NCBI GenBank assembly: GCA_028554795.2
Contig: CM068828.1
Coordinates: forward strand, 8,937,314-9,001,313
Origin: Sinohyriopsis cumingii
Lineage: Eukaryota > Mollusca > Bivalvia > Unionida > Unionidae
Reading direction: 5' to 3'
Length of the DNA stretch: 64,000 nucleotides
Shown here: positions 1-64,000 of the stretch, in pieces
Layout: each line of letters begins with the position of its first letter
How positions within the stretch are numbered: the stretch's first letter is position 1
Position numbers and translations under genes: made by a program
Notes under the pieces: model-generated
Seen by the model: the letters and a program-made list of their open reading frames with translations, nothing else
Told to the model about the DNA's origin: nothing
Databases searched by the model: none

Positions 1-1847
1 TATACATTTCTAGCTGAGCTATGCCAGTCGGCACACGTTACTGCATTATCGATTGAAGATAGTTCACATATATAATTACACAGGAATTAATAGGTTTCAT
101 TCCTTGTCATAACTACGTTGCTTTGCTAATTAGCTAATTATTGGCATACATTTACAGACATACGAAAATCTATCCTCAGCATACCTTATACAAAATATTA
201 ATTAAAATTTTCAGTACATGCTATCTATTACATACAAAACAACCGAATCTGAACCCATTCATACAACGCAATACTGTATAATATTCTTACCATGCATTAA
301 TCATATAACATGCACGATTGTTTCTGAACTCAAGGTAAAATCAATTACAAAATTACATCAATGAACGCATTGTATGTAATCGAGATTAACCTTACCTTCC
401 TGAGCCCTCGCTCGCTAATCACCAGAGAATTACCAGTTTCCCTTCTCTGGTTACGGGTCTCACAAATTTCTAGACCCCTTGTTCGTTAGACGATTCGTTT
501 AACGAGAAAAATTACTTTTTAATTTCCCAAGAGTCCACTCCCATGCAAATCAGAATAAACTATTCTGCAAAATATCATTATATGTCACCTGTTTCAAATG
601 GTCCCTGACTTCCTAAAAATCTGCCCTGGTTCGTCTCAACTCTTGTCATTTACGGCTATTGACCTTGCGTTAGCATTGCACTCTCATCTGGTTCTAACCG
701 TTAGCTAAACGAGTCATAACTAAATTTCAATTCAAAGTCCTAATTAAAATTCAGTTCATGCCATAAGCAGAACAGATTCCATTCATCGCAGTCGACAATT
801 AATGGCGAGTCTAACGCATACGACAAACTTTATGTTTACGTGTCACGCCGACCCCGACATAATGTACGGCGAAATTACCTCAAGAAAAATTATTCTCCAA
901 ACTCTACCATTACAGTGTATATCAGGAGAGAAGTGAGCAATCAAATTCATTCCTATTTTGGATTCATTCCTATTTCGGATTCTTGTTTTTTATGTTAAAA
1001 TCAGTCAGTAGATGCGTTTAATGTTGCTTTATCATAATTTGAGAAGAGAAATTTGTTAGGATTGTTTATTGGAATTACAGAGTGCCACTGAACTAGAATG
1101 TTATTCTGGGACTATTGTGATTATTCAAGGGCGTTCTGGACAATGCCATTGTGATGCGTAAAATCGAGGATCTGAAACATTCCATTTTTGAGGGGACTTG
1201 AATATAACTTATTTTAAGGATTATTTTGGATTCGATTTATAACACTGTATGCTTCTCTTGCATTTCTATTTCATAACTTTGATAATTAAATTAGTTGTTA
1301 AGTTTTACAAACCTTGTTGTTTTTGCTTCTTTCTGTTACTAAGTTTATGTCGTACCAGTTTGCTTTTTGTTTTCTGCACCAGAGTGGTGGCATCATTTTT
1401 GGAAAGCGGGATTCCTCCAATACCTAGTATTCATGACAGTTCATGTTACGAGGTGAAGCGACCCTTCAGGTTAGGAAACCGGTAAAGTCAGAGAAAACTA
1501 CGGCATTTGGACGGGGAGGCAGTGTCGAACCATGTACACTAGATGTATGAAAAAGGTGTGCTACCACATGGCACCTTTTAGGCCCCTAAATCATTTCTCA
1601 TTTGCATTTCTGCAGTGAAAAATTAGCATAAATATTGCTTTATACCTAATGCATACAGGAAAAAGCAAAACATTGAAATTCATTATACCCAAAATAATAT
1701 TGAAAAAATGGATCGACTGAAAAATAGTGGATATTTTGGTGAACGTTCAACAAAGACAAAGTGATCTGGAATTGCACAAAATATAAATGGAGTAAAACTT
1801 CAACAACTCAACCATCAATCGTTAAAAAAGAAAAACAAAATCATTAG
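1..1847. other. AT-rich stretch without recognised gene
   Basis: I see no supported coding region. The longest open frame (1249-1485) is a hydrophobic AT-rich frame with no recognisable domain. No terminal repeats or tRNA-like sequences were noticed. Confidence 0.5.
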
Positions 1848-2275
1848 CTCTGACTTAACGTGAAATCTTCTCGTGACTGCAAACTCGAATATTCGGCACA
1901 ACTCAATGACCCACTTTCTCCTGATGTGAAGTCTTCTCTTGAGTACGACAGACTCTGCTTTATGTCAAATATTCTTTATCCTGCTATCTCTAATACTCAG
2001 CACAAGTCGAACGACTTGCTCTGTCGAAATGTGAAGTATTATCTTCCCTGCGATCTAGAAGACTCGACACAACGGGTCATGTCTCTGACGTGAAATCTTT
2101 TCTTACCTTCGATGTCGAATGCTGAACACAATTTGTATGAGTCACTCTGACTTAAGGTAAAGTGTTGTCTTTCCTGCTATATCGAATACTCAATACAATT
2201 CGAAAGAATGGCTCTGCCATATGTGAAAGCTTCTCCTGCCTGTGGTCTCGAATACTCGACTCAACTCAAATGACA
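1848..2275. repeat. Degenerate tandem repeat, about 65-75 bp unit, roughly six copies
   Basis: A phrase of the type gtgaaatcttctcctg, followed about 20 bases later by ctcgaatactc and then gacacaactc, recurs about six times in the same orientation with substitutions and small indels. The copies are too divergent to be a recent expansion. The open frame 1860-2093 is just the repeat read through. Confidence 0.6.
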
Positions 2276-3492
2276 AACATTCGCGCAAAATTATGAATCC
2301 GCAGCACTTCGAATTTCGAAGTTATGCCGCAATCCTTGCTCTTTTGCCCACCAATCTGAGCTGCTTCCATTTTATAATTTGTTTTTCAGGGTAAAGCCCT
2401 TCAGCACTACATGCCACATGGCGCCTCTGAGAAGGCAGAGAGCATTTCATGGAAGCAAGGTTCTCAAAGATAATTTGTGGCCACCAGAAGTGAGACCAAC
2501 TTGGATTTTCAACTTGTTTCGTCTGCGCTCTAACGGAATTTTCGTGGGAACCATCATTCGAATTATATTTTCCTCTCGACCTTTTAAGAAGATGAAGCGC
2601 CTCCTCAGGACCAAACATCACAGATCATATCTTTACTAGAACTTCATATGCCTCAATTGAAAACATAATTGCGTCCAAATACCACTTGACACAGCAGTTA
2701 TTTTCATCCGAATCCATTGTTCCGTTGTCACGTGACGTTATGTGGGGTATGTCCTCTCAAATTGAAAATCATTACAAATGCCACACTGGTACATCGTAAC
2801 CTATGTAATATTAAAAGAAGCACAGTTAAAGAAATAAATATTCAACTATCCAGAAGAACTAAAGATGTTAATATACATTTTGGATTGAATATCAGCTCGA
2901 TTAGTAATGGACCTTTCCGCTGACATTGTTTTCATTGCAACTTAGGTCATTAACGTAGTTATTTTAAATTGCAGTTATTTCTGCCACAAACTTGGGTTTT
3001 TCTCTTATATAATTCTCTTACACAGTTTTAGCCGATCCTAGTGAACTACTTTTGATTTGTACTTAGGGCTCTTTTATATTTGATACACGGCGTCATTACT
3101 CCAAGTGTGTTGTTTGACAAGTTTGGAATTTACAATTTCAGCGTCATGAAAAATTTTGTTTGTCCTTGTAGGAACATCTGGAAACAAGTGCTCATATTCA
3201 AATAATAACTGTTAAAGTTTATTTCTTTCTTGCTCTCGCAAATGTGAAAGTTTCTGGTTCAGATTGTTTCATAATTTCTGAATTCCGAAGATTTGTCACT
3301 CCAATGTCAGTAGAATCTGACGATATTCTTTCACTTAAATCATCACTGAGTGGACAGGTAAAACTAAATTAATTGCATGTTTAACCTGGCTATCTCTTTC
3401 AATATACTGGTACTCCTATAATTTATTTAGATCCCAGGAGCACTAATATTATAACTTAACTCATTCATTTTCTTCTTAACCTTTTAAGGGCC
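2276..3492. other. Unassigned sequence between tandem repeat and SINE
   Basis: Overlapping antisense frames at 2322-2639 have no recognisable domain and no splice context I can support. The rest is AT-rich with many stops on both strands. This stretch lies where the missing RT part of the neighbouring LTR element would be, but I could not see RT motifs in it. Confidence 0.4.
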
Positions 3493-3691
3493 GTTGTTGT
3501 TGTTAGGTTCAACGCCATATTTCAGCACACGATAGGCTATGCATGGCGGCCAGTATTATTGGTGGAGGAAGAACCCGAGAAAACCCCGGGAAGAACCACC
3601 GACCCACGAGAAGCTACTGGCAACCTTTGTCACATACCCATGTTAGCCGAATCCTAAGCTCGAACCCACGCAGACAGAGGTGAGATGGCAG
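3493..3691 (-). mobile_element. tRNA-derived SINE (family i), 5'-truncated
   Basis: On the minus strand this is the same SINE seen at 6765-6957, 13316-13442, 16821-17068 and 19202-19452. It has the B-box-like part of the tRNA head (tgggttcgagct), the conserved core (gtgggtcggtggttcttc ... ccgccatg ... gctga), and an (AAC)n tail at its low-coordinate end. The tRNA A-box part is missing. It abuts the integrase frame of the flanking LTR element and ends it. No clear target duplication was found, so truncation by recombination is possible. Confidence 0.75.
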
Positions 3692-4277
3692 ATTTTAAAT
3701 TCTTCAAGGGAATTGCTTCTGGAAACCTTGTTGACACACACATAAGGGTCAACAGGTATTGGTTACCTGACTTGGTCTTAGGTAAGGGACCAACACAATC
3801 TACCATAATTCTACTAAATGGTTCATCAAAGGCAGTACTAGGCTGTAGATGAGCCTTGGAAATTTTCTGAATTGGTTTTCCTACCATTTGACAAGTATGA
3901 CAAGATCTACAGTATTTGGCAACATCACTTTTGATTTTTGGCCAACAGAAGTGAGGTAAGATCTTGTGATAAGTTTTATTGATCCCTAAATGACCAGCCA
4001 AAGGAGTTGCATGGGCGAAACTAAGTATTTCCTGTTTGTAAGGTTTTGGAACTACAATCTGATAGTTCACTGACCATTTGTCATCAGCAGGTACGTCTGG
4101 AGGTCTCCATTTTCTCATAAGAATTTCATTTTTAATGAAATAACAGACAGGAACTTCAGTAGCTTCAGTTTCACTAATGGCCTTCTGAAACAAACAGGAG
4201 ATCTCAGGATCTTTTTCCTGTTCGACGACAAGTGATTGTTGTTTATCACCCTGATTAGAATAAAGAGAATGAGTCAT
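3692..4277 (-). pseudogene. LTR retrotransposon integrase (zinc-binding and start of catalytic core), truncated
   Basis: The frame encodes an H2C2 integrase zinc-binding domain: GHLGINKTYHKI, then CRSCHTCQ. After it comes the beginning of the rve core with the first catalytic aspartate in the motif IMVDCVGPLP. The core then runs into the SINE at 3691, so the second D and the E are gone. The frame continues into the SINE only by chance. It lies directly downstream of the protease frame (4370-4807), with about 90 bp between and no RT or RNase H. In ordinary Gypsy elements RT would sit here; gag-protease-integrase order is known for Gmr1-like Gypsy elements. The integrase is in a different reading frame from gag and protease, so at least one frameshift has occurred. 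Confidence 0.8.
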
Positions 4278-4369
4278 TAAAAGAGGATCACTGTGATCAA
4301 CACCTTCTGATTGATCCGAACAAGGAGTGAAATTGACCTCATCAAAAGCCTGGCCAATACATGTGTCAG

Positions 4370-4807
4370 CTAAAGGAATACTTTCCTTATCAAATCATTC
4401 TCAAGAGCTTTCTTTGCCATAGCTCTGGTAACTGCACAAGCTGTAAATACATCAGGGAATTCTTTTTCAATTGGATCGACTTTCTGATCCAAGCAAGGCT
4501 TGTCAGTTACAAGTGGATTAACCACAACCTTGTCTCCAGCTAGGTCGTTGCCTAGTAATAAATGAATGCCCTCAACGGGTAAAACAGAGACCATTCCGAT
4601 TGTCACGGGTCCTGAAGCTAAGTCTGATGACAAATTTACACAATGGAGAGGAACATCAACGAAGCCGCACTCTACTCCTTGAATAAATACACTCTCATTA
4701 GAAGAAGACTTCTCAGATAAAGGCAAAGTACCCGACAATAAAAGGCTCTGAGAAGCTCCAGTATCCCTGAAAATTTTATTAGTGATAGGATTGGCCGAAT
4801 CACCCAA
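4370..4807 (-). pseudogene. LTR retrotransposon aspartic protease
   Basis: The frame carries the retropepsin active-site motif DTGAS near its start (FRDTGASQSLLL) and the downstream LLLGNDLAGDKV region with the hydrophobic-GNDL pattern usual in Metaviridae proteases of this group. It ends at VTRAMAKK, a linker commonly found after the protease in this lineage. It is in the same frame as the gag pieces at 4823-5386 and 5573-6154, separated from the zinc-knuckle piece by a short stretch with a stop. It would be released from a Gag-Pol polyprotein; here it is a broken genomic copy. Confidence 0.8.
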
Positions 4808-4822
4808 GAGTGATATAGAACT

Positions 4823-5386
4823 CTACGATATGAATGGTTCGTAATTCTCCATAATCAGATCAGACTGGGGTTTGTCAGACCCAACAAATGTATTGCTTTC
4901 AATACATGACCATGACCTTGACTTCTTAGAAATAAGAGCATTTGGAATAGGTCTGTCTAGATTCTGATGCCTATTTCTCAATTTGTAGCAATCAGAAATA
5001 ACGTGTCCTTTTTTCTTGCAATAGGTACACGTAGGAAAAGACAAGGATCTTGAATCAAGCTTCTCCGAAGTTTGATTTTTAGAAGTTGTGCCAGTTTGAG
5101 TTTTAGAAGGTCTTGTATTAGGCTGAAATACTTTTCTGCCAGAAGACTGTTGAGTAGAAGTCTTATTTACAAAAGAAACTTTATGAGTTAAAGAATACTC
5201 ATCAGCAGCTCGAGCAGCATTTTCCAAGGTTTCAATCTGATGCTCATCAAGATAAGACTTTATGTCACTATGGAAACAGTTTTTGAAATCTTCAAGTAAT
5301 ACAAGTTGTTTGAGACTTTCATAATCTCGTTCAACTTTCTTGGCTAAACACCATCTATCAAATAACTGCTCTTTTTCTTTAGCCAA
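4823..5386 (-). pseudogene. LTR retrotransposon gag, C-terminal part with zinc knuckle
   Basis: This contains a single CCHC zinc knuckle, CTYCKKKGHVISDC, in the position expected for the nucleocapsid part of a Gypsy Gag, preceded by an Arg/Ser/Thr-rich linker. Upstream residues (LEDFKNCFHSDIKSYLDE) resemble the SCAN-like capsid C-terminal domain of Gypsy Gags. It continues the frame of 5573-6154 after an interval with stop codons. It is non-functional as it stands. Confidence 0.75.
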
Positions 5387-5572
5387 TTCGACACGAGTTT
5401 GTCCAGCTTCTTTTCTATAGTTTCTGATTTTTTGCCGATAAGCTTCAGGGGCTAATTCATAATCCCATAGGATGCATTCTTTAACCGCATCATAATCACC
5501 ACTTTGGTGAACTGACAGTGAATTAAAAATATCACTAGACTTACCAGTGAGTACACATTGTAATAACTGAGT

Positions 5573-6235
5573 TCAATGCTCCCTTGGCCACTTCAAATTT
5601 TCAGCAACTTTTTCAAAACGAATAAAATATTTTTCTACTTCTCTTTCTCTGAAAGGGGTGACTAACCTAATTCTATTTGCAAGATCAAAACTTAAATTCG
5701 AATTTGAAGTATGAATGTGTTTTTCACTTGCCAATTCCATTTCTTTCATTTTACATTGATATTCCCTCTCTTTCTCTCTGTCTTCCTTATCTAATTGCAT
5801 TTGTTTTTCTTGTAACTGAATTTGTTTTTCTTGTAACTGCATTTGTCTTTCTTTCTCTTTTTCTTCTGCTTGTAAATGCATTTGTTCTTTTTCTTTTTCC
5901 AATTGCAACTGCATTTGCATTTGTTTTTCTCTTTCCTCTTTCTGAAGCTCTAGCTTCCTCAACTCCAATTCCATCTTGTATTTTAATTCTAATTCCTTCA
6001 TTTGTGTGTCAGAGTCTGATAAAGACGTACTGACTGAAACCAAATCACTTTTATCAAAAACATTCTTTTCTACCAAATACTGAACCAAAATAATTCTTAT
6101 TTCCTGTTTCGTTAAGGAAGCCTTTATTTCAGAAAGATCGTTTTGTTCTGGCAAGTTGAATCAACTCATCTTTTAAGAAAAGATCTAGTTGTTCCTGGAT
6201 AGGATCTGAAAGAACGATTTCCACTTTTGATGCCA
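5573..6235 (-). pseudogene. LTR retrotransposon gag, N-terminal part (coiled coil)
   Basis: The largest frame (5573-6154) has a long Glu/Lys/Gln coiled coil built on KEKEQMQL-like heptads, followed by a capsid-like segment ending FEKVAENLKW. The likely original start is the ATG near 6235 in another frame (MASKVEI), so a frameshift lies near 6160. The 3' end of this frame is a TGA where the following residues still look like Gag. It sits just inside the putative 5' LTR. Confidence 0.7.
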
Positions 6236-6335
6236 TTTTAGAAAAAGCTTGTCGATCTCACTAAAGATTTCTAAAACATGGGGAAGTCAAATTTCAAAAA
6301 CCACAAAGTTTTCTGAAATATTTTAGCCAAAATTC

Positions 6336-6365
6336 AAATATCTAAGGACTAGCGCCCAATTTCTA
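6336..6365 (-). other. Putative primer-binding site region
   Basis: Immediately inside the LTR on the minus strand is attgggcgctagtcc, which resembles the TGGCGC-type primer-binding sites of Gypsy elements. The matching tRNA was not identified. Confidence 0.35.
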
Positions 6366-7539
6366 TGCTACGTGTCTAGTTTCGAATAAACAGTAAAAGA
6401 GAAAGAATGAAAATAACAAGCTTTTCAAAATTTAACAAATAAAATTTTTTCCTGGAAAATTCTGTAAAAATGAAAAAAGGAGAAGAATTTACGTTTTCAA
6501 GAACCAAATCCAAAAATAATCTAAGAATAATCCACGAATTAAATTACAAAAGTCCTAGTAATAAATGTTGTAATAAATTCAAATTCGAATCCTGATGTAA
6601 AATCCAAGATGGATGACGATGACGTATGATGTAGCCAGTACTGTGCTTATCTACAGTTCCTTGTAGAAATACAAATAATGGCACTCCGGTATTTGAAATC
6701 CAAATTAAACTTGTAAACAATGTCTTTCCAAAATTTATGTGTGAGCACTCCTCAAAATATTTCCTCTGCGTGGGTTCGAGTCCAAGGCTCGGCTAGCGTG
6801 GGTACGTGGGAAAGCCTGCCAGTAGCTTCTCGTGGGTCGGTGGTTCTTCCCTGGGTTTTTCAGGGTTCTTCCTCCACCATTAATACTGGCCGCCATGTAT
6901 AGCCTATCGTGTGCTGAAAAATGGCGTTAAACACTACAACAACAACAACAACAACAACAAAATATTTCCAGAGAATAAAGAATTAATCCTTTTGAAATCC
7001 AACTGATCTGAAGAAAATTATAGCTCAAATCTGGCTAGAACAAATTAACCTGACATCAGTATGAAAAGCCCAAAACTGAGAAATCTCTCTCTACACATCT
7101 CTATTAAAACTAACAAATCCGTATTTATGGAAAAAACAGAATTGCGAAATCAAAAGCTGGGTGAGTCACGTGATCTTGTTTATATGACGTACACAGAATA
7201 TGGCCTTGATTAAACTAATGATTTTCTCTAAAATATAAAAATAAAAAAGTTGTTTACATCTTAAACCATGTAGGCCCATCATGACCTTGGAAACAACCAA
7301 TCATTTTAAAATAAAATATAACTTTGTTTACTAATTTTGAATCAGGGTCAGAATTTAGATCAACACCTGTTGTTTATAAACTAACAATCAAGGTCAAACA
7401 ATTTTCTGAAAAAGTATCATCTCTAATGAATAAATTTACATTACAATAGCATGTAAGAAAAATATTAAAGAAATATTTAAAACTGAAAATTAAACAATTA
7501 AATTATAATAAATATATATTAAATCAGATATACGTAACA
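6366..7539 (-). repeat. Putative 5' LTR of the Gmr1-like element
   Basis: The stretch starts with tgctacgt and ends with acgtaaca on the plus strand, an imperfect TG...CA inverted terminal pair that frames the non-coding DNA between gag and the neighbouring older Gypsy remnant. It includes a SINE inserted with a target duplication, so the LTR proper is about 0.96 kb. No second LTR is present in the window, because the element is truncated at its 3' side. Boundaries are inferred. Confidence 0.5.
6753..6969 (+). mobile_element. tRNA-derived SINE (family i) with 12 bp target duplication
   Basis: Plus-strand copy, 5'-truncated within the tRNA head (it begins tctgcgtgggttcgag), with the conserved core and an (AAC)n tail. 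The 12 bp caaaatatttcc occurs at 6753-6764 and again at 6958-6969, a perfect target-site duplication. This shows LINE-type target-primed insertion into the LTR. Confidence 0.9.
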
Positions 7540-7559
7540 CCTGAAGCTTCCTACATTAG

Positions 7560-8760
7560 AGATAAGGGTGCAAATATTTGATGGAAGTAAATACCATTAA
7601 TAATTATCTCCTTGTCACACAATATTTCCTTTCTGTCTTATTAAATGTTTTGATAAAGGAACTCGTTACCTCTCAGTTTCACTACGTACTTGAGAAAGCA
7701 CGGCACCGATTCCTACCCCAAGACAAATCCATCTCAGTTAGGAAAGGCCAAAACTGTAGCACTTATCAAAACTTCTTCAACCGTTTCAAAAGACTTTTGA
7801 CAGTTCTCATTTTATCAAATGGTTGATATTTGTCTGTGAGCAGCAGTTTAACCTAGGAAAGATTTCATATCATTTACTTTCTGGGACACGGGCAAAGTTT
7901 TGATTGCCTCAATTTTATTTGTTTCAGTACAAATACCATTTTTACTAATGACATGACTGAGGAATGTGACCAGCAAGGTACACTACTTGGGGCTCCCAAT
8001 GAGCCCGTCTTAAGCGTGTCAGCACCAGTCTCTAGTTTCCTAAATGCTTTTCAACCGTGTCGGAAAGAAAATTGTCATCAAAGATATACCTGTCAAATCT
8101 GCCGATTTAGGCTTGATTATACTCTTAACATCAAACGTTCAAACGTCGCAGTGCCATTTCAAAGGTCCACAGACAATACCGTAAACTGTCACAATCATCC
8201 CCCAGGAAAGGATAAAGCCGTCTTAGGTCTATCTTTTTCAGCGATTCCAACTTGCCATAACCCCGACTCTAAATCTAAAGTGGAGAAAACACTTGCACCT
8301 TTAGGTATAACAGTAAAAACTGCCTTAGTTGAAAAGAAAGGCTGCAGATGGCACAGGGCAGTCCCGTAGAATTAGACCCGTAATATCAAGTGATACCGGT
8401 GATCAAGATCGCTAAAAAAATGATAATGTAAATGCAACCAATGTATATTAGAACCATCAGTTACTTCCTGCTGACTGTAATAAGCGAAACATTGTAAACG
8501 CGCGACCTCAACCCTGAGACGAGCAGAAGATGAGAGTCCCTGAGGGTTATGTCGTTTAGGTTTGTATAATCCACGCAGAAACGCAAAATCGAATCTTTCT
8601 CGGGAAGGAGAACGATTGAAGAGGACCAAGGCTAGATGAGGACCCCACGATTCTCTTCTCTGTCATTTTTGAAAGTTCGGCCTTCTCACTGGCAATATTT
8701 TGACAGAGAAATTGGTCTCTGACGTTGCCGAATAGGACGAGCAGTGTCCGTGTAAATCGT
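7560..8760 (-). pseudogene. Decayed Gypsy reverse transcriptase
   Basis: Read on the minus strand with frame changes, the RT order is visible. Around 8560-8700 is a degenerate segment with FCV resembling the RFCVDYRKL block. Around 8220-8290 is DLESGLWQV (DLASGYWQV-like), followed by QFTVLSVDL and TATFERLM. Around 7900-7990 is VTFLSHVISKNGI, then KIEAIKTLPV and FLG, and around 7680-7780 is VEEVLISATVLAFP. Many stops and frameshifts interrupt it, and a 175 bp inverted gag-derived segment interrupts the domain at 8335-8510. The plus-strand frame 7953-8369 is an antisense shadow. Confidence 0.75.
8335..8510 (+). repeat. Inverted copy of a gag-region segment inside the RT remnant
   Basis: This segment is the reverse complement of 10229-10415 with scattered differences, for example ggctgcagatggcacagggc here against gccctgtgccatctgcaacc there. 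The second copy lies in the gag part of the same decayed Gypsy element. The pair suggests an internal rearrangement or template-switch event before decay. Confidence 0.7.
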
Positions 8761-9229
8761 GTGTTCCACTAAGTCCCCCATATCATATAATGAAATTCTA
8801 GCAACAGACTGTACAACAAATTGTCTTTATTACTTAAGTTTTAATGTCCTTAAATGAGTTGATCTGTGTGTGATGGTACGCTGGAGCCATCTGCAGCGTC
8901 CTTCGTATCGATCAGAGCGTCAATGCGTTTCGAACTTCGTCAACGGACTAGAGTCTGCATGGAAATCGCGCACGTTCATAATACACAACGAATTTATCCC
9001 ACATGAGCAATCATCAATGCCTTGCCAATAAATATCCCCGATTTCTCACTGAAACTTGGGTAAGCTTCTATCAAATTCTCTCTACCGGGGACCAGAGTAT
9101 CAAGCGGTTTCCCTCCGATAATGATTTCTGTGTTTGGGCTCAATTACAGTGGTTTCTTTTACGCAATTCAGCATTAAAGAGACTTAGCGCTACTTACATA
9201 TCTATAACAAGGTCAACAGATATGTAGTT

Positions 9230-9450
9230 TTTACTCAGAAGAATATCACAATTAAGCATTGCTGAGAAATCCATCACTAAAATTCCTTTAATGTCTTCTC
9301 TTCTACAAATATGTAGACTTTTGCATGCCTTATAAGTGGAGAGACTTGACCCGTGGCTGTAACCAGACTAACGTTCACTGGTGTCACCTTAGGACGCGAA
9401 ATAGAATTCATTCTTTCGCTGACATATTTGCTTATATTTGGTTACATTTG
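9230..9450 (-). pseudogene. Decayed Gypsy protease-region remnant
   Basis: The minus strand reads SLVTATGQVSPLIRHAKV and then a degenerate GILGMDFL-like block, the pattern found at the end of the protease and start of the RT linker in Mag/Gypsy-type elements. The DTG active site was not seen clearly. It lies between the gag remnant (9711-10748) and the RT remnant, as expected. Confidence 0.5.
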
Positions 9451-9710
9451 CTCAGGTGTTAATAAATATAGCTATATGTATCTGTTGGACTTTGGCAAAA
9501 GCAAGTAAGCTTTCATTACTTGTCTATGATTCATTTAATATAACTCTGTGACCATTGGGTATCCGTCGAAATGAGGCATTTTGCTCGACCGCCCCATTTC
9601 CCAGAAAATGACGGACCTGATCCGTCTGGTTTTATCCGTTATGAGTTTGATTACTATATTGTTTCCCCATTATTTTCCTTTCGTTTACCATTTGCCAGGT
9701 TGGTCTTACG

Positions 9711-10748
9711 TTAAATTCTCTCTGGATTACCTTGCAAATTCTTTTCGTTCCGCATCTCCGGCACTTGACTTACATTGTGCGCTGATGGCAAATTTGTGCA
9801 CTCGACAACTCTGACCGTCCGCTTTCTTTGCCCGTCGGCGAGACGATAAGTTTCTAAATCGTGAAAAGCATCAATGAATTGATCTAGTGACAGAACGTCA
9901 ATGACAATTGATGGCGCAGTTGGATATGCCTGACGTGTTAACTTTTTGATCGCTTGGGGTAATTCAGGGATATTTTCATCTTTGCCCCGAGCACGCATTC
10001 ACAATCTTGCTCGATACATTTCTGCACGGTTTGCGGGCCTATAGTGCGTATTCAATGCATGACTAAATGTTTCAGAATCCTTCCTTTGAACTGGGATCAA
10101 TTCATTTAGAAGCGCTCTAGAACTACTTTGCAAACAGTCGGCTAAAACGGGGATTTGGACCAGTAAGCCAACCCATTTATGTTTCAACCGAAATTTAAAA
10201 TTATGCAAGGTATTTTTCAAGGTCAAAGAATTGCGGTCGCACGTTTACAATGTTTTGCTTATTGCCGTCAGCAGAAAGTAACTGGTAGTTCTAATTTACA
10301 TGGGTTGCATTTGCATTATCATTTTCTGAACGATCTTGATCACCGGTATCATTTGACATTACGGGTCTAATTTTATGGGACTGCCCTGTGCCATCTGCAA
10401 CCTTTCTTTACAATTGAGTCAGCTCCTCTCTCACTGCTGAAATTTGACACTGACAGTCGTGCTTAATATGTTTGATATCGTCAGAAATGGGCACCATCGT
10501 TTTATGTATGATATAAGATATGTTTTGGAAGAAAAATAGAAATTGCTCTAGCAACTCATTCCTTAAAATCTAAAATTCGTGACGGACAGCCCCACGTATT
10601 GTTGACCCATCACTACTCTCATTTGAATTGTGCAAAAATACTGCCATGGGGTATCTTGAATACCACCATTTATTACAATGTCTGTTTCATTCTCATCAGC
10701 TGATGACTGATAAGCTTGACTAAAAAGTACCTCACCAGAATTGTCCAT
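9711..10748 (-). pseudogene. Decayed Gypsy gag
   Basis: Two frames carry a recognisable Metaviridae Gag. The part at 9999-10226 has LADCLQSSSRALLNEL and then ANRAEMYRARL. The part at 9711-9998 continues with LPQAIKKLTRQAYPTAP and VLSLDQFIDAF. The order and wording match the capsid region of Mag-like Gypsy elements. The frame 10563-10748 may be the Gag N-terminus. Stops and frame changes make it non-functional. Confidence 0.75.
10229..10415 (+). repeat. Gag-region segment duplicated in inverted orientation at 8335-8510
   Basis: This is the presumed source copy, since it is in the position of the Gag N-terminal region. See the partner entry for the sequence match. Confidence 0.65.
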
Positions 10749-10799
10749 TCTTTTCTCTTTCTATCGGACTTCACTTTTCTTAGAAATCAAAGGTACTAG

Positions 10800-13315
10800 T
10801 AAATGTCTCTATTCAAGGACCAGAAAATTGGATGACAATTTTTTAAAAACAATTAACAAGATCCCACTTCTGACATCAAATGTAAACATCGGCCAGTGTC
10901 TACTTTGAGCATAGTCAAATGACGGTTACACATTTGTGGGTTCCCTACTTCTGATCATAAGAGAAGAGACGACAGAACAGCACACTTTAAATAAATTTAT
11001 TAAGGCGATTAGCAGTTTCTAATACATATAGATTAAATTCTTTAAATCGATATATTTAAGCACAAACAAAAGTAACAGAATAATGTAAGCATAATTCAAA
11101 ATAACAGACTACAGCTATAAACAAATTTTTAAAAATATTTTATGATTTGTTAAGTAGACAGATTCAACGCTAAAATTTTAAGGCCGATATTAATGGCATT
11201 ATATTCTTCCGTGTCTTTGAATAGGTGTTATTTATCATGATTTGCGCCATAAATATGTGTGTGAGAGAGAGAGAGAGAGAGAAGCGCCGCAGGGACACTG
11301 GCGATGATTGTGAGAGATGGAGCAAACAGGAGATACACTGGAGGCTTATCATACGAAGGTTCACCGTATACTGTGACCGAAAACAGAATGTGCTAAAGGA
11401 CACACGGTACTAATTATACGGAAGAACTGTGAACCAGTCTAGAAATGGGTAACAAATAATAGAGTATTTACGGGTTTGGTGGTCCATAATTGGTTAATAA
11501 TGAAAATTAAAATTTTAGTAAAAATATCTTTTGAGAGCTTATCCTATATGCAATTTAAAAAAAATATAGACAAATTTCTACTGATGCAATTTTAGTATTT
11601 TTACAGGCTTGACTCAGGAGTACTCAATAATGAAAGTAGCACCTGATTCAGTTGGTGCAGATTCAATAACACGTGTTTCATGCACATGTATATAAACAAA
11701 ATCCCGCGGCTCATACGGTGTTCTCCACACATAAGCTTGCACCATGGTTAGATGTGCATGGAGAATTATAGGTCTCATCATCAGCACCCAGAAATTTTAA
11801 GTTATTGAATTTTGAATATGATAGTGTTTCCATATGTTTACTATTGGAGTTGAATTAGTACCGTGAGTCCTAAAGACGCATGATATTATACGACGATGGT
11901 AAAGTCGGATAACTATACCAGTGTACTTACAGTAATACAAAGTGCACTGATTACAAATCTTCTAAACTAAATGGTCGAATGTACTACCCAGAAGGTGCAC
12001 AGCCCTGACATAACTGTGGTCACACATAATATGCACACGCTATGAAAGTAGACTCTAACCCACCACGTACAATGTTTAAGTTATGAAAGTGTACGAACAA
12101 CCTCATTGAGGGTTCAGGGCATCAAACTCAACATTCTCGGGAGATAACTGTACCTATATGTTTAAAATAATATTTCCACAATATCATACCATCTCAGGAT
12201 TTTGGATCCTCAATACACGAATGTCTGGCTGATTATCAGTAGATGTAAATAAGATGGAACGCTCTGAAATCAGATTAAATCTTCCGCGCATAGGACTGCT
12301 GCACAAGGCTTTTATACTCGACATCCTAGCAACAGCGTGTAGCAACCAATCAGCATGCACACCCTAACGTAGCTAAAATGATTCAGTAAACGTCCTCATC
12401 AAAACAACTGGAGTTGATTGAGTATTGATTAACAACAATCGGCTGATTACTCATTTCACAAAATTTATCTTGAATGGACAAGACTGTTATAAAAAATTAC
12501 GAATACCGGGTAATTAAATTAGAATTTGCGAAGACTAAACAATACTCGTATGTTCAGGCCATGTTGTACACAAAAGAAGCCCCACCATACATTTATCAAT
12601 CCCCAAATATTGCGAAGAAATTTATTTTGTAACAATACTTACATGCATGTGATTTTTAGATTTGAAATTCAATTTAACTATTGGTTTCAAGAAAAATTGC
12701 TTTCCAAATTATGACTATTTATATAGATTATAGGCTAAAATCCGAAGATGGGAGAAACGTATTCTTTGATTTAGGAACTAAAAATTGAAATAATCAATAA
12801 GCAATCCTGGTTTTGTTTTACAAATATTTACTTGAGACTTATTTTTAAAGGTCTTCGTGGAGAAGGGATTTGCTCCTGTAGTCCACTTTTTATTACAAAA
12901 AGAATCGCTATCATCAGACAAGCCTGAGTCGGCTACCTGAGTGGTCCTTGGTCAAGGCACTTTACTCCAATTGACACAACACCAAACCAAACTGGATTGA
13001 TTTTTTTTAAACAATGAATAAGCAGTGACATTACTGTATTGCTATATATAGTATATTTCTATGATGGGCTTTAAAAAAAACACAAATAAATAAATAAACG
13101 TAGGTGGTCGTTTTTCTTTAAATCAAACAAAAAAAATATTCAGTATTTTTTTCTTCAAGATCCATTTACTTCATCTTGTTGGGACCATAGACGAGTCTCA
13201 CTTAAGTTGAGGTTAATACACATTATGTCCTTAAATCTCTAGGTGTTATTTAACATCACACCGTTTTTAACTGGTCTCAGTGGCCAACTTTAACTTCTTC
13301 TATTAGAGAGTCCAT
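10800..13315. other. Intergenic, no gene recognised
   Basis: AT-rich DNA with a short (GA)n run at about 11262-11283. At about 12925-12995 there is a fragment with the phrase ggtcaaggcactttactcc that resembles a degraded SINE/MITE piece. No coding signal was seen. Confidence 0.5.
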
Positions 13316-13442
13316 GTTGTTGTTATTGTAGGGCTTAACGCCATTTTTATTCCAGCACACGATAAGCTATATATGGCGGCCAGTATAACTGGTGGATGGA
13401 GAATCCGGGAAAAGCCCGGGAAAAATCACCGACCCACGGGAA
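13316..13442 (-). mobile_element. SINE family i fragment
   Basis: Minus-strand fragment with the core (ccgggcttttcccgg ... actggccgcca) and a short GTT/AAC tail. The tRNA head is missing; another SINE begins where it stops. Confidence 0.7.
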
Positions 13443-13640
13443 GAGAGTCGAGGTAGTTCAGCTGGTAGGGTGTGGGATTCGTAGCCAATGGGTCGCGGTT
13501 TCGAAACCAACACAAACCAACCTGAATCAGCTTCTTCGACATATTTTTGGTGGCAGATGCACTTAGTTCACATTTCCTCACTGTGATACAACCAATAACG
13601 TGTTAAAATGCCATTAAAACAAACAAGACAAAACAAACGT
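13443..13640 (+). mobile_element. tRNA-derived SINE (family ii)
   Basis: It begins with a tRNA-like head: an A-box-like tagttcagctggtaggg and, about 33 bases later, a B-box-like ggtttcgaaacc. A unique body follows and then an AAAC-rich tail (aaaacaaacaagacaaaac). It is too divergent for a functional tRNA gene. Confidence 0.65.
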
Positions 13641-14900
13641 TTTCCATTACTTTTGTCTCACGGTATAAATGCTGTGCCAGTGAGGGATCTCACGTTTCCC
13701 ACTAGATTTGCCAGAGTGCTAGCAATGAATCGCAGCATATGGAAAATGCATTTTGCCAGTAATGTATGATTTCTGCACACATATTGCAAAGGCCAGGTTT
13801 CCTACAGCTTGTAGAACAGTTTCTTGGTGCAGGCCGATAATCAATTTGTGTTGAGAAGGAAATAACAAAACTGAAAACGTCTCATTAATCAGTACCCCCA
13901 TCCATTTATGACAGCTACTTCATTTATATCAACTTACTTACCACAATTTGAATTTAAACAAATCCCAATGGTTTCAACTTATCCTTATGTTAATTATCAC
14001 ACGAACCATATTTTGCAGTTGCTGAAGACTGAATAACAACCGCACGATTTTAAATTTTTGAAACTATAGACATGTGCAATACAACATCAAAACTTCAACG
14101 GAAAGGTCGGACATTTATGTTTAATGAATTCACTGTTTTAATTTATATTAAATAAAATCATTCAAACACTTTACATTCGTACAGAATATGTTTCGCCTTT
14201 CCTTAGCATTGCAAATGGCATACATACAATTTGATATTTAAAAGAGTTTATGGGAATTAGCCATGCAGTCTGAAATTAGTTAGTTGTATTCAACACATGA
14301 GCACCCTCTCCTTCTTCCTAAAGCTAAGATGACGTTAGAAGAAAAGAAAGTCCGGTATGGTTACCATCAAAATGGTTTACATAGCTACAATGTTCAGACG
14401 AAATTCAAACGAAACTTGTTTATGTCAAGGTTATCAGTTTTTAAATTTTGCCTTCTTTTTTTTAGACTTATTTTTAACAGCAAACCAGTCTGACTAACAA
14501 AACAATCACAATTATTCCTTCTCTACCTTTTACCTTCTACTATACTACTACTACTACTATTACTGCTACTACCTCACTGAGTAGATTATATCGGATGCTG
14601 ACATTTAAGAGGAGAAAGGAAAAGAGGGACAAGGAGAGGGGTTAGCATCATCTAACACGAAACTTGTCAAAAGATTGATGGTAGAGCAGAAGTGAAAATA
14701 TTTTCTTTTTTCTGTCGTTGATTGTGTGACACTGTATAATCCACTGAGATAGTGGACAATATTTTCATTTGCAATTTATAAATAGTGGCATTAAGGAATA
14801 ATGATTAAGCACGACCATAGTTGATTCAAGACCAAATAGCATAAATGAATCAATTAAACTTTGGTATAAACCAGAGTGGTCCAATTACAGGCTTGCGGAT
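13641..14900. other. Intergenic, no gene recognised
   Basis: Simple repeats (tac/act)n at about 14540-14575; otherwise no structure noticed. Confidence 0.45.
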
Positions 14901-15097
14901 CAGGGACGTCATGGGGTGGGAGGGGCAGTTGCCCCTCCGAATTTGCATGTGCTGTAAAATGTAAAATTGCTGTTGCCTATATACGAAAATTAACAAGCCC
15001 GTCAAGTTTTGCCCCCCCCCAATAAAGTTTTGCACCCCCCCCCATCAAGTTTCCCCCCACCCCCGAAAAAAGTTGAAATGACGTCCCTGTTGCGGGT
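14893..15097. mobile_element. hAT-like MITE
   Basis: The 189 bp element 14901-15089 has terminal inverted repeats cagggacgtcat ... atgacgtccctg. It is flanked by 8 bp duplications differing at one base (ttgcggat at 14893-14900, ttgcgggt at 15090-15097). An 8 bp duplication and CAGGG ends fit the hAT superfamily. It has no coding capacity; the interior is C-rich. Confidence 0.75.
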
Positions 15098-15190
15098 CTC
15101 TTTTTGTGGCCCGCGCTCATTCAGAAAGTCAGTTCTATAATTACAGTATAATTAATGTACTATGTATCATGCATGGCCCACGAACTTGAC

Positions 15191-15355
15191 ATGTTTTATC
15201 CAGGCGGCTCACGGTGTTGAATATGTTAGAAAACCATGCGGGGAAAGGAAAGCAAAAAAGGAAAATTTCCCGTGGGTTATCCCTTTCGATATCAAAGAAG
15301 ATGACGATTATCGTCTGTCGTTTGCATATGACAGGACTGACATTATTCTGAAATA
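15191..15355 (+). CDS. Exon-like open segment (possible terminal exon, host candidate)
   Basis: After a possible acceptor (gttttatccag, ending at 15203) an open frame runs to a stop at 15353-15355. The predicted residues are charged and protein-like (KPCGERKAKKENFPW, then FDIKEDDDYRLSF) and unlike the surrounding AT-rich frames. No family was recognised and no partner exons were found, so it could equally be a gene fragment carried by a repeat. Confidence 0.25.
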
Positions 15356-15994
15356 GATAAACTTTATTGCTGGCTTTTTAAAAAGCAACGTTCTTCTCAA
15401 ATTATAACTGGAAGATTAATTTGCTCTTTTCTTGTTTTGAAATTAGGCTCATTGAATACCAAGTTCCAATCTCATCTCCCAAATTAAATTGTCATCTGCA
15501 ACCCTTAAACTTTAAAATAAAAATGGTACTTACGTCTGTTAAAATAATAATAATAACAAAAATAACAACACTGCTGCTCCTGCTGGCAATGCCGTTGCTG
15601 CCCTAAGAGGAAGATTTACAGCACATGGTTAGCACGGTCTGTCAGAATCATTACTATTGTACCATAATCCATAACTGACATTTTGGCCTTGGTAATAAAT
15701 ACTCTCGGTTCCCGTAGTCGATAAAACTAATTTCATAACCGAACCACGGTTTTATGCTCTAACTTAGAAACTGGCTGTACAACTGAATATATTGATTATT
15801 CATATGTAAGGAACTTTTATTTCAGGATTTCTTTCAGCATCAAGGGCTATGGACTTTTGTAGCTTGAATAATGGGGAGGAAAAAAAAATACCAATATGAA
15901 GTTTTTGGGACGGGGATGAGATAGAACAGCAGTATCGAGCCTACGAATCTGAGTCTGTAAGACAGGCACATTTTATACAGACTTTTTTTTGTAA

Positions 15995-16589
15995 GGGGCT
16001 GTCCATTTAGTACGTACGCATGATTTTTTTTGATTTTTTAAATTTTTTTTTTAACCCAAATGCATACGCTTGCGTATGGGGGGTGGATGGGGTGGGTCTA
16101 CTGATATGTACGTACGCATAGGAAACGGGGGTGTGGTGAAACCTCGATAATAGTTTGTCTAATACGTAACCTGTTCGACTGGGTTCAGTCCACAGGGACT
16201 CGTATCGTTGCTTACAATTTACTTGTCATACATGTGCTATGTGGTTGTTATATAGTACATGTCTGACAGGTCAACTGTAAGCAACGACACGAGCCCCTGT
16301 GGCGGACACTAGACAAACTTTATAAAGTTACGAAGTTTATTTCTGTGACGCAGCCAGATATTCAACGTCGGTGGACTACCTGTTTTATTAAGCACGTTAA
16401 TATTATTAATCCTTGATCGTTTCTGCGTGGCTTATATATAGGCCGTCCTATAGAATTTGGGGTGGGGTGCGTCAAGCGGACGTACGCAGGTGGTGCGTGT
16501 GTAAAAAAGTAGGCATGCGTACGGGGGTGGGGGGTGGGTGGGTGTCAAGCTTTGCCAGATTTTTGCGTACGTACTAAAAGGATGGCCCC
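15995..16589. mobile_element. Harbinger-like MITE, 595 bp
   Basis: Inverted ends ggggctgtcc...tagtacgtacgca and tgcgtacgtacta...ggatggcccc are flanked by the 3 bp duplication TAA (15992-15994 and 16590-16592). Short TIRs with TAA duplication fit PIF/Harbinger derivatives. The interior is G/T-rich with repeated gtacgcatacg-type words, and holds a nested foldback element at 16190-16302. Confidence 0.7.
16190..16302. mobile_element. Foldback (palindromic) element, copy 1, nested
   Basis: Arms of about 50 bp begin ccacagggactcgtatcgtt and end aacgacacgagcccctgtgg; the whole 113 bp unit would form one long hairpin. A closely related copy is at 39656-39770. This copy lies inside the Harbinger-like MITE, so it inserted there. 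Confidence 0.8.
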
Positions 16590-16820
16590 TAAGACAAAAC
16601 TGCAACGAGTTGTCGTTTAGGCCCGGTTGAAGAAGAAGAAGAAAAGAAGAAGAATATAGTAATGACGACGGTAATGATGGTAAAGGCAACAACAACAATG
16701 AAAATGATGCTGAAAAGGATGAAGATATTGATAACATATAGCAAATAATGTGGTAACTCTATAACCAACGACTCAGTTCCCTAATCCCTGAATCGTGTAA
16801 ATGCTTACTGTGACAGTAAG

Positions 16821-17068
16821 GGGCCCCGAGTAGCCGATTTGTTTAACGCGGTCGCGTTTACAGATGACACACACAACTCTCAACTTTGTCCACGTGAGTT
16901 CAAGTCTCGTCTCGACCAACGCGCGCGCGCGCGTGTGTGTGTGTGAAAAAGCTTATCAACACCTACCTGTGGGTGGATGTTGATTCCAGTGCGTTTCCTC
17001 CATAAAATATATACTGGCCACCATGTAGTGTGCTGAAAAATGGCGTTAAACCCCACAAAACCAAACAA
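16821..17068 (+). mobile_element. SINE family i, divergent copy with tRNA head
   Basis: The head ccgagtagccgatttgttta resembles the A-box side of a Ser/Leu-type tRNA. A B-box-like gagttcaagtct, an interrupting (CG)n(TG)n run, and the family core (actggccaccatg ... gctgaaaaatggcgttaaac) follow. It is older than the 19202-19452 copy. Confidence 0.7.
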
Positions 17069-19188
17069 GTGACAGCAAAGTGGTTATTGACGGCTATACG
17101 TACAAAATTACACGCGTACACTGGCAACAGAAAACATGCACAACATGTGAATGATATATAAGTAGAGTGTACAAAAAAGTTGTAAATATAATCTTAAATT
17201 ACTCTTTTATTTAAATTTTATCTCTTAAAAAACATTATTGAAAATTTGCCTAGTTTGCAAGTTTTTGTTTTACCCTTCAAGTCGGTCATTTGACGTATTT
17301 AAGTACATAATTTGAACAAGAGAGATGCACTATGGAAAGTGAGAAACTTCTGCAGAAGAACTGTCTTAACAATCAGGAACCGCACGTTACCAATAGTGTC
17401 TTCGTAATGTTCTCAGTTTTAAAAAATGTCAATAGTCCACCCACATCAATCAATACATAGTCTTAGTATGCATAACCAGTCTGATTCAAGTCGAGATCTG
17501 CTTGTAACATGTAGACTTGAAAGACACATATAACGACTCAGGTTCTGCCGATATTTCCTCGCAAGACAGGTTGTATAGATAATTTAACATACAAAACGTG
17601 ATTTTGAGCTGTAGTATTGACGGGTAAGTAACTCTTGGTATTTCAGCTTGATTAGCAGACAAGTTATCCATCTTCGTACGAAATATGATGCAAATTCAAA
17701 ATTGGGATCCATTATTATTATTATTATTATAAATTCAAAGAACACACCCACACTATTTGGATAATTTTTTTATATATTCTATTAAAAATATCATTTGATT
17801 AAATCTAATTTAATTTTATACAAAAAAGAAACATACAGTTCATAAACGAATTAATATTTCACTCTGATGTCTATACAACGCGAAGACCAATCTACGACTG
17901 ATCGACAATCAAAAGCATTGAGGCAGGATACTTGACAGAGGGATTAATCCAACCAAAACAGCATCTGGTCACGAGAATAAAAACAACTGTTCCACATAGA
18001 AATACAATCGTTGTCACAAGAATCATGTAAGGCAATAGATACTTGCATGACTTTACTACAAGTCCCTTAAGCTTACAAGCGATAATCCATCATGTTTGCA
18101 TACTTAGTATAATTATGTGGCGTTCTACGAACGCTCTGTTATGAGTTGGGGTGGGGGTGTGTTCCCAATATTTATTTGAATTACTATGGAATTCCCACTG
18201 TGGCTCGTTTTTGTAGGAAGTGAAATCAGTGATAGAGAGAGAGAGATACTGCTCCGAGCCCCCAGTCAGCAATACCGACAATTAAATTATTAAGAACACA
18301 AAGGTGAAATTCAAAAGAATAACAATTTAATACAATTTAAACGATATTAATTTCTCAACCAATCTTCTTCCTCTCGACCATGTAACAACCTATTTCATCA
18401 CGTGATTATAGTGTGAGATGGCTTTCCCCTGTACTTGGTTTCCTCTCATCTGTGCTCTACTCTGCTAATTCCTTTCCTCCTTCCGGCGTTCTTCGTACTC
18501 AGATTCTTCCTGTACTCTGCTTGTCTCCTTTTCTCGTCCCCCTTCTCTCTATCTTTCTCTAGCAACTAGGCTTGTTCTCTGCCTACTGCCTTGTTCTATC
18601 ATGTCTCTCTGAGACTCGGGACTTGACTACCCGGTAGTTCTGTCCCCAAAAGCTTCCTGTGAAAAACACAAGGACGTTATCATGTTTCGTTAGCCATCTC
18701 GCTCACACTAAATCAACAATCAATCATCAGATAGAGGCTATCTACATCTTTGGTCACGCATTCGTGCACATAGAAAACCACACACGTTCTTATAAAAAAA
18801 CAACGTTGCAATAAAGAGCGGTATCCTACTTATCATACAGACATCACTAAATTGCGTCACATCAATATATTCTTAATCTCATTATTCTGAACAATATCAC
18901 AACAGTCAGACGCATTTCTGTACATTACACTCCCACAAGTGTACACAAATATTCAAATATCCATATTATTTAAATTTACACACTGCAACCATTTCCAAAG
19001 TTACAATTTAATTCAACAATTGCAAAATCTAGAATATCACATAAATAAATACACTAGTTTACCCCGAAGTAACCAGATAGCGAATTACAATATTAATTCT
19101 GACTACGAGCTAGCAATCTACATAATCATAGCTCATTTCTTAAGTACGCATGTAAATTAAACAATACAAAGGTAATTCTACGTACTAA
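17069..19188. other. Intergenic, no gene recognised
   Basis: Contains (ATT)n at about 17712-17730, a pyrimidine-rich stretch at 18420-18620, and otherwise AT-rich sequence with stops in all frames. Confidence 0.45.
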
Positions 19189-19465
19189 CAATTCTAGTAA
19201 GTTGTTGTTGTTGTTATAGGGTTTAACGCCATTTTTCAGCACAAGATAGGCTATACATGGCGGCCAGTATTAATGGTGGAGGAAGAACCCGGGAAAACCC
19301 CGGAAAGAACCACCGACCCACGAGAAGCTACCGGCAAGCTTTCTCACATATCCACATTGGCCAAGCCCGAGACTCGAACCCACGCAGACAGAGGTGAGAT
19401 GGCAGTGATCCGTGACGGAGAGCGCTTTAGACCACTCGGCCACTCGGGGCCCCAATTCTAGTAAG
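19189..19465 (-). mobile_element. Full-length SINE family i with 13 bp target duplication
   Basis: This is the most complete copy. On the minus strand it starts at 19452 with a tRNA Ser/Leu-like head: ccgagtggccgagtggtcta (A box) and gggttcgagtctcggg (B box). The conserved core follows, and it ends in (AAC)n at 19202. The perfect duplication caattctagtaag is at 19189-19201 and 19453-19465. Internal RNA polymerase III promoter boxes are therefore intact in sequence. Confidence 0.92.
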
Positions 19466-20560
19466 TAAATATACATACTGCACATAATTATAATACCAGT
19501 GCCGTAACATTCTGCAACAATCGAGCAAATAACTCACTGACCTTTACGAAGCTTTCTGTCCTTGAATGTACCAAGGTTTCTTTTCCCGCCAATTCACGAG
19601 TGGCTTCCTCGGAGTTATTGCTACAACTTCTCAGCACGATGCTTCACAATGACTAATTCGTTCCCAGCCCAAATGACTGTTAAATTCTGGTTCGAATTGA
19701 TGGCCCCATCCTTCCTCAGTTCCGATTGGATATCAATTCTACCCCAGTCGGTTCAGATTAACAGACGAGCCTCAGGCCATCTGTCAAAGCGGGGAGATTT
19801 ACAACAGCATCGAGGGTCCTTTGTTCTAGAACAAGGTTTCCAACGTCTACATGTTAGTTTTGACACCTAACGAAGTGGGCTCTTGGACAAACACGAATCG
19901 CTACGATAGACGCAGGGTCTACATACACATGGCGCTAACTCTTTCCTTTGTTCCTGACTTACGTAATCGCGGGCAGGCAAACGTGACAAATTCACAATAT
20001 TTATATGCGAAATTGTTTTCCTGCTTCTTCAACGTAGGTTTTGGCAAGGATTCAACCCCTACGATTTGGCCTTTTTGATTCTGTAAGGCTAACCCATCCT
20101 CTATGATTTCACTTTTTCTTGATCTTGTAAGGCTAATTCATCTTCTATGATTTGACGTTTTTGATTCTGTAAGGCTAATTCAATCCTGCGACGATTCCTG
20201 GTCGTTCTGACATATTGACATGCGAGTGAAGACAAATAACAGTCATGGCTACTTAAATACATGTGTGTAATGATTTTTTCCTTTGAAACTCAACAGAGTG
20301 ATTCTTAGTATTAGGCCACTGGTTTGGCTGTCTTCTTGGGAAAAGCATCAAAAGCAAGATCTCATGACTGGAGTAGCATCATAAGAGTAGTTTGAAATTT
20401 AACGACATACCGATCCCTCAACCCATTCTACATCTGCCGCGACTTTTGCCTCCTGAGGCCTTTTGCACACTCGTAATTGTAACTTGCATGAGGCCAAAAG
20501 TGAATGCTCACGAAGTGCCCCAGGTATATTATTAGAGCCGATGTAAGTTCACTGGCAGAT
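19466..20560. other. Unassigned, with a repeated coiled-coil-like segment near 20040-20200
   Basis: Three imperfect copies of a phrase like gattctgtaaggctaattcat occur at 20040-20200. Read on the minus strand they give a repeated ELALQ(N/D)Q coil, so this may be the tail of a decayed gene of the adjacent old Polinton. Nothing else was recognised. Confidence 0.35.
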
Positions 20561-20569
20561 TTATTCGAC

Positions 20570-21670
20570 TTTTACTAATCAGTAATCTGTTTTTTGTTCG
20601 CAACTACCCTGGGCATGTGCGCGGAAACGTCGAAGAGTTTCATTTTCGAACAACACGATCTCGAATTCCACCATGCTAATTGTTTCATCTCCGATGGACA
20701 CCGAAAATAGTTTACTGATTGTTTGTGCGGCCGCGAGAATTTCCGAATATACGTCTGAAACCACTGTTCTCGTTTTTGTCCAATAATTGTTACACGGACA
20801 TGCGCGTCCTTGTTGAATAACAATTGAGATCTTTATTTAGCTGAAAAATGTTGGTTTAACATAATTGACGGGGAATGCGTTCGGGGTGGATTTGTCGGTG
20901 AATTCCACTTTTTCTTTGTAGAAACATTCGCAACGTGTTTTTACGCCTGATGTTGTACTCTGCTATCTAGTGTTTTCGCATACAAATCCGATGATTCCGA
21001 GATGACCTCAACTTGTTATTGGTAAACAAGGGTAGTCCCAATAGTCGATTTCTATTAGGACCTCGTATAGATATTACCTTCAGTGCATACGAAGGTTGGT
21101 TAATATTGTCTGGGGTGATATCGTGACGTACTGTCGGGTCCTGCTTGCTTAATTCATTTGTCCTCGGGCGTCTCATTAATATCTTCAGACCAACAGACAA
21201 CCGGTCTTAGCAATGACTGTGCAATATCAACCTCGTAATGTGGAGATTCTATCAAGATGGCAGAGCTGAGTGTAGGCTCATGATCGCGTACGTAGAATTT
21301 AGAATCGCACATGGTTACCAATGAAATCCCATGTTGGATTTCATCGCCGAGTGAGCCAATCTCGTACGCGTCTGAGGGAAATCTAATAATATTCCAGGTA
21401 CTTCCGGCGAAAACACAAACGAATTTTTAGCGTTGAAGTCCCTAAACAGCCGTGATCCGAATATTAACCCAACTGAGATAAACTCGCAAGGACGCGTAAA
21501 AAGTCAAGTAGAACTCTGACATCGTAGACAAAATTGTGATCATCGAGGTACCGCTTGAAGTTGTATTTGGAACGTATGGGCACCGTTGGATCTTCCTTGA
21601 GAGGGCCAGCTTCTTCCGGTGGAGAATAATATTCTTCTGAGACTTGTCGTTGGTGTCCTCGGGAGGCACA
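20570..21670 (-). pseudogene. Decayed Polinton penton/minor-capsid-like region
   Basis: On the minus strand, around 21330-21410, the phrase FPSDAYEIGSL resembles the PEGSYEIGD block of the common Polinton minor-capsid (penton) family. The frame 20967-21200 has ELSKQDPTVRHDITPDNI, like the S-x-P-V-x-I-x-x-x-x-V-I-R region of the same family. Frames are broken repeatedly. The assignment rests on short motifs and on the neighbouring ATPase, integrase and PolB remnants. Confidence 0.4.
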
Positions 21671-21806
21671 CCCTCCTTTCGAGGGAGTACTCTCTCAGAA
21701 ACGGAACACCCTGCTACTTTAAAAAAAAAAATTCAGTAGGTACGACATTCGCGGAAAACATTAGGGGATTGTTAAAAAACCTCTGCCGTGCAGGTTCGAT
21801 AAAGTT

Positions 21807-22085
21807 TTAAATTGGTGTTGGCAACGTTGATTGATATTCAACATCATCTTGCATTTCTTCTAAGCCTTTTCGAATTTTAAGCAACTGTGTTGACACACGC
21901 TTGATCGTCACAGCGGAGTCTCTCGCGTCTTTCTTAATATCTTTGATGCATTTGGCTGTCTTAACAATTCGGGTCAGGTTTTTTTCTTTTCCCGTCAACG
22001 CTGCCACGTTTACCGCGGATGTAGAGGTCACGTTTGCAATCTCTTTTGTTGGTTTGATCAACGGTGCAAAAGTTTGTTTGAGCAC
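21807..22085 (-). pseudogene. Unidentified Polinton-associated coding remnant
   Basis: A 92-codon open frame with a Lys/Thr/Ala-rich helical composition (IVKTAKCIKDIKKDARD). No family was recognised. It lies between the penton-like and ATPase remnants of the decayed Polinton on the same strand, so it is probably part of that element. Confidence 0.35.
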
Positions 22086-22339
22086 CGCTGTGAAGTCTTC
22101 CTATACGGATTGTCGCGACTGTAACACATCTTTGACGCGTTTGCCAACATTTGCATAATTGTGGAGAAATTCCAGGTGTTAAGAAGGCAGCTTGCGGATT
22201 CGGTCAGCCACCTATGGTCTGGCATCGCTGAAGAATTTCGTCGTTGTATATGTTTATCGTGGTCGTTAAATTGCTTTGTTTAAACCGGGTCCATGTTTTC
22301 CCAGGTAGTAAGGCCGCTGCACTATCCTCCAGTCAGGTC

Positions 22340-22850
22340 AATCGTGAGGAAACTGTATGGATCTGGGCTGACCTTTGCAAACATATTGCGACACCCTTCC
22401 CACGAAACGATGCTGGCGCACCGAGTCTAATGAATCTTCACAAGGCAGTGCGTGTCAAACCCACACAATATCATCGACATAACGCAGTTGTTCCGGATCA
22501 CTTTCCCGAGGTTGTCTTGTCGGTCAGGCATCATCGTACAGAATATGAGTATTTTCTCCAGCTCAAGGTCGTCAGGGGCAGCAGCTTCATGAATTGTAGA
22601 CAAGGACCCAATGGTGGGCGACGAAGACGTCTTCGATTACGGAAGCTCTTCCGTTAAATTCCTGAGTACACAATGACACGTCTGATCGTGCAATAGCGCA
22701 ATCACATACAACTGATCGCACGTTAGCCATCGTATGATCACATTTAGCAACAATTTGGGTTTTCCACATCTGGCAAGGCCAATGAACATCTCAGGTACTG
22801 ATTTGGGACATGGAATCATGTTTCGGCGGTCGAGGATACAGCGACGCATA
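22340..22850 (-). pseudogene. Decayed Polinton packaging ATPase (FtsK/HerA, A32-like)
   Basis: Translating the minus strand with frame changes gives a degraded Walker A region (GLARCGKPKLLLN), followed by YDQLYVYA-like and Walker B-like segments, and ends near DPYSFL, the order typical of Polinton ATPases. The glycine-rich loop has lost its GxGKT pattern, so it cannot be active. In intact elements the protein packages DNA into capsids. Confidence 0.5.
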
Positions 22851-23124
22851 GAAGTCGATGACAGTGAAATATTTTATATTTTCTAATGTCATGTTAAATG
22901 TAATTTATTTTATAATTCAATCTTGCCTTGATATACTGCTCAATGCCAGACAAAACACGCACCGCTATTCTAACTATGGTGCAGACGGGTAATAACCGAA
23001 CCGAACTCGCTTGAACTTACGTCCGATGTGGAGCAAGGAAATATTTATTTATGAAACGTCGCTGGCAGTAATATAGTTACTCCGCTAGCAAATCTACCAG
23101 AGTTATCATGGAGTAAATATCCAG

Positions 23125-23442
23125 GTGAAAAGCATATACAATCAATGCGGGTCTGGAACACTGCTAGGCATTCGACTGCATGATAACAGACTCAAGCATG
23201 GAGAAGAACCTGTAAACAACGTTGATGCTAAATGCTACCGAAAGGATCTCTCATATAATTTATTGCGTGATATTCGTGCGTGTCAAAGAGCTGGTGTGGA
23301 TCTCATAAATGATTTAAGTAAAAGTGTGGGACCAGTTATTGGAAAAATAATCGCCAGATGGATTGTCAAAGGAGGTATGAAGGCCAAAAATGTACACAGT
23401 GGTCAATATACACTCATTGGAGGTAAAACCGCAATATTATAA
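23125..23442 (+). pseudogene. Phospholipase A2-like (parvovirus VP1u-type) domain, Polinton-associated
   Basis: The 105-codon frame has the order CGSGTLL (YxGxG-like calcium loop), then PVNNVDAKCYRKDLSY, which corresponds to the PxNxVDxxxxxHDxxY catalytic block of viral PLA2-like domains. The histidine of the HD pair is K here, so activity is unlikely. Such domains occur in several Polinton-like elements and in parvoviruses. It precedes the integrase remnant on the same strand. It is described here only as a broken genomic copy. Confidence 0.55.
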
Positions 23443-23454
23443 TCATGCATGAGA

Positions 23455-24090
23455 AACTGTTCGAGTGTGGGTATAAGAATGGTGAAGCAGATGTTGAAAA
23501 ATTAGCAAGCGCGTTAAAAGTTGGCCACGGTATAGCTAGAGAGTAGCTTGCCAAGCAGGCATTGTGGCTGATTTACCTAACCGCGCCAAGGCAAATTTCC
23601 TGTGGTTGGTTTGATGTGATAACCTCCCAGGACGTTAACTAAGCGGGTGTCTTGGTTTTTCCGCGAACGTACATACACATACGCACTAACCATCGTTTAT
23701 ATTTCTGGGAAGTACAAAGGTGTCGGGACACTGACGCACAAAGATTGAACAAGAGGGTCAGACACGTTCAAACGGTTCTATTGTTGTGGATCGTTAACAG
23801 GATGCGACCTCTGCAGGTGAATCAAAGCAAAGAATTTCTTGGCGCTGTTCATGAAACCTCGTGTGCTGTTTCTTCGTGGAAATATCCGCATTTAAGCAAT
23901 CAGTCCATCATGGAACAATTTAACCATAGACTTGGGGAGCAATTATTCGAGTACCAGTACGTGCAAGCATTGCTAATCAATCGTAAGCGATTTCGCGAAT
24001 GGGCGACACTGTTTCTCTCGGGCACTATCAGCGCTGAATAACGGAACCATACGTACGTTCGGCGAGTCATCAAGTAGTGAGGAATTACAA
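23455..24090 (+). pseudogene. Decayed Polinton integrase
   Basis: The region starts with DVEKLASALK and LAKQ, like the N-terminal block of Polinton integrases (V-x-K-L-x-x-A ... W-L-x-x-Q). After a frame break, 23652-24041 has KEFLGAVH near the second catalytic aspartate region and IMEQFNHRLGEQLFEY, corresponding to the IVERFNRTLKxxxWxY block with the catalytic E conserved. The second D region reads NQSKEF rather than TDKGxEF, so the active site is damaged. Confidence 0.6.
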
Positions 24091-24111
24091 GTTGCTTTCG
24101 CAAATACGGAA

Positions 24112-26040
24112 CTACCAGCAAAATTTATAAGCAATGATTCCATCAGGAAAACTCATTATTTTGGTATTCAGAAGGGACAAACTCACCTTGGTGTAATGAT
24201 ATACACCCATGCGATGTTTCTTTGACCGAACAGAATTTTCCTCGTTTGTGAATCTGGGCCGATTTCGTAAGTATATTCCTGATAAATGTTGTGGGAGAGG
24301 TCCTTTTGCACCACTAAGCATTGATCTCCATTTGCCGTCTTCATGTTTTTTTTTATATTTTTGCGGCAACCCCAAGAACTACCGGTGAAATGGACATCGG
24401 TGAGACCAGTTCCAACCACAATCGAGTGCATTTTGGGACTCTTTCCTACGCATTCCACGGTGGGCTTACATGCGCACTCGTCTCTGGATTCTCCCACGAT
24501 TTTCTTGTTGACGCTGTTGATCAGCGAATGGTCCTTTTGGTATTCACTATTGTCAAACTTATTTATCAGCGACGCCTTGCCTTTTTCTGCGTACACATCA
24601 TCGGTGGTAATGTGCATCAGCACCGAGTTCGTATCCGTCAACAGCATCTTGACATTGTCGCGTTACCTCGGCTTTTTCTTATTGTTATACAATTGAGACA
24701 TATGACGCTTTGTCAAGTCAAGCACTGTCAGCATTAGTTTCGAGTTTTACTATAGACGGCAATGGGTCCACCAGACTATGCGAGACTTAAATGCCAGGTC
24801 CGCAAGCAGCCTTTTGGGTTTTTTCTTTTTGTTATTCACTATCACAGACAAGATCCACGCAGATTCTCTTAAGCAGGTTCTTGAAGGTATTTCCCGAATA
24901 AACCATTGTTCATAAGCTGGAAGAAGTCTTTCTCAAACTCGTTAGACGCAACAGTGCACAGATCCATATTCATTTAGATGCACTCAGCTATTAACGCAAG
25001 CTGACGAAACCTAAGCACCGGATGGACTCTCAGCACACGCATCCTCAACTGCAGTTATACGTGTAAACTGAACACGTGAACTACATAATTAATTTCCTTG
25101 TGTTGGTTCGGTACAAGCTTGATGAGTTTACACTAATACGGATATAGCTACTCGCGGTTCTCCGACGGCGATTCCCTGGTCAGCGGATAATTATTGTGAG
25201 TGTTGTGCAGCTCGTCTAGACACTCCAGGTCAACTTAAAAGAAGTATCCGCAATCGCTGTTATAACTGTACTCTTACATGTTTTTGTATATGTCTACATC
25301 CGCTGGATCAATCCAGGTAAACTCATCTACAAGTATCGGTTGCATCATTGCCCATTCATACAAGTTGTTGATATCCAGGTATAATATGTGGCTGTATGGG
25401 GTGGCAGTATGGCTGAATACCTCATACATGTCTTCGAGCAGCAACACATCCGTGGACAAGTCGTTATAGTCGTAAAGGTTCTTACAACCAATCGCGGACC
25501 AGACATTTTTCTCGTGCGCGTAGTCGTTGGCAGAAATACATTCGCAGGACAAGAAAAAATGGAAAACGTCAATCGGCAATCTGTACGACGCAGTGATGTG
25601 ACAGTGATCGGGAACAATGCGGGTAGCAGAGCCATCGGTTTCAAAGGGACCAATACAGATAAAACAATGCGTCGCCTCAAAAAATTCGCCAATATCATCA
25701 TTAGTCTTAATTGTGTCTGCGGACGAGTCCTGAGAGTCCTGGCCACGGTACAGCATTGGTGGCTCAGTCGTTCCATCACATAGGACGTCATTATAGCAGA
25801 ACCCACATGGGACTTGTTCGGCAGCGTGTATTTGATTGATCATCGCCGTCGTTGGAACCTTTGGTTGAGAAAAAAGATCTTTCCACCGAAACATTCAGGC
25901 ATTCCAAGTCCACCGTATATGATACCTTTATTTTCTGCTGCACCACGGTGAATATCAATAATTCTTGCCAGGCTCCGGCATGAATGTGCGTTGATGTTGG
26001 TCTCGGTAGCATCCACAGTAAAAGTCATGGTCGTCAATCA
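24112..26040 (-). pseudogene. Decayed Polinton protein-primed DNA polymerase B
   Basis: From high to low coordinates the minus strand shows: VPCGFCYNDVLCDGTTEPPMLYRG and VPDHCHIT (N-terminal zinc/HNH-like part); DLSTDVLLLEDMYEVF (exonuclease III region, D present); LYLDINNLYEWAM (motif A); DCGYFFEVDL and LHNTHNNYPL; FEKDFFQLMNNGLFGK (motif B); and, in 24183-24647, LLTDTNSVLMHI (motif C, DTN for DTD). Stops and frameshifts separate the blocks, and the exonuclease I/II region is deleted. This is a different PolB subgroup from that in the 40.9-57.0 kb element. Confidence 0.85.
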
Positions 26041-27470
26041 GTTGTTGGGTGTTCAATACATGCATGGAAAGTCTGCATGGAAAATATTTCTTCCCTCGAA
26101 TTTCCTTTGTTGGTATAACATTCGCGAAAAATATTTATCCACATGTACCGCGCCTCTGAGCCATGCAGCAATAACAAATCAATATTAAACCGCCTGCATG
26201 AAAGTACGGATAATCGAATCGACTGAAGGGCGTCGTACCACGTAAAAACATTAACGTTTTGAATCGTTTAAACTTTCTGTTTTAGTCACATGTTTCCAAA
26301 TTTGAATTCATCCATGTGATGTTGGTATTTTCGAGATCGCACACAAGATTCAACGCATATAAGATTGTCCATCTGAAATATTGGTTGTCTCTGTTTTCCA
26401 CGTGTATCAATGTTCCCCGTGGGATACACAAATGCGTTGGAATATAACTTCACCCACGTAATGGCTTGAAGGGGAAGTATTAGGACTAGCCTCCAAGCAT
26501 CTCTAAATTATCCATCTTGAACTTTCTCTGAGGTATTTTGTTAAAACTTCTCGAGGATCTTTGCATAACCTTGATCGATTTCATCATCTTCTCTGTATCT
26601 TTTCACTTCAAGATTAGACAGACACTACTATCAAAACACGGTTGTGACGTTATAATTGGTGCAGAGCCTCCTTTGTTTAAATGACTAGGCATGGTAAATT
26701 CCACCTCGATAAAAATGTCCACCTTAAGTGCGGACAGAAGCTCCGTTTTACGCACGTATGAAATGTTGATATGATTGTCGGACGCATATTTAACAGAATC
26801 TTCACATCGTCGTTGCCTGGGTTCATGCACATGTGGGATGATTGCCAGGTAATCTTGAAGATTACGACGGCGCTTGAGAAATCTGAATTCTGGAACTTTG
26901 ATTATTTGAGGACTGTACACAACAGTCTCTTAGGCAATATTAAGTGCGATATGGCGACGGTCTTGTTCATCAGCGACCATGCGTATAACTCAGGCCCACT
27001 TGGCCCGTAAGGGAATCTTAATATGTAAATGTTCACCCGTTCAACAAAGCTGTCTCACGGTCTGATGCAGCTCGTCCACATTTCACAATAATGTAAATGT
27101 GTTGGTTTTTTCTTGCGCTTCTCGGTATCTTTATTCCACGTTCTCGCGCGGATCGTGTGAGTTAATTGAAAACTGCCGTTGCGACAGGGGGAAGTTGTTT
27201 TTTTACAATCAGTCATGGCTCATCTATGAGTCCTGAGAATGAAATATATCTGCCATTCTGAGACAATTCGGAATCCTTATCCCACGTTCTAGCGCGAATA
27301 GCTTAAGTTCATTTACAGTCGGCATATAAAAAAGGGATGCATTTTGGTACAATTTGTTTTGTGACTGGTATGTTTATATGACTTCGTCGCCGATCGCTAT
27401 AAATGATCTCTTTTTCCAAGGCATACGCAATGACATGGATTGCGTCCCAGTGCCACTGAACAATGAACTA
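26041..27470. other. Unassigned flank of the decayed Polinton
   Basis: Minus-strand frame 26603-26920 is open but unrecognised and may be a remnant of another gene of the element. Two related segments at about 27118-27176 and 27267-27325 share a cacgttct.gcgcg core. No terminal repeat matching the other side was found. Confidence 0.35.
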
Positions 27471-27530
27471 ACTCTCTCTGTCTGTCTCTCTCTCTCTCTC
27501 TCACACACACAAAAACACACACACACACGT
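27471..27530. repeat. (TC)n and (AC)n microsatellite
   Basis: Runs of TC followed by CA/AC with AAAA interruptions. The reading frames over it are low-complexity artefacts. Confidence 0.9.
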
Positions 27531-29010
27531 AGTCCCATACCTTTGTGAGCTTGCTATGGTGACTCAAATGTCTCGTATTTTTAATTAGCACTTCGACCAA
27601 CAATAATTTGAGTTTGTTTTGTTGTTTTAATCGTCGTTTGTCACGATAGCTTAAGCCAAGAGATTGTGTGTTTCTTCTCTGAGCATTTAAAGCGACGAAG
27701 AATACTCAAATTCTCAATTCAAACATTCTTATACAATCATTTAGTTATTAATAACATATCTTAAAAGATTGCTCTTTTTATCATGTAAGAACTTCAGATT
27801 AGCATATTTTCAGCTTTAATTATTGTATTGCTTAATATTTGGCTTCGAGATTTCTGCGGTGATCGAAAACAAAGCAACTTGAATGACACTATTGGAGAAA
27901 ATACAACCAATATGTACCTATGTTTCGTGTGCTGTTTCAACCGATGAACTTATTGACTTCTTACAGATACGGATATTCTTTCTCAACTGCGAATCGAAGT
28001 GCAAATTTTTTGTAAAATATGCGAGGTCGCCATAAAAGTTACCTATCAACTGAATTTTCTCAAAATCATACATTTTATTTTAATACTTGGAACTTCCCCT
28101 TAAGCAAAAGCTCTTTGTTTATTCTGCCGATGTTCAATGACCCTTCTAATTTGTGCACAAAATTCCACCTCAAACCACATAATTAGGTCATCATAGAAAC
28201 TAAGTTTAAAAGTAACTGTTGGTTCTGTAACGACCCATATAATATAGAATAGCTATATGTTTCAAGGCGAAACTCAACTGGGCTTAAGTAAACAGGACGT
28301 AGTACAATATACAGACAGTTTGGGAATATGTTTCCTTCGTTCTTTTCCCGTCTCTTTGGTTTGATTGATCGAACTACTGTTTGGAATATGCATAAAGCAA
28401 GATTGATAAATACATAGATAGACAGGTAGATGGACGGACGGACGAACATACATAGATAGATAGATATATATGTACATGTAGGTAGGCACCTAACTAGATA
28501 GACAGATTGACTCGAGGTTGTTTGTTGTATTGATACAATGAAGGTTGGATTATTACTCTTTAGTAAATCAGCCCAAAATTACTCTTTACACTTTAGGGAA
28601 GGTATCTATTGGCATGCACGACTCGTCAGTGTGCACGAGTTTTGCGTGCTGTTTGTCGATTAACCGCTATTTTCCCGCCACCCGAGCAAGCCTCAGAAAG
28701 CAAGGGCACCCCAAATGCCCCCGTCAGTATCCTTCTGACCACTCCTGTGACCTTTCACACAAGCATCAGAATTTCACTGGGATCGTATATATGTCCAGTT
28801 TCCTAATTTTGGTGCAGATCTGTCCCTAACCTACCACCAAACATGTGCTTGTCACATCCGAGTCAAATAGTCCTGTCTTGTGAATGTTCATACTTTGTAA
28901 TAGTTTTTAATTTTCGCGTTTATGTGTATTTGTGTTTTTCAGAAAGGTTTGTCAAAATCGGCTTAGCTTACATCAGCCGTTGTATTTTGCTATCTCAATT
29001 CGGGTGTTTA
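27531..29010. other. Intergenic, no gene recognised
   Basis: AT-rich; (GATA)-like runs near 28412-28470. Frames at 28545-28829 show no domain. Confidence 0.45.
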
Positions 29011-29011
29011 A

Positions 29012-29430
29012 GTAAGGAAGCCGGTTAGTGCCACGTTTGAATCGATTTTTTTTCCTCGTAATTACGACATACTATCTCGTATTTACTACTTATTATCTCG
29101 TAATTACGAGTTAGCTATCTCGTAATTACGACTTACTATCTCGTAATTAGACTTACAGTGTCTTTGACTTGTGGAACCTTTTTGTCATTTAGAATAGAAT
29201 AGTTATCTATCTCGTAATTACGACTTGCTATCTCATAATTGCGATTTACTATCTCGTAATTACGAGTTAGCTCTCTCGTAATTACGACTTGCTATCTCGT
29301 AATTACGAGTTAGCCATCTCGTAATTACGACTTATATCGTAATTACGAGTTAGCTATCTCGTAATTATGACTTTCTATCTCGTAATTACGACTTACAGTG
29401 TCTTTGACTTGTGGAACCTTTTTGTCATTT
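29012..29430. repeat. Transposon terminus made of tandem ATTACG palindromic repeats
   Basis: The stretch begins ggaagccggttagtgccacg, followed by many copies of a roughly 22 bp unit containing ctatctcgtaattacgag in both phases. Two copies of a phrase containing cttgtggaacctttttgtc (at about 29168 and 29408) bracket part of it. The same start and repeats occur in reverse orientation at 57788-58055. It directly precedes the integrase-like frame, so it is probably one end of that transposon. Confidence 0.65.
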
Positions 29431-29433
29431 TGA

Positions 29434-30180
29434 ATGGATCGTGCAAGGTTATGCAGCTTTTATTTTCACTTGGGATTGAGTTATTCAGAAATTCTTAGTT
29501 TTCTAGCCCAGATACATGGAATATGCATTAGTATGAGAACTCTGAAACGAATACTGCGCACGCTGTGTCTTTTTAGAAGAAGGTTTCATTCTGATGTATC
29601 AAAGGTAGTCCAGTTTATTGAAGAGAATGTTAGTAATTTCGGTCATCAACAAGGCTCTCGTTGGATGCATTTACGATGTCTTCAACACGGAATGACAGTA
29701 TCAAGGGGTACCGTGGGGATACTTATGCAATTACTCGATCCTGTTGGTATACATTTGCGACTAAGGAGACGTCTTAGGAGACGATAATAATTTTGACAAA
29801 GACCGGATTACATTTGGCATGTCGATGCTTACGATAAACTCAAACAATATGGGCTCTGTATAAACGGATGCATTTATGGTTTTTCGAGGCAAGTTATTTG
29901 GCTTAATGTTTGCATAACAAACAGCAATCCAAAAGTAATCGCCGGCTATTATGTGGAAGCAGTGCAGATGCGTCAGGGATGTCCGGCCTTAATGAGAGGT
30001 GATCGTGGCACAGAAAAAGGTCATGCTGCTCAGATGCAAGATTTTATGACGGGAAAGGAAAGTTTCCTTTATGGAAGAATCACAGCCAATCAACGAATAG
30101 AAATGTTTTGGAATTTTCTGCGGAGGCAATGTTGCCAGTTCTGGATTGACACCTTGGGAATGTTGAAGGAAATCGGCTAG
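29434..30180 (+). pseudogene. Integrase-core DNA transposon transposase (frameshifted)
   Basis: Two frames, 29434-29787 and 29788-30180, together show a helix-turn-helix-like start (LGLSYSEILSFLAQIHG, ISMRTLKRIL) and an rve-type core: WHVDAYDKL (first D), RGDRGTEKG (second D), NQRIEMFW (E). The order and wording match a widespread fish and mollusc integrase-core transposase family related to retroviral-like integrases. A frameshift lies near 29785 just after RLRRR, so this copy is broken although all three catalytic residues are still encoded. It reads away from the ATTACG-repeat terminus. No opposite terminus was found. Confidence 0.75.
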
Positions 30181-31674
30181 TTCACAGGGGATTTCATAGA
30201 TATCAGCTTGATTCAGTTTTGTTTTATGGATCTACTTCAGGTACATTTGAATATCAATTTGTTTTGCCTCAATATTCCTCTGAAAAGTGATTGGAATCTG
30301 TCATAAAATAATTTCGTGAGTAGCGGTATACCGTAATATTTATAATTAGTTTATAATTTATGTTATCATTACTCTCACACTTACATAATTTTGACACTTT
30401 CCGAAAAAGCATTATTTTTCTTTTTAAACAGCAGAAAGTGTGCAAACTACATGCTGAATCCATTTAAGCCCATCCTTTAGCAAAAAAAGTTTTTTATATA
30501 AAAAAACTGCAGTTTTGTCCCTTTAATGTAGTCTTAAAGAAAATGATTTAAAACTACATTCTTTCTGTCTCGTTAAAACTGATTCCTTCCGTTTAACTCC
30601 ATGAAATATTAATATACCGTATTAAACTGAACGCTAATCCAAAATTTATCCCTGTGGGGAAAAACCTGAGGTTTCCGAATGTTATGATTATGATCTTTGC
30701 TGCATACATATATATATATTTTTTCTAGTAGTGCGTTTAAAATGGAAACTGGGACTGATATACAGATGAAAAGATGGGTCAATGCAAAGATGGAAAGACA
30801 GACAGGTCTAATTTAATATGACTTATATGCTAAAAAACACTGGGATGTACATTCCATAATCCAGTAACAGCCTGCCAAATAATCTGATCATCTAGATATA
30901 AGTCAATGACAAATAATCCAACAAAAATTAGTTTGTTGATCGCAAATGGCTTTGCTTAAACTTTGCTTAATCTTCCTCATGAAGATTTTGACAATGCAAT
31001 TTTTTTTTATAAATTCCTTAAAAGTTGAAAGTTTTGCAAAATAAGAAGAGAAAATAATTCACAGATTGTTAACAGTCCCAAAATCTTATCACATCGTTAA
31101 ATATGCTATCTGTATTTAATTTGATATATCCTAAGATTTTCACACAAAATTGTAGCTTCTATGGAAGACAAATGAAAGCACGAATAGACTGGACAAATGA
31201 AGATACCACCATTGCAAGTAGTGATGACAGAACAAAACAGAGTGACAGCCTGAAAATCTAAACAGTTCATCTAAATATGGATACAAACTATGTTTTGGTT
31301 TTTGGACAATCTTACTGACAAGCTCTTTATGATGGACAAAACGGAACTGCAGACAGATATTCAGATGCACAGTCGGAAATGCAAATGGAAATGACAAAAT
31401 TAGCATGATCTTGCTGTCATCAGTGGGGCATAAAGAAATTCATTTGCACCAACCTCAACAAATTTGCATACCCTGCTGAAAACCTACTTGAACACATGGT
31501 ACCTGGCTAATACAATTGTCTGTATATTTGGACATTTGCAAACATATACACAATCTGTAAAAATTTGGGCATGAGAATGGGGTACATTTGTAGAATCTCT
31601 GCATCAAATGTGTTGCTGCTGTGAATTCTTCATATTATTTTTCTTCTCCATCATATGCGATAGGATATATAAAA
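30181..31674. other. Intergenic, no gene recognised
   Basis: AT-rich, no recognisable domain; frame 31140-31406 is hydrophobic low-complexity. Confidence 0.45.
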
Positions 31675-31920
31675 AGCAGCAGAGGATGTGAACAGACCTT
31701 TTGCTGGAACATCATTTTTGAAAAAATCAAGCTTCCTACGAAAATGAAAAAGATAAGGTCAATAACGCCAAACCAAAGCCTCTAACCGACCGAGAGTTTC
31801 TCTAATTGGGTTAGTTTTTTTTTTGTTACTTTATCGTTGTCGTTTGTGTTTTTCTAAATTTGCATGTGCGTTTTGTTTACCCGCCGGACGTTTCAATGAG
31901 GTCGCACCTCCTCTGCTGCT
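31675..31920. repeat. Left inverted repeat of 4.8 kb virus-like element
   Basis: This 246 bp repeat is the inverted partner of 36209-36459. Each copy is itself bounded by a 16-17 bp inverted pair: agcagcagagga.gtg at the outer end and cacctcctctgctgct at the inner end. No target duplication was evident. Confidence 0.8.
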
Positions 31921-31989
31921 GTAATTAAATCATTATTATATCAATAATAACACAGGGTACGGAGTCTTACACAGCTAGATTGGCTTGAG

Positions 31990-32590
31990 AAAGATTTGAA
32001 GCAATCAAAAAGTTTCTTCCTGTTCGTGATTCTGTTAGACGAAAATATCAAGAACGTCAAGAATCTCAGGTAGAATTTGCGGAAGGTAGAGAACAGTTAT
32101 TTAAACATGTTGCAGAGATTACTGAAATAGTTGCAAAAAGCAACTAAAAATAGCAAAAAGAACTAAAAAACAAAGGAGCTTTTAAGAGATCTTCCAGCTG
32201 AAATAGCTGCTGCTCAACTACCTCCCGGGGATGAAGGTATTGACAAAGAAGAAGAAAAAAACGAAGATAACACTTAAAAAAAAGCGGAGAAAAGGAGTTG
32301 ATTTTAAGGAAAAATTTACTGAGGAAGGTATACGAGTAATAAAAGAACTTGACGATGTACGTGAATTATGTGCGTTTGCTGCTGCAAGTTTTTCTCAAAA
32401 GCATTGGCTTTTAAAACCTAAATATGTTAGGGGTTTAAATCGTGAAACGTGGCGTAATTTTTTTTTTTTTTTTTGTATACACCAAGGAACTAATCAGATA
32501 AGCGTGAATGATCAAATGTATCAAACTTATCTTATGGGAATAGATCAATGGCATAAAATGATTGAAGAACAAGGAAACAAACAATAAAGA
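31990..32590 (+). pseudogene. Coding remnants of the virus-like element (unidentified)
   Basis: A segment at 31990-32145 reads FEAIKKFLPVRDSVRRKYQER, a charged helical protein start. The frame 32231-32587 ends with NDQMYQTYLMGIDQWHKM. Both look like decayed viral genes, but I do not recognise the families with certainty. An insertion-like T16 run at 32459-32474 breaks the second. Confidence 0.4.
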
Positions 32591-33107
32591 TTGCAGAGGA
32601 TGTCAAAATCTTCTTAACCAGAACCTTTTGAGCAAGAACCTCCTGAGCAATAACCTTCCTATCAACTTCCTCCACCGCAGCGGTCAATAGAACGACAGCA
32701 AAAACAATCGCAATCTCCCGGGTCACAAATTCCCCGGCCACAAAAAAAAACAAAAAAAAAAAACAACCTCCTTAGCAAGATCCTTTCTACCCAGAACAAG
32801 AAGAAGAAAAGCCAGAACTAACTGATATTAAGAATAGATTTAAGCCTGCAGGTATTAAAGAATCATTAATTGAAACCACGAACGATTATCAGATTATGCC
32901 GCAACTGAAGATTTTGAAGTATCACGATATGTACAACCTGAATATATTCCAGATTATACGATACATAAAAAGGGATTGGGTTAAGGATTTATATTCTGTA
33001 TATAATAATAACATTCCCGAAAGAGATGATCTTGTTTTGTTTTTGTTTTAAAATTAAATTAGAAATGTATAAAGAACAAAGTGAAAGACAAGAGAAAGAA
33101 AGAATAA

Positions 33108-33129
<22 letters not shown>

Positions 33130-33138
<9 letters not shown>

Positions 33139-33398
33139 TGTGTGTGTGTGATTTAGATTTTTAACGTAGGTATAACGATTTTTCAGTCATATCGCAACGA
33201 TGTCTGTAGTGTGGCAGTTTATAGTGATGTCTAGCACTGGGGCATCATGCCGCAGACATGTAGCATGATGTCCCACCCAGTCACATTATCCTGACATCAG
33301 GCGGACCAGTCCTAACCTCTTAATGCTGAGCGCCAAGCGAGGGAACTGTTTGTGTCATTTTTGTAAGTCTTTGGTATGACTCAGCCGGGGATCAAACT
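33130..33398 (-). mobile_element. SINE family iii, with adjacent (TG)n
   Basis: Minus-strand copy of the SINE at 63143-63420. They share gacatcatgctacatgtctgcggcatgatgtccc (in pieces) and cattaagaggttag. The B-box side of the tRNA head is at 33382-33398 (gatccccggctgag). A (TG)n run at 33110-33150 marks its tail side. Confidence 0.75.
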
Positions 33399-33440
33399 CA
33401 GACAAAAAAACTAGAATCATGAGTAAAAATTCTAAATCCC

Positions 33441-33698
33441 TTGCCAGGTAAAAAAGAAAGCACAGGAAGTTGCTTTTCTAATCAAGGGAGTGGTTTTATT
33501 CCTTGTCATAACAATGTTCCTTCTGACGTAGAGAGATTAGAAATTCTGATCGGAGGAAAACGTGCTGGAAATAGTTCGCTAGAAATCATTAATGAAATCT
33601 CTGATATTTGTGAAAGATTATTTACAGGCGGTATCATGGTCATCAATGTTTATCGGTCTCTTATCGATGAAATTGTTGATGATTATCACAGTGATTAA
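33441..33698 (+). CDS. Small virus-like protein remnant of the 4.8 kb element
   Basis: An 85-codon frame with LEILIGGKRAGNSSLEIINEISDI and a C-terminal acidic tail. I recall similar small I-x-G-x-(R/K)-A-G-N-(S/T)-S proteins in Polinton-like and parvovirus-like invertebrate loci, but their role is unknown to me. The frame is intact but begins close to a SINE insertion, so the N-terminus may be disrupted. Confidence 0.4.
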   Translation: MPGKKESTGSCFSNQGSGFIPCHNNVPSDVERLEILIGGKRAGNSSLEIINEISDICERLFTGGIMVINVYRSLIDEIVDDYHSD

Positions 33699-33779
33699 AT
33701 AAATGAATAACAAATAGGATGATTATCCATAATGCTCACCGTGGACCTGTAATGGTCAGGGTGATAAATTCGCGATTAG

Positions 33780-34078
33780 CAACTTAAGGGGATGGACTCG
33801 GTGATGTTATTCAAGGTCTATTCAGAAGGATATCCCCAAAAGCAATACCGATTGCAAAACAACTAGGAATGAAACCTATTGATTTTGTTCGTGTAAATAT
33901 TCGTAGCTCAGTTGGTAATGTTGCCGGTAAAGCATTCTCGGCCATCAAGGACAGACTAACACGATTAATTCGACGAAAACCTCAGCCAGTAAAATTACCC
34001 AGCACTGAAGTTATGCCTGCAATTGTCAGTAAAATAATAAAGCAAGCCGCAAATCAAAAACTATTAGTTGGCTGGTGA
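33780..34078 (+). pseudogene. pX-like basic virion protein remnant
   Basis: Before the open frame 33869-34078, a glycine-rich amphipathic block can be read near 33795-33868 (GDVIQGLFRRISP). The Arg/Lys-rich KDRLTRLIRRKPQPVK follows. A glycine-rich helix followed by a basic tail is the plan of adenovirus pX/pVI-like core proteins in Polintons. This is assignment by architecture only. Confidence 0.4.
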
Positions 34079-34463
34079 AGTAGAATAAAATATAACTGCT
34101 AGTATGATAGATCACCATTTCATCTAGGACCAACCAGACCCCATGAAGAAGTGTATCTGTGAACACTCCATTTTCCCCATCTACTGAAGAGAATAAGCAA
34201 TAACAAGATTATCGGGATGGACACTGTGGTGGCCATATTGGATGTCAGAGTAGCACCAATTTCATTTCGGACTAACTAAGCCATGGAACTAATGGAATTA
34301 ATGTTTTGTTATGAATATTTAATTTATATTGTGTGTTGGCTTTCACTATGATATAATTATGTATATATATGATGTGTGATTGACCAAAGGTCAGTATTTG
34401 AGTTTAGGGCCTACCTGACTACTCACAATTATGGAGGGTAAACAACAACAGCAGCAGCAACAA

Positions 34464-34473
34464 CAACAACAAC

Positions 34474-34521
<48 letters not shown>
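34464..34521. repeat. (CAA)n and (AAT)n microsatellite
   Basis: Runs of caacaacaac followed by about 15 aat units. Confidence 0.9.
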
Positions 34522-34523
<2 letters not shown>

Positions 34524-35330
34524 TTTATTTAAAGAATAAGCTAATTTGGTCAACTAAACAATCTTCCATGAGGCCTTCTACAATTACATTTGTACCAATA
34601 TAGCTAATACATGTCCATGCTTTTAGATTATATTTTAAGATCATTAGTAATTAGAGGTGAAAATGCTTACAGATCTTGAGTTCAAGATTTGTTTGGAAAT
34701 TAAGAATGTTCTATAAGCAAGTTGTTTACAAATTTGATGGGAAAATTACCTTCATTCTGCTTCTCTTATTGTGTCTTATCTTCTTATATAAATGGTGTTT
34801 ACTTCAGAATTACTAATTCCTACCTTAACATCCAAAGTGGAATAGTTTTATTTTGAATTCAATTTTAATTTGAGAGGATTTAATTTATTTACATTATTTA
34901 CTGGAATCTTGAAAGTGTTCATTAATTTCAGACAAAATTACTATCCTGAAATTATTGTGAATTTAGTCAAGGACATTTTGGAATATAGCATTGTGATACA
35001 TCAAGACTGTTGGGATATTGCCACATTCCAGGCTATTGGTAAATCTGTACATTTAATATTGGAATTCATCGAGAATAGAAATGCATGTATGATGTTAGTT
35101 TCCATAGGGGTTTGTGTTGTATACATGCCTTGGAAAGGTGAATAACAGGCAAGCAGCAATATATGTCAGCGAAATAATAATAAATAATATAATTGATGGG
35201 ATTTCTTTATCAGGTATGTTTGGAATTAAGATCCAACCACCTGGATTTTGTTAAAAGCCCACCTGATGTGCTGAAAATATTGAGCACACACAAGCAGTTT
35301 CTTCGTGCTAGCCTATAACAACTTTAATAA

Positions 35331-36160
35331 AATGTTCAAACGTGTATCTGATCCAGTGTTTGACATGGACACACCAATTATCAAAGATGAATTGATACGT
35401 AATTATCAGTATTATTCTTATGACGCATGACAACCAAATCAGCGTGGACGAATTGAATTACAAGTTCAAGATACAATCAGATATTTCTTACCTGCTGAAG
35501 CGTTTAGCGAAGTAGAAGGTGAAATTAAAACAACAGATGATACTGAATATGCAGATGATGTTATAGTTGGTTTTGTTAATAACGGCATCATAACGTTGTT
35601 TGACAGTGCTACGTATATTATCGACGGAAGAAATGTTGAATCAGTTCAAAAGGACGTTGACGTTGCCACGACGATAAAAAGGTCTAGCAAGACATTCAAA
35701 TGATTATACATGATCAGCCGGTCCGTCAATGATGTTTACCAAAGAAACTTCTAACCGCCCTGATAACAGACAGTATAATATAAGATGACCAAGAAACTTT
35801 GCCGACAACGCTGACGCTGATGTGTGGCCGGTGATTCATGGTGTTAATCCAGAAATTAAACTTAAGATGTACAACACGACGATCAATGCTGGAAGACGTT
35901 CGTAGAAGATTTTCATGTGCAATTCCAATTTTTTCATATTTTTGGATTTTGAAGAAATGTTGGAGCCAAGCATACATTTGTGCTTGTGAGAAAGGCTACC
36001 GACAATGATGCACTCTAGCGACCTGCGGGTGATACTGGTAAAGTAATACTAACAAAACTTTCGTTGTGGATGCCAGTAATGACTCCAACGATTGCTGAAG
36101 AACAAAACTACTTTTTTATGGATCAGGGCGGTAAACGATATTATCATATCGTATAGGTCT
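35331..36160 (+). pseudogene. Capsid-like protein remnant of the 4.8 kb element
   Basis: Translation from the ATG at 35331 gives a frame with KDELIRNYQYYSYD, a stop at 35428, then RIELQVQDTIRYFLPAEAF and YADDVIVGFVNNGIITLFDSATY. Further on (around 35970-36060) comes FVLVRKATDNDA and LTKLSLWMP. The layout is like a family of virus-derived capsid-type proteins seen in invertebrate genomes, with a jelly-roll-like N-terminus, NNG..LFDS block and L-x-x-x-R-A-x-D-N-D block. Several stops and frameshifts interrupt it. The family identity is from memory and should be treated as tentative. Confidence 0.45.
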
Positions 36161-36208
36161 TGATAAAATATTTGGTTGAGAGATTGGTATAATTACTCAC
36201 ACATTTAT

Positions 36209-36459
36209 AGCAGCAGAGGAGGTGCGACCTCAATGAAACATCCGGCGGGTAAACAAAACGTACATTCAAATTTAGAAAAACACAAACGACAACGACAAAG
36301 TAACAACAAAAAATACTAACCCAATTAGAGAAACTCTCGATAAGTTAGAGGCTTCAGTTTGGCGTCACTTGCCTTATTTTTTTAAATTTTCGTAGGAAGC
36401 TTTTTCTTTTCTTCAAAACTGACGTCCCAGCAAAATGTCTGTTCACCTCCTCTGCTGCT
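36209..36459. repeat. Right inverted repeat of 4.8 kb virus-like element
   Basis: Reverse-complement partner of 31675-31920 with indels, again bounded by agcagcagaggaggtg and its complement. Confidence 0.8.
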
Positions 36460-36855
36460 GAAAATGACAAACCTTATCCTCTCCCATTTTCTTCACAGTT
36501 TCTTCACTGATGCCCCTGTCGCAAAGAAATTGCCTCAATTCTTTATCCATAATACCTGGAAGGAATGGCAATATATGTATTTCTCAAAGGAGATATTTAA
36601 AAAGAAATATGCACATTATTGCATAAGCCTTTGGGTCACACTGGACAACAAATTTTTACAAAAGTCATGTTACTGACATAAAATTAGTCAATTCTTATCA
36701 ATTTTTATGTGCTGAACACGAATATGACAGTCAAATTGCAAAATTGGCTCTAGTTTTTTTGTAATCTGCAAGAAATTAATGTTTACATAACGAAATGCAT
36801 TCCAATAGTAAAAGGTCAACTGTAATAGCCTACCTATAAAAAATCAAGTCATTGA

Positions 36856-38544
36856 CTACATCTTAGATTTCTTCGCCTGTCTCTTGTACAGCTGTTCGGG
36901 AGCATCTCTGAGGAGTGTCCAGCAGTAGTCAGCCAGCATTGTAGTGGACCATTTTCCCTGGTATCTTTGTTCCATTGTTGCGATATCTTGATGAAAACGT
37001 TCGCCGTGTTCATCACTAACAATACCACAGTTGCTAGGAAAGAAATCCAAATGGGAATGAAGGAAGTGAATCTTTAGAGACATATTGCAGCCAAGTTTCT
37101 TATACTTCATCAACATGTCTTCTATTAGTTCCTTATAGTTTTCTGCCCTAACATTTCCGAGGAAGTTTGTAGAAACTAGGCGAAAAGCATTCCATGCTTG
37201 TTTCGCGTCACCTTCCAGCAAGTTGTTGAACCGGTCATCTTTGAAAAGCTCTCGAATCTGAGGACCCACAAAAACTCCCTCTTTAATCTTTGCTTCGCTG
37301 AGTCGAGGGAATTTTTCATGCAGGTATCGGAATGCTGGCAAAGTCCGGTCAATGGCTTTCACGAAGTTCTTCATCAAACCTAGTTTGATGTGAAGGGGTG
37401 GTAGCAAGATTTTCTGAGCCTCAACCAGAGCTGGGTGTTGGATATTCTTCTCTCCAATGGCTACATTCTGCCTGTGAGTCCATTCCTTCCTCATGTAGTG
37501 CATTTCCCTTGCTCGGCTATCCCACTCGCATAAGAAACACATGTATTTTGTATATCCTTGCTGCAGTCCCATTAAAAGGGCAACTACCTTCAAATCACCA
37601 CAGAGGTGCCAGCTGTACTTGTTATACTCAATGGAATTCAGTAGCTGCCTTAAGTTATCGTATGTCTCTTTCATGTGGACAGCATACGCTACTGGAATAG
37701 ATGGAAGAATGTTTCCATTGTGCAAAAGCACAGCCTTGAGACTCAGTTTCGAAGAGTCCACAAATAGTCTCCATTCTTGTGGGTCATGAGTGATTTTTAA
37801 AGCATTCATGAGGCCCTCAATATCGGAACAGAATATCAGATTACTTTCCTTTCTGAAGAAAGGCTCCAATTGCTGGTGGCGCTTTCGATATGCAGTAATT
37901 GTGACATCTTCTTCTAGAAGATTCCATTGTTGGAGTCTTGATCCTAGCAATTCTGCCTTGTTCTTTGATAAGTCCAAATCACGAATCAGGTCATTTAGTT
38001 CTTCCTGTGTTATTCTGTGTGGGGTTGATGATGCACCACAGTGAAAATCTGGATCACTGCATGCTGATGGACCAGGAGAAGAACAGGTCGACTCACCTTT
38101 GTCTTCGTCAGATGAATCAAGAGAATATTCTGCTGGAGGTTCTGGAATAGGAAGTCCCTCACCATGTGGAACTGGTCTCAATGCAGACGGAATGTTTGGG
38201 TAGACTATTCTCGACTTCTTTCGCTTCGTTATTCCGCCGGAAAGAGGAGGAACCAAGCAGAAGTAACAGTCATTTAGGTGGTTGCTTGGCTCTCTCCACA
38301 CCATTGGGACTGCAAACGGCATTGATGACCTTTTGCAATTCAACCACTGTGAAAGCTGTGTTGTACATGTAGCACAGCATATATGCGGAGCCCAAGGCTT
38401 GTCTTGGTCACCAACCTTGCATCCGAAGTAAAGATGATATGCCTTCTTCACTTGAGAATTGATACTTTTCTTCTGGTTGGCAAATGTCACTTCCCCACAA
38501 ATATAGCAAAAATTGTCCGCGGTATTAACACACTTTCGAGGCAT
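36856..38544 (-). CDS. Putative transposase of the 2.4 kb transposon (intact)
   Basis: This is a 562-aa intact frame in the centre of the element. The N-terminus is a Cys/His-rich zinc-binding region (CYICG near residue 13; HICCATC near residue 54; CYFC near residue 93). Candidate RNase H-type catalytic residues are D in FVDSSK, D in CGDLKVVALL followed by CFLCEWD (a CxxC pattern after the second D, as in several DDE transposases), and E/D in SDEHGERFHQ near the C-terminus. The family is widespread in invertebrate genomes as an uncharacterised protein. The transposase role is inferred from its sole occupancy of a mobile unit. Copy 2 differs at five residues. Confidence 0.75.
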   Translation of the reverse strand: MPRKCVNTADNFCYICGEVTFANQKKSINSQVKKAYHLYFGCKVGDQDKPWAPHICCATCTTQLSQWLNCKRSSMPFAVPMVWREPSNHLNDCYFCLVPPLSGGITKRKKSRIVYPNIPSALRPVPHGEGLPIPEPPAEYSLDSSDEDKGESTCSSPGPSACSDPDFHCGASSTPHRITQEELNDLIRDLDLSKNKAELLGSRLQQWNLLEEDVTITAYRKRHQQLEPFFRKESNLIFCSDIEGLMNALKITHDPQEWRLFVDSSKLSLKAVLLHNGNILPSIPVAYAVHMKETYDNLRQLLNSIEYNKYSWHLCGDLKVVALLMGLQQGYTKYMCFLCEWDSRAREMHYMRKEWTHRQNVAIGEKNIQHPALVEAQKILLPPLHIKLGLMKNFVKAIDRTLPAFRYLHEKFPRLSEAKIKEGVFVGPQIRELFKDDRFNNLLEGDAKQAWNAFRLVSTNFLGNVRAENYKELIEDMLMKYKKLGCNMSLKIHFLHSHLDFFPSNCGIVSDEHGERFHQDIATMEQRYQGKWSTTMLADYCWTLLRDAPEQLYKRQAKKSKM

Positions 38545-38639
38545 TACTGTTCTTTATTGTACGTAAATGGATAAAATAATAAGTTTTATGTAACAGTAGC
38601 TTGAACTGTCTCGCACAACGTCTAAAATATTTTAAATGC

Positions 38640-38765
38640 TGAACCTATCTGATTGGGCTTTATATAGTACACTGCTTACGTCAGCTTCAGCAGCCGCCTG
38701 GCATTAGTATAATAGGCCTACACATGTCTAGTACACTGCTGACGTCAACTTACTTCAGCAGCCGC
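38640..38765. repeat. Tandem duplication in the leader of the transposon
   Basis: Two copies of a roughly 70 bp unit with gtacactgct.acgtcaa/gct and ttcagcagccgc.tggcatta. Both transposon copies have it (58430-58535 in copy 2). It lies between the terminal repeat and the ORF start and may hold the promoter. Confidence 0.7.
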
Positions 38766-39041
38766 ATGGCATTAGTATTGCATTGCATCAGAAAATGATG
38801 CAATCAACTGTGGATGATGTGAGCATGATGGTATTATGCAATGTTACATCATTATTCCGGATGTTGCTGCAGTCCTACTGGAGAAATTTACACAGTGAAA
38901 CATAGAAAATGAGGTATATGAATATCTTCAAAACGAGAGCCAATACAAATTTTTCACGGTTATATTCGTGTTCGGCACACCAAAATACTACAGATTAGGG
39001 CCTTTTCAAGTCAGTAATGATTTCACTGTTGACCAGTGTCA

Positions 39042-39942
39042 TCTAAGATACACAGCTTATATGTGGTCTGACAATTAAGATGATGCATAGAATGATGCAC
39101 TAACAAAAGTCTAGAGTCCATAGGTAATAGCATCATTATACATTAATACTGATATATTCCTACTGATATAGTTCTCGCTAGACACCGTAAAAGCGTAACT
39201 CTTGCCATGGGTTGATGCTGCCTTCTGCGCATGGGTCTGCAGTTTGAAAAAAGGGTGAACTGTCGATGGATATACAGGTGTTCTGTTTAGACAGGGATTA
39301 ATATATAAAATGTGAGTGTTCTGAAGGATTTAATGGTACAAGTGCAAAGAAGAGGAATTTTACTTACCATCCGCATACAAAGGTCAGTAAAAATAAAATA
39401 AAATATAAAAAATACCTACAAGCAGCCGATAATCCGAAATTATGACAGCGGAACAACCCAGCCTGTGAGAGTGCATAAGGCGATTGATCTCCGGTATCAG
39501 AGATGTCAGAAACAAAACAAGATCAACTTGGTTTAGCGGTCAGATCTGACCTGTTCATTTTTTATATGCACAAGAGATTCCCAGGAGTTGACTATAATAA
39601 CAGTAACATCAAAGCAGAGTGAATTAACCTGAAGGTTAGAAAAGAGGTGTATAAGCCACAGGGGCTCGTATCGTTGCTTACAATTGACAAGTCATGCATG
39701 TACTATATAAAGTTATTTTATAGTACATGTATGACATGTCAATTGTAAGCAACGATACGAGCCCCTGTGGTGTAAGCAACGTGTCAAATCAAACTTAGGT
39801 GTAGTAGCGTTTTTGCTAGAACGCAATTTTAAAATTTGACGCTTCCCATTTTTAATTTTTAAATAAAGATCTGATATTGTGTTAATATCGCCAGGAAAAT
39901 AAAAATCACTTTCCCACTATATTATTGTTCATAATCTAAAAC

Positions 39943-39973
<31 letters not shown>

Positions 39974-40508
39974 AGTGATAGATGGTGTAAAGGTAATGTC
40001 AGTAATAAGACCGAGTTAGGAATGGGTGGATGACATTTGTTTTCATGTTGACAAATTAAACAATAATGATGATTATTAAAATTTAAAAAAATAACACTTT
40101 AAAAAAACATAAGATGCCTGATTCACGATATTGTAAACAAAACGTATACCATACAAGCTTATCCGCATTAAGTAGAAGGTACAAGAAAATGCAATGTTCA
40201 ACTATTTGCAAATGGCGAAACGGCTATCTATTATAATTTACAGATGGTATAGGCGGTTCTATGTACGCTTTCTAAACTTTGAAAATGGTATTAGGATATA
40301 AGATATGTTTAGGTTCGAAAATTGAACTGAAAAGTATTGCAGAACTTCAATATTATTTTTAAAGCAATTTTGCCTGTTCTTCTCATTAAAAATATAGCAA
40401 TTAACATGATTTAATAGATAAAGAAATGAATCAATCATTAAATAAAATTAATTTACTTGCTATGAACTAACTAAAAAAATTAAAATTTCTCTTTCTACAA
40501 GTTAACTT

Positions 40509-40588
<80 letters not shown>

Positions 40589-40930
40589 GCGTGGGTTATG
40601 CATATAGTCATGACTGCTTGGGTAATATTTTTTTAAAATTAATGCTCACACATACTTCCTGCATTTTAAAACGTCATAAAAAAGTGGTGGAAGATAAATT
40701 TCAGTCGATCGTATATATCCAGAAAAAAACGAATAAGAAAGTAGAAAAATACAGATATCTGTATGTAATTCCCAATAAAAAATATATTTTGTTCAATGCA
40801 CCTGTCACTTATACCTAATCTATTTATATACGGGTATGATGAGACTGGTTCAATACCCCTGTCACTTATACCTAACCTATTTATATACGAATATGATCAG
40901 ACTGGCATTTGTAAATATGTGCAAGTGACA
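39042..40930. other. Flank with foldback element, microsatellites and a short tandem duplication
   Basis: Holds the foldback element at 39656-39770, (TG)n at 39948-39973, (TC)n(AC)n at 40508-40588, and a 56 bp tandem duplication at 40795-40906 just outside the Polinton. No gene recognised. Confidence 0.7.
39656..39770. mobile_element. Foldback (palindromic) element, copy 2
   Basis: A near-perfect 115 bp palindrome: ccacaggggctcgtatcgtt at the start, aacgatacgagcccctgtgg at the end, loop around taaagttatttta. It has the same family as 16190-16302 and is less diverged between its arms. No clear target duplication was found. Confidence 0.85.
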
Positions 40931-40946
40931 TTCGTTAGAAGTAAAT

Positions 40947-41175
40947 GGGGTGAGATTAGCGACAATGGGAATTAGCATTACAGAGACCCCTGGGTCAGAT
41001 TAGCGACAATGGAAATTTAACATGGCGAAAAATCGTGGGTCAGATTAGCGACAAGGGAAATTAACATGGGAATAAATCGTGGGTCACTCTAGCGACAAGG
41101 GGAATTTAACATGGAACTATAGTGTGGGTCTGTCTAGCGACAAGGGGAAATTAACATGGGGAATAGAGTTCGGGC
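40947..41175. repeat. Five subterminal 45 bp repeats (left end)
   Basis: Each unit has gggt(c/g)..(a/t)tagcgacaa.gg followed by a(a)attaacatgg and a variable tail. They recur at the mirror position in the right repeat. Arrays like this at transposon ends can bind the integrase or the replication terminal protein; that role here is inference. Confidence 0.8.
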
Positions 41176-41267
41176 TTTTGGGATTTTTTTTTTAAATTTA
41201 AATTTAAATTTAAATTTAAAAAAGGGGTAGGCAATGGAAAGGCTATCTCTTTTCGAGAAATATGGCT

Positions 41268-41283
41268 GGCCCTGAAAAGGGCC
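41268..41283 (-). terminator. Histone-type 3' stem-loop for the 41308-41541 gene
   Basis: On the minus strand: GGCCCTTTTCAGGGCC, a six-pair stem with a TTTC loop, preceded by CCAAA and followed by AGCCA, then tttctcgaaaagagata about 15 nt downstream. It lies 24 nt after the stop codon at 41308. The 5' CCAAA flank, the loop and the downstream purine block are those of replication-dependent histone mRNAs. Confidence 0.85.
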
Positions 41284-41307
41284 TTTGGGTTTATGTTAAT
41301 GTATTCA

Positions 41308-41541
41308 TTAACATAAATGGTACCGCATTGGTCTTCTTCTTGTCCTTAGGCTACGTCTCACTGTTGGTCCGTAAATCAGCACTCTTTTCAGGCATCCTTG
41401 TCTTTCAACGTAGATCCTACGTATCCACAGGCTGGTGTTTGTCCTGTGGACAATGGTCCACTTGGATCGGACATACATGAGCATGTCCGTCCTAAACATC
41501 ATGGAAGACACAAGCGTAGAAGATTGCACATCGGTCCACAT
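41308..41541 (-). CDS. Small basic protein, outward-facing left terminal gene
   Basis: A 77-aa frame, start ATG at 41541, rich in Arg (GPTVRRSLRTRRRP near the C-terminus). No homologue recognised. It is supported by context rather than homology. A TATA box (ctataaat on the minus strand, 41586-41593) lies about 45 nt upstream, and a histone-type stem-loop lies 24 nt after the stop. It is divergent from the 41761 gene, with which it shares an upstream region containing a TGACGTCA palindrome. Several other frames overlap it; the strand choice rests on these two flanking signals. Role unknown; a basic DNA-binding or virion protein is possible. Confidence 0.55.
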   Translation of the reverse strand: MWTDVQSSTLVSSMMFRTDMLMYVRSKWTIVHRTNTSLWIRRIYVERQGCLKRVLIYGPTVRRSLRTRRRPMRYHLC

Positions 41542-41585
41542 CTTGAAGCGACGAGAACAAGTGAATCAATGCAGTGAACTGCGCT

Positions 41586-41760
41586 TATTTATAGGTACAG
41601 GAAGGATTGAAACGGATTGAATTCATTCACCAATCCGAACACGCGTTACAAAATTCAGTCAGCTCGCATCCAATCCGAAGAGAGCAGTCTGTGACGTCAC
41701 GTGGTCTATATAGATTCGTTAGCGCTTGTGTGCAGTCAATCTATGCGACAGTGATTCAAC
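41586..41760. promoter_or_regulatory. Bidirectional promoter region of the left arm
   Basis: TATA for the minus gene is at 41586-41593 (ctataaat, minus) and for the plus gene at 41707-41712 (tatata). Between them are two ccaatccgaa words (about 41630 and 41670, CCAAT-like) and the palindrome tgacgtca at 41692-41699 overlapping cacgtgg (CREB/E-box-like). Spacing from TATA to a TCAAT-type initiator near 41736 is about 25-30 nt. Factor identities are inferred. Confidence 0.6.
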
Positions 41761-42321
41761 ATGACGGAAACTCAGAAAACGATCCATTGGGGTGCACCAG
41801 CAGGGGAGACTGCCCAAGGGAACCCGGACTCACTTTCAGAAGAGGTACATTGGGATTTTGTGGATTTTCTTACCTCGCAAGAATTTGTTCCGGAACCTTC
41901 GTTACCTTCTTCATTACCGCAAGTGGAGAATTTTAGACAGAGACAGAAAGAAGAACTGGAGAAATTTATGCAACGACAAAAGGAAGCGGAACAAGCTTTT
42001 CTCCTACAGCAACAGCAACAGCAACAAGAAGAGGTAAGAAAAAAACAACAGCAACAACAGCAAGAAGAAGTAGCAGCAAAGAAACAAGAGGGTGAAAATC
42101 AAACGGCTACGGTACTGTTGGACATTTTAGCGGAGTTAAGAAGTCTGAAACAAATGTATCAGACTTCTTTATCACGACCGAAGAGAATACGACCTTCCCG
42201 AGCTAAACACGCCAACCCTGTGACTAAGCCTGTCGTACCACCCTTAGTGATTTCAACCCAATCATCAGAAGTAGGCCTTGGCCGTGGCAAAGGCTTAAGG
42301 CAGTTAAAGTTGATTGGTTAA
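41761..42321 (+). CDS. Gln-rich coiled-coil protein (stem-loop gene)
   Basis: 186 aa; ATG at 41761 follows a TATA box by about 50 nt. Residues 55-110 form a strongly helical, Gln/Glu/Lys coiled coil (FRQRQKEELEKFMQRQKEA, then poly-Gln stretches QQQQQQQEEVRKK). The C-terminal 60 residues are basic with SRPKRIRPSRAKH, a likely nuclear localisation signal. No family recognised. The gene ends 27 nt before a perfect histone-type stem-loop (42349-42364), so its mRNA is predicted to be non-polyadenylated. The general plan resembles the three right-arm stem-loop genes (short helical N-terminus plus low-complexity charged region), but I cannot show common descent. Confidence 0.75.
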   Translation: MTETQKTIHWGAPAGETAQGNPDSLSEEVHWDFVDFLTSQEFVPEPSLPSSLPQVENFRQRQKEELEKFMQRQKEAEQAFLLQQQQQQQEEVRKKQQQQQQEEVAAKKQEGENQTATVLLDILAELRSLKQMYQTSLSRPKRIRPSRAKHANPVTKPVVPPLVISTQSSEVGLGRGKGLRQLKLIG

Positions 42322-42348
42322 ACTCACTCCTACACCATAAAGAAAAAA

Positions 42349-42390
42349 GGCCCTTTTCAGGGCCACCCACATTTCTCGAAAAGAAATACA
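42349..42390 (+). terminator. Histone-type 3' stem-loop and downstream purine element
   Basis: GGCCCTTTTCAGGGCC at 42349-42364, with AAAAAA before and ACCCA directly after, then tctcgaaaagaaata. The stem, TTTC loop and ACCCA are an exact fit to the metazoan histone mRNA 3' end; GAAAAGAAA corresponds in position to the U7-pairing histone downstream element. Confidence 0.92.
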
Positions 42391-42412
42391 ATTTCAATTT
42401 GCCAATAACTCA

Positions 42413-42418
42413 AAAATA
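42413..42418 (-). terminator. Candidate polyadenylation signal for the zinc-knuckle gene
   Basis: AATAAA on the minus strand about 195 nt after the stop at 42612. No stem-loop follows this gene, so it belongs to the polyadenylated class. Confidence 0.45.
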
Positions 42419-42611
42419 AACCCCACCCATTTTACCCTTATAGTACGTGTCTGTGTATGAGTGCTTGAGTGTAGCTTCTTATTTTAAAATCAAAACTCAA
42501 AGACACTTACCTTATATCATTCATGTATTCTTTTATCCATTTTTTACAATCCAATTCACAATTCACCACAGAACACTTTAAAAAGTTCTTACACTTCTTC
42601 TTTCTCCTTAT

Positions 42612-43086
42612 TTAGTCTCTCTGTTTTTTCAATTTCTTCACCGTTTTTTCCTCATTTTCTTCCCTTCTTCTTTTCTTCTCCTGTTTCTTTGCCTCTTTTA
42701 AACAGAATTGTCTTCTTTCTTCCTCTTCTTCCTCTGAAGAATCCCTCTCTTCTTTCGAAGAATCCATCTCTTCTTCTGAAGAATCCTTCTTTTCTTCTGA
42801 CTCCTCTTGTTTCTTTTTTGGGCAATCTGGAGACCAATGTCCTTTTTCTTTACAATAATAACAGGTATCTTGACTTTTGTCTTTTTTAGCCCCTGTTTTT
42901 TTTTTTTTTTTTTTGACGGTCTGGACACTCTGAAGACCAATGCCCTTTCTTCTGACAGATATAGCAAGTATCTTGACTTTTATCTCGAAAGGAAGGAGAG
43001 TAGTCCGTCGGCTGGTCTGAAGAGAATTTTCTAATGACCCCTCGCAAAGCTCTGACGAAACGTTCCATCTGGATAGTCTCTTCCAT
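42612..43086 (-). pseudogene. Two-zinc-knuckle nucleic-acid-binding protein, frame broken in a T19 run
   Basis: From the ATG at 43086 (MEETIQMERF) the first frame has a CCHC knuckle, CYICQKKGHWSSEC, then a lysine run coded by the homopolymer at 42896-42914. The second frame, entered only by a shift at that run, has a second knuckle, CYYCKEKGHWSPDC, and a long Glu/Lys-rich tail. The two knuckles are clearly repeats of each other. CCHC knuckles of the Gag/CNBP type bind single-stranded nucleic acid; they are not part of the usual Polinton gene set. A shift in a 19-base homopolymer may be an assembly error, a real lesion or productive slippage. TATA (tatataaa, minus) is at 43142-43150, back to back with the PolB promoter. 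Confidence 0.7.
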
Positions 43087-43140
43087 CGTTGTGCTCGGCT
43101 TGAGAGTGAAATGAATAGTGAAAGGACAAGACACACACCC

Positions 43141-43175
43141 TTTTTATATACGCTGGTTTGCCAAGACTATAAATT
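43141..43175. promoter_or_regulatory. Divergent TATA pair between zinc-knuckle gene and PolB
   Basis: Minus-strand TATATAAA at 43142-43150 and plus-strand TATAAATT at 43168-43175, about 56 and 47 nt from their respective ATGs. Confidence 0.65.
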
Positions 43176-43221
43176 AGTCTATGGTGTTTAAACTTGAGTC
43201 ATTTGACGTTTTGCACTCAAG

Positions 43222-46200
43222 ATGAAACGATCCCATTCATTCGAGAAGAAAGAAGAAGAAGAAGAAAGTAAGAGGCAGAAACGTGATCTATCGCCTCGTA
43301 CCAGGGCTGAAATCTTGGCACAAATTCATGCCAGTGATTTTGAAGAGGACATGAGTGAACCAGAATCCGAACCCTCTAAACCAAGTTCACCACCCTTAGT
43401 CAACATTGAAAAGTACTATTCCATTCGAGAGACGGAAAAGCGCTCCTCTAGAAAATTTAGAACCACGGCTTACACCTACACGGTGAAGTTTAAAGATTTC
43501 AAGGCCGACGTACCCTTGGAGAAAGCAGAAGGGTTTATCACCGAGATGTGGGATTCTTTGCTCACCGCACTCAAGCGACAATGTCAAGCCAAAGAAGACG
43601 ATCGCTTGACACTATCCATAGATCACGACGGTTTGAAATCCCTTGTTTGGATCGAGTTTAGCAGACCCGCAGAACTGACCCCTTCCAAAGTCATGGACAA
43701 GATACAACAGGTGCAACAATCTAATGACCAGTTTGACATCACCGATGGTAAAGCCACACTGAAAATGGCCCACGTCTCTCCTCCTCAAGGAACTGGATGC
43801 AAAAAGATGTTATTGGTGGACGACCTTCGCAACACCAAAAAGAGTCTCGTCCGAATTAACAACCCTCAAGACCAGATGTGTTTAGCCCGTGCCATCGTGG
43901 TGGGACGAACCTATGCCAACAAGAACGACACGGTAGAATGGAAAAGAACCTGGAAAACTATTCAACGATGCGATCGAGCCAAACAACGAAACGAAGCAGA
44001 ACTCCTGTTACAACAAGCCGGACTGTCCAAAGACACACCCTGTGGCATTCCTGAGATGCAAAAATTGCAAGATGCCCTAGCTCCACGCTACACCTTGAAA
44101 GTGCACCCTCAAGAAATGCGTGGAACTCTGTTGTTTCGAGGCCAAGATTTTAAGGACGGAAAATACATTCATGTCTATCATCACGATGACCATTTCGATA
44201 CCATTACCAGTATCACTGGATTCCTGGGATACAGTTATTATTGTGAGAAATGTGACTATGGTTATAACAATCGAGAGCAACACAAGCATTGTGGAATGAA
44301 ATGCCCAGGATGTTTGGCCTCTCCACCCTGTCTGAGCGAAGGACCAGTGCCTTGTTCGACTTGTTTGCGCACGTTTGTCAGTCCTACCTGTTACCAACAA
44401 CATCTGAAGACGCAAGGTTCACAGCAGAAATGTGCTTGTCAACTCTTGAGATTGTGCCCTACGTGTAGACAAGGCATACGTACCAATAGTACCAAGGCAC
44501 ACGTATGTTCAGGAAAAAAAAAATGTCACATTTGTCACCGCATCGTGGACTTGGAACACCAATGCTACGTGCAAAAATACCAACCCCCACCAGAGAAAGA
44601 GGACGGTCACAAGAAGAAAGGCAATTTCATCTTTTTCGATTTCGAATGTATGCAAGAGACCGGCATTCACATTCCTAATTTCTGCGTGGCTCATCGAGCG
44701 TGCGAGAAGTGCATTCAAGAACCTATCTTCAGTCATTGCCCTCACTGCAGCAAGATTCCCGGAGGGCGTGAAAAAATCTTTCGGGGACCAAACACGTTAG
44801 CCGATTTTGCCCAATGGGTCTTAGACCCCATCGACAAGACGTGGAGCCAAGAGGACATCGAACGTTACGGAGATTGTCATCGTCATGCCACGGTGATGGC
44901 TCACAATTTCTCCGGATACGATGGACAGTTTCTTTTGAGGTACTATGCGGAACAAGGCACCGAGCGTCCTAAAGTCACTTTGAACGGAGCCAAAATCATT
45001 TTCATGCAAGTGGGACAAGTACAGTTTAAAGATTCGATGAGTTACTTGGCCATGCCTTTGAGTCGAATGCCTAAAACGTTTGGAATGACAGAAATGGCTA
45101 AAGGGTACTTTCCACACTTTTTCAATACGGAAGCCAATCAACATGCCGTTCTACCCCATTTGCCTGAGGCTCACTATTACGACCCCGACAACATGCGTAC
45201 CGAACAACGAGAAGCTTTCTACGCTTGGTACCAGGCTCATGCCTCCGACCCTTTCGACTTTCAGGAAGAAATGCTAAAGTATTGTCGTTCCGACGTGGAC
45301 ATTTTACAACGTTGCTGTGGAAAATTTCGAGAACTGTTCATGGAACACGGAGGGGTCGATCCTTTGAAAGAAGCTTGCACCATTGCCAAAGCGTGTTCCT
45401 TAGTGTACCGCCAACGATTCATGCCTGAAAACACCGTGGCTGTTATCAGTCCTCAAACGACCCACTATGTCAAGCGTCAATACTCGGTCAAAGCCCTACG
45501 TTGGTTACATTACTTGTGCGACAAGGAAGACAAATGGATTCAGCATGCCCGCAACGGAGGAGGCGAAAAGACCATCGGAACGTATTCGGTAGATGGCTGG
45601 GACTTAGAAAACCCCAAGATCGTGTACGAGTTTAACGGTTGCTTATTTCACGGATGTCCCGTCTGTTACCCTGACCGTGACACTAAAAATCAGTTTTTGC
45701 AACGAACCATGGAAGACTTGTACCAGGACACTTGTCAGCGACGCCTAAAGTTAGAACAGCAAGGATACCAAGTGGTGGAAATGTGGGAACACGAGTACGA
45801 TCACCGTTTGAAAACCGATCCCGAGTTTAAACGCCTCGTGGAAAGTTACCAGTTCATGGACCCGCTGAACCCGAGGGATAGTTTGTACGGAAGAAGGACC
45901 AATGCCACCTGTTTGCTGTACCAAGCCGACGAAGAGAAAGGAGAAGAAATCAAATACTTGGACGTGTGTTCGCTGTATCCCTACGTGTGCAAATATTGTC
46001 GCTTTCCTGTAGGGCACCCGCAATAGTTGACGGAACACATTGACCTGAAAAACATTCGACAATACGAAGGCTTGATCAAGTGTAAAGTTTTGCCTCCCAC
46101 GAACCTATACCATCCCGTCTTACCTCACCATTGTCAAGGCAAACTGATGTTTCTCTTGTGCCGTACTTGTGCCGAAACGTGCAACCAGGACCAACCTTGC

Positions 46201-47289
46201 CATCACAGCCAGGAAGAACGTGCCTTGACGGGAACCTGGGTCAGCGTGGAATTGTTCAAAGCTCTGGACATGGGATACCAACTGTTAGAAGTGTACGAAA
46301 TTTGCCACTTTCCCAAGACACAACAGTACCACAAGGGTGACCCTACTCAGAAAGGCATTTTCGCCGACTACGTGGATGCCTTTTTGAAACTGAAACAAGA
46401 AGCCAGCGGCTATCCTTCCTGGTGTCACACTCCCGAAGACCAAATACAATTCAAAGAGAAATACTACGCACAAGAAGGCATCTCTTTAGACCACATCGAA
46501 AAAAACGAAGGCAGGCGATCGTTTGCCAAAGTGATGTTAAATTGCTTGTGGGGTAAAATGGCACAACGACCGTGTTTACCCAAGACGGAATATTTGACAG
46601 AACCTTCCCGCTACTTCCAGATGATTCACGACAAAACCAAATACATGAAACACGTGGACGTCGTTCGAGAGGATTTGATCTTGGTCAATTACGAAGAAGA
46701 TCTGGACTTTGTACAAGACGACCCTTTTGGAAATGTCATCATTGCGGCTTACGTGACAGCTCATGCTCGCTTAAAATTGTACGAAGCTTTAGAACTGTTA
46801 GAAGAACGCATCCTGTACTTTGACACGGACAGTTGCATTTACATCCATCACCCGATTCAACAGCACCCTGACATCGAAGGAGACCGTTTAGGAGCCTGGA
46901 CAGACGAGCATCCCGACGACAAGATTCTAAGTTTCGTCAGTGGTGGTCCCAAAAATTACGGCTACGAATACCGGGACAAACAAGGAGAAGTGCACACGAC
47001 GTGCAAAGTGAAAGGACTGACTCCGAATCATCGTACCAGTCGAGTGGTCAACTTTGGGGTATTGAAAGAAGCCTTGCAATCGGGAGAGGATGGAAACTTT
47101 AAAGTGACCACCTATCAACCGAACAAGATTGTACGTTTACCCACTCACCACATCGTCAGTCGACCCTTGGAAAAAGTCTATCAAATTGTATACCAGAAGC
47201 GAGTGCGACTTCCCAATCACTTCACCTTACCGTACGGTCACGTCGGTATTGGTCTGTATATGAAAAGGAACCCTAGGCAAGATCGATAG
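43222..47289 (+). pseudogene. polB: Protein-primed family B DNA polymerase with in-frame TAG
   Basis: 1355 sense and stop-replaced codons from ATG 43222 to stop 47289, interrupted once by TAG at 46024-46026 (codon 935) with no frame change. Order: acidic/basic N-terminus; Cys-rich zinc region (residues 335-450); exonuclease I FDFE (about 472-475), II NFSGYDGQF (about 562), III YCRSDVDIL (about 687); nuclease-like VYEFNGCLFHGC (about 795); motif A DVCSLYPY (914-921); motif B KVMLNCLWGKM (about 1103); motif C YFDTDS (about 1199-1204); C-terminus near TLPYGH. The TAG lies between motifs A and B, so the truncated product could not polymerise DNA. Every other motif is intact, which suggests a recent nonsense change or readthrough. 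It replicates the element DNA by protein priming in related elements. Confidence 0.95.
46024..46026 (+). other. In-frame amber codon in PolB
   Basis: Context ccg caa tag ttg acg. A single substitution would account for it. The preceding CAA and following T resemble leaky-stop contexts only loosely. Confidence 0.9.
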
Positions 47290-47707
47290 TTCATTGTTCA
47301 TTGAAGTAACTTACCATGTCGTTGACGAAGAAGAAACCAGATTGGTTAGGAGTCAAATGTTGGACATCACCGAGACCAGGGTTTTGAGGCTTGGACACAA
47401 GAGGTGGCCCAGTAGGCACGAGAGTTATTCAAGGAAAAAAGTTACTTTTCAACCTGTGTTAGTGACGGTGCCAGAAGAACCCGTCACCCAGGACAGGACT
47501 GTCGTGGACAGGCCTGAAAGACCCTTTCGGGAGGACACTTGTTTGACCTTACCCCTACTATAGAACTGGTTAGAACTTTACCCAAAACATGTTGTACAGA
47601 CACTTGTGTTTATTCCACGTTCATGGTTATCATGTGCCTTTTGTTCTTGTACTTAAGCCTTTGGCTTTTATGCATTTTTGTCTTTCGTATTTATGTTTGA
47701 AACATTC

Positions 47708-47736
47708 AATAAACGTGTTCTGAAAAGGTATATAAA
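47708..47736 (+). promoter_or_regulatory. PolB poly(A) signal and ATPase TATA box
   Basis: AATAAA at 47708-47713 ends the PolB unit (about 420 nt after its stop). TATATAAA at 47729-47736 starts the next unit, 48 nt before the ATPase ATG. The two signals are 15 bp apart. Confidence 0.7.
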
Positions 47737-47783
47737 CTCTTGTCTTGTTTGTTTTTCGTGTCACAAGTGACATTTCTCACACC

Positions 47784-48527
47784 ATGGCTACCTCTGCTGT
47801 CTCTGCTCCCTCTTCCTCTACTGTCAAAGTCATCGACGAACACTTAGATCGTGCCAGTTGGGAGGCTTTGTATCTTCGCCATCCCTTTAACATGCTCATT
47901 GCTGGACCTAGCGGTTCAGGCAAAACCGAATTCGTCAAACGTTTGATCGAACATAAACATCATTTGATCGATCGACCCCCTCAACGAATCGTGTGGTGTT
48001 ACAAAGAGTGGCAATCGGCGTACAGCCTCTTGCGAGAAAGTCAAGGCGATTCCATCGTGTTTGTGGAAGGCATTCCTAAAGAAGACGACGGCATCGTCTC
48101 TGACTCCCGTCTAACCCATTTGGTCATTTTCGACGACATGTTAGGAGAAGACGAAGAAGAAATTAAACTGTGGTTCACGCGCAAAGGGCATCACCGTAAT
48201 GCCAGTGTCGTTTACATCACCCAAAATTTGTTTCAACAAAGTAAAGCCCATCGCACCATCAGTCTCAATGCGCATTACGTGGTCTTGTTTAAAAGCCCTC
48301 GAGATAAATCGCAAGTGCAAGTCTTAGCCAAACAGTTAGGAACGCCTTGGCTGACTCAGGCGTACGACGATGCCACTCAAACGCCACACGCCTATTTACT
48401 CGTCGATTTGAAACCTACGACTCCCGAGGATTTGCGATTTCGTACCCATTTGTTTCACCACTGGTGCCAAGACGGAGGGCCTGTCCTGTACACGTCTCCG
48501 TCCTCGACTTCATTTCACTCCCCATAA
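47784..48527 (+). CDS. FtsK/HerA-type genome-packaging ATPase (A32-like)
   Basis: 247 aa from the ATG at 47784 (accATGG context); the open frame extends 13 codons upstream but without ATG. Walker A is GPSGSGKT (residues 41-48), Walker B LVIFDDM (113-119), and a downstream sensor-like VYITQNLF is present. The length is usual for Polinton ATPases. It pumps DNA into preformed capsids in related viruses. The next gene's TATA box begins 8 nt after the stop. It is intact, with no lesion seen. Confidence 0.95.
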   Translation: MATSAVSAPSSSTVKVIDEHLDRASWEALYLRHPFNMLIAGPSGSGKTEFVKRLIEHKHHLIDRPPQRIVWCYKEWQSAYSLLRESQGDSIVFVEGIPKEDDGIVSDSRLTHLVIFDDMLGEDEEEIKLWFTRKGHHRNASVVYITQNLFQQSKAHRTISLNAHYVVLFKSPRDKSQVQVLAKQLGTPWLTQAYDDATQTPHAYLLVDLKPTTPEDLRFRTHLFHHWCQDGGPVLYTSPSSTSFHSP

Positions 48528-48534
48528 AAAAATC

Positions 48535-48542
48535 TATAAAAA
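48535..48542 (+). promoter_or_regulatory. TATA box of the 306-aa gene
   Basis: TATAAAAA, 8 nt after the ATPase stop and about 40 nt before the ATG at 48581. Confidence 0.6.
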
Positions 48543-48580
48543 CCTCAGACCCTTTTTCGTCTGTCTCACACAGTGCAAAC

Positions 48581-49501
48581 ATGACGTCCCTTCAGTCGCA
48601 TCTTCCCGTCAAATTGATTCGTGCCTTGTATGGCATCAATCGAGAAAAAAATCCACAAACACGAGCTCGTGTCTTAGAAGCTAGTCTCAAAGAAGTCTTA
48701 CGATGGTTCACGGTGACGGCACGTCAATTACTCCAAGGAATTATTCAGATTCCTCATCAAACCAAACGCTTTTTCGATCGAAACAAAGTCGCTTTGGTCC
48801 AACTGGCCGATCCCCGCATCGACACTCAAACCAAAAAACAAATAATTTTGAAACCTGGAGGGAGCGGTACTCTAGGAGGGGTCATCATTCGCTCACTCTT
48901 AAGATGGGATCCTAATGCCTCCAAAGTTATACCCAAGACAAAAGTCCAACGAAGCCCCAAGAAGAAAAAGACCAGGTCCCCAAGGAGAACTTCTCCAGTG
49001 GCAGGATCCTCCTCTGACCAGACACCACCACCACCCCGGAAAAAGAAAAGAAGCCCCCAGAAAAAGAAAAGTCCACAGAAAACTAGTCGCAAGAGAGGCA
49101 CTTCGGCCAGGACGCAACCTTACACTCGCAAACCACGACCTGCCACGGCAGTGACTGCGTCTCCGGCAGCTTCACGTTTGTCCACTTCTCCGTTAATGAC
49201 ACCCAGAACTGAAGAGTACTTGGAGACGTTGATCACACCAAGAACTTCTCCGTTGATGACCCCCAAAAGAACTTCCCCAGTGGCAGGACCTTCCAATTTA
49301 GTGGCAGTGGCTGCTGCTCACAAAGTACCTTCTCCCAAAATCAAAGTTCAAGAAAGATCGGGCATGTTACAAAGTTTACTGGATTTGTCCAAGCAAGAAC
49401 TGGCTCGATTTAGTCCGTTACGTACCCCTGCACGACGTGTCATGCCTGTCCTCAAACTAATACGACGTAAAGACAATCAGTGGCGACGCGTTCCAGTATA
49501 A
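48581..49501 (+). CDS. Basic virion-core-type protein, 306 aa (paralogue of the next gene)
   Basis: ATG at 48581 (aaacATGA). The N-terminal 105 residues are helical and end with KKQIILKPGGSGTLGGVII, a glycine-rich hydrophobic block. The remainder is disordered and very basic, with repeated SP-K/R motifs (RSPKKKK, RSPRR, KRSPQKKK) and repeated TSPLMTP words, like DNA-condensing core proteins or linker-histone tails. The helical domain follows the same pattern as the 138-aa protein downstream (L-x-G-I ... KK-x-x-L-x-x-GG), suggesting tandem duplication. The exact Polinton family name is uncertain; DNA packaging in the virion is the inferred role. Confidence 0.8.
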   Translation: MTSLQSHLPVKLIRALYGINREKNPQTRARVLEASLKEVLRWFTVTARQLLQGIIQIPHQTKRFFDRNKVALVQLADPRIDTQTKKQIILKPGGSGTLGGVIIRSLLRWDPNASKVIPKTKVQRSPKKKKTRSPRRTSPVAGSSSDQTPPPPRKKKRSPQKKKSPQKTSRKRGTSARTQPYTRKPRPATAVTASPAASRLSTSPLMTPRTEEYLETLITPRTSPLMTPKRTSPVAGPSNLVAVAAAHKVPSPKIKVQERSGMLQSLLDLSKQELARFSPLRTPARRVMPVLKLIRRKDNQWRRVPV

Positions 49502-49507
49502 AAAAGG
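49498..49507 (+). promoter_or_regulatory. TATA box overlapping the 306-aa stop codon
   Basis: TATAAAAAAG; the TAA stop (49499-49501) is part of it. A TCAGT initiator-like word is at 49527-49531, about 28 nt downstream. Confidence 0.6.
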
Positions 49508-49529
49508 CCTGTGACCAAGTCGGGTATCA

Positions 49530-49946
49530 GTGTTTTTTGGTGCTCCTGAAGACTCAAAGACGTCACCCTCCAGAAAACCCCAAGGAAAGAAAAGGAAAGG
49601 ACTGCCACCACGTTTAGCCAAACATGGGGACATGTTATCTGTCCTGTCCAAAGCTTCTCCACCCCTACGAAAAAAACTCATTCAAACAGCCTCCAAAGAG
49701 GTCATCGATACCTTGTGCGAATGTTGTTTGAACGTTTTGAAAGGCACGATCCCTTTGTCCAAACACCAGAAACAATGCTTAGGCAAACATCGTCACGTTC
49801 TTCGCCAAATGGTTCAAAAGAAAATTTCCATTCGTCAAAAAAAGAAGATGTTAGTGCAACGTGGAGGTATTTTACCTCTCTTGTTAGGCCCCATACTGAA
49901 AGGAGTCTTGGGAACCATGTTGGGAGGACTGGTGGGAGCAAGATAA
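49530..49946 (+). CDS. Conserved basic Polinton virion protein, 138 codons (start unclear)
   Basis: The body matches a protein common in metazoan Polintons/adintoviruses: PPRLAKHGDMLSVLSKA, ELIDxLCEC-like EVIDTLCECC, LKGTIPLSKHQ, then KKKMLVQRGGILPLLLGPIL. It is thought to be a minor virion or core protein. The conserved PPRLAKH part lies upstream of the only in-frame ATG (49632), and no in-frame ATG occurs between the upstream in-frame TGA (49512) and there. Start possibilities are GTG at 49530, another near-cognate codon, or a spliced leader. The downstream gene's TATA-like box overlaps the stop. Confidence 0.75.
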   Translation: MFFGAPEDSKTSPSRKPQGKKRKGLPPRLAKHGDMLSVLSKASPPLRKKLIQTASKEVIDTLCECCLNVLKGTIPLSKHQKQCLGKHRHVLRQMVQKKISIRQKKKMLVQRGGILPLLLGPILKGVLGTMLGGLVGAR

Positions 49947-49951
49947 AAAGG
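49942..49951 (+). promoter_or_regulatory. TATA-like box overlapping the 138-codon gene stop
   Basis: GATAAAAAGG containing the TAA stop 49944-49946, 44 nt before the ATG at 49995. Confidence 0.5.
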
Positions 49952-49994
49952 CCTCGGAAGTCCCAAGATCTCTGAATCGACCCCTGACAACCCC

Positions 49995-50633
49995 ATGGAA
50001 GGACGAAAACTAGCTTTAGTGCCTTACAAACGATGGATGGAATACCATCGGTGGCAAGAACAACACACCCCGCAATTACCTCCCAATCCCCATTTGAGCG
50101 AGATGTCCCAGTTACAACACGAATTGCAGTCCTTGATGGATCGCCAAGATTTGTCCGAAACAGAAAAATCGCAAAAGTACGGTCAACTCTTGCAACGACT
50201 GCAACTCTTTCACCAGAAAGCTTTAGACGAAACAGCTCTACCCACTCTGAAAGATTTTAAGACCTTGATGAAAAGTCCAGCACCATCACCAGTACCAGTA
50301 CCAGTACCACCAGTACCCGAGACCAAGACAGAAAAAGGAGAAGAAGAGGAAGGGTTTCAAACTCCACCAGAAAAAGTACGCAAGTTAACAACACCACCTA
50401 CCTCCAGAATTGGATGGATTAAAAAGATGATGGCCACCCCTTCTTCCTCACAAGAGAAAAAGAAAGTGAAGACAGAAGTGAAGACAGAAGTGAAACAAGA
50501 ACCGATATCCCCCGCTCAGACATCCTTCTCCTCTTCGACACCTATTGCTGGCCGCACACGCAAAGCATTGCAATCCAAGAAAATACCCCAAGAGAAAAAG
50601 AGTAGCATCCTCCAAGAGTGGGTGTCTTATTAA
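49995..50633 (+). CDS. Unidentified Polinton protein, 212 aa
   Basis: ATG at 49995 (cccATGG). It begins MEGRKLALVPYKRWMEY, a start similar to small proteins found next to capsid genes in other Polintons, followed by a helical segment (residues 35-95). A proline/valine-rich linker (PVPVPVPPVPE) and a basic tail with KTEVKTEVKQEP repeats come next. An S/T-P-rich and Lys-rich C-terminus suggests a nucleic-acid- or capsid-associated role, but I do not recognise the family. The integrase ATG follows 23 nt after the stop; no separate TATA was seen between them. Confidence 0.75.
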   Translation: MEGRKLALVPYKRWMEYHRWQEQHTPQLPPNPHLSEMSQLQHELQSLMDRQDLSETEKSQKYGQLLQRLQLFHQKALDETALPTLKDFKTLMKSPAPSPVPVPVPPVPETKTEKGEEEEGFQTPPEKVRKLTTPPTSRIGWIKKMMATPSSSQEKKKVKTEVKTEVKQEPISPAQTSFSSSTPIAGRTRKALQSKKIPQEKKSSILQEWVSY

Positions 50634-50656
50634 CACACCAACCAACACAAAAAAAA

Positions 50657-52084
50657 ATGGAAAAAGTCTTAGCCAGCATTTACTACGATCCCTCCCATCC
50701 TGCAGGTTACGCAGGAGTTCAAAAATTGTATCGTGCTGCCAAAACGCGACTGAAAAGTCTCCGTTTACCTCAAGTGCAACGATGGTTACAAGAACAAGCT
50801 ACCTACACTTTACACAAACCCATTCGACGCAAGTTTGCCAGAAGTCGCACCCGAGTGGAAGGCATCGATCATCAATGGCAAGCCGATTTAGCCGATGTCT
50901 CTCATTTGGCCAGCTACAATCGTGGCTACAAATATTTGTTTTGTGTCATCGACGTCTTTTCCAAATTTGCCTGGGTCGTGCCCTTGACTTCCAAATCGAG
51001 CAGCGAGTTAGTGCGAGCCCTGCAACGGGTGTTGAAACAAAGCGGTCGTCACCCTCTTCGATGGCAAACGGACAAAGGCACCGAATTTCTGAACCAAGCT
51101 TTCCAAAAAGAATTAAAGAAACGTGACATTCATTTTTTTACCACCGAGAATCCCGAAACCAAAGCCAGCATCGTGGAACGTTTTCAACGCACTTTGAAAG
51201 AACGCATGTGGAAATATTTTACGCATCACCACACTCTGAAGTACATCGACATCTTAACGCACCTGGTGCAAGCGTACAACCAATCTTACCATCGAAGCAT
51301 CGGACGTGCCCCGCAAGACGTGACTCCCGACAACGAAGTGTTGGTGTTTGAGCACCTGTTTGGTACGTCCCCGACGAGGGCTGTCCCCAAGAAAAGTGGA
51401 GAGTTGTCCGTAGGAGATTGGGTGCGCATTGGCAAAACCAAACGCACTTTCGACAAAGGTTACTTACCTAACTGGACGACCGAATTGTTTCGCGTCACTG
51501 GACGAGTGCATGGCCGTCATCCTGCCGTCTATAAATTGGAAGACATGAACGGAGAAGTGCTCAAAGGAACGTTTTATTTGCCCGAGTTACAACGTGTCAC
51601 CAAAAAAGAAGACGACGTGTATGACATCGAAAGCATTCTCGAACGCAGAACCCGTAAAGTGGGCAAACGACGTGTCAAAGAAGTCAAAGTACGTTGGAAA
51701 GGATATCCACCCAGTTTTGATTCTTGGATCGACGCTTCGCAAGTCAAGTTATTTCGTGCCCCGGTAGAACTGAACCAAGGACTGAATTTGATGTTCGTGT
51801 ATTCCGATGTGGTGGAGTACAACGTGGTGGGACACACCTCCGTACCGTTACTGCGTGTCATTCCTTTCGAAGTGGATTCTGCCACGAACACTGACGAGGA
51901 AGGTGGAAACACTTACCACGTCCACCGCGAATTTGTCCATCCTCACTATTTGCCTGTCAGTAAGTCGTATTTGGACACGGTCAACATTGCTATAAAAGGA
52001 GATCTGGGACAAAATATTCCATTCACCAAAGGAAAAGTCACGGTGAAACTCCATTTTCGAAAACGGTTCTCTCACGACTCTTAA
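50657..52084 (+). CDS. Chromodomain integrase fused to penton-like C-terminal region
   Basis: 475 aa from ATG 50657. It carries a retroviral-type integrase with catalytic D77 (WQADLADV), D139 (TDKGTEF) and E174 (KASIVERF), an exact D-x34-E arrangement. A chromodomain follows at about 322-366 (YDIESILERR ... VRWKGYPPSFDSWI). From about residue 379 (MFVYSDVVEYNVVG) to the end (GKVTVKLHFRKRF) the sequence is that of the C-terminal part of the Polinton minor capsid (penton) family, normally a separate gene of several hundred residues. The penton N-terminal part and the adenain-like protease that often lies between are absent. The fusion keeps the frame. A TATA box for the next gene lies inside (51991-51999). 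Integration activity appears possible; penton function is doubtful. Confidence 0.9.
   Translation: MEKVLASIYYDPSHPAGYAGVQKLYRAAKTRLKSLRLPQVQRWLQEQATYTLHKPIRRKFARSRTRVEGIDHQWQADLADVSHLASYNRGYKYLFCVIDVFSKFAWVVPLTSKSSSELVRALQRVLKQSGRHPLRWQTDKGTEFLNQAFQKELKKRDIHFFTTENPETKASIVERFQRTLKERMWKYFTHHHTLKYIDILTHLVQAYNQSYHRSIGRAPQDVTPDNEVLVFEHLFGTSPTRAVPKKSGELSVGDWVRIGKTKRTFDKGYLPNWTTELFRVTGRVHGRHPAVYKLEDMNGEVLKGTFYLPELQRVTKKEDDVYDIESILERRTRKVGKRRVKEVKVRWKGYPPSFDSWIDASQVKLFRAPVELNQGLNLMFVYSDVVEYNVVGHTSVPLLRVIPFEVDSATNTDEEGGNTYHVHREFVHPHYLPVSKSYLDTVNIAIKGDLGQNIPFTKGKVTVKLHFRKRFSHDS
51991..51999 (+). promoter_or_regulatory. TATA box embedded in the penton-like segment
   Basis: TATAAAAGG about 97 nt before the pX-like ATG, read as codons in the upstream gene. 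Confidence 0.45.
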
Positions 52085-52087
52085 GTC

Positions 52088-52504
52088 ATGTATCCAGTGT
52101 ACCGAGGGGTTGCTCGACAGCGAGGACACGGCTTAGGAGACATGTTAAAATCGGCCTTTCGTTCGGTGGCCCCGGTGTTGAAACCGATGGTGACACGCGG
52201 ATTGCACGCCTTGAAAGATGCGGCACTGACGCAAGGCAAAGAATTTCTCCAAAATGTCATCATCGACAAACAAAACCCTAAAGAAGCCTTCATGAGGGCA
52301 GGCAAAAATGTCTTGCTGCAAACGGGCAAAGACATTTTAGGCCAACGAGAAACACCTATAAATGCCCTGCACGCTACCGAGTCAGGCATTCAGCAAGGAC
52401 AAGGCAGAAAGAGACGACGAAGAAAACACCCTTTCACCAGACTTCAAGCGAGAAAGGCCAAGAAAAGAAGAACCGTTCGAGACTTAGACGTTTTCGATTA
52501 TTGA
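52088..52504 (+). CDS. Adenovirus pX/pVI-like core protein
   Basis: 138 aa; ATG 3 nt after the fusion gene stop. RQRGHGLGDMLKSAFRSV at residues 10-27 is the glycine-rich amphipathic helix block typical of Polinton pX-like proteins. After it come PVLKPM, a central helical region and a strongly basic C-terminus (GRKRRRRKHPF ... KAKKRR). Related proteins bind DNA in the virion or disrupt membranes; which applies here is unknown. It lies directly before the major capsid gene, as in other adintoviruses. Confidence 0.85.
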   Translation: MYPVYRGVARQRGHGLGDMLKSAFRSVAPVLKPMVTRGLHALKDAALTQGKEFLQNVIIDKQNPKEAFMRAGKNVLLQTGKDILGQRETPINALHATESGIQQGQGRKRRRRKHPFTRLQARKAKKRRTVRDLDVFDY

Positions 52505-52520
52505 GAAAAGAGACAAAAAA

Positions 52521-53834
52521 ATGATGCACCGAGAATCTTGCGCTTGTTCCAAGACGGAACTGGATCTGTTTGCCATGCCCCCTACCATGATGACCATGCA
52601 AGAATCCCCGTGGGTTGAATTTCACCCCGTCTCCTCACTGACCGATTCCGCTCCCATCGAGTTTGAAATCAAAGGACAGCCCGAAGATTACATCGATCTG
52701 AATAGCAGTTACTTGTACCTGAAAGTCAAAATTCTAGATAAGACTGGAGGTGCTATAGACGATGAAGCAGTAGCTCCCGTCAACAATTTCATGCATTCCT
52801 TGTTCAGTGGAGTGGACTTGTATTTGAATAACAAACTGGTCAGTAGCAGCATGGATACTTACCCTTATCGTGCCTACCTGGAAAATCTCTTGACGTACGG
52901 AATAGATGCCAAGAACACTCATCTCAATGCCTGTGTGGTATGGGAAGCTGACGAACCTACCAAGTTTGAAATATTGGAAACTGATGAAAAGAAAGACAAC
53001 AATGATGGATTTGTAGAACGAAGAAAGAGAATCACGGGAGCCGACACAAGTTTAGAACTGATGGATCGTTTGCATTTGGACATGTGGTTGCAAGAAAAGT
53101 ATTTGCTGAACGGGGTGGATGTCCGCCTGAGACTGAATCGTAGCAGTGCCGCTTTCCATTTGATTGCTGATAGTGACGGTTACAAAACCAAAATCCTAGA
53201 AGCCAGACTCTACGTACGCCGTGTGGAAGTGTTACCTAAAGTGGGAAACGACATCAGTCAGACGTTGAGCAGAACGACCGCCAAGTATCCCATACGACGC
53301 GTGGAAGTGAAAACCTTCACCATTCCCAAGGGACAGCGATCCATGATCGAAGATCATCTGTTCCAAGGACAGTTACCCAAACGTTTGATCGTTGGTATCG
53401 TCGAGAATACAGCCTTCAACGGAGCTGCCGAAAAAAATCCTTTCTACTTTCAACACTTTGGCGTGTCCAAAATCGAAGTCAGTCGCGATGGCAAGACCTT
53501 GTGTACCCGACCTTTCGAACCTGACTTTAAAAAGAAGAATTACTTGAGATCGTACTTGTCCTTGTACGAAGCCACCGGACAGTTAGGAACCAATACCAGT
53601 CACGGTATTACGTACGAGGATTATGCAGGAGGCTACGCTTTGTGGGCTTTCGATTTCACTCCAGACCAAGGCAGCGACGAGGGACATTTCCACCCTATAA
53701 AATCCGGCCAGATTCGTGTGGAAATTCAGTTTAAAGACCGAGACCCTGATGAAACGGTGAACGTCATCCTGTATGCAGAATTCGATAATATCATAGAAAT
53801 CAACAGTTTGAGAGAAGTCATCCTAGATTACTAG
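52521..53834 (+). CDS. Major capsid protein, double jelly-roll (hexon-like)
   Basis: 437 aa, ATG at 52521, a second in-frame ATG immediately after. It has the N-terminal SCACSKTELDLF and FHPVSSLTDSAPIEFEI, then NNFMHSLFSGVDLYLNNKL and YPYRAYLENLLTYG, a signature set of the Polinton major capsid family. Length is normal and no stop or frameshift was seen. It forms the trimeric capsomers of the icosahedral shell in related viruses. A possible TATA (tataaatg, about 52357) lies in the preceding gene. Tandem AATAAA signals follow at 53943 and 54041. Confidence 0.95.
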   Translation: MMHRESCACSKTELDLFAMPPTMMTMQESPWVEFHPVSSLTDSAPIEFEIKGQPEDYIDLNSSYLYLKVKILDKTGGAIDDEAVAPVNNFMHSLFSGVDLYLNNKLVSSSMDTYPYRAYLENLLTYGIDAKNTHLNACVVWEADEPTKFEILETDEKKDNNDGFVERRKRITGADTSLELMDRLHLDMWLQEKYLLNGVDVRLRLNRSSAAFHLIADSDGYKTKILEARLYVRRVEVLPKVGNDISQTLSRTTAKYPIRRVEVKTFTIPKGQRSMIEDHLFQGQLPKRLIVGIVENTAFNGAAEKNPFYFQHFGVSKIEVSRDGKTLCTRPFEPDFKKKNYLRSYLSLYEATGQLGTNTSHGITYEDYAGGYALWAFDFTPDQGSDEGHFHPIKSGQIRVEIQFKDRDPDETVNVILYAEFDNIIEINSLREVILDY

Positions 53835-53890
53835 AAACCATGGAAGACTGTTATCCCTCTTTACCTAGTGGAGAAACTTTTAGTGTTGCA

Positions 53891-54068
53891 TTGTTGTTAA
53901 AAAATGTTAGAGTTGTTGTTGTTTAGTGTTAAGTGATTTTTGAATAAAAAATGTTGTGTTTTGAAAAAATTGTTTGATGTTATATTGTTGGATTATTGTT
54001 AAAAATGTTAGAGTTGTTGTTTAGTGTTAAGTGATTTTTGAATAAAAAATGTTGTGTTTTGAAAAAAA
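53891..54068 (+). terminator. Duplicated poly(A) region of the capsid gene
   Basis: Two tandem copies (53891-53970 and 53993-54068) of a GTT-rich segment ending tttttgaataaaaaatgttg. Each has an AATAAA (53943-53948, 54041-54046). With no other poly(A) signal noticed after the ATPase, transcripts from the separate TATA boxes between 47729 and 52357 may all end here as a 3'-coterminal nest. Confidence 0.65.
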
Positions 54069-54173
54069 TGCCTTTGTCTTTTGTTTAGCTATAAGAATGT
54101 TGGATTGATGCTCTTTCATTTCTTACTATCCCTCTCATGACACTCACTGAACGTTGCGACTCAAAAACCGTGT

Positions 54174-54214
54174 GGGGGATGTTTTCCTTCACGTCCGCGC
54201 TTTGACTTTAAGAA
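54174..54214 (+). promoter_or_regulatory. Shared right-arm promoter element, copy 1
   Basis: gggggatgttttccttcacg followed by tccgcgctttgactttaag. The same element precedes the genes at 55119 and 56250. The TATA-like part is weak here (TTTAAG). Confidence 0.75.
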
Positions 54215-54266
54215 CCGGGGCAGTTTCCAGTCTAACCATCCGTTGTCGACTCATCCTCCTAAGAAG

Positions 54267-54623
54267 ATGTGCTCCAAACTAGCTAAACTCAACGAAGCCT
54301 ACGTGAATTTGCATAGGGTCAGACACAGTCTGATACCGAAGCCAGAAGAAATAGAGAATGTGAGAATGTTAAAAATCACTGAAGACCTGATAGAAGAGCT
54401 CTTCAGAGAAGAAATGAACAGGGAAAAAGAAGAATGGACAGAGAAGTACAGACTTCAGAGACAGCAGCAACAACAACAACAAGAGCAGCAGCAGCAACCT
54501 GAAGCTGACAGAGGCTTTGTCGATTGTCGTATCGACACCAAAGAGTTCTTCTTCTCTTTCCGAAGAAGCAGACCTATCGCCAGAAAGTCTATCCTCAGAG
54601 GACATCGCATTCTTAGAAACTAA
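54267..54623 (+). CDS. Coiled-coil protein, right-arm stem-loop gene 1
   Basis: 118 aa from ATG 54267 (aagATGT). The N-terminus CSKLAKLNEAYVNLHRVRHSL is an amphipathic helix like that of the next gene (TRLEKLLELHVHLEYARRIL). An acidic/basic coil (EELFREEMNREKEEWTEKY) and a Gln run follow, then a basic tail (RRSRPIARKSILRG). No family recognised. A histone-type stem-loop begins 27 nt after the stop. It is likely a paralogue of gene 2 by start, promoter and terminator similarity. Confidence 0.7.
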   Translation: MCSKLAKLNEAYVNLHRVRHSLIPKPEEIENVRMLKITEDLIEELFREEMNREKEEWTEKYRLQRQQQQQQQEQQQQPEADRGFVDCRIDTKEFFFSFRRSRPIARKSILRGHRILRN

Positions 54624-54650
54624 AAAGAATGCCATAGCAAACAAAAAAAC

Positions 54651-54690
54651 AGCCCTTTTCAGGGCTACCCAATACTCTAGAAAAGAAATA
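54651..54690 (+). terminator. Histone-type 3' stem-loop, right-arm gene 1
   Basis: AGCCCTTTTCAGGGCT (54651-54666) followed by ACCCA and then tctagaaaagaaataac. The first stem pair is A-T instead of G-C; the second G-C pair, loop and ACCCA flank are as in histone mRNAs. Confidence 0.88.
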
Positions 54691-55028
54691 ACAATCGATT
54701 TGCCAATGTGTGTAGGTGGAGTAGTGTGAAAATAAACACTAACTCTTTTTTAAAAAAATGTGAGGGTATGTGTTTGTGTGTTTGTGTTTGTAAGTGGTTA
54801 AGTAAGTTGGTATGGATAGTAGATTAAAATGATCTCTTTTTTTTTGGTGTTTGAGGTGTAAATTTGGGGTTAGATTGGATTGCTTTGCGTATGTGGATAG
54901 TCTATTGAAGTGATTTATAAAAAATTTTAAAATAGTGATGGGTAGCATAAAAAGTGAGTGAGTGTTTCTTTTAGGTCCGCGCGTTGTTTTATGGTCATGA
55001 TGTAGGTAAGATCAATTTTATGTTTTTA
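54667..55028. other. Spacer with duplicated segments
   Basis: 54640-54785 is largely repeated at 55515-55660 (gene 3' end plus acactaactctttttta and gagggtatgtgtttgtg). 54973-55028 (gcgcgttgtttt, ggtcatgat, aggtaagatcaatttta) is repeated at 56112-56159. No extra gene was seen. Confidence 0.7.
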
Positions 55029-55068
55029 GGGGATGTTTTCGTTCACGTCCGCGCTTTCACTATAAATT
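55029..55068 (+). promoter_or_regulatory. Shared right-arm promoter element, copy 2
   Basis: ggggatgttttcgttcacgt, ccgcgctttcac, then TATAAA at 55061-55066, about 53 nt before the ATG at 55119. Confidence 0.8.
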
Positions 55069-55118
55069 GAAACTTGTTCGGCAGTCCAGCTACCCTTGTT
55101 GATTGATCAACACCAAAA

Positions 55119-55493
55119 ATGAACACGAGACTGGAGAAACTGTTGGAACTTCATGTGCATCTGGAATATGCCAGGCGCATATTAAATGAACTGGCCGCGG
55201 AAGCCATTGTGGAGGAGGGAAGGATAAGAGAGGAGGAGGAAAGAAGAAACAAAGAAGAGGAGGAGAGAAGATATAAAGAAGAGGAAAGAAGATACAAAGA
55301 GGAGGAGAGAAGATGCAAAGAAGAGGAGGAGGAGGAAAAGGAGAGAAGAAGAAGAAATTTCAGAATCCCAGAGAGCGAAAATTGGGATTCTGAAGCGACA
55401 TATCCTGCCTCTGCTCTCTCCCCTCAAAAGGTAAAAAGTAATTGGGGGATAAGATGTGTATGCGGCGCCAGGCCTGGAAGGTGCCACCATTAA
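55119..55493 (+). CDS. Coiled-coil protein, right-arm stem-loop gene 2
   Basis: 124 aa from ATG 55119 (aaaATGA). N-terminal amphipathic helix as in gene 1, then a repeat of (Y/N/C)KEEE(E)RR units (residues 43-80) forming a continuous charged coil, then a Ser/Pro-rich tail ending CGARPGRCHH. The internal repeats are tandem at DNA level and probably vary in number between copies. A stem-loop begins 34 nt after the stop. Function unknown. Confidence 0.7.
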   Translation: MNTRLEKLLELHVHLEYARRILNELAAEAIVEEGRIREEEERRNKEEEERRYKEEERRYKEEERRCKEEEEEEKERRRRNFRIPESENWDSEATYPASALSPQKVKSNWGIRCVCGARPGRCHH

Positions 55494-55527
55494 CCAGGTG
55501 TCCATGAAGTTCCAAACAAAAAAAAAC

Positions 55528-55566
55528 AGCCCTTTTCAGGGCTACCCAATACTCTAGAAAAGAAAT
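55528..55566 (+). terminator. Histone-type 3' stem-loop, right-arm gene 2
   Basis: AGCCCTTTTCAGGGCT (55528-55543), ACCCA, then tctagaaaagaaataac, nearly identical to the copy at 54651. Confidence 0.88.
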
Positions 55567-55668
55567 AACGATCGATTTGCCAATGTGTGTAGGTAGAGTA
55601 GTGTGATTATAAACACTAACTCTTTTTTAAGATAGTGTGAGGGTATGTGTTTGTGTGTTGGTGCTTGT

Positions 55669-56036
55669 AAGAGCTCAGGTATGTTTGTGGGAATAGTAGA
55701 TTATGGGTTTCTTTATTGTTTCTTAGCGTAGGTGAAGAGTATAGTTAGGGTTCTGTAAGCGCTCACGTACGATTGTGTGGATAGTAGATTATGGATTAGT
55801 TTATTGTTCTTGGCGTATGTGTTTGTGTGTTTGTGTTTGTGTGTTTGTGTTTGTGTTTGTACCCGCTCACGTACGATTGTGTGAATAGTAGATTATGGAT
55901 TTGTTTATTGTTCTTAGCGTATGTGAAGAGTATAGTTTGGGTTTTGTAAGCGCTCACGTAAGATTGTGTGGATAGTAGATTATGGATTTTGTTTATTGTT
56001 TCTTAGCGTATGTGGAGAGTATAGTTTGGGTTTTTA
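55669..56036. repeat. Four tandem units of about 87 bp in the right arm
   Basis: Units start near 55669, 55757, 55859 and 55946, each with gctca(c/g)gta.g.ttgtg, gatagtagattatgga and tttattgttcttagcgta. A (GTTTGT)n run interrupts between units 2 and 3. No coding potential. Confidence 0.8.
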
Positions 56037-56090
56037 TTATATGAAATGAAAAAGTATAGTTTGGGTTTTATTATATGAAATGAAAAAGTA

Positions 56091-56200
56091 GGGGGATGTT
56101 TTCCTTCACGTTCGCGCGTTGTTTGGTCATGATCTAGGTAAGATCAATTTTACGTTTTAGGGGGATGTTTTCCTTCACGTACGCGCTTTAAGTATAAGAA
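56091..56200 (+). promoter_or_regulatory. Shared right-arm promoter element, duplicated (copies 3a and 3b)
   Basis: gggggatgttttccttcacg occurs at 56091 and again at 56160, followed by ttcgcgcgttg and tacgcgcttta respectively. Only the second is followed by a TATA box (tataag, 56193-56198), about 52 nt before the ATG at 56250. Confidence 0.8.
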
Positions 56201-56249
56201 CCCATAGTATTCGTCGTTCAAACCATTCTGCAAAGAATAAAAAAAGAAG

Positions 56250-56639
56250 ATGGCTTCTAACCAAATGGACAAAATACAAACATTACAAGACGTTTTAGAC
56301 AACTTAGGAATGATGGAGCAGATGTTAATAAGACTGGTTGAAGACCATTATTCCTATAGTCCCCATCGTGTAAAGATGGAAATTAATAACTTAAAAAAGG
56401 TAAAGGACAAGATTAGTGGTGTCATGAAAGAGATAAAGGAGGAGAAGGAGGATGAAGAGGAAAGAATAAGAATAAGCAAATGGAACGAAAAGATTGAAAA
56501 AGAAGAAGAAAATGAGAAGAGGAAGAAAGAAGAGGAGGAAGAGAAGAAGAAGAAAGAAGAGCAGGAGAAAAAGAAAGAGAAGAAGAGAAAGAGTGTTGGA
56601 GATAAAATAAGAACTTGGTGGAGAAAAAGAAGAAATTAG
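56250..56639 (+). CDS. Lys/Glu-rich coiled-coil protein, right-arm stem-loop gene 3
   Basis: 129 aa from ATG 56250 (aagATGG). The first 65 residues form an ordered-looking helical region (IQTLQDVLDNLGMMEQML). The rest is an almost pure Lys/Glu coil ending in a basic, Trp-containing tail (KIRTWWRKRRN). No family recognised. It is the rightmost gene, reads outward into the terminal repeat, and uses the repeat's own stem-loop 22 nt after its stop. Confidence 0.72.
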   Translation: MASNQMDKIQTLQDVLDNLGMMEQMLIRLVEDHYSYSPHRVKMEINNLKKVKDKISGVMKEIKEEKEDEEERIRISKWNEKIEKEEENEKRKKEEEEEKKKKEEQEKKKEKKRKSVGDKIRTWWRKRRN

Positions 56640-56652
56640 AAGCAGAAGAAGA

Positions 56653-57026
56653 AAACCCAAAGGCCCTTTTCAGGGCCAGCCATATTTCTCGAAAAGAGAT
56701 AGCCTTTCCATTGCCTACCCCTTTTTTAAATTTAAATTTAAATTTAAATTTAAATTTAAATTTAAATTTAAAAAAAAAATCCCAAAAGCCCGAACTCTAT
56801 TCCCCATGTTAATTTCCCCTTGTCGCTAGACAGACCCACACTATAGTTCCATGTTAAATTCCCCTTGTCGCTAGAGTGACCCACGATTTATTCCCATGTT
56901 AATTTCCCTTGTCGCTAATCTGACCCACGATTTTTCGCCATGTTAAATTTCCATTGTCGCTAATCTGACCCAGGGGTCTCTGTAATGCTAATTCCCATTG
57001 TCGCTAATCTCACCCCATTTACTACT
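56653..57026. repeat. Right terminal inverted repeat of the Polinton
   Basis: 374 bp partner of 40937-41292; carries the stem-loop, GAAA block, AAATTT hexamer run and five 45 bp subrepeats in mirror order. Confidence 0.95.
56662..56702 (+). terminator. Histone-type 3' stem-loop in the right TIR
   Basis: GGCCCTTTTCAGGGCC (56662-56677), preceded by CCAAA and followed by AGCCA, then tctcgaaaagagata. It serves the gene ending at 56639. Confidence 0.9.
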
Positions 57027-57032
57027 TTCGTT

Positions 57033-57770
57033 CATCTTTAGTTCCATGTATGCTGAAATAAAAGTTCAAGAGAAATTCTCTCTCTCTCTCTCTCTCTCTC
57101 GTATGTACCTTATCAGCTAAGGAATTTATGTTGATATTGTTTTCTAAGAGATTTGAATCATGCCGTTTTAACATTTAAAGGCTGACGTAGTAGACAAGAC
57201 CATTCCATATAGATCATTATGATTCATGGTTAACAACAATTTGTACATAGTATGCAAGGACAAATAATACACAAGAATACATTTCGTCAAAATAAAATGT
57301 AATCACACTGTGATATTTCTGTTGTAATTCAATGACCCATATATGGTTTCATCTGTACGTTTAATTGCATCATAATCTTTTTGTAAAGTTGTATGACGTA
57401 TATTTATGCTAACAGATATGGAGGCAGATAGACTGTAAAATGGTTCGTTCGATAGACATACTGATGGCTTCGTTGATAGATAGACAAAGAGGTACCGTGT
57501 CTCCCAACCCTTTTTCTTCCACAGCCCATCTGGTTTAAGCTCATTCTCGCTCCCAGAATCAAGAGACAAAACTAAGACGTTGAATAACCTATTCCTAGTT
57601 GGTGCTTGATGCTGTAAATTAAAACCTGCATATTCTCGAACGGTCCATCCAAAATCACAAGAAAGGATGCATAAGTCTGGATTAAATTAACACTATTTGG
57701 TTTGGGATCAAACGCTTTTATCTACCGCAGTATGACTTACTTGTAACTTTCGACCACGTGAATTATTATC
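57033..57770. other. Right flank of the Polinton, no gene recognised
   Basis: (TC)n at 57079-57100; otherwise AT-rich with no domain in the open frames. Confidence 0.5.
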
Positions 57771-57787
57771 TTTCCGGTCGCTGTTAA

Positions 57788-58055
57788 GTCGTAATTACAC
57801 GATGGCAAACTCGGAATTACGAGATGCTAAGTCGTAATTACGAGATAGTAAGTCGTAATTACGAGATAGCTAAGTCGTAATTACGAGATGCTAAGTCGTA
57901 ATTACGAGATGCTTAGTCGTAATTACGAGATAGCTAAGTCGTAATTACGAGATAGTAAGTTGTAATTACGTGATAGTAAGTAGTAATTACGAGATAGCAT
58001 GTCGTAGTTACGAGATAAAAATTGATTTCAACGTGGCACTAACCTGCTTCCGTAT
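57788..58055. repeat. Orphan ATTACG-repeat transposon terminus
   Basis: About ten copies of taagtcgtaattacgagata-type units followed by a sequence whose reverse complement is ggttagtgccacgtt, the same terminus as at 29012-29430. No integrase frame is adjacent, so it is a non-autonomous relative or a leftover end. Confidence 0.7.
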
Positions 58056-58154
58056 TTAAACGCCGTGAGTTTGTAGAATGAAAAAAAAAATACCTCCCGA
58101 AAAAAATGGCAAAAACAAAAGCAAAAACAAACAAACCCCAACCCCCAAAATAAA

Positions 58155-60560
58155 TAACACTGGTCAACAGTGAAATCATTACTGACTTGAAAAGGCCCTA
58201 ATCTGTAGTATTTTGGTGTGCCGAACACGAATATAACCGTGAAAAATTTGTATTGGCTCTCGTTTTGAAGATATTCATATACCTCATTTTCTATGTTTCA
58301 CTGTGTAAATTTCTCCAGTAGGACTGCAGCAACATCGGGAATAATGATGTAACATTGCATAATACCATCATGCTCACATCATCCACAGTTGATTGCATCA
58401 TTTTCTGATGCAGTGCAATACTAATGCCATGCGGCTGCTGAAGTAAGTTGACGTCAGCAGTGTACTATACATGTGTAGGCCTATTATACTAATGCCAGGC
58501 GGCTGCTGAAGCTGACGTAAGCAGTGTACTATATAAAGCCCAATCAGATAGGTTCAGCATTTAAAATATTTTAGACGTTGTGCGAGACAGTTCAAGCTAC
58601 TGTTACATAAAACTTATTATTTTATCCATTTACGTACAATAAAGAACAGTAATGCCTCGAAAGTGTGTTAATACCGCGGACAATTTTTGCTATATTTGTG
58701 GGGAAGTGACATTTGCCAACCAGAAGAAAAGTATCAATTCTCAAGTGAAGAATGCATATCATCTTTACTTCGGATGCAAGGTTGGTGACCAAGACAAGCC
58801 TTGGGCTCCGCATATATGCTGTGCTACATGTACAACACTGCTTTCACAGTGGTTGAATTGCAAAAGGTCATCAATGCCGTTTGCAGTCCCAATGGTGTGG
58901 AGAGAGCCAAGCAACCACCTAAATGACTGTTACTTCTGCTTGGTTCCTCCTCTTTCCGGCGGAATAACGAAGCGAAAGAAGTCGAGAATAGTCTACCCAA
59001 ACATTCCGTCTGCATTGAGACCAGTTCCACATGGTGAGGGACTTCCTATTCCAGAACCTCCTGCAGAATATTCTCTTGATTCATCTGACGAAGACAAAGG
59101 TGAGTCGACCTGTTCTTCTCCTGGTCCATCAGCATGCAGTGATCCAGATTTTCACTGTGGTGCATCATCAACCCCACACAGAATAACACAGGAAGAACTA
59201 AATGACCTGATTCGTGATTTGGACTTATCAAAGAACAAGGCAGAATTGCTAGGATCAAGACTCCAACAATGGAATCTTCTAGAAGAAGATGTCACAATTA
59301 CTGCATATCGAAAGCGCCACCAGCAATTGGAGCCTTTCTTCAGAAAGGAAAGTAATCTGATATTCTGTTCCGATATTGAGGGCCTCATGAATGCTTTAAA
59401 AATCACTCATGACCCACAAGAATGGAGACTATTTGTGGACTCTTCGAAACTGAGTCTCAAGGCTGTGCTTTTGCACAATGGAAACATTCTTCCATCTATT
59501 CCAGTAGTGTATGCTGTCCACATGAAAGAGACATACGATAACTTAAGGCAGCTACTGAATTCCATTGAGTATAACAAGTACAGCTGGCACCTCTGTGGTG
59601 ATTTGAAGGTAGTTGCCCTTTTAATGGGACTGCAGCAAGGATATACAAAATACATGTGTTTCTTATGCGAGTGGGATAGCCGAGCAAGGGAAATGCACTA
59701 CATGAAGAAGGAATGGACTCACAGGCAGAATGTAGCCATTGGAGAGAAGAATATCCAACACCCAGCTCTGGTTGAGGCTCAGAAAATCTTGCTACCACCC
59801 CTTCACATCAAACTAGGTTTGATGAAGAACTTCGTGAAAGCCATTGACCGGACTTTGCCAGCATTCCGATACCTGCATGAAAAATTCCCTCGACTCAGCG
59901 AAGCAAAGATTAAAGAGGGAGTTTTTGTGGGTCCTCAGATTCGAGAGCTTTTCAAAGATGACCGGTTCAACAACTTGCTGGAAGGTGACGCGAAACAAGC
60001 ATGGAATGCTTTTCGCCTAGTTTCTACAAACTTCCTCGGAAATGTTAGGGCAGAAAACTATAAGGAACTAGTAGAAGACATGTTGATGAAGTATAAGAAA
60101 CTTGGCTGCAATATGTCTCTAAAGATTCACTTCCTTCATTCCCATTTGGATTTCTTTCCTAGCAACTGTGGTATTGTTAGTGATGAACACGGCGAACGTT
60201 TTCATCAAGATATCGCAACAATGGAACAAAGATACCAGGGAAAATGGTCCACTACAATGCTGGCTGACTACTGCTGGACACTCCTCAGAGATGCTCCCGA
60301 ACAGCTGTACAAGAGACAGGCGAAGAAATCTAAGATGTAGTCAATGACTTGATTTTTTATAGGTAGGCTATTACAGTTGACCTTTTACTACTGGAATGCA
60401 TTTCGTTATGTAAACATTAATTTCTTGCAGATTACAAAAAAACTAGAGCCAATTTTGCAATTTGACTGTCATATTCGTGTTCAGCACATAAAAATTGATA
60501 AGAATTGACTAATTTTATTTCAGTAACATGACTTTTGTAAAAATTTGTTGTCCAGTGTAA
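58155..60560 (+). mobile_element. 2.4 kb DNA transposon, copy 2
   Basis: Element 58158-60557 begins cactggtcaaca and ends gttgtccagtg, flanked by the 3 bp duplication TAA (58155-58157, 60558-60560). It is the same length as copy 1 (36639-39038) in opposite orientation. Near identity implies recent activity. Confidence 0.88.
58652..60340 (+). CDS. Putative transposase of the 2.4 kb transposon, copy 2 (intact)
   Basis: 562 aa, identical to copy 1 except at five positions (for example K/N near residue 34, Q/L near 63, R/K, A/V, I/V), all conservative or outside the proposed catalytic blocks. The Cys-rich N-terminus, FVDSSK, CGDLKVVALL, CFLCEWD and SDEHGERFHQ are all preserved. Two intact copies of the same frame in a pair of mobile units support a real, recently selected protein. 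The function is inferred as for copy 1. Confidence 0.78.
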   Translation: MPRKCVNTADNFCYICGEVTFANQKKSINSQVKNAYHLYFGCKVGDQDKPWAPHICCATCTTLLSQWLNCKRSSMPFAVPMVWREPSNHLNDCYFCLVPPLSGGITKRKKSRIVYPNIPSALRPVPHGEGLPIPEPPAEYSLDSSDEDKGESTCSSPGPSACSDPDFHCGASSTPHRITQEELNDLIRDLDLSKNKAELLGSRLQQWNLLEEDVTITAYRKRHQQLEPFFRKESNLIFCSDIEGLMNALKITHDPQEWRLFVDSSKLSLKAVLLHNGNILPSIPVVYAVHMKETYDNLRQLLNSIEYNKYSWHLCGDLKVVALLMGLQQGYTKYMCFLCEWDSRAREMHYMKKEWTHRQNVAIGEKNIQHPALVEAQKILLPPLHIKLGLMKNFVKAIDRTLPAFRYLHEKFPRLSEAKIKEGVFVGPQIRELFKDDRFNNLLEGDAKQAWNAFRLVSTNFLGNVRAENYKELVEDMLMKYKKLGCNMSLKIHFLHSHLDFFPSNCGIVSDEHGERFHQDIATMEQRYQGKWSTTMLADYCWTLLRDAPEQLYKRQAKKSKM

Positions 60561-61084
60561 TCAGTGTCCTTTCAGGGCCAAACAAGTTTTAGTCGAGAGC
60601 TTGCTTGGGTCAGGATGGAAAGCCCCATGTAATATATGTGTAGTGCATTCTTTTATAAGATTTGATGGAAAACCGTATGTGATAAGCGTGTAGTGTATTT
60701 TTTATAAGGTGGGGGTAGTTGTGTTGGTGCTATGCTGTATGCAGGTTATAGATGTATATCACTACGAGTGCTTATTTGGCGGTGTACTATAGATTTGTGC
60801 GTTCTTTCCTGGCGGGAGGGGAGGTGGGGGGAGGGATATATAGTAAGTTTCCGCATAAATAATCCGTACCTTGGTCCATAGTAAATTCCCGCATCAGCTT
60901 TCCGCAGTCTTTCCCTTAAGAAGTTATTGTATCAGTAATCCGCAAACGATTGTAACGCCCAAAATAAGCCTTACCAAACGTCTGCTAAAGTCCAGTTGGC
61001 TGATACATTAGTCAGCGTTTCAGTTGGCGTAGATCTTTCAGAATCACGCGAGATCTGGTTGAACAGGAGTACTTTTGAAATGGA
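60561..61084. other. Intergenic, possible promoter side of an exon-like segment
   Basis: No repeat structure noticed; GGGAGG-rich patch at 60812-60835. Confidence 0.4.
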
Positions 61085-61249
61085 ATGAGTGAAGTGTCTT
61101 ATATTATACATGACGCATCTGTACCCGTAGAAATAATTATGCTAGTGCGGCAGGACGCACGTGCTGCGTGTCATTTGATAGAAGTTCTCCTAGCTCGTTG
61201 GGAATTGTTATGTCAACAACAGTCTTGTGGATATACTGAGTTGGGTGAG
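61085..61249 (+). CDS. Exon-like open segment (possible first exon, host candidate)
   Basis: From ATG 61085 (tgga ATGA) a frame of about 54 codons with balanced codon use (VRQDARAACHLIEVLLARW) meets a good splice-donor-like g|gtgagt at about 61240 just before an in-frame stop. No family recognised and no following exon found before the window end, so this is a candidate only. Confidence 0.3.
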
Positions 61250-63142
61250 TAACTTGTTTAGCTTCAGCTAAATAATAGAACAAGTAAATTATCTTTTTTT
61301 GTTAGTTTCTAAAACTTCTCTAAAATATGACCAAGTACAAAACATCTATAAGACATTTGGAAGAAAAAATAATGTACGTGAGTGCAGATGTTCTCACACA
61401 AAAGTGGTCATTTATTCAAGAGGTTAGTGATCTAAAGGGTGATAACCTTAGCAGCAATAAAGCTACATGTTTAAGGGGTCACTTATTGAAGTTTTAAAAT
61501 TAAAAAAATGGCAGGTTTTCGTGGCAGTCATTAAATACTTTCACGTATTGTAAAGACAATACTGTAATATATGTAGCTCTTGAAGTCACGTGGCCAAAAG
61601 ACATGTAATGACCTAAATGAACAATAAATTTTCATTCATATTGCTAGCTTTTATGTATGTATGTATGTATGTATGTATGTATGTATGTATGTATGTATGT
61701 ATGTATGCATGCATGCATGTATGTATCACAGGCAGCTGATGCAAGGTACTGCTTCTCTGTGCTGGGGAAATGTAACTGAAATAGCTCAAATAAACTACAT
61801 TTGTCCTTAAAAAACAAAACAAAAACAAACCAAAAATTTTTACAGCGTTGGCATTTACATTTTCTCAAGGTGCATTGGTGTAATTTTAAGCATATATAAT
61901 AAATAATGCTATCCGCTCTATTTTATAACAACCTATTACGTTCGGGAAGTGAAACCAAATAAGCAGACACAGAGAGCTCGCAATTTTCTGAGATGCGTAT
62001 GATAAGGAAGACCCAGCTATGTACTCTCAAACCAAAAGCAACACCATTATTCATATGCCAAAATATAGAAACTTGTAGGTTCTTTGTGAGACTTGGGCAC
62101 TAATCAAAACTGTTTTGAGGAAGAAATGCGTGATAGTTATTAAGGAGGATTGTTCAGATGCATGGGGTTTAATATTTTCATCTATACAACCTAAATTTAA
62201 TCATGCAAGAATGGCAGTTGTTTGGTCCTTTATACCTGCCTTAACTCCACGGTTCTGGGAGCACCGTTGGAAGTAGGCCACGTATTTCACATAATTGGAC
62301 TGACATTTAGTTTTGATCACTGTTAGTAAGCGGATGGCGGATGAAAATGACTGCTTATGTGTGTTGGGGAAATGTACCTGAAATAGCAAAAAGAACAACT
62401 TTTAAATAGCAAAATTTACTTTAACAGTATTAGCATTCTTAGCTTTTTAAAGTGCATTTGTCAACTTTTATAATGTCTAAAACCTAGTAAAGTTATCGGT
62501 TCTTTTAAATAAAGGTAACAAATACCCCTTATGTTCCAGAAGTAAATAAAGCCCATTAGATGAAATTAGAAAGAAAAAAAAAATCAACCACATCGTTCCA
62601 TTCAGATATCGGCATAAAAACGTTGTTGATTTCTTTAGCCTGTGCCCATTTCTCTTTCAAAACAAGTTTTACCAGTCGGTAAATTTAGGGGAATGTATTT
62701 TCTCTAAATTGTGCACCGATGAGAAATGTTCGATCGGAAACTTAGTTTTCCGTTGAGGTCCAATTCATGTTTAGTGTTGATCATGCAACTGTTTGTATAT
62801 CAATGTACCATGGTAACACGATCTTTCCCAAAGAAAAGCACATTGGTGTACAGAGTAAATTTCTTATACAAAGAAGTGTTGGGGCGTTCATTAACTAAGA
62901 CATGTTCCATGAGCCCGTACATATCTAAAGCATATGTCGAAAAGGTGCTAACAACCCGTTCCAGGCGTAGTCGCAGACCCGATTCACTGAATTCAGATTG
63001 TTCCGTCCACCAAGTAAATTTTAATGAAAGAAATAGTGTACTTTGTAAATAGCGGAGGAAGTATAATCGGTGATTAAACGGCTATTTTTGGGTTCCAATT
63101 GGTTCTTTTTCAACAAATATTTACTCTAACTTCACACACATC
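61250..63142. other. Intergenic, no gene recognised
   Basis: Contains the (TATG)n microsatellite at 61654-61725. The frame 62726-63052 is open but has no recognisable domain. Confidence 0.45.
61654..61725. repeat. (TATG)n microsatellite
   Basis: About 17 tetranucleotide units with three TGCA interruptions; gives spurious His/Tyr/Ile frames. Confidence 0.95.
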
Positions 63143-63420
63143 CGCCTCGAATGCGGGAGGTCGTGGGTTCGATCCCCGGCCGAGTCATACAAAGACTTAC
63201 AAAAATGGTACTAACAGCTGAGTCGCTTGACGCTCAGCATTAAGAGGTTAGTGTTAGGACTGGTCGGCCTGGTATCAGGATAATGTGACTGGGTGGGACA
63301 TCATGCTACATGTCTGCGGCATGATGTCCCAGTGCTAGACATCACTATAAACTGCCACATTACAGACGTCGTAGCGATATAACCGAAAAATTGTTAAAAC
63401 TACGTTAAAAATCCAAATCA
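63143..63420 (+). mobile_element. SINE family iii
   Basis: The tRNA-like 3' half (gggaggtcgtgggttcgatc, cccggccgagtca) has a B-box, followed by a body with cattaagaggttag and an internal palindrome (gggacatcatgctacatgtc ... gcatgatgtccc). It ends in an A-rich tail. Inverted relative at 33130-33398. The A-box side is missing. Confidence 0.75.
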
Positions 63421-64000
63421 CATCACAATACAGATATGTCCTCTGTTAATAAAAATAGGATGAGGTTTAAACGATATCTTCTCGAAAAGCAATCCACTTA
63501 AGTAAAAGAAAATTGGATTTAAGGCATATTGTTATAGTGATTCTTAAGTATTTTATACAAATGATGGCAATTCAACATTAGGTATAGACGCCGATACTAA
63601 AGTGTTCAAAATCTATTATACATTTATTCTAATAAACGACTAAATAGAAGGGACCAAAGTGTGGGACATTATGCTGGAATAAATGCCTTTTAACCTTGTA
63701 CAAATGATTCCCATTTGTCTTCAATATTGCCGCCATTACTGACGGCATACAAACCTTAAGCAGTTTCTTCTAACAACGATTAGCAGAATGTATCTTAATT
63801 TAACACAAAGTATTATAGTTTGTTTTCTTTCTTTTTCCTTTGCTTTTGTCGTTATTTTTTCCTGAATTAATTAAATATATCTGCTTTCAATCGGTACTAA
63901 GGAAAACCTTTAAACGACATTCTCAAACACCTCTCAAAGTTTGACAGTATTTGACAGAATCTTACCTTTCACTTTTGTACAAAATTAGATCGATATTGCA
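63421..64000. other. Window end, no gene recognised
   Basis: AT-rich with stops in all frames. Confidence 0.5.

Follow-up and report, generated by a model that had tools for sequence, protein, structure and literature searches.

A Polinton, a virus-like transposon, in Sinohyriopsis cumingii carries five small genes (gA to gE) that end like the histone genes of its host. With a host-type stem-loop and a downstream element on each of the five, histone-type processing through SLBP and U7, with no tail, is the likely fate of their messages, at a probability of roughly 0.8 as judged from sequence. SLBP would bind the stem-loop of each message, and the U7 particle would cut it, leaving no poly(A) tail.

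The element and its five small genes

The Polinton spans positions 40937–57026 (16,090 bp, or 16.1 kb) of the window, the whole 64,000-nucleotide stretch of S. cumingii DNA that was analyzed. It has terminal inverted repeats and is flanked by a 6-bp target duplication, TTCGTT, at 40931–40936 and 57027–57032. Together with its PolB, packaging ATPase, and rve integrase genes, these features identify it as a Polinton. The DNA polymerase B gene (43222–47289, plus strand) is in two pieces split by a TAG at 46024–46026, with PF03175 in each piece; DNA_pol_B_2 is the only Pfam domain matched in PolB. The A32-like packaging ATPase (PF04665) is encoded at 47745–48527 and the rve integrase with chromodomain (PF00665 and PF00385) at 50618–52084, both on the plus strand. 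The chromodomain occupies residues 335–377 and is C-terminal in the integrase, which is an adintovirus trait. The gene at 52521–53834 (plus strand), which we take to be that of a putative major capsid protein, has homologs, the named ones being ‘F54H12.2-like’, and its product had no match in a Pfam scan. An AATAAA is located 108 nt past its stop and a stem-loop is absent; the block from PolB to the capsid gene would use ordinary polyadenylation past the capsid gene. The adintovirus definition, as excerpted from PMC11071296, includes a PolB with an N-terminal OTU-like domain.

Gene gA (41308–41541, minus strand) encodes a 77-amino acid basic protein and is divergent from gB (41761–42321, plus strand). 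The promoter region between them (41542–41760) has TATA-like sequences on both sides, TGACGTCA, and CCAAT. The 186-amino acid gB protein has an acidic N-terminus, a predicted long helix (residues 53–137), and a basic C-terminus. Its predicted structure is a single long helix (pTM 0.27), and it may be a regulator. The remaining three genes, all on the plus strand, are gC (54267–54623; 118 amino acids), gD (55119–55493; 124 amino acids, Glu/Arg-rich), and gE (56250–56639; 129 amino acids, Lys/Glu-rich and basic).

These are non-histone genes. A Pfam scan of gB, gC, gD, and gE found no histone domain in these four, and tblastn found no histone genes in 30 loci fetched from 75 scored Histone3 matches in the genome, all 30 of which carry element genes. 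Among copies of the element, dN/dS is well below 1 for gA (median 0.11 at a median dS of 0.93), gD (0.12–0.23, six copies), and gE (0.05–0.06, two copies).

Stem-loops and downstream elements

A sequence-only reading had placed five 16-mers on the coding strand, 22–34 nt past the stops of small genes, with a purine block farther on, and had interpreted them as histone-type 3′ ends. The 16-mers are exact in position and strand. The stem of SLa (41283–41268, minus strand), which follows the minus-strand 77-amino acid reading frame, lies in the left terminal repeat, and with its downstream element SLa covers 41243–41288. On the plus strand are the stems of SLb (42349–42364; with downstream element, 42344–42388), SLc (54651–54666; 54646–54691), SLd (55528–55543; 55523–55568), and SLe (56662–56677; 56657–56702), the last in the right terminal repeat. 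The distance from stop to stem is 24, 27, 27, 34, and 22 nt for gA through gE, respectively, and GAAAAG begins 13 nt past the stem in 5/5. The stems are of the type GGCCCU-UUUC-AGGGCC or AGCCCU...AGGGCU, with six pairs and a four-base loop in every case.

The Rfam Histone3 model (RF00032), which has a gathering cutoff of 34 bits, scored the loops at 31.0–41.2 bits. In this covariance search, which the sequence-only reading had proposed, SLb (41.2 bits), SLa, and SLe (both 35.6 bits) passed the cutoff, and SLc and SLd, each of which has an outer A-U pair and scored 31.0 bits (E 3e-5), fell short. SLa and SLe are two copies of one terminal repeat, whose arms are 100% identical, and SLc and SLd lie within a 184-nt direct repeat (90% identity). 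The five loops are therefore not independent and amount to three kinds. The pattern of loop, flank, and AAAAG occurs five times in the window versus zero times in 300 Markov resamples, and a chance hairpin was rejected on this basis. The bare 16-mer with up to three mismatches is not very rare (8 observed versus 3.4 expected); specificity rests on the exact stem and downstream block instead. Fragments of host histone genes lying beside the element were likewise rejected as a source of the loops, all of which are inside the target duplication.

The host histone unit (L056, with L057 the same; the only unit type examined) contains H4, H2B, H2A, H1, and H3. In the alignment that the sequence-only reading had proposed, its 3′ ends match those of the element. 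All five host genes have a stem of the GGCCC/GGTCC type and GAAAAG at 13–14 nt, so that the purine-rich downstream element occurs at a fixed distance, 13 nt in the Polinton and 13–14 nt in host histone genes. Histone3 scores are 35.0–39.4 bits for the host unit loops versus 22.9–45.6 bits for element loops. When the ten loops were aligned, 60 of 60 stem cells were paired and two pairs were changed on both sides; the paired percentage was reached in 3/500 shuffles and the number of two-sided changes in 29/500. Candidate segments for pairing with U7 are GAAAAGAGATA and TCTAGAAAAGA. In mouse H2a, the core AAAGAG pairs with CUCUUU of U7, according to an excerpt of PMC7026596. The Rfam U7 model had no match in the host, yet it was equally silent in 14 control genomes.

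Polyadenylation of gB and gC is possible because an AATAAA lies 93 nt past the gB stop and 107 nt past the gC stop. The genes might be normally polyadenylated at a downstream AATAAA, with histone-type processing limited to S phase or serving as a minor route. We consider such dual ends improbable: AATAAA and ATTAAA are absent within 400 nt past the stops of gD and gE, and AAAAG is kept at 13–14 nt in 22/22 copies of gB.

Promoter modules and copies across the genome

Histone-type 3′ ends are accompanied in three genes by promoter modules of host histone genes. Module M1 (24 nt) is common to gC, gD, gE, and host H2B (one mismatch) and H1 (zero mismatches). Comparison with host histone promoters located M1 without mismatches before gC (54177–54200) and gD (55031–55054), and module comparison located two copies before gE (56094–56117 and 56163–56186), each with one mismatch. 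Module M2 (21 nt) is common to gD, where it occurs without mismatches at 54965–54985, and host H4; all of these sites are on the plus strand. The best 24-mer matches to host promoters were 23/24 for gC and 22/24 for both gD and gE, versus a maximum of 19 in 25 shuffles each. No histone module rose above shuffles for the gB promoter (best host match of 17 versus 18), and the gA promoter shared just a chance-like 10-mer with host histone promoters. Within the host unit, the H3 promoter has neither M1 nor M2, and that of H2A has only a reversed M1-like site with four mismatches. A literature search with a piece of promoter module returned nothing on histone promoters, as judged from titles and the beginnings of abstracts. 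Host histone genes are the probable source from which the modules were captured.

Given histone-type 3′ ends on all five genes and a histone promoter motif on three, the messages are likely to be made and cut as histone messages are, during DNA copying; the shared promoter modules speak indirectly for use in S phase. Expression of gA to gE would then peak during DNA replication and be followed by rapid decay, and the purpose may be to couple these non-histone proteins to DNA replication. Hairpins acting at the DNA level, as signals for replication, packaging, or recombination that resemble histone ends by chance, would suit the two loops in terminal repeats. This explanation has very little probability, as every loop in the window is on the coding strand 22–34 nt past a stop, host histone genes have the same flank and the same spacing to GAAAAG, and histone promoter modules precede three of the genes.

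A count over the whole genome gave 45,801 exact stem-loops, versus 0 for the reversed control. Among the first 100 loops listed, the five-loop layout recurs, with 18 divergent pairs 1069–1107 bp apart and none isolated, and the Polinton is apparently present in thousands of copies in the host genome. The gA reading frame (MWT...) was found in 14/15 SLa contexts, these being the ones fitting one upstream pattern, and its stop is 21–24 nt before the loop in 12/15. In loci not brought in by the loop itself, a loop follows gB in 22/22 copies, with six complete pairs in 18, and gA in 10/12. A scripted count found a loop after gD in 13/17, gC in 1/2, and gE in 2/4 (one gE case being the loop of gD). 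Its denominators keep L012, L014, L026, and L067 for gD, L028 for gC, and L006, L025, and L030 for gE, and by our reading of the rows the misses are mostly low-complexity or misplaced matches. Copies near gB are 87.5–98% identical; because they are young, conservation of this region says little.

The strong likeness to host modules, the youth of many copies, and the decay of some loops would also fit a relic, in which host histone promoters and 3′ ends were captured, multiplied with the element, and are now inactive. We find this quite unlikely, since loops and downstream elements persist where synonymous divergence of gA or gD is ~0.4–2. A paired change of G-C to A-U in two loops also argues against a relic, though both loops belong to one duplicate pair.

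A search of genome contigs yielded five distant relatives (L001–L005; capsid identity 27–45%), mostly as partial contigs, and Histone3 had no match in these at E≤1. Recurrence in related elements, whose absence the sequence-only reading had named as a refutation, was seen in other copies of the Polinton. IMG/VR was queried with two patterns for the stem-loop, with the capsid protein and an alignment of it, and with the N-terminal part of PolB, and neither a relative nor a loop emerged. The interpretation of the 3′ ends as histone-type is sustained by Rfam Histone3, the alignment with host histone genes, and recurrence in other copies.

Comparison with known systems

The abstract of PMC6303110 describes histone 3′ ends as the sole ends without poly(A) among protein-coding messages of metazoans. 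We lean toward the view that the Polinton has appropriated the entire kit for expressing histone genes, promoter modules as well as the 3′ end with its stem-loop and U7 element, and put it to use on non-histone genes of its own. Theirs would then be the first class of metazoan messages, other than those of histones, to end like histone messages. Active copies could then compete for host SLBP and U7, with 45,801 exact loops outnumbering histone genes. If true, this mobile element would provide a natural example of foreign genes expressed in step with S phase and would offer a genetic handle on what histone 3′ ends do outside histone genes. A further question would then be how histone processing stays intact in a genome that bears viral stem-loops by the tens of thousands.

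The 3′ ends resemble that of histone mRNA (RF00032; SLBP, U7 snRNP, and CPSF73) in having a stem of six pairs, a U-rich loop of four bases, a flank of the ACCCA type, and a purine core 13–14 nt on. They differ in belonging to non-histone genes and in two loops whose outer A-U pair accompanies a score below gathering. The resemblance to replication-dependent histone genes includes promoter elements for gC, gD, and gE and not for gB and gA. The earlier statement that no such ends had been described for Polintons is not quite right: PMC12220804, as excerpted, lists histone 3′UTR stem-loop hits from Rfam in Polinton-like viruses or virophages (n=6), with none among cryptophyte elements, and does so without analysis. 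Those hits are of the same kind as the loops reported here, whereas section 16 of that paper gives a bare count without genes, downstream element, promoters, or mechanism. The element is like Polinton/Maverick elements and adintoviruses in its PolB, packaging ATPase, rve integrase with chromodomain, putative capsid gene, terminal inverted repeats, and 6-bp target duplication. It departs from them in its five accessory genes, all of which have 3′ ends of the histone type and three of which are also preceded by histone promoter modules.

Histone-type stem-loops after five Polinton genes

Five histone-type stem-loops, each with a downstream element, are located at 41268–41283 on the minus strand (SLa) and, on the plus strand, at 42349–42364 (SLb), 54651–54666 (SLc), 55528–55543 (SLd), and 56662–56677 (SLe). 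The sequence-only reading had placed all five exactly, and its gene context is confirmed as well: each stem-loop lies 22–34 nt past the stop of a small gene with a single ORF (gA to gE), with gA (41541–41308, minus strand) preceding SLa. RNA folding yields a six-pair hairpin with a four-base loop in each case, and the alignment to the Rfam Histone3 model spans all 46 model positions in each. Three loops score above the cut-off of this model (41.2, 35.6, and 35.6 bits), while the other two fall below it (31.0 and 31.0 bits; E 3e-5). Loop, flank, and AAAAG come together five times in the window, and 300 Markov resamples did not produce this combination once. Because the 41268 and 56662 loops belong to the two copies of a single terminal repeat, and the 54651 and 55528 loops lie within a 184-nt direct repeat (90% identity), the five constitute three kinds of loop.

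The Polinton carrying these genes is 16,090 bp in length, with terminal repeats from 40937 to 57026 and an exact 6-bp duplication (TTCGTT) on both sides of them. It encodes PolB, a packaging ATPase, an rve integrase with a chromodomain, and a protein that we take to be the capsid protein, which among named proteins is most closely related to those of bivalves (52%, Mercenaria) and is at 78–86% to unnamed ENA proteins. PolB of the window copy is broken by an in-frame TAG at 46024–46026. In the gB protein, the N-terminus is acidic, the C-terminus is basic, and a long helix is predicted; our guess is that the protein may be a regulator. A zinc knuckle (CCHC) ORF (42612–43136, minus strand) lies antiparallel between gB and PolB. 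Outside the target duplication, the element is flanked by a 2.4-kb inverted repeat pair (36638–39045 and 58151–60558, 99.5% identical), each arm of which has a 562-amino acid ORF lacking a Pfam match; no match to this ORF was listed for regions L058–L069. Also outside the element are a long near-perfect hairpin at 39668–39758, which is related to repeats at 16190–16303 and looks like a small foldback transposon, and retroelement pieces at 3654–5386 (minus strand) with an integrase H2C2 zinc domain and a SCAN-like domain.

Likeness to host histone genes

Searching the genome for histone H4 turned up 114 matches, most of them in tandem arrays with ~8.3-kb spacing, and two array stretches (L056 and L057) were read for comparison. 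There, the 3' ends of H4, H2B, H2A, H1, and H3 all carry a stem of the GGCCC or GGTCC type, a loop of TTTT, TTTC, or TTTA, and, 13–14 nt further on, GAAAAG. For host H1, the closest relative is an unnamed record (97%); among the named matches listed, the best is from Mytilus coruscus. Together with the bivalve relatives of the putative capsid protein, this points to the host as a likely bivalve. Aligned to these 3' ends, as had been proposed, the element loops match over stem, flank, and downstream element, and a TTTGCCA stretch past the downstream element is common to SLb, SLc, SLd, and host H2A. The Histone3 scores of the host loops (35.0–39.4 bits) fall inside the element-loop range (22.9–45.6 bits). 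Among ten loops, five from the element and five from the host, pairing holds in 60 of 60 stem cells, and double-sided changes affect two pairs (G-C to A-U in gC/gD; C-G to U-A in host H1). Shuffles reached the paired percentage in 3/500 and the number of double-sided changes in 29/500.

Two promoter modules add to what the sequence-only reading had observed. M1, a 24-nt module (GGATGTTTTCNNTCACGTCCGCGC), has four copies upstream of gC, gD, and gE, none with more than one mismatch (expected number, 0); on the host side, it recurs without mismatch in the H1 promoter and with one mismatch in that of H2B. M2, of 21 nt (TTTCTTTTAGGTCCGCGCGTT), matches exactly both upstream of gD and in the promoter of host H4. 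Neither module was found in the host H3 promoter, and in the H2A promoter the sole resemblance to either is a reversed M1-like site (4 mismatches). When 24-mers were matched against the promoters of the host histone genes, the best score was 23 for gC and 22 for both gD and gE (shuffles ≤19, 25 each), and 17 for gB (shuffles 18). With these promoter matches, gC, gD, and gE resemble histone genes at the 5' as well as the 3' end, whereas gA and gB do so only at the 3' end.

Retention and abundance among element copies

Of 75 genomic Histone3 matches scored, 30 loci were fetched, all with element genes and none with a histone. Counting only loops that did not themselves bring their locus in, a loop follows gB in 22/22 copies (≤3 mismatches; AAAAG in 22/22, all six pairs in 18/22), gA in 10/12, gD in 13/17, gC in 1/2, and gE in 2/4, one of the last being gD's loop. 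Twelve left-end regions were fetched on account of a right-end loop; the gB 3' part is present in nine, each with the loop after it (≤1 mismatch). Since ten copies are 87.5–98% identical near gB, conservation in that region alone carries little weight. The MWT ORF lies upstream of SLa in 14 of 15 contexts, these being contexts that fit one upstream pattern.

With the window copy as reference, and with high dS values on short genes being rough, median dN/dS is 0.11 for gA (median dS 0.93, 26 related ORFs) and 0.52 for gB, at low divergence (n=16). The values are 0.12–0.23 for gD (n=6), 0.05–0.06 for gE (n=2), and 0.12 for gC (n=1). Relative to the window copy, neighboring genes can have very unequal synonymous divergence (for example in L031, >1 for gA and ~0.07 for gB), hinting at recombination between element lineages. 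Copies such as L063 and L064 adjoin other Polinton pieces: a distant ATPase (27%) adjoins the former (8914–9498), and the latter has gC-gD genes and then another gA-gB pair.

The exact loop pattern RGCCCTTTTCAGGGCYASC, which fits 0/5 loops of the host histone unit examined, occurs 45,801 times in the 2.9-Gb genome (reversed control, 0), and M1 with ≤1 mismatch occurs 45,765 times (control, 0). At five loops per element, we estimate ~nine thousand element equivalents. Layout was assessed for the first 100 loops listed, which cover 3.8 Mb of one contig. Every one has another loop or an M1 site within 20.5 kb, 18 divergent pairs are 1069–1107 bp apart (1081 for the window pair), the full five-loop order appears in ten copies by our own count, and 53 of 57 exact M1 sites in this stretch have an exact loop no more than 1.5 kb away. 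Exact M1 sites form 43 clusters in the first 6.7 Mb of contig C1 (genome G000), a sign that the family may be one of the most abundant repeats of this genome.

As for relatives beyond this genome, P0258 is an environmental gB homolog, known here as protein alone, whose C-terminal tail (WPISGPPTSLEKR) reads as translation through the stem-loop and downstream element; therefore, the feature likely follows gB there too. Histone3 matched none of five distant relatives from bacterial bins (L001–L005; capsid identity 27–45%, mostly partial contigs) at E≤1; the trait may be limited to one lineage.

Proposed message processing and comparison with known systems

The signals, their likeness to host signals, and their coding context are evident at the sequence level. 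The probable mechanism is inferred from these, in line with the sequence-only reading: SLBP would bind the element stem-loops, U7 would direct cleavage of the messages, which would carry no poly(A), and their expression would be S-phase timed. For the genes from PolB up to the ORF that precedes the capsid gene, the 400 nt past each stop contain neither AATAAA nor ATTAAA, but the capsid gene is followed by AATAAA, suggesting that there may be two classes of element message.

The claim that such ends were undescribed holds insofar as the literature searched yielded no virus or transposon reported to use them, but not for the stem-loops as such: PMC12220804, the nearest precedent, counts six Rfam histone stem-loop matches in Polinton-like viruses or virophages. 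In mouse, the downstream core AAAGAG pairs with CUCUUU of U7 (PMC7026596). This core is present in SLa and SLe; in the window copy, AAAGAA takes its place in SLb, SLc, and SLd.
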